Assembly (NCBI GenBank): GCA_003153655.1
Contig: PMAK01000254.1
Location: 7,942 to 25,838 of the forward strand
Reading direction: 5' to 3'
From: Phycisphaerales bacterium
Lineage (GTDB): Bacteria > Planctomycetota > Phycisphaerae > Tepidisphaerales > Tepidisphaeraceae
Length of the DNA: 17,897 nucleotides
A program made the translations under genes and the position numbers. This document shows positions 1-17,897 of this stretch, one piece after another (the first letter of the stretch is position 1; each line of letters opens with the position of its first letter). Under the pieces are notes generated by a model, which was not told where the DNA came from, ran no database searches, and saw only the letters and a program-made list of their open reading frames with translations.

Positions 1-165
1 AGGGGCAGCCATTGGGGTCGGCGCGGAATAGGCCACCGGCTCGGGGGCCGGGGACACGTTCAACGCGGCGGAATCCGTTGTGGCGGGTTTTGACTGCATC
101 TGGCAGCCTGCGGCGATTAGAAGGGACAATGCTGCTGGGGCGATTGCCGGGATTGCGAATTTCAT
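1..165 (-). CDS. Lipoprotein, N-terminal 55 residues (runs off left edge)
   Basis: Reading the minus strand from the ATG at 165-163 gives 55 open codons to the window edge. The product starts with a short basic n-region (MKF), a hydrophobic Ala/Leu/Ile stretch (residues 4-19) and a lipobox ending in A-A-G-C with the cysteine at residue 21. This is the pattern of a type II (lipoprotein) signal peptide. After the cysteine the chain is rich in Ser, Thr, Pro and Ala, like a flexible tether. A strong Shine-Dalgarno (AAGGAG, minus strand, 176-171) lies 5 bases before the ATG and fixes the start. The gene is divergent from the alpha/beta hydrolase at 316. The mature domain is outside the window, so no function beyond membrane-anchored lipoprotein can be given. 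Confidence 0.8.
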   Translation of the reverse strand, partial: MKFAIPAIAPAALSLLIAAGCQMQSKPATTDSAALNVSPAPEPVAYSAPTPMAAP

Positions 166-170
166 GTGGG

Positions 171-176
171 CTCCTT
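171..176 (-). promoter_or_regulatory. Shine-Dalgarno of the left-edge lipoprotein
   Basis: The minus strand reads AAGGAG here, 5 bases upstream of the ATG at 165. It is the clearest ribosome binding site in the window and decides the lipoprotein start. It contrasts with the absence of such a site before the hydrolase at 316 and before the minus-strand glycosyltransferase genes. Confidence 0.75.
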
Positions 177-204
177 GGACGAATGACTTTGCTGGTCAGG
201 CCGC

Positions 205-228
205 CATCAGACCTGGCATCAGACCTGG
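205..228. repeat. Perfect 12-bp tandem duplication in a divergent promoter region
   Basis: CATCAGACCTGG occurs twice back to back (205-216 and 217-228) with no mismatch. It lies in the 150-bp gap between the divergent lipoprotein and hydrolase genes, upstream of both start codons. Tandem sites of about one helical turn can bind a dimeric regulator, but slippage duplication is an equal explanation. Presence is certain; function is unknown. Confidence 0.75.
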
Positions 229-280
229 ATCGTTCCGCGTTTTATCGGACGGAATGAAGCTGCGGCTTTAATATCAGTCG

Positions 281-308
281 TTGCGATAGCTGGGGGCCGC
301 TCTATCAT
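281..308 (+). promoter_or_regulatory. Candidate promoter for the 316-9509 operon, possibly leaderless
   Basis: TTGCGA (281-286; 4 of 6 to the sigma-70 -35 consensus) is followed after 16 bases by TATCAT (303-308; 5 of 6 to the -10 consensus). The hydrolase ATG at 316 begins 7 bases after the -10 element, the usual distance to a transcription start, and no Shine-Dalgarno precedes it. Transcription may therefore start at or next to the ATG. Position and spacing are seen; promoter activity is inferred. Confidence 0.5.
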
Positions 309-315
309 CCTGCGC

Positions 316-1302
316 ATGTTTCGTGAGTTGCTTTTACTTGCGCTGGTTATGGTTGCGATCGCCCTGGTTTTTGCCGGGGTTTTGATCGTTGTGATGGCGC
401 TGATGCTTTTGCGGCCGCGGCGAATGAGGGATGCGCGGGCGATATTTATGCTGCAACGGCTTTCGCCGGCTGATCTGGAGATGGAATTTGAAGATGTGTC
501 GTTTCAGGTGATTGATCAGTGCAGTGGAGGGAAACTGACGATTGCCGGGTGGTGGATTGCCAATCCTGAGGCGCGCGGACGATGTGCCGTGATTTTGCAT
601 GGATATTCTGACGCCAAGGTTGGGGGGATCGCGTGGGCGCCGCTGCTGCGGGAGCTTGGGTTTTCAATTCTGGCGATTGATCTTCGTGCGCATGGGGAAA
701 GCGGCGGGGTCAATTCCACGGCTGGGTTCTGGGAACGACATGATGTAAGCCAAGTGATCGATCAACTGAAAGCGGCGCGTCCGGCTGAGACTGGTCAGAT
801 TTTGCTGTTTGGCATCAGCCTGGGGGCGGCTACGGCGGCGGCGACGGCAGCTATACGGGACGATCTGTGGGCGGTGATTCTTGAATGTCCATTTGCGGAT
901 TTCCATCATGCGGCGGGGTATCAGGCGGATCGGCTCAGCACGCCGGGGAAATTGTTTCAGGATTTGGCATTCACCCTGGCGAAGATGATTTCGCGGGCGG
1001 ATTTTGATGCGGTTCGACCTGTAGACACAATTCCGAAAATCCCGTGCCCGCTGATGGTCATACAATCTTGTGATGATCCGTTTCTTTCGGAAGAGGATTT
1101 GGAGGCGGTGCGGAGGGCGGTGGAATCGCGTTCGGCGGCACAAGGGCCGAGCGTTTGCTGGGCGTTGCCGGAGACGCATCATGTGGTGGGGATGCGTAAG
1201 AACCCGGTGGAATACAAGAGGCGAATTGAAGATTTCCTCTCCGAAGTCTTCACAATCGGGTCGAGGTATGGGAGAAGTAGGGATTCTGGAGTGGAAACTT
1301 GA
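316..1302 (+). CDS. Membrane-anchored alpha/beta hydrolase (serine hydrolase fold)
   Basis: A 328-residue protein with an N-terminal hydrophobic segment (about residues 5-32) that looks like a signal anchor, leaving the enzyme domain outside or at the membrane. The domain shows the alpha/beta-hydrolase order: oxyanion-loop motif HGYSD (95-99), D-L-R-A-H-G-E-S-G (122-130), nucleophile elbow G-I-S-L-G with Ser168, an acid in CDDP (Asp253 or Asp254), and a late His (His288 or 289). This matches the family often annotated as an alpha/beta hydrolase or 'peptidase S9-like' protein. The substrate cannot be told; esterase or peptidase activity is possible. It is the first gene of the plus-strand run, and its stop overlaps the TTG start of the SNF2 gene by 4 bases. 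No Shine-Dalgarno is seen before its ATG. Confidence 0.85.
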   Translation: MFRELLLLALVMVAIALVFAGVLIVVMALMLLRPRRMRDARAIFMLQRLSPADLEMEFEDVSFQVIDQCSGGKLTIAGWWIANPEARGRCAVILHGYSDAKVGGIAWAPLLRELGFSILAIDLRAHGESGGVNSTAGFWERHDVSQVIDQLKAARPAETGQILLFGISLGAATAAATAAIRDDLWAVILECPFADFHHAAGYQADRLSTPGKLFQDLAFTLAKMISRADFDAVRPVDTIPKIPCPLMVIQSCDDPFLSEEDLEAVRRAVESRSAAQGPSVCWALPETHHVVGMRKNPVEYKRRIEDFLSEVFTIGSRYGRSRDSGVET

Positions 1303-4300
1303 CGCCGATTCAACAACTTAAGAGTGATTTCCCGCGACATACCCGAGTGAAGGGTGACGATTATTTCCGGCGGAACGCTGTGCAGATTGTGGACAGCGAG
1401 CCGGGGCAAATTCGTGCGCGCGTGCAGGGGACAGCCTTGTACGACGTGAGTATTGGATGGGATGACGTGGAATATAACTACCACTGCTCATGCCCGTACT
1501 TTTTGGATGAGGGGGAACCCTGCAAGCATTTGTGGGCGACGCTGCTGGCGGCGGATGCGAAGCGGCTTTTGCCGGAAGATGCGGAGCGCGTTGAAGAGGA
1601 TGAGGTGGATGAAGTGGAGGAGGAAGAGTTTGTGCCGGAGGTGCGGACGCTGAAACTGGGGAATCGGGAGGTTCAGTTTCTTAAGTTTCGGGAAACACAT
1701 CGGCCGGCTAACGCCAAGCCGCAGCGGCATGCGGTCTGGCGGCGGCGTCTGACGGAGATGCGGTCGAATTGGACGTGGCGAAATGAAGCGCCGGCGAGTG
1801 TGTGGCCGGTGAACAAACAGATTGTTTATGTAATTGAAGCGGAGGCCTCGAAGGAGGCGGGCGAGCTGGCGATTCAATTGGGATCGCGGCTGGCGAACAA
1901 GCCGGGGGATATCAAGCGGCTGAGGCTGCGGTCGGATCAGATTCATCAGCTTCCCGAGGCGATTGACCGGGATTTGATTGGGATTCTTGTCGGCGTGGGG
2001 AATGGGGCGGATTTTGAATATGACGTGCGCGAGATTGATGCGCGGCTTTGGCTGCGCGGGGCGCATCACGACCTGATCCGGCGGATGTGCCTGACGGGAC
2101 GATGCGTTTTGCGCGGCGGCGGGGACGATGGAAATATCCAGCCGATTCAATGGGATGATCGGGAGCCATGGCGGCTTCATCTGGCAATTTTGCCGGATGG
2201 GTCGAAGCAGGTTTATCGATTGGAAGGGACGCTTCGGCGCGGGGAGGAGCGGATTGGGATTACCGATCCGGCGCTCATCGTCGCGGGCGGGCCGATATTT
2301 ATCGGGGACAAGGCGGCGGCGTTTGAAGATGATGGGGCATTCCCGTTTGTTCATCTGCTGTCGCGGGAACAGGACCTTGAGGTCCCGATTGAACAGGGGG
2401 ACGACCTCGTTGAGGAGTTGCTGCAATTTCCGCGGCTTCCGCGTTTGGATCTGCCGGCAGAAATGGGGATTAGCGAATCTCGGACGACGCCTCGGCCGCG
2501 GCTGGTGTTGACGCCGCCTACCGGTGCGCGGACGAGCGTGGATTCGGATCGGCTGCTTTGCCGGTTGTCGTTTGATTATGACGAGACGAGCATTCCGCGC
2601 GACCAGGAGGGTCCGGCGGTGTTTGACACGGCGCAGCGGCGGATTGTTTATCGAGACCCGGGATTTGAGGCGCAAGCGGTGGCACGATTGCGCGAGCTGG
2701 GGTTTCGGCCTGACAATGATTTTGGGGGAAATGTCAGAGAGTTTCGGCTGTTGCCGCGGCGATTGCCGGCGGTGGTGTCGGCGCTGACTTCGCAGCGATG
2801 GCATGTGGAAGTGAGCGGGAAGGTCTATCGGCAGCCGGGGAAGATTCGGATGGCGGTGTCATCGGGGATCGACTGGTTTGAATTGGATGGTGAGGCGGAA
2901 TTTGAAGGCGTCATCATCAAGTTGCCGCGATTGCTGAAGGCGATCCGCAAGGGTGAGACGACGATCGTTCTTGATGATGGGACGATTGGGATTCTGCCGG
3001 AGCAATGGCTGAAGCGATATGGGCTGTTGGCGGCGGTGGCGGGCGTGAAGGATGAGACGATTCAGTTCTCGCGGAAGCAGGTTGGGCTGCTGGATGCGCT
3101 GCTGGCGGATATGCCGGCGACGGATGTGGATGAGGCTTATTCGCGGGCGCGGGATGAGTTACGGCGCTTTGATGGCGTGCAGCCGATCGATCCGCCGGCG
3201 TCTTTTGTGGGATCGCTTCGTCCGTATCAGTGCGATGGGCTGGGGTGGTTTGATTTTCTGCGAACGTTTGGGCTAAACGGATGTTTGGCTGACGACATGG
3301 GGCTTGGGAAAACGGTGCAGGTTTTGGCGCTGATCGAGCAGCGGCGGTTGTTGCGGCAGGCGGCGAAGGCAAGCGGCGGCGCGGTTGCGGGGCCTTCGCT
3401 GGTGGTGGTGCCGCGGTCGCTGGTTTTCAACTGGCGGCAGGAGGCGGCGAAGTTTACGCCGGAACTGCGGATTCTGGATCATGCGTCGGCGGACCGGCTG
3501 AGGAGCACAGAACATTTCCAGGATTTTGACGTGATCCTGACGACTTATGGCACGCTGCGCAATGATATCGCGCAGTGGAAGGACATGAGTTTTGATTATG
3601 TGATTCTGGATGAGGCGCAGGCGATCAAGAATGCGGCGAGCGAATCGGCGAAGGCGGCGCGGCTCTTGCAGGCGGATCATCGGCTGGTGCTGTCGGGCAC
3701 GCCGGTGCAGAACCATTTGGGCGAGTTGTGGAGCCTGCTGGAATTTTTGAATCCGGGTAGGCTGGGTGCTTCGAGCGCGTTTGCGTCGCTGACCACATCG
3801 GCGGACCGGTCGGTCAGCGCGGAGACGCGGCAATTGCTGTCGCAGGCGCTGCGGCCGTTTATTTTGCGGCGGACCAAGGAACAGGTGGCGCGCGATCTGC
3901 CGGAGAAATTCGAGCAGACGATCTTCTGCGAACTGGACAAGCGGCAGCGGGCGCTTTACGACGAATTGAAAGAGCATTATCGACAGGCCCTTCTTGGGCG
4001 GATTGAGAAAGATGGGCTCGGGAAATCGAAGCTGCAAATTTTGGAGGCGCTGCTGCGGCTGCGGCAGGCGGCTTGTCATCCTGGCTTGCTGAATAAATCC
4101 AGCATTGATGATGCGAGCGCGAAGCTTGATACGCTTTTGCCGCGGCTGGCTGAGATTGCGGATGAGGGGCACAAGGCGATTGTCTTCTCGCAGTTCACGA
4201 GCTTTCTGGCGATTGTTCGGAAGAAGCTGGATGAGCAGGGAGTGCCATATGAATATCTCGACGGCAAGACGCGGGATCGGCAGCAGTGCGTGGATCGATT

Positions 4301-4622
4301 CCAGAACGATCCTGATTGCAGGCTGTTTCTGGTTAGTTTGAAGGCGGGTGGATTGGGGTTGAATCTGACCGCGGCGCAGTATGTGTTTCTGCTTGATCCC
4401 TGGTGGAACCCGGCTGTGGAGGCGCAGGCAATCGACCGCGCACATCGCATCGGGCAGACGCAGCAGGTGTTTGCTTATCGGTTGATCGCCAAGGATACGG
4501 TTGAAGAGAAGGTGCTGAAGCTGCAGCAGAGCAAGCGGGATTTGGCGGATGCGATCATCAATGCGGACAATGCGCTGATCAGCAAGCTTGGACGAGAGGA
4601 CCTGGAACTGCTGCTGTCATGA
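1299..4622 (+). CDS. SWIM zinc-finger SNF2-family helicase/ATPase
   Basis: A 1107-residue SNF2 (superfamily 2) DNA-dependent ATPase. The N-terminus carries a SWIM zinc finger (C63-x-C65 ... C75-x-H77), a DNA- or protein-binding module known from bacterial SNF2 proteins. Residues 100-620 are a poorly conserved middle region. The ATPase core follows: motif I DDMGLGKT (about 665-672), the DEAQ box (about 770), S-G-T-P-V-Q-N (about 798), then the C-terminal lobe with L-D-G-K-T-R and the A-H-R-I-G-Q motif near 1048-1053. Such proteins move along or remodel duplex DNA; the exact bacterial role is unsettled. Start chosen: TTG at 1299, because GGAG (1288-1291) lies 7 bases upstream and the protein begins with the conserved pre-SWIM region. 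It overlaps the hydrolase stop (TTGA) and the next start (ATGA), implying translational coupling. Confidence 0.93.
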   Translation: MTPIQQLKSDFPRHTRVKGDDYFRRNAVQIVDSEPGQIRARVQGTALYDVSIGWDDVEYNYHCSCPYFLDEGEPCKHLWATLLAADAKRLLPEDAERVEEDEVDEVEEEEFVPEVRTLKLGNREVQFLKFRETHRPANAKPQRHAVWRRRLTEMRSNWTWRNEAPASVWPVNKQIVYVIEAEASKEAGELAIQLGSRLANKPGDIKRLRLRSDQIHQLPEAIDRDLIGILVGVGNGADFEYDVREIDARLWLRGAHHDLIRRMCLTGRCVLRGGGDDGNIQPIQWDDREPWRLHLAILPDGSKQVYRLEGTLRRGEERIGITDPALIVAGGPIFIGDKAAAFEDDGAFPFVHLLSREQDLEVPIEQGDDLVEELLQFPRLPRLDLPAEMGISESRTTPRPRLVLTPPTGARTSVDSDRLLCRLSFDYDETSIPRDQEGPAVFDTAQRRIVYRDPGFEAQAVARLRELGFRPDNDFGGNVREFRLLPRRLPAVVSALTSQRWHVEVSGKVYRQPGKIRMAVSSGIDWFELDGEAEFEGVIIKLPRLLKAIRKGETTIVLDDGTIGILPEQWLKRYGLLAAVAGVKDETIQFSRKQVGLLDALLADMPATDVDEAYSRARDELRRFDGVQPIDPPASFVGSLRPYQCDGLGWFDFLRTFGLNGCLADDMGLGKTVQVLALIEQRRLLRQAAKASGGAVAGPSLVVVPRSLVFNWRQEAAKFTPELRILDHASADRLRSTEHFQDFDVILTTYGTLRNDIAQWKDMSFDYVILDEAQAIKNAASESAKAARLLQADHRLVLSGTPVQNHLGELWSLLEFLNPGRLGASSAFASLTTSADRSVSAETRQLLSQALRPFILRRTKEQVARDLPEKFEQTIFCELDKRQRALYDELKEHYRQALLGRIEKDGLGKSKLQILEALLRLRQAACHPGLLNKSSIDDASAKLDTLLPRLAEIADEGHKAIVFSQFTSFLAIVRKKLDEQGVPYEYLDGKTRDRQQCVDRFQNDPDCRLFLVSLKAGGLGLNLTAAQYVFLLDPWWNPAVEAQAIDRAHRIGQTQQVFAYRLIAKDTVEEKVLKLQQSKRDLADAIINADNALISKLGREDLELLLS

Positions 4623-6496
4623 GCGAGCAATCGGACATCGTGCAATCGCTTAGGGCCGCGGTGGAGCATCATCGGAGCGGCCGGCTGAAGGAGGCGGAGG
4701 AGGGTTATACACGGGTTTTGGTGCGCGATCCGAATCAGCCGGACGCGCTGAATCTGCTGGGGGTTCTTGCGACGCAGATGGGCGAGCCGATTGTGGCGCA
4801 GGAGTTGATCAAGCGCGCGATCGCGGTGAAGCCGACTGTTGCGGATTTTTATGACAATCTGGGGGATGCGCTTACGGCTCTGGGGCGATATGACGAGGTG
4901 ATAGCGGCGCGCCGACACGCTGTTGCGCTGAATCCTCGTTTGGTTCGGTCGCACTATCTGCTCGGCGCTCTTCTGGGTGATATGGGGCGATACGAAGAGG
5001 CGACCACGGCATTTCAGACCGCTCTTCAAATCAAGCCGAACGACGCGGAAATCCTCAGCAATCTGGGCTTCGCGCATTACATGCGCGGAAAGTTGGATGA
5101 GGCATTTGCCGCGATAAGCGAGGCGGCGCGTCTCCGGCCGAATGTGGCGAAGATTGAGATGAACCTTGGGCACGTCTGGCTCGCGCGGGCGGATTACGGG
5201 AAGGCGATGGCCTGCTTTGACCGGGCGATTGGGCTGGAACCGAAGGCCGCTGCGTGGCGGAGCGCGCGGATCATGGCGATGCATTATGACCCGGCGAACG
5301 ACGCGAAGGCGTTGCTGAAGGCGGGACGGGATTGGGATGAAATAGCCGCCGCGCCTTTGCGTCAATTCATTGGCGTTCATGCGAACGATCGATCGCCGGA
5401 GCGCAAGCTGCGCATCGGCTATCTGTCGGCGGATTTCCGGCATCATGTCGTGGGCAACTGCATGTTGTCGCTCCTCTCGCATCACGACCGCGAACAATTT
5501 GAAGTGCACTGTTATGCGAGCATGCCATGCGAGGATGCGGTTACGGCCAAGCTTCGCCAGCAGGCTGCGCGGTGGCGAAGTATCCACGTGGTTAAGGATG
5601 AAAAAGTAGCGGAGATGATCCGGGCCGATCGGATCGACATTTTGGTTGATCTGGGTCTTCATTCGCATGGGAATCGGCTGTCGATATTTGCGCGAAAGCC
5701 TGCGCCGGTTCAGGTGGCGTACTTGGCGTATTGTTCGACGACGGGCTTGTCTGTGATGGATTATCGACTATCCGATCCGCACGTTGATCCGCCGGAGATT
5801 GATCTGGCGGATTATAGTGAGCGGACGGTGAGATTGCCGCGGACGCATCTCTGTTACAAGCCGCTTAAGGAAGCGCCGGAGGTTGCGGCGTTGCCGGCGA
5901 TTTCGGCGGGTTATGTCACGTTTGGATGTTTGAATAATTTCAGCAAATGCTCGCCGGCGGTTCTGGAACTATGGATGCGGATTCTGGCGGCTGCGCCACG
6001 GTCGCGGCTGATTCTGCATGCGAAGCCGGGCGAACATCTGGGTCTCGTGCGTGAGCGATTGGAGCGCGCGGGGGTTGCGGCAACGCGGCTGGAATTCCTA
6101 GCGGAGCGGGATTGGTCGGAATATATCCGAACTTATGCGCGAATCGACATCGCGCTTGATCCATTTCCGTACAACGGTGGAATCACTACCTGCGATGCGC
6201 TTTGGATGGGCGTGCCTGTTGTTACATTGTCGGGCAATACAGCGATCGGGCGAGTTGGGCGGAGCATTTTGTCGAACGTTGGTTTGCCGGAATTGATCGC
6301 ACATTCGTCGGAGGAATATGTCCGGATCGCGATTGAATTGGCGAACGATATTGATCGGCTGAAACGACTTCGCGCGGAGCTTCGGCAGCGGGTGGTTGTG
6401 TCGCCGCTGAATGATCCGAAGCAACTGATGCGGGATATCGAAGTGTTCTTTCGCGACGCGTGGCGAACTTTTACCGCTTCCTCGCCGCCGGGGTGA
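4619..6496 (+). CDS. TPR-containing GT41 glycosyltransferase (OGT/SPINDLY-like), copy 1
   Basis: A 625-residue protein. Residues 8-210 hold about five to six tetratricopeptide repeats (the L-G-x-x-x-x-x-G-R-x-x-E-A pattern). Residues 263-615 form the GT41 catalytic domain of the OGT/SPINDLY family, which transfers sugar from a nucleotide donor (UDP-GlcNAc or GDP-fucose in studied members) to protein Ser/Thr. Visible motifs: I-G-Y-L-S-A-D-F-R-H-H (His275 at the place of human OGT His498), F-S-K (Lys443, aligned with OGT Lys842), and YNGGITTCD (518-526) in the donor-site loop. No signal peptide, so cytoplasmic. It starts in an ATGA overlap with the SNF2 stop. It closely resembles the next gene end to end, indicating a tandem duplicate. 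Donor and target are unknown. Confidence 0.9.
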   Translation: MSEQSDIVQSLRAAVEHHRSGRLKEAEEGYTRVLVRDPNQPDALNLLGVLATQMGEPIVAQELIKRAIAVKPTVADFYDNLGDALTALGRYDEVIAARRHAVALNPRLVRSHYLLGALLGDMGRYEEATTAFQTALQIKPNDAEILSNLGFAHYMRGKLDEAFAAISEAARLRPNVAKIEMNLGHVWLARADYGKAMACFDRAIGLEPKAAAWRSARIMAMHYDPANDAKALLKAGRDWDEIAAAPLRQFIGVHANDRSPERKLRIGYLSADFRHHVVGNCMLSLLSHHDREQFEVHCYASMPCEDAVTAKLRQQAARWRSIHVVKDEKVAEMIRADRIDILVDLGLHSHGNRLSIFARKPAPVQVAYLAYCSTTGLSVMDYRLSDPHVDPPEIDLADYSERTVRLPRTHLCYKPLKEAPEVAALPAISAGYVTFGCLNNFSKCSPAVLELWMRILAAAPRSRLILHAKPGEHLGLVRERLERAGVAATRLEFLAERDWSEYIRTYARIDIALDPFPYNGGITTCDALWMGVPVVTLSGNTAIGRVGRSILSNVGLPELIAHSSEEYVRIAIELANDIDRLKRLRAELRQRVVVSPLNDPKQLMRDIEVFFRDAWRTFTASSPPG

Positions 6497-6516
6497 GGGC
6501 GTGATTTGCGATTGTG

Positions 6517-8385
6517 ATGGCTGAAGAACCGCAAACCATCTCTCAGGCGCTGCGGGCCGCTGTGGACCATCAGCAGCATGGCCGGCTGGCGGAGGCGTCG
6601 CGGATTTATGGGGCGATTTTGGCGAAGCATCCGAATCAGCCGGATGTGCTGCATCTGCTGGGGACGGTTGCGGTGATGACGGGACAGCCGGAAAGAGGGA
6701 TCGATCTGATCGGACGGGCGATTGCGATCAATCCGTCGGCGGCGGGATATCATAATGGGCTGGGCATTGCGCTGGCCACGCTGGGGCGCTATGAGGAAGC
6801 GATTGCTGCGCAGCGCCGGGCGATTGAGTTGGATCCGAATCTTTTCAATGCGCGGCATAATCTTGGGAGCGTGCTGGCTTCGAGCGGGCGATATGAGGAG
6901 GCGGTTGAATCGTTCAAGATTGCGATGCAACTTAAGCCGGACGATCCCAATATACACAATGGTCTTGGCGTTGCGCTGTTGCTGAGCAAGCGGCTCGATG
7001 AAGCGATCACGGAATTTGAGGAGGTCAAGCGGCTCTCTCCGAATTCACCGCAGGTTTACATGCATTTGGGGACGGCATATCTGGACTGTGCGGAGCACGA
7101 TGAAGCGATGGCGTGCTTTGACCGTGCTCTGGCGCTCGAGCCGCCGACGGCGAATCGTCTGAGTACGAAAATCTTTGCGATGCACTATCAGCCGGGAGAG
7201 GATTCGGTGGGGATCCTGAAGACGGCGCGGCAATGGGATGAACTGGTGACGGCGCCACTGCCACGGCCTGCGTTGCCGCATGCGAACGACCGGACGACGG
7301 ATCGGAAGCTACGAATCGGTTATGTGTCGCCGGATTTCCGGGATCATCCGGTGGGCCGGAGTATTTTGCCGCTTTTGGCTCATCATGATCGCGGGGAGTT
7401 TGAGATTTACTGTTATTCCAGCGCGACACGGGAGGATTCAACGACCGCGAAATTGCGCGCGTGCGATGTGGTGTGGCAAAATATTCATCGGTTGAATGAT
7501 GATCGCGCGGCGGAGATGGTTCGGAATGATCGGATTGATATTCTGGTTGATCTGGCATTGCATACGGTGGGACATCGGTTGGCGCTGTTTGCGCGGAAGC
7601 CTGCTCCGGTGCAGATGACGTATCTGGGGTATTGCTCGACGACGGGATTGAGCGCGATGGATTATCGGGTGACGGACGGCCATGTCGATCCGCCCGGGAT
7701 TGATCTGACGGTTTATAGTGAACGGACGATTCGGTTGCCGCGGAATTATTTGTGTTATGTGCCGACGGGCGAAGCTCCTGATGTTTCGCCGCTGCCGTGC
7801 CTGGGTGGCGGTGTTGTCACGTTCGGGTGCCTGAATAAGTTTGCGAAATGTTCGGTCGATGCGCTGGCATTGTGGACTCGAATTCTTCAATTGGTTCCGA
7901 ATTCCCGGCTGATTTTGCATGCGATTGCAGGGAAACATCTGGATCGGGTGCGGGAGCGATTTGAGCGCGGCGGAGTTTCGGCGTCTCGATTGGAGTTTGT
8001 TGGAAAACAGAATTGGCCGGAGTACATGCAAACCTATGCGCGGATCGATATTGGGCTTGATCCGTTTCCGTACAATGGCGGCGTGACCACCTGCGAGGCG
8101 CTTTCGATGGGCGTGCCGGTTGTTACGCTGTCGGGTAATACGGGGGTTGGGCGCGTTGGGCGGAGCATTTTGTCGAATGTGGGGTTGGCTGAGCTGATCG
8201 CGCAAACACCTGAGCAGTATTTGCAATTGGCGGTTGATCTGGCGAATGATCTGGACCGTCTGAAGCGGCTTCGCGCGGAGCTGCGGCCGCGATTGGTGGA
8301 ATCGCCGATGATGGACGGGCCGCAACTGACGCGGGGCATTGAGTCGGTCTATCGAAACGCCTGGCGGCAATATTGCGCGGGTTAG
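6517..8385 (+). CDS. TPR-containing GT41 glycosyltransferase (OGT/SPINDLY-like), copy 2
   Basis: About 622 residues, collinear with copy 1: about six TPRs (roughly residues 10-210), then a GT41 domain. Motifs: I-G-Y-V-S-P-D-F-R-D-H (His near 277), N-K-F-A-K (Lys near 444), YNGGVTTCE (near 519-527) and the shared GRSILSNVGL. The acidic residue after the T-T-C motif is Glu here and Asp in copy 1. ATG at 6517 is preferred; an in-frame GTG directly before it (6514) is an alternative. No good Shine-Dalgarno is visible, and 20 bases separate it from copy 1. RuvC follows after 3 bases, so all are probably on one transcript. Retention of both catalytic motifs argues that both copies are active rather than one being a decaying duplicate. 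Confidence 0.9.
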   Translation: MAEEPQTISQALRAAVDHQQHGRLAEASRIYGAILAKHPNQPDVLHLLGTVAVMTGQPERGIDLIGRAIAINPSAAGYHNGLGIALATLGRYEEAIAAQRRAIELDPNLFNARHNLGSVLASSGRYEEAVESFKIAMQLKPDDPNIHNGLGVALLLSKRLDEAITEFEEVKRLSPNSPQVYMHLGTAYLDCAEHDEAMACFDRALALEPPTANRLSTKIFAMHYQPGEDSVGILKTARQWDELVTAPLPRPALPHANDRTTDRKLRIGYVSPDFRDHPVGRSILPLLAHHDRGEFEIYCYSSATREDSTTAKLRACDVVWQNIHRLNDDRAAEMVRNDRIDILVDLALHTVGHRLALFARKPAPVQMTYLGYCSTTGLSAMDYRVTDGHVDPPGIDLTVYSERTIRLPRNYLCYVPTGEAPDVSPLPCLGGGVVTFGCLNKFAKCSVDALALWTRILQLVPNSRLILHAIAGKHLDRVRERFERGGVSASRLEFVGKQNWPEYMQTYARIDIGLDPFPYNGGVTTCEALSMGVPVVTLSGNTGVGRVGRSILSNVGLAELIAQTPEQYLQLAVDLANDLDRLKRLRAELRPRLVESPMMDGPQLTRGIESVYRNAWRQYCAG

Positions 8386-8388
8386 TGT

Positions 8389-8871
8389 ATGCGAATTGTT
8401 GGAATCGATCCTGGGCTGCTGATCACCGGCTACGGCGTGGTGGATTTTGGCGTGCGTCAGCCGAAGCTGGTGGATGGGGGCGTGTTTCGCTTTCTTGCAA
8501 AGACATCTCTGGCGCATCGTCTTGTGGAGTTGGAAAGGGAACTGAGTGAGCTGCTTGATGAACATAAGCCGGATATTTGCGCGGTTGAGCAGTTGTATGC
8601 GCATTACAAACATCCGCGGACTGCGATATTGATGGGGCATGCGCGCGGGGTGATTCTTTTGGCTGCACAGCGTCGCGGGATTCGGCTTGAACAATATTCG
8701 GCGAATCGAATCAAGAAATCGGTCATGGGTCATGGGCACGCCGGTAAGATGCAGATCCAGCGGGCGATTCAGCAGATTTTCAGCTTGCCATCGCTGCCCG
8801 AGCCGGCGGATGTGGCGGATGCGTTGGCGGTGGCGCTTTGCTGCGGGAGATTCATTGCGGATCGAGGATGA
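8389..8871 (+). CDS. ruvC: Crossover junction endodeoxyribonuclease RuvC
   Basis: A 160-residue Holliday-junction resolvase. It acts as a dimer that cuts two opposed strands of four-way junctions during recombinational repair, normally with the RuvAB branch-migration motor. All four metal-binding acids are visible: Asp7 in GIDPG, Glu67 in A-V-E-Q-L-Y, and Asp141 and Asp144 in A-D-V-A-D-A. The G-H-A-R-G block (84-88) and the K-K-S-V-x-G segment (109-114) are also typical. Length is at the short end for RuvC but nothing is missing. It begins 3 bases after GT41 copy 2 and ends in an ATGA overlap with the acetyltransferase. ruvA and ruvB are not in the window, so it is separated from its usual partners and sits inside a glycosyltransferase operon. 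Confidence 0.95.
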   Translation: MRIVGIDPGLLITGYGVVDFGVRQPKLVDGGVFRFLAKTSLAHRLVELERELSELLDEHKPDICAVEQLYAHYKHPRTAILMGHARGVILLAAQRRGIRLEQYSANRIKKSVMGHGHAGKMQIQRAIQQIFSLPSLPEPADVADALAVALCCGRFIADRG

Positions 8872-9509
8872 AGGCGATGGCGATCAAGCTGGGAAATATC
8901 GTTTTGACGGGGCGGGATGTCGTGCTGCGTCCGCCAGTGCGCGGCGATGCGGAGGCGCTTGCGAAGGCGGCTTCGGAGTCGCGCGAGGAATATGGCTATA
9001 CGCCGGTGCCGGAGGGTCCGGACCGCGCCCGCGTCTACATTGACCACGCACTACGAATGCGCAAGGAGGGATTGCGATATCCCTTTGCGATCATTTATCT
9101 GGGGCGCATTGTCGGAAGCACTAGTTTTTGGGATGTGCAGCCGTGGAATTGGCCGGCGGGTTCGCCGATGCAGCGGCAGGATCGGCCGGATGTTTGCGAG
9201 ATTGGTTCGACGTGGCTGGCTGCTTCGGCGCAGCGGACGCGATGCAACACTGAGGCGAAATTTCTCCTGTTGTCACATGCGTTTGAAACGTGGGCGGTGC
9301 ATCGCGTGATGCTGCGGACGGATGCGCGCAATAGCCGGTCGCGCGCGGCGATCGAGCGGCTTGGCGTCAAATTTGAGGGGATTCACCGGGCAGATAAGCC
9401 GGCGGAGGATGGGAGTGTGCGGGATTCGGCGTTTTTTTCGATTGTCGCGGCGGAATGGTTGGGCGTTAAAGCTAAACTTGTTGAGAAGATGAGCAGGGGT
9501 GAGTTGTAA
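8868..9509 (+). CDS. GNAT-family N-acetyltransferase (RimJ/RimL-like)
   Basis: About 213 residues. The N-terminal strand (L-T-G-R-D-V-V-L-R-P-P) and the C-terminal block W-A-V-H-R-V-x-L-R-T-D, then A-R-N-S-R-S-R-A-A-I-E-R-L-G and E-G near the end, match the Acetyltransf_3/RimJ-RimL branch of GNAT enzymes, which move an acetyl group from acetyl-CoA to a protein N-terminus or small-molecule amine. The Q-R-T-R-x-N-T-E-A-K stretch is at the acetyl-CoA pyrophosphate loop. The start at 8868 overlaps the ruvC stop (ATGA). An ATG at 8877, with GAGG (8864-8867) 9 bases upstream, is an equally plausible start; an upstream TTG at 8838 would need a long overlap and is disfavoured. Substrate unknown. Last clear gene of the operon. 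Confidence 0.85.
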   Translation: MKAMAIKLGNIVLTGRDVVLRPPVRGDAEALAKAASESREEYGYTPVPEGPDRARVYIDHALRMRKEGLRYPFAIIYLGRIVGSTSFWDVQPWNWPAGSPMQRQDRPDVCEIGSTWLAASAQRTRCNTEAKFLLLSHAFETWAVHRVMLRTDARNSRSRAAIERLGVKFEGIHRADKPAEDGSVRDSAFFSIVAAEWLGVKAKLVEKMSRGEL

Positions 9510-9605
9510 ATGCCGGCGGTAAGGACAAAAGAAGATGTTCGGCCACGCAATGTGCCTGCCTATTGGGGTTCTGGCGGGCATTTTGCGGGCGGGCGGGGAA
9601 ATTGA
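9510..9605 (+). CDS. Possible 31-residue small protein
   Basis: An ATG lies immediately after the TAA of the acetyltransferase gene, with AGGGG (9495-9499) 10 bases upstream, and the frame stays open for 31 codons to TGA. The product starts MPAVRTKEDV and ends in a Gly-rich tail. No family is recognised. Position and ribosome-site spacing suit translational coupling to the previous gene. Length alone is not significant in GC-rich DNA, and part of the frame overlaps a G-rich run. Weak call. Confidence 0.25.
   Translation: MPAVRTKEDVRPRNVPAYWGSGGHFAGGRGN
9576..9598 (+). other. G-quadruplex-like run in intergenic DNA
   Basis: Four G-tracts (9576-9578, 9587-9589, 9591-9593, 9595-9598) are separated by loops of 8, 1 and 1 bases on the plus strand. 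The first loop is one base longer than the standard 7-base limit. It lies between the acetyltransferase and the IspD-like gene and could pause polymerase, but a chance run in G-rich DNA is possible. Confidence 0.45.
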
Positions 9606-9666
9606 ATGCGGGACATTTTGGAATGCATTTCTATTTGTGGAGATGAAAAAAGCCAGAGAATCCCGC

Positions 9667-9695
9667 TTGACCCATGCAACCTCTGTGAGAATGAT
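9667..9695 (+). promoter_or_regulatory. Candidate sigma-70 promoter for the IspD-like gene
   Basis: TTGACC (9667-9672; 5 of 6 to consensus) and AATGAT (9690-9695; 4 of 6) are separated by exactly 17 bases. The predicted start of transcription near 9702 leaves a leader of about 16 bases containing AGGGAG (9708-9713), 4 bases before the ATG at 9718. This supports a transcription unit separate from the upstream operon. Confidence 0.5.
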
Positions 9696-9717
9696 GCACT
9701 GACTGGCAGGGAGATTT

Positions 9718-10413
9718 ATGGCCCACTTTTCAGTCGTTCTTTTAACTGCTGTTCCGAGCGCCCTTGGCGGCGAAGGAGCTGGGGCTTTTGTTAAGGTGGA
9801 TGGCCGTGAATGCCTGCTGCGCAGCGTCGAAATGTTTCTTAACCGAGATAATGTCAAGCAGATTCAACTCGTCGTCGCCGGGGAGCAATTCGAGGAATCC
9901 AAGCGGAAATACGGAGCGCATCTCAGCTTCTCCGGCGTAAAGCTTATCGCGGGCGGCAGCAATTGGATGGACCAGCTTGCCGCCGCCGCGGAAAAAATCT
10001 CGGACGAATGCTCCCATGTCATCCTCCACGACGCGGCCCGTCCCGCGGTGGCATACGCAGATATCGACGCCATCATGTCCGAAGTTGAAAAGCACTCCGT
10101 CGTGGTCATGACTACGCCGGTTCGCGCCGGCTTGATCGAGACGGAAGACTCAGGCAAACCCGTCGCCTTTCGATCGTCCCAGCGGTTCGTGCAGGTGGTC
10201 ACGCCCTGGGTCTTCCGCAAGGATAAGTTCCTTGAGATGGGAAAAAACAAGCGAGATCCTATCGCCGCCGACGCGTGGCTAGTCCGATCTTCATCCCTGA
10301 ACATCCGCGTCGGCGCCTCCTCCGATGCCGCCCTGGCCAAGATCATGATCAACATGTTGCCCAAGCCGAAGATGAGGGCGTCGGACAACCCCTTCGAAGA
10401 AGCACAATGGTGA
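9718..10413 (+). CDS. Divergent IspD-like cytidylyltransferase
   Basis: A 231-residue protein that resembles IspD, the enzyme making CDP-methylerythritol in the MEP isoprenoid pathway. Family marks: H-D-A-A-R-P (104-109), V-K-V-D-G-R (25-30, with Lys26 at the place of the P-K-Q lysine), and the P-V-R / V-V-T-P-W-V-F segment (134-166). Several usual active-site parts are altered. The Gly-rich CTP loop A-A-G-x-G-x-R is replaced by T-A-V-P-S-A-L-G-G, the G-G-x-x-R-x-D-S-V motif by G-G-S-N-W-M-D-Q-L, and the N-I-K-V-T lysine loop is missing before the last helix. It may therefore be a paralog with another role, or inactive. AGGGAG precedes the ATG. It has weaker G bias than the upstream genes. 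TarI-like cytidylyltransferase is the alternative. Confidence 0.7.
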   Translation: MAHFSVVLLTAVPSALGGEGAGAFVKVDGRECLLRSVEMFLNRDNVKQIQLVVAGEQFEESKRKYGAHLSFSGVKLIAGGSNWMDQLAAAAEKISDECSHVILHDAARPAVAYADIDAIMSEVEKHSVVVMTTPVRAGLIETEDSGKPVAFRSSQRFVQVVTPWVFRKDKFLEMGKNKRDPIAADAWLVRSSSLNIRVGASSDAALAKIMINMLPKPKMRASDNPFEEAQW

Positions 10414-10458
10414 CGTGTCCTTTGGGGCGCCTCTTCTTTTTTTTGGAGAAACCGGCGG

Positions 10459-10797
10459 ATGAAAACAATCATTCTCCTTTTCATTTCAAACATCTTCATG
10501 ACCACCGCGTGGTATGGACACCTGAAATTTGAAAAGAGCGCCCTATGGAAAGTCATCCTCGTCAGTTGGCTGATCGCCTTCTTTGAATACTGCTTCCAAG
10601 TGCCGGCCAACCGCATCGGCAACCTTGAAGGATGGTCCGGCTATCAATTGAAGGTCGTGCAGGAAGCGATCACGCTTGTTGTATTCGTGGCGTTCGCCAC
10701 CATCTATCTCAAGGAAAAGCTTCAGTGGAATTACCTGCTTGGCTTTCTCCTGGTCATGGCCGGCGTGTTCTGCGTCTTCCACAAATGGACGGCCTAA
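10459..10797 (+). CDS. DUF486 / DMT-superfamily small membrane protein
   Basis: A 112-residue integral membrane protein with about four hydrophobic segments (near residues 3-18, 29-45, 67-83 and 91-107). Hallmarks of DUF486: S-N-I-F-M-T-T-A-W-Y-G-H-L-K near the start, F-E-Y-C-F-Q-V-P-A-N-R-I-G (42-54), and Q-L-K-V-V-Q-E-A-I-T-L. It is a minimal member of the drug/metabolite transporter superfamily; transport substrate and direction are unknown. GGAG (10445-10448) lies 10 bases upstream of the ATG. It follows the IspD-like gene by 45 bases and is probably co-transcribed with it. Its TAA overlaps the stop codon of the convergent glycosyltransferase gene. Confidence 0.88.
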   Translation: MKTIILLFISNIFMTTAWYGHLKFEKSALWKVILVSWLIAFFEYCFQVPANRIGNLEGWSGYQLKVVQEAITLVVFVAFATIYLKEKLQWNYLLGFLLVMAGVFCVFHKWTA

Positions 10798-13373
10798 AAC
10801 GCGCCGCACCACCGCCGCCAGACGTCTCGATACGCTGCTTCCATATCTTGCGCAAATGCCCGGCCATTCATGAGCGGCGAAGCACTCATCCGATCTCGAA
10901 GGGTGCGCCGAATCTCCGCCAGCCGCGGCAAATCAGCCGCCAGCCGAGCGGCGATCGACACGTACTCCTCTTCATTCCGCGCAATCATTTCCGGAAGGCC
11001 GACATTGGTGAGTAAGCTTACTCCGACGCGCGAAACATGAGCCTTCCCCGCAAGCGTCACAACCGGCACGCCCATCCACAAAGCTTCGCAGGTCGTCGTT
11101 GTCCCGTGGTATGGAAACGGATCCAAAGCCATGTCCGCCTGTCCGTAAGACCGAAAATGGTCGCCCCGCTCACTCTTCGGCCCAACAATTTCCAATCGTT
11201 GCGCCCCAATTCCGCGCGCATCAAAACTCTTGATCAAATGATCCCGAACAGCCGCCTCATCCAGCGACCGCTCTTTCATCAATAGCCGGGAATTCGGAAC
11301 CGCCATCAAAAGCGTCGCCCATAAATCCAATGTCCGGGGCGAGAGCTTCGCCAGCCGATTGAATGATCCAAAACAAATCGTCCCACTTTCACTTGCCGGG
11401 AGTGGCCCCACGTCCGGAACACCCTGAGGTTCAGCAAAGCACCAGTTGGTTTTCGGCAATCGAAGCAAAGTCTCGGAATGGAAATCTTCCGTCAATCCCG
11501 GCGGATCGGCCCATCCATCCGTCAGGCGAAAATCCATCGCAGCCAGTCCAGTGGTTCCAGGATGCCCTAGATAATTAATCTGCACCGGCGCCGGCTTGCG
11601 CGCAAAAACTAGCAGCCGGTTGCGAGCCGTATGGCCGGTCAAATCCACCAGAATGTCGATCCCATGCCCGCGAATCATCTCGGCCACGGATTCGTCGGAC
11701 TTTCCAACGATCTCGTGCCACTGATCCGCACAACCGCGCAGGATTGCCGTCGTCGAATCGGTATGCCAAACATCGCTGTAGCCGAAGATCTCAAATCGCT
11801 TATGGTCATGGTTGCGGAAGAGGGGATCAAGAAATTTGCTAACCGAATGCTCCCGAAAATCGCTGGAAACGTAACCAACCCGCAGCCTCCGTTCCGGATC
11901 GCGATTGTTGCCATGCGGCAAAATGGATTTTCGCAACGGCTCTCCGTGCCGCGTGTCCCACCGGCGCGCCTCGGCGAAAGTGGCCGCCCCATCATCGCCA
12001 TGCAGATAGTGAAGACTGAGCACCAGATTGCTGTGATTCGATGGACTGCTCGGCTCAAGATCGACCGCCTGGCGATATTCCGCCAAACTCTCCTCGATCC
12101 GCCCCATATTCATCAAAACAATCGCCAGATTATTATGCGGCGACGCATAGCCAGGCTCTATCGCCATTGCCCGCTGAAGCGCCGCCATCGCCTCATCGTT
12201 CGGCCCAATATCCTTCAGCACATTGCCAAGATTGTTGTAATGCTGTGCGTTTGGATCACTCGCAATCGCTCGCCTAAAAGCATCCACCGCCTCTTCCGGC
12301 CTTCCCGCTTCGTTCAGCACGAGCCCGAGATGATTCGCGGGCCGCGCATCTTCCGGCGTAAGCGCCTGGGCCCGGCGGATCGCATCAATCGCCTCACTTG
12401 ATCGCCCCAGATTGGTCAGCGCATCGCCAAGATTATTCCACGCCTCCGCATAATCAGGCTTGATCGCCACCGCTTTTTTCAGCACCTCAAGCCCTTCGTC
12501 AAACCGATGCAAGCTGAGCAAAATGACGCCGAGATTGTTGAATGCCCTGGCATATTCGGGGTCCAGCGCCACCGCCCGGCGATACGCCTCGATTGATTGC
12601 GATGCCTGCCCCAGCTTCTGATGCGCAATCCCCGCGTTGTAGTGAAAGAGTGCCTTTTTTGGCTGTAATTCCAGCGCACGCACATACGCCGCCAGCGCCT
12701 CCTCCGCGCGATCCAACGCAATGAGCGTATTGCCAAGACTGTTATGCCCATCAGCGAGATTCGGCTGAAGCTTTAGCGCGCGATTGCACGAAACCAGCGC
12801 TTCCTCCGCCTGCCCCAGGTCGGTCAGCACCGCTCCAATCCCCGCGTGCGCTTCAGCTAGATCGGGCTTAAGCACCAAGGCCCGACCAAAAGCCGCCCGG
12901 CCTTCCGGCAGCTTTCCCAACCCATGCAATATCTTACCCCGATTACAATGCGCCTCCGCAAAATCCGGCTTCGCCTTCACCGCCTGCTCAGCCGCATCGA
13001 GCGCCTCATCCAATCGATTCGCCCGCAGCGACGCAACCGCCAGATTGTTCAGAAATTCAACATTCCCCGGATCAAGCACGAGCGCGCCTTGATAAGCCGC
13101 CCGCGCCTCATCCAACTGCCCCTGCATCGTCAGCATCACCCCGAGGTTATTGTAAAAATCTTTAACCCTAGGATTGGCCGCGATGGCCCGGCGCAAAAGC
13201 TCGATCGCAACATCCACCTTCCCCAGCCGATGCGCGATCAATCCCAGCAATTGAATCGCATCCGCTTGCTGCGGCCGGTGGGCCAATATCTGCCGGCACT
13301 CTCCTTCCGCCTGCGCAAGCTGCCCCGCGTGAAACAATTGGAAGGCCCGCTGAATGGCCGGATCGGTCGCCAC
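10794..13373 (-). CDS. Large TPR-GT41 glycosyltransferase (about 13 TPRs), copy 3
   Basis: An 859-residue protein, the longest of the set. Residues 6-445 carry about 13 consecutive TPRs with repeated N-N-L-G / N-N-L-A on the inner helices, resembling the Asn ladder that lets human OGT grip peptide backbones. The GT41 domain (about 496-855) shows V-G-Y-V-S-S-D-F-R-E-H (His509), N-R-L-A-K (Lys676) and Y-H-G-T-T-T-T-C-E (755-763), which differs from the Y-N-G-G-[IV]-T-T-C of the plus-strand copies. It shares this subtype with the truncated gene at the right edge. Start chosen: GTG at 13373, since no in-frame ATG precedes it before the neighbour's stop. It has no Shine-Dalgarno and sits 6 bases after a TATAAT. 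Cytoplasmic. Donor and targets unknown. Confidence 0.9.
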   Translation of the reverse strand: MATDPAIQRAFQLFHAGQLAQAEGECRQILAHRPQQADAIQLLGLIAHRLGKVDVAIELLRRAIAANPRVKDFYNNLGVMLTMQGQLDEARAAYQGALVLDPGNVEFLNNLAVASLRANRLDEALDAAEQAVKAKPDFAEAHCNRGKILHGLGKLPEGRAAFGRALVLKPDLAEAHAGIGAVLTDLGQAEEALVSCNRALKLQPNLADGHNSLGNTLIALDRAEEALAAYVRALELQPKKALFHYNAGIAHQKLGQASQSIEAYRRAVALDPEYARAFNNLGVILLSLHRFDEGLEVLKKAVAIKPDYAEAWNNLGDALTNLGRSSEAIDAIRRAQALTPEDARPANHLGLVLNEAGRPEEAVDAFRRAIASDPNAQHYNNLGNVLKDIGPNDEAMAALQRAMAIEPGYASPHNNLAIVLMNMGRIEESLAEYRQAVDLEPSSPSNHSNLVLSLHYLHGDDGAATFAEARRWDTRHGEPLRKSILPHGNNRDPERRLRVGYVSSDFREHSVSKFLDPLFRNHDHKRFEIFGYSDVWHTDSTTAILRGCADQWHEIVGKSDESVAEMIRGHGIDILVDLTGHTARNRLLVFARKPAPVQINYLGHPGTTGLAAMDFRLTDGWADPPGLTEDFHSETLLRLPKTNWCFAEPQGVPDVGPLPASESGTICFGSFNRLAKLSPRTLDLWATLLMAVPNSRLLMKERSLDEAAVRDHLIKSFDARGIGAQRLEIVGPKSERGDHFRSYGQADMALDPFPYHGTTTTCEALWMGVPVVTLAGKAHVSRVGVSLLTNVGLPEMIARNEEEYVSIAARLAADLPRLAEIRRTLRDRMSASPLMNGRAFAQDMEAAYRDVWRRWCGAF

Positions 13374-13378
13374 GAGAT

Positions 13379-13391
13379 CATTATACGGCTA
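13379..13391 (-). promoter_or_regulatory. Conserved junction motif A with TATAAT, upstream of copy 3
   Basis: The minus strand reads TAGCCGTATAATG. TAG is the stop of copy 4, and TATAAT (13385-13380) ends 6 bases before the GTG start of copy 3. No -35-like hexamer is visible at 16-18 bases, and no Shine-Dalgarno is present. The same 13 bases occur at the other two junctions of this array. Confidence 0.5.
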
Positions 13392-15089
13392 CGCCCCGTC
13401 GCACCATCGCCGCCACACATTCCGGTATGCCGCCTCCACGTTCCGCGCAAAGCGTGGCGCATCCATCAGCGCTGAACTCCGCATCCGCTGCCGCAACGAT
13501 TTCCGCAACTCACCAAGTCGTGGGAGATCGCGTGCGAGCGTCACCGCGAGATCCACGTATTGCTCGGGGCTATACGCGATCAAATCGCCAAGCCCAACAT
13601 TACATAGAATACTTCGGCCGCCGCGTCCCACCGGCGTCTGGCCTGATAAAGCAATTACCGGAACCCCCATCCAGATCGTGTCGCAGGTCGTAATGCCGCC
13701 ACCATACGGAAACGGATCAAGCCCAACATCGATCTGGTGATAAGTCCGCATATACGGCTCCCACGGCTGCCGCTCGACGAACTCCACCCGATCGCGCGTA
13801 ATGCCTAGCCGACTCAACTGTCCATAGAACTCTTCACGCTGCTTACCCACCGGCGCAACCATCAACAGCCGCGATCCCTTCACACGTTTTAAAATCTCGC
13901 ACCACGCCTTCACCGCCAACCCGGAAATCTTCCCAAACTGATTCAAACAGCCAAACGTAATCCACCCATTTTCTTTAGCCGGCAGCGGCGATACCTCCGG
14001 CGCCTCCCCACCCGGCGCATAGCACCAATATGACTCCGGCAGCCGGATCGTCTGCTCGCTGTAACAACTCAAATCCGTCCCGGGCGGATCAAGATGCGGA
14101 TCGGAAAACCGGTAATGCATCCCCGTAATCCCGCTCGTTCCGCAATAACCGAGATAAGTCATCTGCACCGGCGCGGGAATCATCGCAAACACCCGGAGCC
14201 GATTCTTCGCGGTGTGCAATGACAGATCGACAAGCACATCGATCCTGTCCACGCGGATTTGTTCCGCCAGGTCGATATCGCTTAAAACCGCGACATCACG
14301 CCAATGCTGCGCCAGCCCGCGCAATTGTTCGGAAACCGAATCCATCATCCTGACGCCGCTATAGCAAAACACCTCAATCTGATTCCGATCATGGTCGCGC
14401 AGCAGCGGCAACAGATTCCACCCAACCACATGTTCGCGGAAATCCGCCGAAACATAACCCACCTTCAGCTTGCGATCCGCATCGCGATTATTGTCGTGAT
14501 GCCGAACCAGATGCCGCAGCGGATTTCCGTGCTGAGCATCCCATCGCCGCGCTTCTTGCAGAATCGCCTGGGCGTTGTACTCCGGCAGCAAATTCATCGC
14601 GAAAATCAGGTTGCTATGGGCGATTGCATAATCCGGCGCTGACGCCACCGCTTCACGAAATTCTTCGAGCGCCTCCTCCACCCGGCCCAGCGTCAGCATC
14701 ACATTTCCCAGATTATTGTGCGCTTTCGGGAAATCGGGCTTCAGCGCCAGCGCTTTGCGGCCGGCCTCAATTGCCTCATCCAATCGCCCCAGATTCCCCA
14801 GCGCAATCGCCAGATTGTTCTGACACTCCACCTGATTCGGCAAAAGCGCAAGCGACTTTTGAAACGCGACAACCGCCTCCCCCATCCGATTCAACTGGGA
14901 GAGCACAACTCCGACGTTGTAATAAGCTCCCGCGGAATTCGGCTTCAGTGCGGCCGCCTCGCGATACGACGCAAGCGCCTCCTCGCACCGCCCCCGGCTC
15001 ATTAGAATCCCTGCAAGCTGAAAGTGAAGTTCTCCCCGCCGCGGATTATCCGCAATCGCCTTGCGTATCATCTCCTCGTCCACCGACAT
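13389..15089 (-). CDS. TPR-GT41 glycosyltransferase with short TPR region, copy 4
   Basis: A 566-residue protein with only about four TPRs (residues 20-154), then the GT41 domain (about 207-562). Motifs: V-G-Y-V-S-A-D-F-R-E-H (His220), N-Q-F-G-K (Lys387) and Y-G-G-G-I-T-T-C-D (462-470). The first Gly replaces the Asn found in the same loop of copies 1, 2 and 5. It is most like copy 5 (shared W-E-P-Y-[MI]-R-T-Y, G-T-D-L, L-M-D-A-P-R-F near the end), so the two are probably sister duplicates. Start: ATG at 15089, 6 bases after a TATAAT in the junction motif, with no Shine-Dalgarno. The shorter TPR solenoid should give it a different or narrower substrate range. Confidence 0.9.
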   Translation of the reverse strand: MSVDEEMIRKAIADNPRRGELHFQLAGILMSRGRCEEALASYREAAALKPNSAGAYYNVGVVLSQLNRMGEAVVAFQKSLALLPNQVECQNNLAIALGNLGRLDEAIEAGRKALALKPDFPKAHNNLGNVMLTLGRVEEALEEFREAVASAPDYAIAHSNLIFAMNLLPEYNAQAILQEARRWDAQHGNPLRHLVRHHDNNRDADRKLKVGYVSADFREHVVGWNLLPLLRDHDRNQIEVFCYSGVRMMDSVSEQLRGLAQHWRDVAVLSDIDLAEQIRVDRIDVLVDLSLHTAKNRLRVFAMIPAPVQMTYLGYCGTSGITGMHYRFSDPHLDPPGTDLSCYSEQTIRLPESYWCYAPGGEAPEVSPLPAKENGWITFGCLNQFGKISGLAVKAWCEILKRVKGSRLLMVAPVGKQREEFYGQLSRLGITRDRVEFVERQPWEPYMRTYHQIDVGLDPFPYGGGITTCDTIWMGVPVIALSGQTPVGRGGRSILCNVGLGDLIAYSPEQYVDLAVTLARDLPRLGELRKSLRQRMRSSALMDAPRFARNVEAAYRNVWRRWCDGA

Positions 15090-15094
15090 GCCGC

Positions 15095-15107
15095 CATTAT
15101 ACGGCTA
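15095..15107 (-). promoter_or_regulatory. Conserved junction motif B with TATAAT, upstream of copy 4
   Basis: The minus strand reads TAGCCGTATAATG, identical to motif A. TAG ends copy 5; TATAAT (15101-15096) ends 6 bases before the ATG of copy 4. The spacing fits a transcription start at the ATG itself. No Shine-Dalgarno lies in the 15-base gap. Confidence 0.5.
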
Positions 15108-16967
15108 CGCCCGCGCACACCATCGTCGCCACGCATCGCGAAATGCCGCCTCCACATTCCGCGTAAATCGTGGCGCATCCATCAGCGCCGAACTTCGCAT
15201 CCGTTCCCGCAAAGTCCTTCGCAACTCACTCAACCGCGAAAGATCACCCGCGAGTTCCATCGCAAGATCCACATATTGTTCAGGACTTGAAGCAACCAAA
15301 TCGCCAAGCCCAAGATTAGAAAGAATACTTTGGCCGCCGCGTCCCACCGGCGTCTGGCCTGACAAAGTAATTACCGGAACACCCATCCAGATCGTGTCGC
15401 ATGTGGTAATCCCGCCGTTGTACGGAAATGTATCCAGCCCAATGTCGATCCGATGATATGTCCGTATGTAAGGTTCCCAGGTCTGCCGATCGACAAACTC
15501 CACGCGATCAGCCGCGAGGCCGTGCCGATCGAATTGCTCGCGCGTTGTTTCCAGATATTTTCCAAAAGGCGCGTGAATCAGCAGCCGCGATCGTGGCGTT
15601 CGTTTTAAAATCTCAGACCAAAGATCAATTGCCGCGGTCGAAACCTTAGCAAACTGATTCATCGATCCAAACGTGACGTATCCGTTCTGCTTCGCGGGCA
15701 AAGGCGACGGATCGGGCGTTTCCCGGCCCGGCGCATAACACCAATACGTCTCCAACAGCCGAATCGTCTCTTCGCTATAGCATTTCAAATCCGTCCCCGG
15801 CGGATCGAGATGCGGATCGGAGAAGCGATAATGCATCCCCTCGACCCCGCTGGCGCCGCAATATCCCAGATAAGTGATTTGAACCGGGGCGGGAGCAATC
15901 GCGAACGTGCGCAGCCGATTGTTTCCCGTATGCAATGACAAATCGATCAGAATATCGATTCCATCGCCCCTAATCTGCTCCGCGAGACGCTCATCGGTCA
16001 GTAGCAGGACATCGCGCCAATGATCGCTAAAATTTCGTAACTGCTCGGTCATCTCATCCGGGCGCATGACGCTGCTGTAGCAAAATATTTCGTATCGCTC
16101 ACGATCATGCTGCCGCAACAATGGCAATAAATTCCAACCGACAACGTGCTGTCGCAAATCGGGCGAAACATATCCAACCCGCAAACGTCGATCGATATCC
16201 CGGCTATTTTTGTGCGGAAGAATCAGATGCCGGAGGGGCTTGCCATGGCGTTGGTCCCATTTCCGCGCTTCCCGTAGAATCGCCGCCGCGTTACATCCGG
16301 GATGAAAGCTCATCGCGAAGACAAGATTGCTGTGAGCCATCGCGTCGGTGGGGTCGAGTTCGATCGCCCGCCGATGCGCCTGCATCGCATTATCCACTCT
16401 TGCCATTCGGGATAAAATCGCGCCCAGGTTGTTGTACGCCTTGCCGTCATCAGGCTTCGCAGCCACCGCGCGTTGTAAAACCTCATACGCCTCATCGGTC
16501 TGTCCAAGATCCTTCAACGAATTACTCAGGTTATTCAAACTGTCCGCAGACCTCGGATCAATCGCCAGCGCCTGATTAAATATCCCGACCGATTCCGCGA
16601 GTAGTCCTCGCTCCGTCAGCAGCAGCCCCAGATTATTCAGCGCTTCCACAAAATTCGGCCGGATCGCCACTGCCCGCCGCCAGGCCGCCTCCGCCTGTGG
16701 AATTTTCCCCATCTGCTTCAGCACAATCCCCGCATTGTAATAAACCCCCGCATTCTCCGGCTGAATCTTCAGTGCCCGCCAATACGCGTCCAGCGCCTCC
16801 TCCAGCCGCCCCAACATCCCCAGTGCAATCCCCAGACTATTCAGACATTCAACCTGATCCGGCTCGAGCACCAAAGATTTTTGGAAAGCCCCCACCGCTT
16901 CAATCAAGCGCCCCGCCTGATAAAGCTGCATGGCCCGCGCGAAATCATTGCCGCTCGACATACGCAT
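15105..16967 (-). CDS. TPR-GT41 glycosyltransferase, copy 5
   Basis: A 620-residue protein with about six TPRs (residues 5-207), several carrying N-N-L-G or N-N-L-S, then the GT41 domain (about 260-617). Motifs: V-G-Y-V-S-P-D-L-R-Q-H (His274; Leu replaces the usual Phe), N-Q-F-A-K (Lys441) and Y-N-G-G-I-T-T-C-D (516-524). It is the closest relative of copy 4. Two starts are possible: ATG at 16967, or ATG at 16961, which gives M-S-S like the M-S-V of copy 4 and lies 8 bases after the TATAAT of the junction motif; the second fits the array pattern better. Neither has a Shine-Dalgarno. No membrane segment or signal peptide, so cytoplasmic. Confidence 0.9.
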   Translation of the reverse strand: MRMSSGNDFARAMQLYQAGRLIEAVGAFQKSLVLEPDQVECLNSLGIALGMLGRLEEALDAYWRALKIQPENAGVYYNAGIVLKQMGKIPQAEAAWRRAVAIRPNFVEALNNLGLLLTERGLLAESVGIFNQALAIDPRSADSLNNLSNSLKDLGQTDEAYEVLQRAVAAKPDDGKAYNNLGAILSRMARVDNAMQAHRRAIELDPTDAMAHSNLVFAMSFHPGCNAAAILREARKWDQRHGKPLRHLILPHKNSRDIDRRLRVGYVSPDLRQHVVGWNLLPLLRQHDRERYEIFCYSSVMRPDEMTEQLRNFSDHWRDVLLLTDERLAEQIRGDGIDILIDLSLHTGNNRLRTFAIAPAPVQITYLGYCGASGVEGMHYRFSDPHLDPPGTDLKCYSEETIRLLETYWCYAPGRETPDPSPLPAKQNGYVTFGSMNQFAKVSTAAIDLWSEILKRTPRSRLLIHAPFGKYLETTREQFDRHGLAADRVEFVDRQTWEPYIRTYHRIDIGLDTFPYNGGITTCDTIWMGVPVITLSGQTPVGRGGQSILSNLGLGDLVASSPEQYVDLAMELAGDLSRLSELRRTLRERMRSSALMDAPRFTRNVEAAFRDAWRRWCARA

Positions 16968-16968
16968 C

Positions 16969-16981
16969 CATTATACGGCTA
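16969..16981 (-). promoter_or_regulatory. Conserved junction motif C with TATAAT, upstream of copy 5
   Basis: The minus strand reads TAGCCGTATAATG, identical to motifs A and B. TAG ends copy 6; TATAAT (16975-16970) is 8 bases before the ATG at 16961 or 2 bases before the ATG at 16967. The 3' coding ends upstream of the three motifs differ, so identity across the junction stands out. Confidence 0.5.
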
Positions 16982-17897
16982 CGACTCCGCGCACCAGCGC
17001 CGCCACACATCCCGATATGCTCCCTCTACATCTCGCGCAAATTGCCGCCCATCCATCAGCGGCGATGTCTGCATCCGCGCCCGCATTCCCGCGCGAAGTT
17101 CCCTCAGCCGCGTGTGATCACGGGCTAAACCCGTCGCGATGGCTACATATTTTTCCTGGCTGTCAGCGATCAATTCTGTAAGCCCCATATTCGTTAGCAG
17201 GCTTACTCCCACCCGCGCCAGATGCGTCTTTCCCGCCAGAGTTATTACCGGCACGCCCATCCAGAGCGCCTCGCACGTCGTGGTCGTCCCATGATATGGA
17301 AAAGTATCCAATGCGATATCAACATCGCCGTACTTGCGAAAATGAGAAGCCAAATCATCCTCATGCCCGGCCAACTCCAGCCGTTCCGGGCCAATCCCCC
17401 GCTGCTCAAAATCCGCCCGAATTCGCTCGCAAATCGCCGCATCAGCGAGTGCTCGGTCTTTCAAAAGCAAGCGTGATCCCGCGATCCCCTTCAAAATTTC
17501 AGCCCACATATCCAAAACCATCGGCGTCGCCTTGGCGGCCTTGTTGAAGGAACCAAAACAAAAAGACCGTCCCGTCGAAACCGGAGTCGGAGCAACGTCG
17601 GGTAGATCAGTCGGCGGCGCAAAACACCAATTCGTCTTTGGCAGCCTGAGCAGCTTCTCGCTGTAAAACGCCTCCGTCATCCCGGGCGGGTCGGCCCATC
17701 CGTCCGTCAGCCGATAGTCAATCGCCTCCAAGCCCGTCGTCCCCGCATATCCGAGCCAGGAAATCTGAACCGGCGCCGGCTTACGCGCAAAAACCAGGAG
17801 CCGATTCCGCGCCGTGTATCCCATCAACTCCACAAGAATGTCGATCCCATGACCGCGGATCATTTCGGCCAGAGGCCCGTCGGACAGAATCGTTGTT
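16979..17897 (-). CDS. TPR-GT41 glycosyltransferase, copy 6 (C-terminal part, cut by right edge)
   Basis: The frame is open from the TAG at 16981-16979 to the window edge, giving 305 complete codons from the C-terminal part of a GT41 domain. The visible N-terminal end (T-T-I-L-S-D-G-P-L-A-E-M-I-R-G-H-G-I-D-I-L-V) matches an internal stretch of copy 3, so the true start and TPRs lie beyond the window. Motifs: N-K-A-A-K (Lys at the OGT Lys842 place), Y-H-G-T-T-T-T-C-E and S-L-L-T-N-M-G-L, all of the copy 3 subtype. The protein ends W-R-R-W-C-A-E-S, like the other minus-strand copies. It is the most upstream visible gene of the minus-strand array. The His motif at the start of the domain cannot be checked. 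Confidence 0.88.
   Translation of the reverse strand, partial: TTILSDGPLAEMIRGHGIDILVELMGYTARNRLLVFARKPAPVQISWLGYAGTTGLEAIDYRLTDGWADPPGMTEAFYSEKLLRLPKTNWCFAPPTDLPDVAPTPVSTGRSFCFGSFNKAAKATPMVLDMWAEILKGIAGSRLLLKDRALADAAICERIRADFEQRGIGPERLELAGHEDDLASHFRKYGDVDIALDTFPYHGTTTTCEALWMGVPVITLAGKTHLARVGVSLLTNMGLTELIADSQEKYVAIATGLARDHTRLRELRAGMRARMQTSPLMDGRQFARDVEGAYRDVWRRWCAES

Follow-up and report, generated by a model that had tools for sequence, protein, structure and literature searches.

Arabidopsis SPINDLY (SPY; PDB 7y4i, 8dtf) is a protein O-fucosyltransferase built from a TPR region and a GT41 domain, and human OGT and other O-GlcNAc transferases of the SEC type share, as judged by sequence, the GT41 fold, together with a TPR superhelix and a catalytic Lys. 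Among bacterial examples, FlmG of Caulobacter is described, in the sections of PMC7591256 consulted, as a soluble, cytoplasmic O-glycosyltransferase with a TPR arm and a GT-B domain, which acts on flagellins and whose TPR arm picks the protein acceptor. TtOGT of Thermobaculum terrenum (PDB 5djs) is a TPR-GT41 protein that lacks the intervening domain, and the consulted sections of PMC4683255 treat it as a single OGT, with a partner GH84 encoded in the same genome; according to those sections and those of PMC9715652, it displayed no O-GlcNAc activity. The locus studied here has the layout of SPY, is bacterial and without the intervening domain like TtOGT, and differs from SPY, FlmG and TtOGT in being a tandem row. 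The kind of enzyme is known, and it is the large and mixed set that is unusual.

In the window, by which we mean the whole stretch of 17,897 nucleotides analysed, six TPR-GT41 genes lie within 4619-17897, two on the plus and four on the minus strand, converging at ~10794. All six proteins match PF13844 (Glyco_transf_41) over its curated cut-off (whole-protein E 1.5e-46 to 1.4e-58), which, with the coordinates, bears out the two convergent arms of six genes read in the initial annotation, and on the contig the row extends to eight (A1-A8; two plus, six minus). The plus arm consists of A1 (4619..6496, 625 aa, 6 TPR tiles) and its sister A2 (6514..8385, 623 aa, 5 tiles; 65% in the catalytic domain), and would be part of an operon-like string with an SNF2/SWIM helicase gene (1299..4622, plus), the first neighbour of this arm, whose stop overlaps the A1 ATG by 4 bp, and with ruvC (8389..8871, plus), which follows A2 by 3 bp in the same direction. 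The minus arm runs through A3 (10794..13373, 859 aa, 11 tiles), A4 (13389..15089, 566 aa, 4 tiles), A5 (15105..16967, 620 aa, 6 tiles; 71% like its sister A4 in the catalytic domain; alternative start ATG 16961 possible) and A6 (16979..17897). Five of these copies are complete, and A6 is truncated by the window end to its C-terminal 305 aa, out of 817 aa in total on the contig. The window ends at an NN assembly joint inside A6, so the continuity of A6-A8 depends on the scaffold. A6, A7 and A8 carry 11, 9 and 12 tiles on the contig, and the measured range of 4-12 (shuffled arms gave 0.54 tiles per protein) is near the ~4 to ~13 first estimated. The draft genome (88% complete) has 55 GT41 matches, which by our own grouping make up ~28 loci.

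Three subtypes had been proposed from loop motifs, and these are real: PYNGG[IV]TTC is exact in A1/A2, PY[GN]GGITTCD with GRGG in A4/A5, and PYHGTTTTCE in A3/A6. The tree groups them into two stocks, A1/A2/A4/A5 (stock I/II) and A3/A6/A7/A8 (stock III), each duplicated in this lineage. The best solved-structure match of both A3 (E 6e-147) and A1 (E 4e-117) is Arabidopsis SPINDLY, ahead of human OGT and TtOGT. The catalytic Lys (SPY K665, OGT K842) is present in all eight array copies, in 73/73 family copies in the tree and in 132/133 other named copies, and the column of SPY H495 is His in 8/8, 68/73 and 129/133, respectively. The persistence of catalytic His and Lys, first read in every complete copy, stands for K665 and H495; it falls short at the column of SPY H571, where seven of the eight copies have His and A6 has Tyr, as in human OGT.

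The donor pocket separates the two stocks. As the donor signature of SPINDLY we used K689, no Arg at 731 and Y744, taken from the sections of PMC10027727 consulted. Y744 occurs in 8/8 array copies and Arg at 731 in none, and K689 is confined within the array to A3, A6, A7 and A8, all four of which carry the signature and also share H728 and T747-T749 with SPY (A3: K689, H728, S731, Y744, T747-T749). The SPY residue A731 is replaced by S, K, M and A in these copies, so the match at this column amounts to "not Arg" only. A1, A2, A4 and A5 carry H, H, V and H, respectively, in column 689, with Y in 728, G in 747 and either I or V in 748 (A1: H689, Y728, T731, Y744), and the OGT-type pattern L866, R904, C917 is absent from the array, with Cys in 0/8 copies at the 744 column and Arg in 0/8 at the 731 column. 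By its aligned residues, the pocket of A1, A2, A4 and A5 fits neither SPY nor OGT. Because the pocket varies between subtypes, these may be distinguished by sugar and not by target alone, a dimension missed by the earlier view that variation lies in the arms.

The minus-arm genes are separated by gaps of only 11-15 bp, and CCGTATAAT precedes all six of them on the contig, near or at the spacing of leaderless promoters. In the window, these -10 like elements lie on the minus strand at 13380..13388 (A3; TATAAT 6 bp before the GTG, directly after the A4 TAG), 15096..15104 (A4; 6 bp before the ATG, directly after the A5 TAG) and 16970..16978 (A5; directly after the A6 TAG, and 2 or 8 bp before the start depending on whether ATG 16967 or ATG 16961 is used). 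The pattern CCGTATAATN6RTG occurs six times genome-wide, five of them in the array (reversed control, 0), and TANNNT stands exactly 6 bp upstream of the start in 16/159 genes, compared with 0.8 in the control. The copies of CCGTATAAT are identical despite a dS of 0.9 or more between the genes. A single operon of six minus genes was hinted at by the short gaps; the element at every junction counts against it and makes separate transcription units more likely, as far as sequence can indicate. Our search of open-licence PMC found no relevant work on leaderless starts in Planctomycetes. The element before each minus-arm gene and the SPY donor signature in A3, A6, A7 and A8 are what is new here.

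We favour, with somewhat better than even confidence, the explanation that the array encodes O-glycosyltransferases that modify proteins in the cytoplasm, differ in their acceptors and draw on two or more donors, the minus genes being their own promoter units. The enzymes would be soluble and would descend from two stocks that multiplied by tandem duplication. By analogy with SPY, OGT and FlmG, the acceptor protein would be held by the TPR superhelix at the N-terminus, and the GT-B domain at the C-terminus would move a single sugar onto Ser/Thr. For stock III, with its SPINDLY pocket, a GDP-6-deoxyhexose such as GDP-fucose is the most likely donor, and for stock I/II another nucleotide sugar. 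Given that each minus-arm gene has its own leaderless-type element of the CCGTATAAT type, each of these enzymes is probably expressed separately.

The array is lineage-specific and not conserved between genera. The initial annotation had expected it to be kept in close relatives, and the survey, whose terms had been set beforehand, went against this: 15/24 same-family genomes have no GT41 match, and no GT41 was found in flanks of ~1.5 kb around RuvC loci (22 other genomes) or SNF2-type loci (20 other genomes). A conserved chromosomal site for the array was rejected on these flanks, short as they are. An array of this size is unusual, as first suggested, and yet not alone in kind, since 5/79 named loci have runs of 3-5 adjacent GT41 ORFs. 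Adjacent TPR-GT41 ORFs in a Planctomycetia genome (F1-20-MAGs128, locus L125), a Nitrospira MAG (L073) and a Proteobacteria MAG (L066) form longest runs of 5, 4 and 4; unlike in the minus arm, CCGTATAAT was not seen before each gene in a scan of these runs, where in one L073 gene a plain TATAAT precedes an ATG by 6 bp. In open-licence PMC, we found no paper with a title on bacterial GT41 tandem arrays and nothing on TPR glycosyltransferase expansion in Phycisphaerae.

The TPR arms change faster than the catalytic domains, a comparison that the initial annotation had called for: dN is 1.5-2.5x higher in the TPR part in 6/6 array pairs, at similar dS. Conserved catalysis with variable arms is in this sense upheld by the invariant Lys and the faster TPR dN, but diversification of the arms for different targets is not supported by selection, with dN/dS < 1 in both parts (~0.2-0.3 in the catalytic domain of array pairs). 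Nor did the recognition surface show a significant excess of divergence. On a TPR consensus and a choice of concave positions of our own, concave positions had 28% identity versus 31% at other exposed positions in six pairs (p 0.40); restricting the comparison to the four pairs that share no gene gave 30% versus 39% (p 0.11). A stronger contrast (28% vs 38%) came from lumping in semi-buried positions and was discarded, and with it lumen-targeted diversification. The first 140 residues of A4 have their best match in A6 (49% over 134), and residues 61-140 are 50% like A5 and 53% like A6. TPR exchange between stocks was considered and dropped: a 28-row tree rejected A4+A5 (p 0.0007), but this was not repeated by a cleaner tree of 36 rows (p 0.18), which did not reject A4 with A6, A7, A8 or C270 either.

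These results bear on the possibility that tandem duplication brought no new specificity, the copies serving dosage or drifting near-neutrally with overlapping or no distinct targets. A lineage-specific array, concave positions that are not special, and GT41 loci that are broken, split or cut elsewhere in the genome (C268, C258, C46, C195) would all suit such a history, and faster TPR change is also expected from weaker constraint. We nevertheless regard it as unlikely, since the five complete window copies are open with low catalytic-domain dN/dS, the promoter-like elements have stayed identical at such dS, and there are two distinct donor pockets. Also improbable, to our mind, is that the array serves surface glycoproteins, with PEP-CTERM or other exported envelope proteins glycosylated in the cytoplasm before export. 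One PEP-CTERM gene (C264:6385-7344) is located 5 kb upstream of the array and a second directly before GT41 remnants on C268, but the genome has 44 PEP-CTERM matches, so that a few could fall close to GT41 loci by chance. As a partner trait PEP-CTERM was rejected, being present in 41/41 genomes against 10/41 for GT41. This alternative overlaps with our preferred explanation and differs in target only; as acceptors, envelope proteins that receive the sugar before export are no less possible than intracellular proteins.

Returning to the protein O-glycosyltransferases that we favour, the neighbourhoods of related copies have a partial link to GDP-sugars. The sister clade of A3/A6/A7/A8 in the tree consists of three copies from one relative (G003), two of which sit in GT41 runs, on C37 with gmd (GDP-mannose dehydratase; 516 bits, cut-off 415) and on C558 with a gmd-like gene below the cut-off (161 bits). 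In these runs, the copy adjoining the gmd or gmd-like/FkbM genes has R or Y in column 689 and Phe in column 744, and the K689 sister copy, which is not the gmd-adjoining one, comes second in the run. Elsewhere, K689 copies lie near GDP-L-fucose synthase (L072) and gmd (L101), those at L101 with Phe at 744. Across genomes, gmd over the cut-off is found in 9/10 GT41-bearing versus 12/31 GT41-free genomes (p 0.009, kinship ignored), and within the same family in 9/10 versus 7/15 (p 0.04, kinship ignored), a link that drops to 9/10 versus 9/15 (p 0.18) when two split gmd genes (G008, G014) are counted in. The array genome's own gmd is on C110, away from the array, and no non-sugar gene recurred prominently as a partner around the GT41 loci of the family.

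A mixed cluster, mostly NDP-sugar epimerase/dehydratase-like, near GT41 in 14 loci (8 + 1 neighbours scored) could speak for action on something other than protein, the GT-B domain sugaring a glycan, lipid or small molecule while the TPRs hold a biosynthetic complex; protein activity is, in the sources consulted, shown for few bacterial GT41 members. Against this stand SPY, human OGT and FlmG, which according to the consulted sections of PMC10027727, PMC9715652 and PMC7591256 act on protein, as do HMW1C-like enzymes, and TPR arms that retain the canonical repeat, and we hold it to be quite unlikely. The three window proteins scored against HMW1C-like NF049992 are far below its cut-off of 1000 bits (A1 49.1, A3 40.8, A5 25.2; three of six). 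For the dedicated glycosylation system first proposed, an eraser was looked for and the outcome was negative, as the 88% complete draft has no O-GlcNAcase GH84 (PF07555) match, unlike the genome of TtOGT.

A flagellin-glycosylation set like that of FlmG, which is encoded by one gene, is very unlikely: a flagellin, FlbT or FlaF gene (four traced clusters) lies within 6 kb of GT41 at 11/79 named loci and flagellin occurs in 9/10 GT41-bearing genomes, but the flagellin-family matches of the array genome are on C54, a contig without any GT41 locus, ~28 GT41 loci are too many for three such matches, and as a partner trait flagellin does not track GT41, being absent from one GT41-rich genome (G020) and present in 22/31 GT41-free ones. 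Flagellin is not the sole target.

How GT41 enzymes choose their proteins and sugars is difficult to work out in eukaryotes, which have one OGT and one SPY type. One bacterium with ~28 natural variants, eight of them adjacent, with a shared Lys, two pocket types and 4-12 TPRs, offers a ready-made test series on the question of which part decides the sugar and which the target, and with the four SPY-type copies one can ask directly whether bacterial relatives of SPINDLY O-fucosylate proteins. At its most far-reaching, and we consider this a long shot, the set could be a bacterial protein-sugar code that arose repeatedly in one Phycisphaerae family, in which ~28 TPR-GT41 writers, using two or more donor sugars, would mark many different intracellular or pre-export proteins; those of the array would be leaderless units with a promoter each, and their TPR arms would gain and lose repeats.

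The row of genes for SPINDLY-related, probable protein glycosyltransferases is real and lineage-specific. Gene calls and profile matches across the window place six GT41 genes where the initial annotation had put them, and five of the six are complete and intact. The window covers C264:7942–25838, with NN assembly joints at both ends, and the right-hand joint cuts the sixth gene (A6). The contig carries eight such genes, A1 and A2 on the plus strand and A3–A8 on the minus strand, with spacings of 17 bp inside the plus pair and 11–15 bp inside the minus arm. Four plus-strand genes separate the arms: ruvC, a GNAT gene, an IspD-like gene, and one for a DUF486 protein. The IspD-like protein (window 9718–10413) scores 75 bits against an NCBIfam ispD cut-off of 181; it could be an IspD that has diverged or a cytidylyltransferase of another kind. 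An open frame (L032 12562–13320) lies upstream of A8 in the opposite direction; it has no NCBIfam match, contains a membrane-like stretch, and may encode an AlgJ/AlgX-type protein. The draft genome (4.65 Mb, 304 contigs, 88% complete, 3.4% contaminated) has 55 PF13844 matches, which manual grouping sorts into about 28 loci; several loci are broken or truncated by contig ends.

A FastTree phylogeny of 208 catalytic domains covers 24 of these loci and full copies from the relatives G013 (18), G020 (17), G003 (8), G018 (4), and G019 (2); copies of G001, G010, G012, and G015, as well as partial copies, were left out. A3, A6, A7, and A8 form one clade (support 0.98), with three G003 copies as its sister (0.83), and the pairs A1 + A2 (0.998) and A4 + A5 (0.993) fall inside an own-genome clade (0.977). 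The copies of the six genomes form 42 single-genome clades, whereas 200 label shuffles never gave fewer than 59. Together, the groupings and this count point to an array that grew in this lineage through duplication of two older stocks.

GT41 matches occur in 10 of 41 genomes (own included): nine of the 24 other family genomes are positive and 15 have no match, and there is none in the 16 genomes from other families of the class. On full scoring, G013 has 62 matches, G020 has 54, and G003 has 15. Sampling the phylum evenly gave a match in 33 of 294 genomes, ours among them; within the matching set, our genome had the highest first-look candidate count (56), and the next two had 16 and 14. Four Isosphaeraceae planctomycetes have 0–2 GT41 each by CAZy, as given in part of PMC5352709. 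Runs of at least three adjacent GT41 ORFs are found in 5 of 79 named loci from other genomes, a set that includes three loci (L064, L087, L094) on G013 or G020 contigs. None of the RuvC loci from 22 other genomes, nor the SNF2-type loci from 20, has GT41 in its short flanks. In a Desulfatirhabdium MAG (L061 5993–23827), a single open frame of 5945 aa or more encodes eight consecutive GT41 domains, the last cut by the locus end, which is the array idea as one fused polypeptide; seven further named loci have two GT41 domains per frame. Separately, a 701-aa TPR protein (L037 7977–10082, C298) whose frame gives no GT41 match is flanked by two GT41 genes, and a 1245-aa protein with a weak GT41 match (L046 6137–9955, C253) lacks most pocket residues and keeps the Lys.

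Structures of Arabidopsis SPINDLY (SPY), in the portions of PMC9715652 and PMC10027727 consulted, indicate that K665 and H495 are required for activity, that K689, A731, and Y744 set GDP-fucose versus UDP-GlcNAc, and that a prokaryotic intermediate group has mixed donor-residue patterns. In this numbering, K665 is kept in 8/8 array genes, 24/24 own copies in the tree, 73/73 family copies, and 132/133 others, and H495 in 8/8, 22/24, 68/73, and 129/133, respectively. In the order A1–A8, the residues are H, H, K, V, H, K, K, K at position 689; Y, Y, H, Y, Y, H, H, H at 728; T, T, S, T, T, K, M, A at 731; and Y in all eight at 744. By these residues, A3, A6, A7, and A8 carry the SPY donor signature and A1, A2, A4, and A5 match neither the SPY nor the OGT type; the row has two donor-pocket types. 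K689 is present in 21/73 family copies versus 103/133 other named copies.

GDP-sugar genes lie near some GT41 genes. In G003, gmd (516 bits, cut-off 415) adjoins a GT41 run on C37. On C558, a GT41 pair is preceded by a gmd-like gene below the cut-off (161 bits) and an FkbM methyltransferase. Each run includes one sister copy of the A3/A6/A7/A8 stock; in both, the GT41 gene immediately beside the sugar genes is not the K689 copy, and this neighbour order counts against a simple reading of the link. Elsewhere, K689 copies lie near a GDP-L-fucose synthase (516 bits against a cut-off of 500) at L072 and near gmd (560 bits) at L101, where they have Phe at 744. The other two tested neighbours at named loci are a heptose epimerase and a protein with no model match over its cut-off. 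Across genomes, gmd exceeds the cut-off in 9/10 GT41-bearing versus 12/31 GT41-free genomes (p 0.009), in 9/10 versus 7/15 within the family alone (p 0.04), and, with two split genes counted, in 9/10 versus 9/15 (p 0.18), all p values that ignore shared ancestry.

The TPR arms range from 4 to 12 tiles per protein, and identity in ten pairs is 35–52% in the TPR part and 56–75% in the catalytic part. The proposal that TPRs evolve faster than the catalytic domain holds in six array pairs, where dN is 0.39–0.57 in the TPR part versus 0.21–0.34 in the catalytic domain and dS is near equal in both (0.9–1.6). Such faster change would also be expected from weaker constraint, and the TPR concave face is not special in divergence in the array pairs compared. 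As for targets, FlmG is, in the part of PMC7591256 concerned, a clear precedent for protein choice guided by TPR. In 11 of the 79 named loci, a GT41 has flagellar genes no more than 6 kb away, but flagellin does not track GT41 among these relatives. PEP-CTERM proteins occur in 41/41 genomes, and GH84 has no match in our genome.

The minus arm has a distinctive layout: CCGTATAAT stands upstream of all six genes, and at the five inner junctions it begins directly after the TAG of the preceding gene. From the end of TATAAT to the start codon there are 6 bp in five genes and 2 or 8 bp in A5, and the spacer letters differ among genes. The pattern followed by N6 and RTG occurs six times genome-wide, five in the array and one on C129 (reversed control 0); the C129 occurrence falls within the start of an apparently oxidase-like open frame. 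A scan of first start codons covered the remaining GT41 loci of our genome, those of the family, and five from outside it, and CCGTATAAT was not seen before any other gene there; one further occurrence in own loci is inside a GT41 gene of L042, and one gene of L073 has TATAAT 6 bp before its ATG. Among the 159 genes called in fetched own-genome loci, 16 have TANNNT exactly 6 bp upstream of the start versus 0.8 expected from in-gene start codons; read by eye, four of these are A4, A6, A7, and A8, A3 being skipped there as open-ended. Given this excess and the repeated element, leaderless-type promoters seem to be in use in the genome and leaderless transcription to be common in the lineage, and each minus-arm gene has its own putative promoter element of this type. 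The plus arm is without such elements, and the ATG of A1 and the stop of the SNF2 gene overlap by 4 bp. The hydrolase, SNF2/SWIM helicase, A1, A2, and ruvC (window 316–8871) overlap or almost touch, and a TATCAT precedes the ATG of the hydrolase by 7 bp. The plus arm may therefore belong to a leaderless operon together with genes of the DNA-repair type.

The enzyme kind is already known, and the size, mixture, and promoter layout of the row make it a variant and no new class, one that is worth testing.
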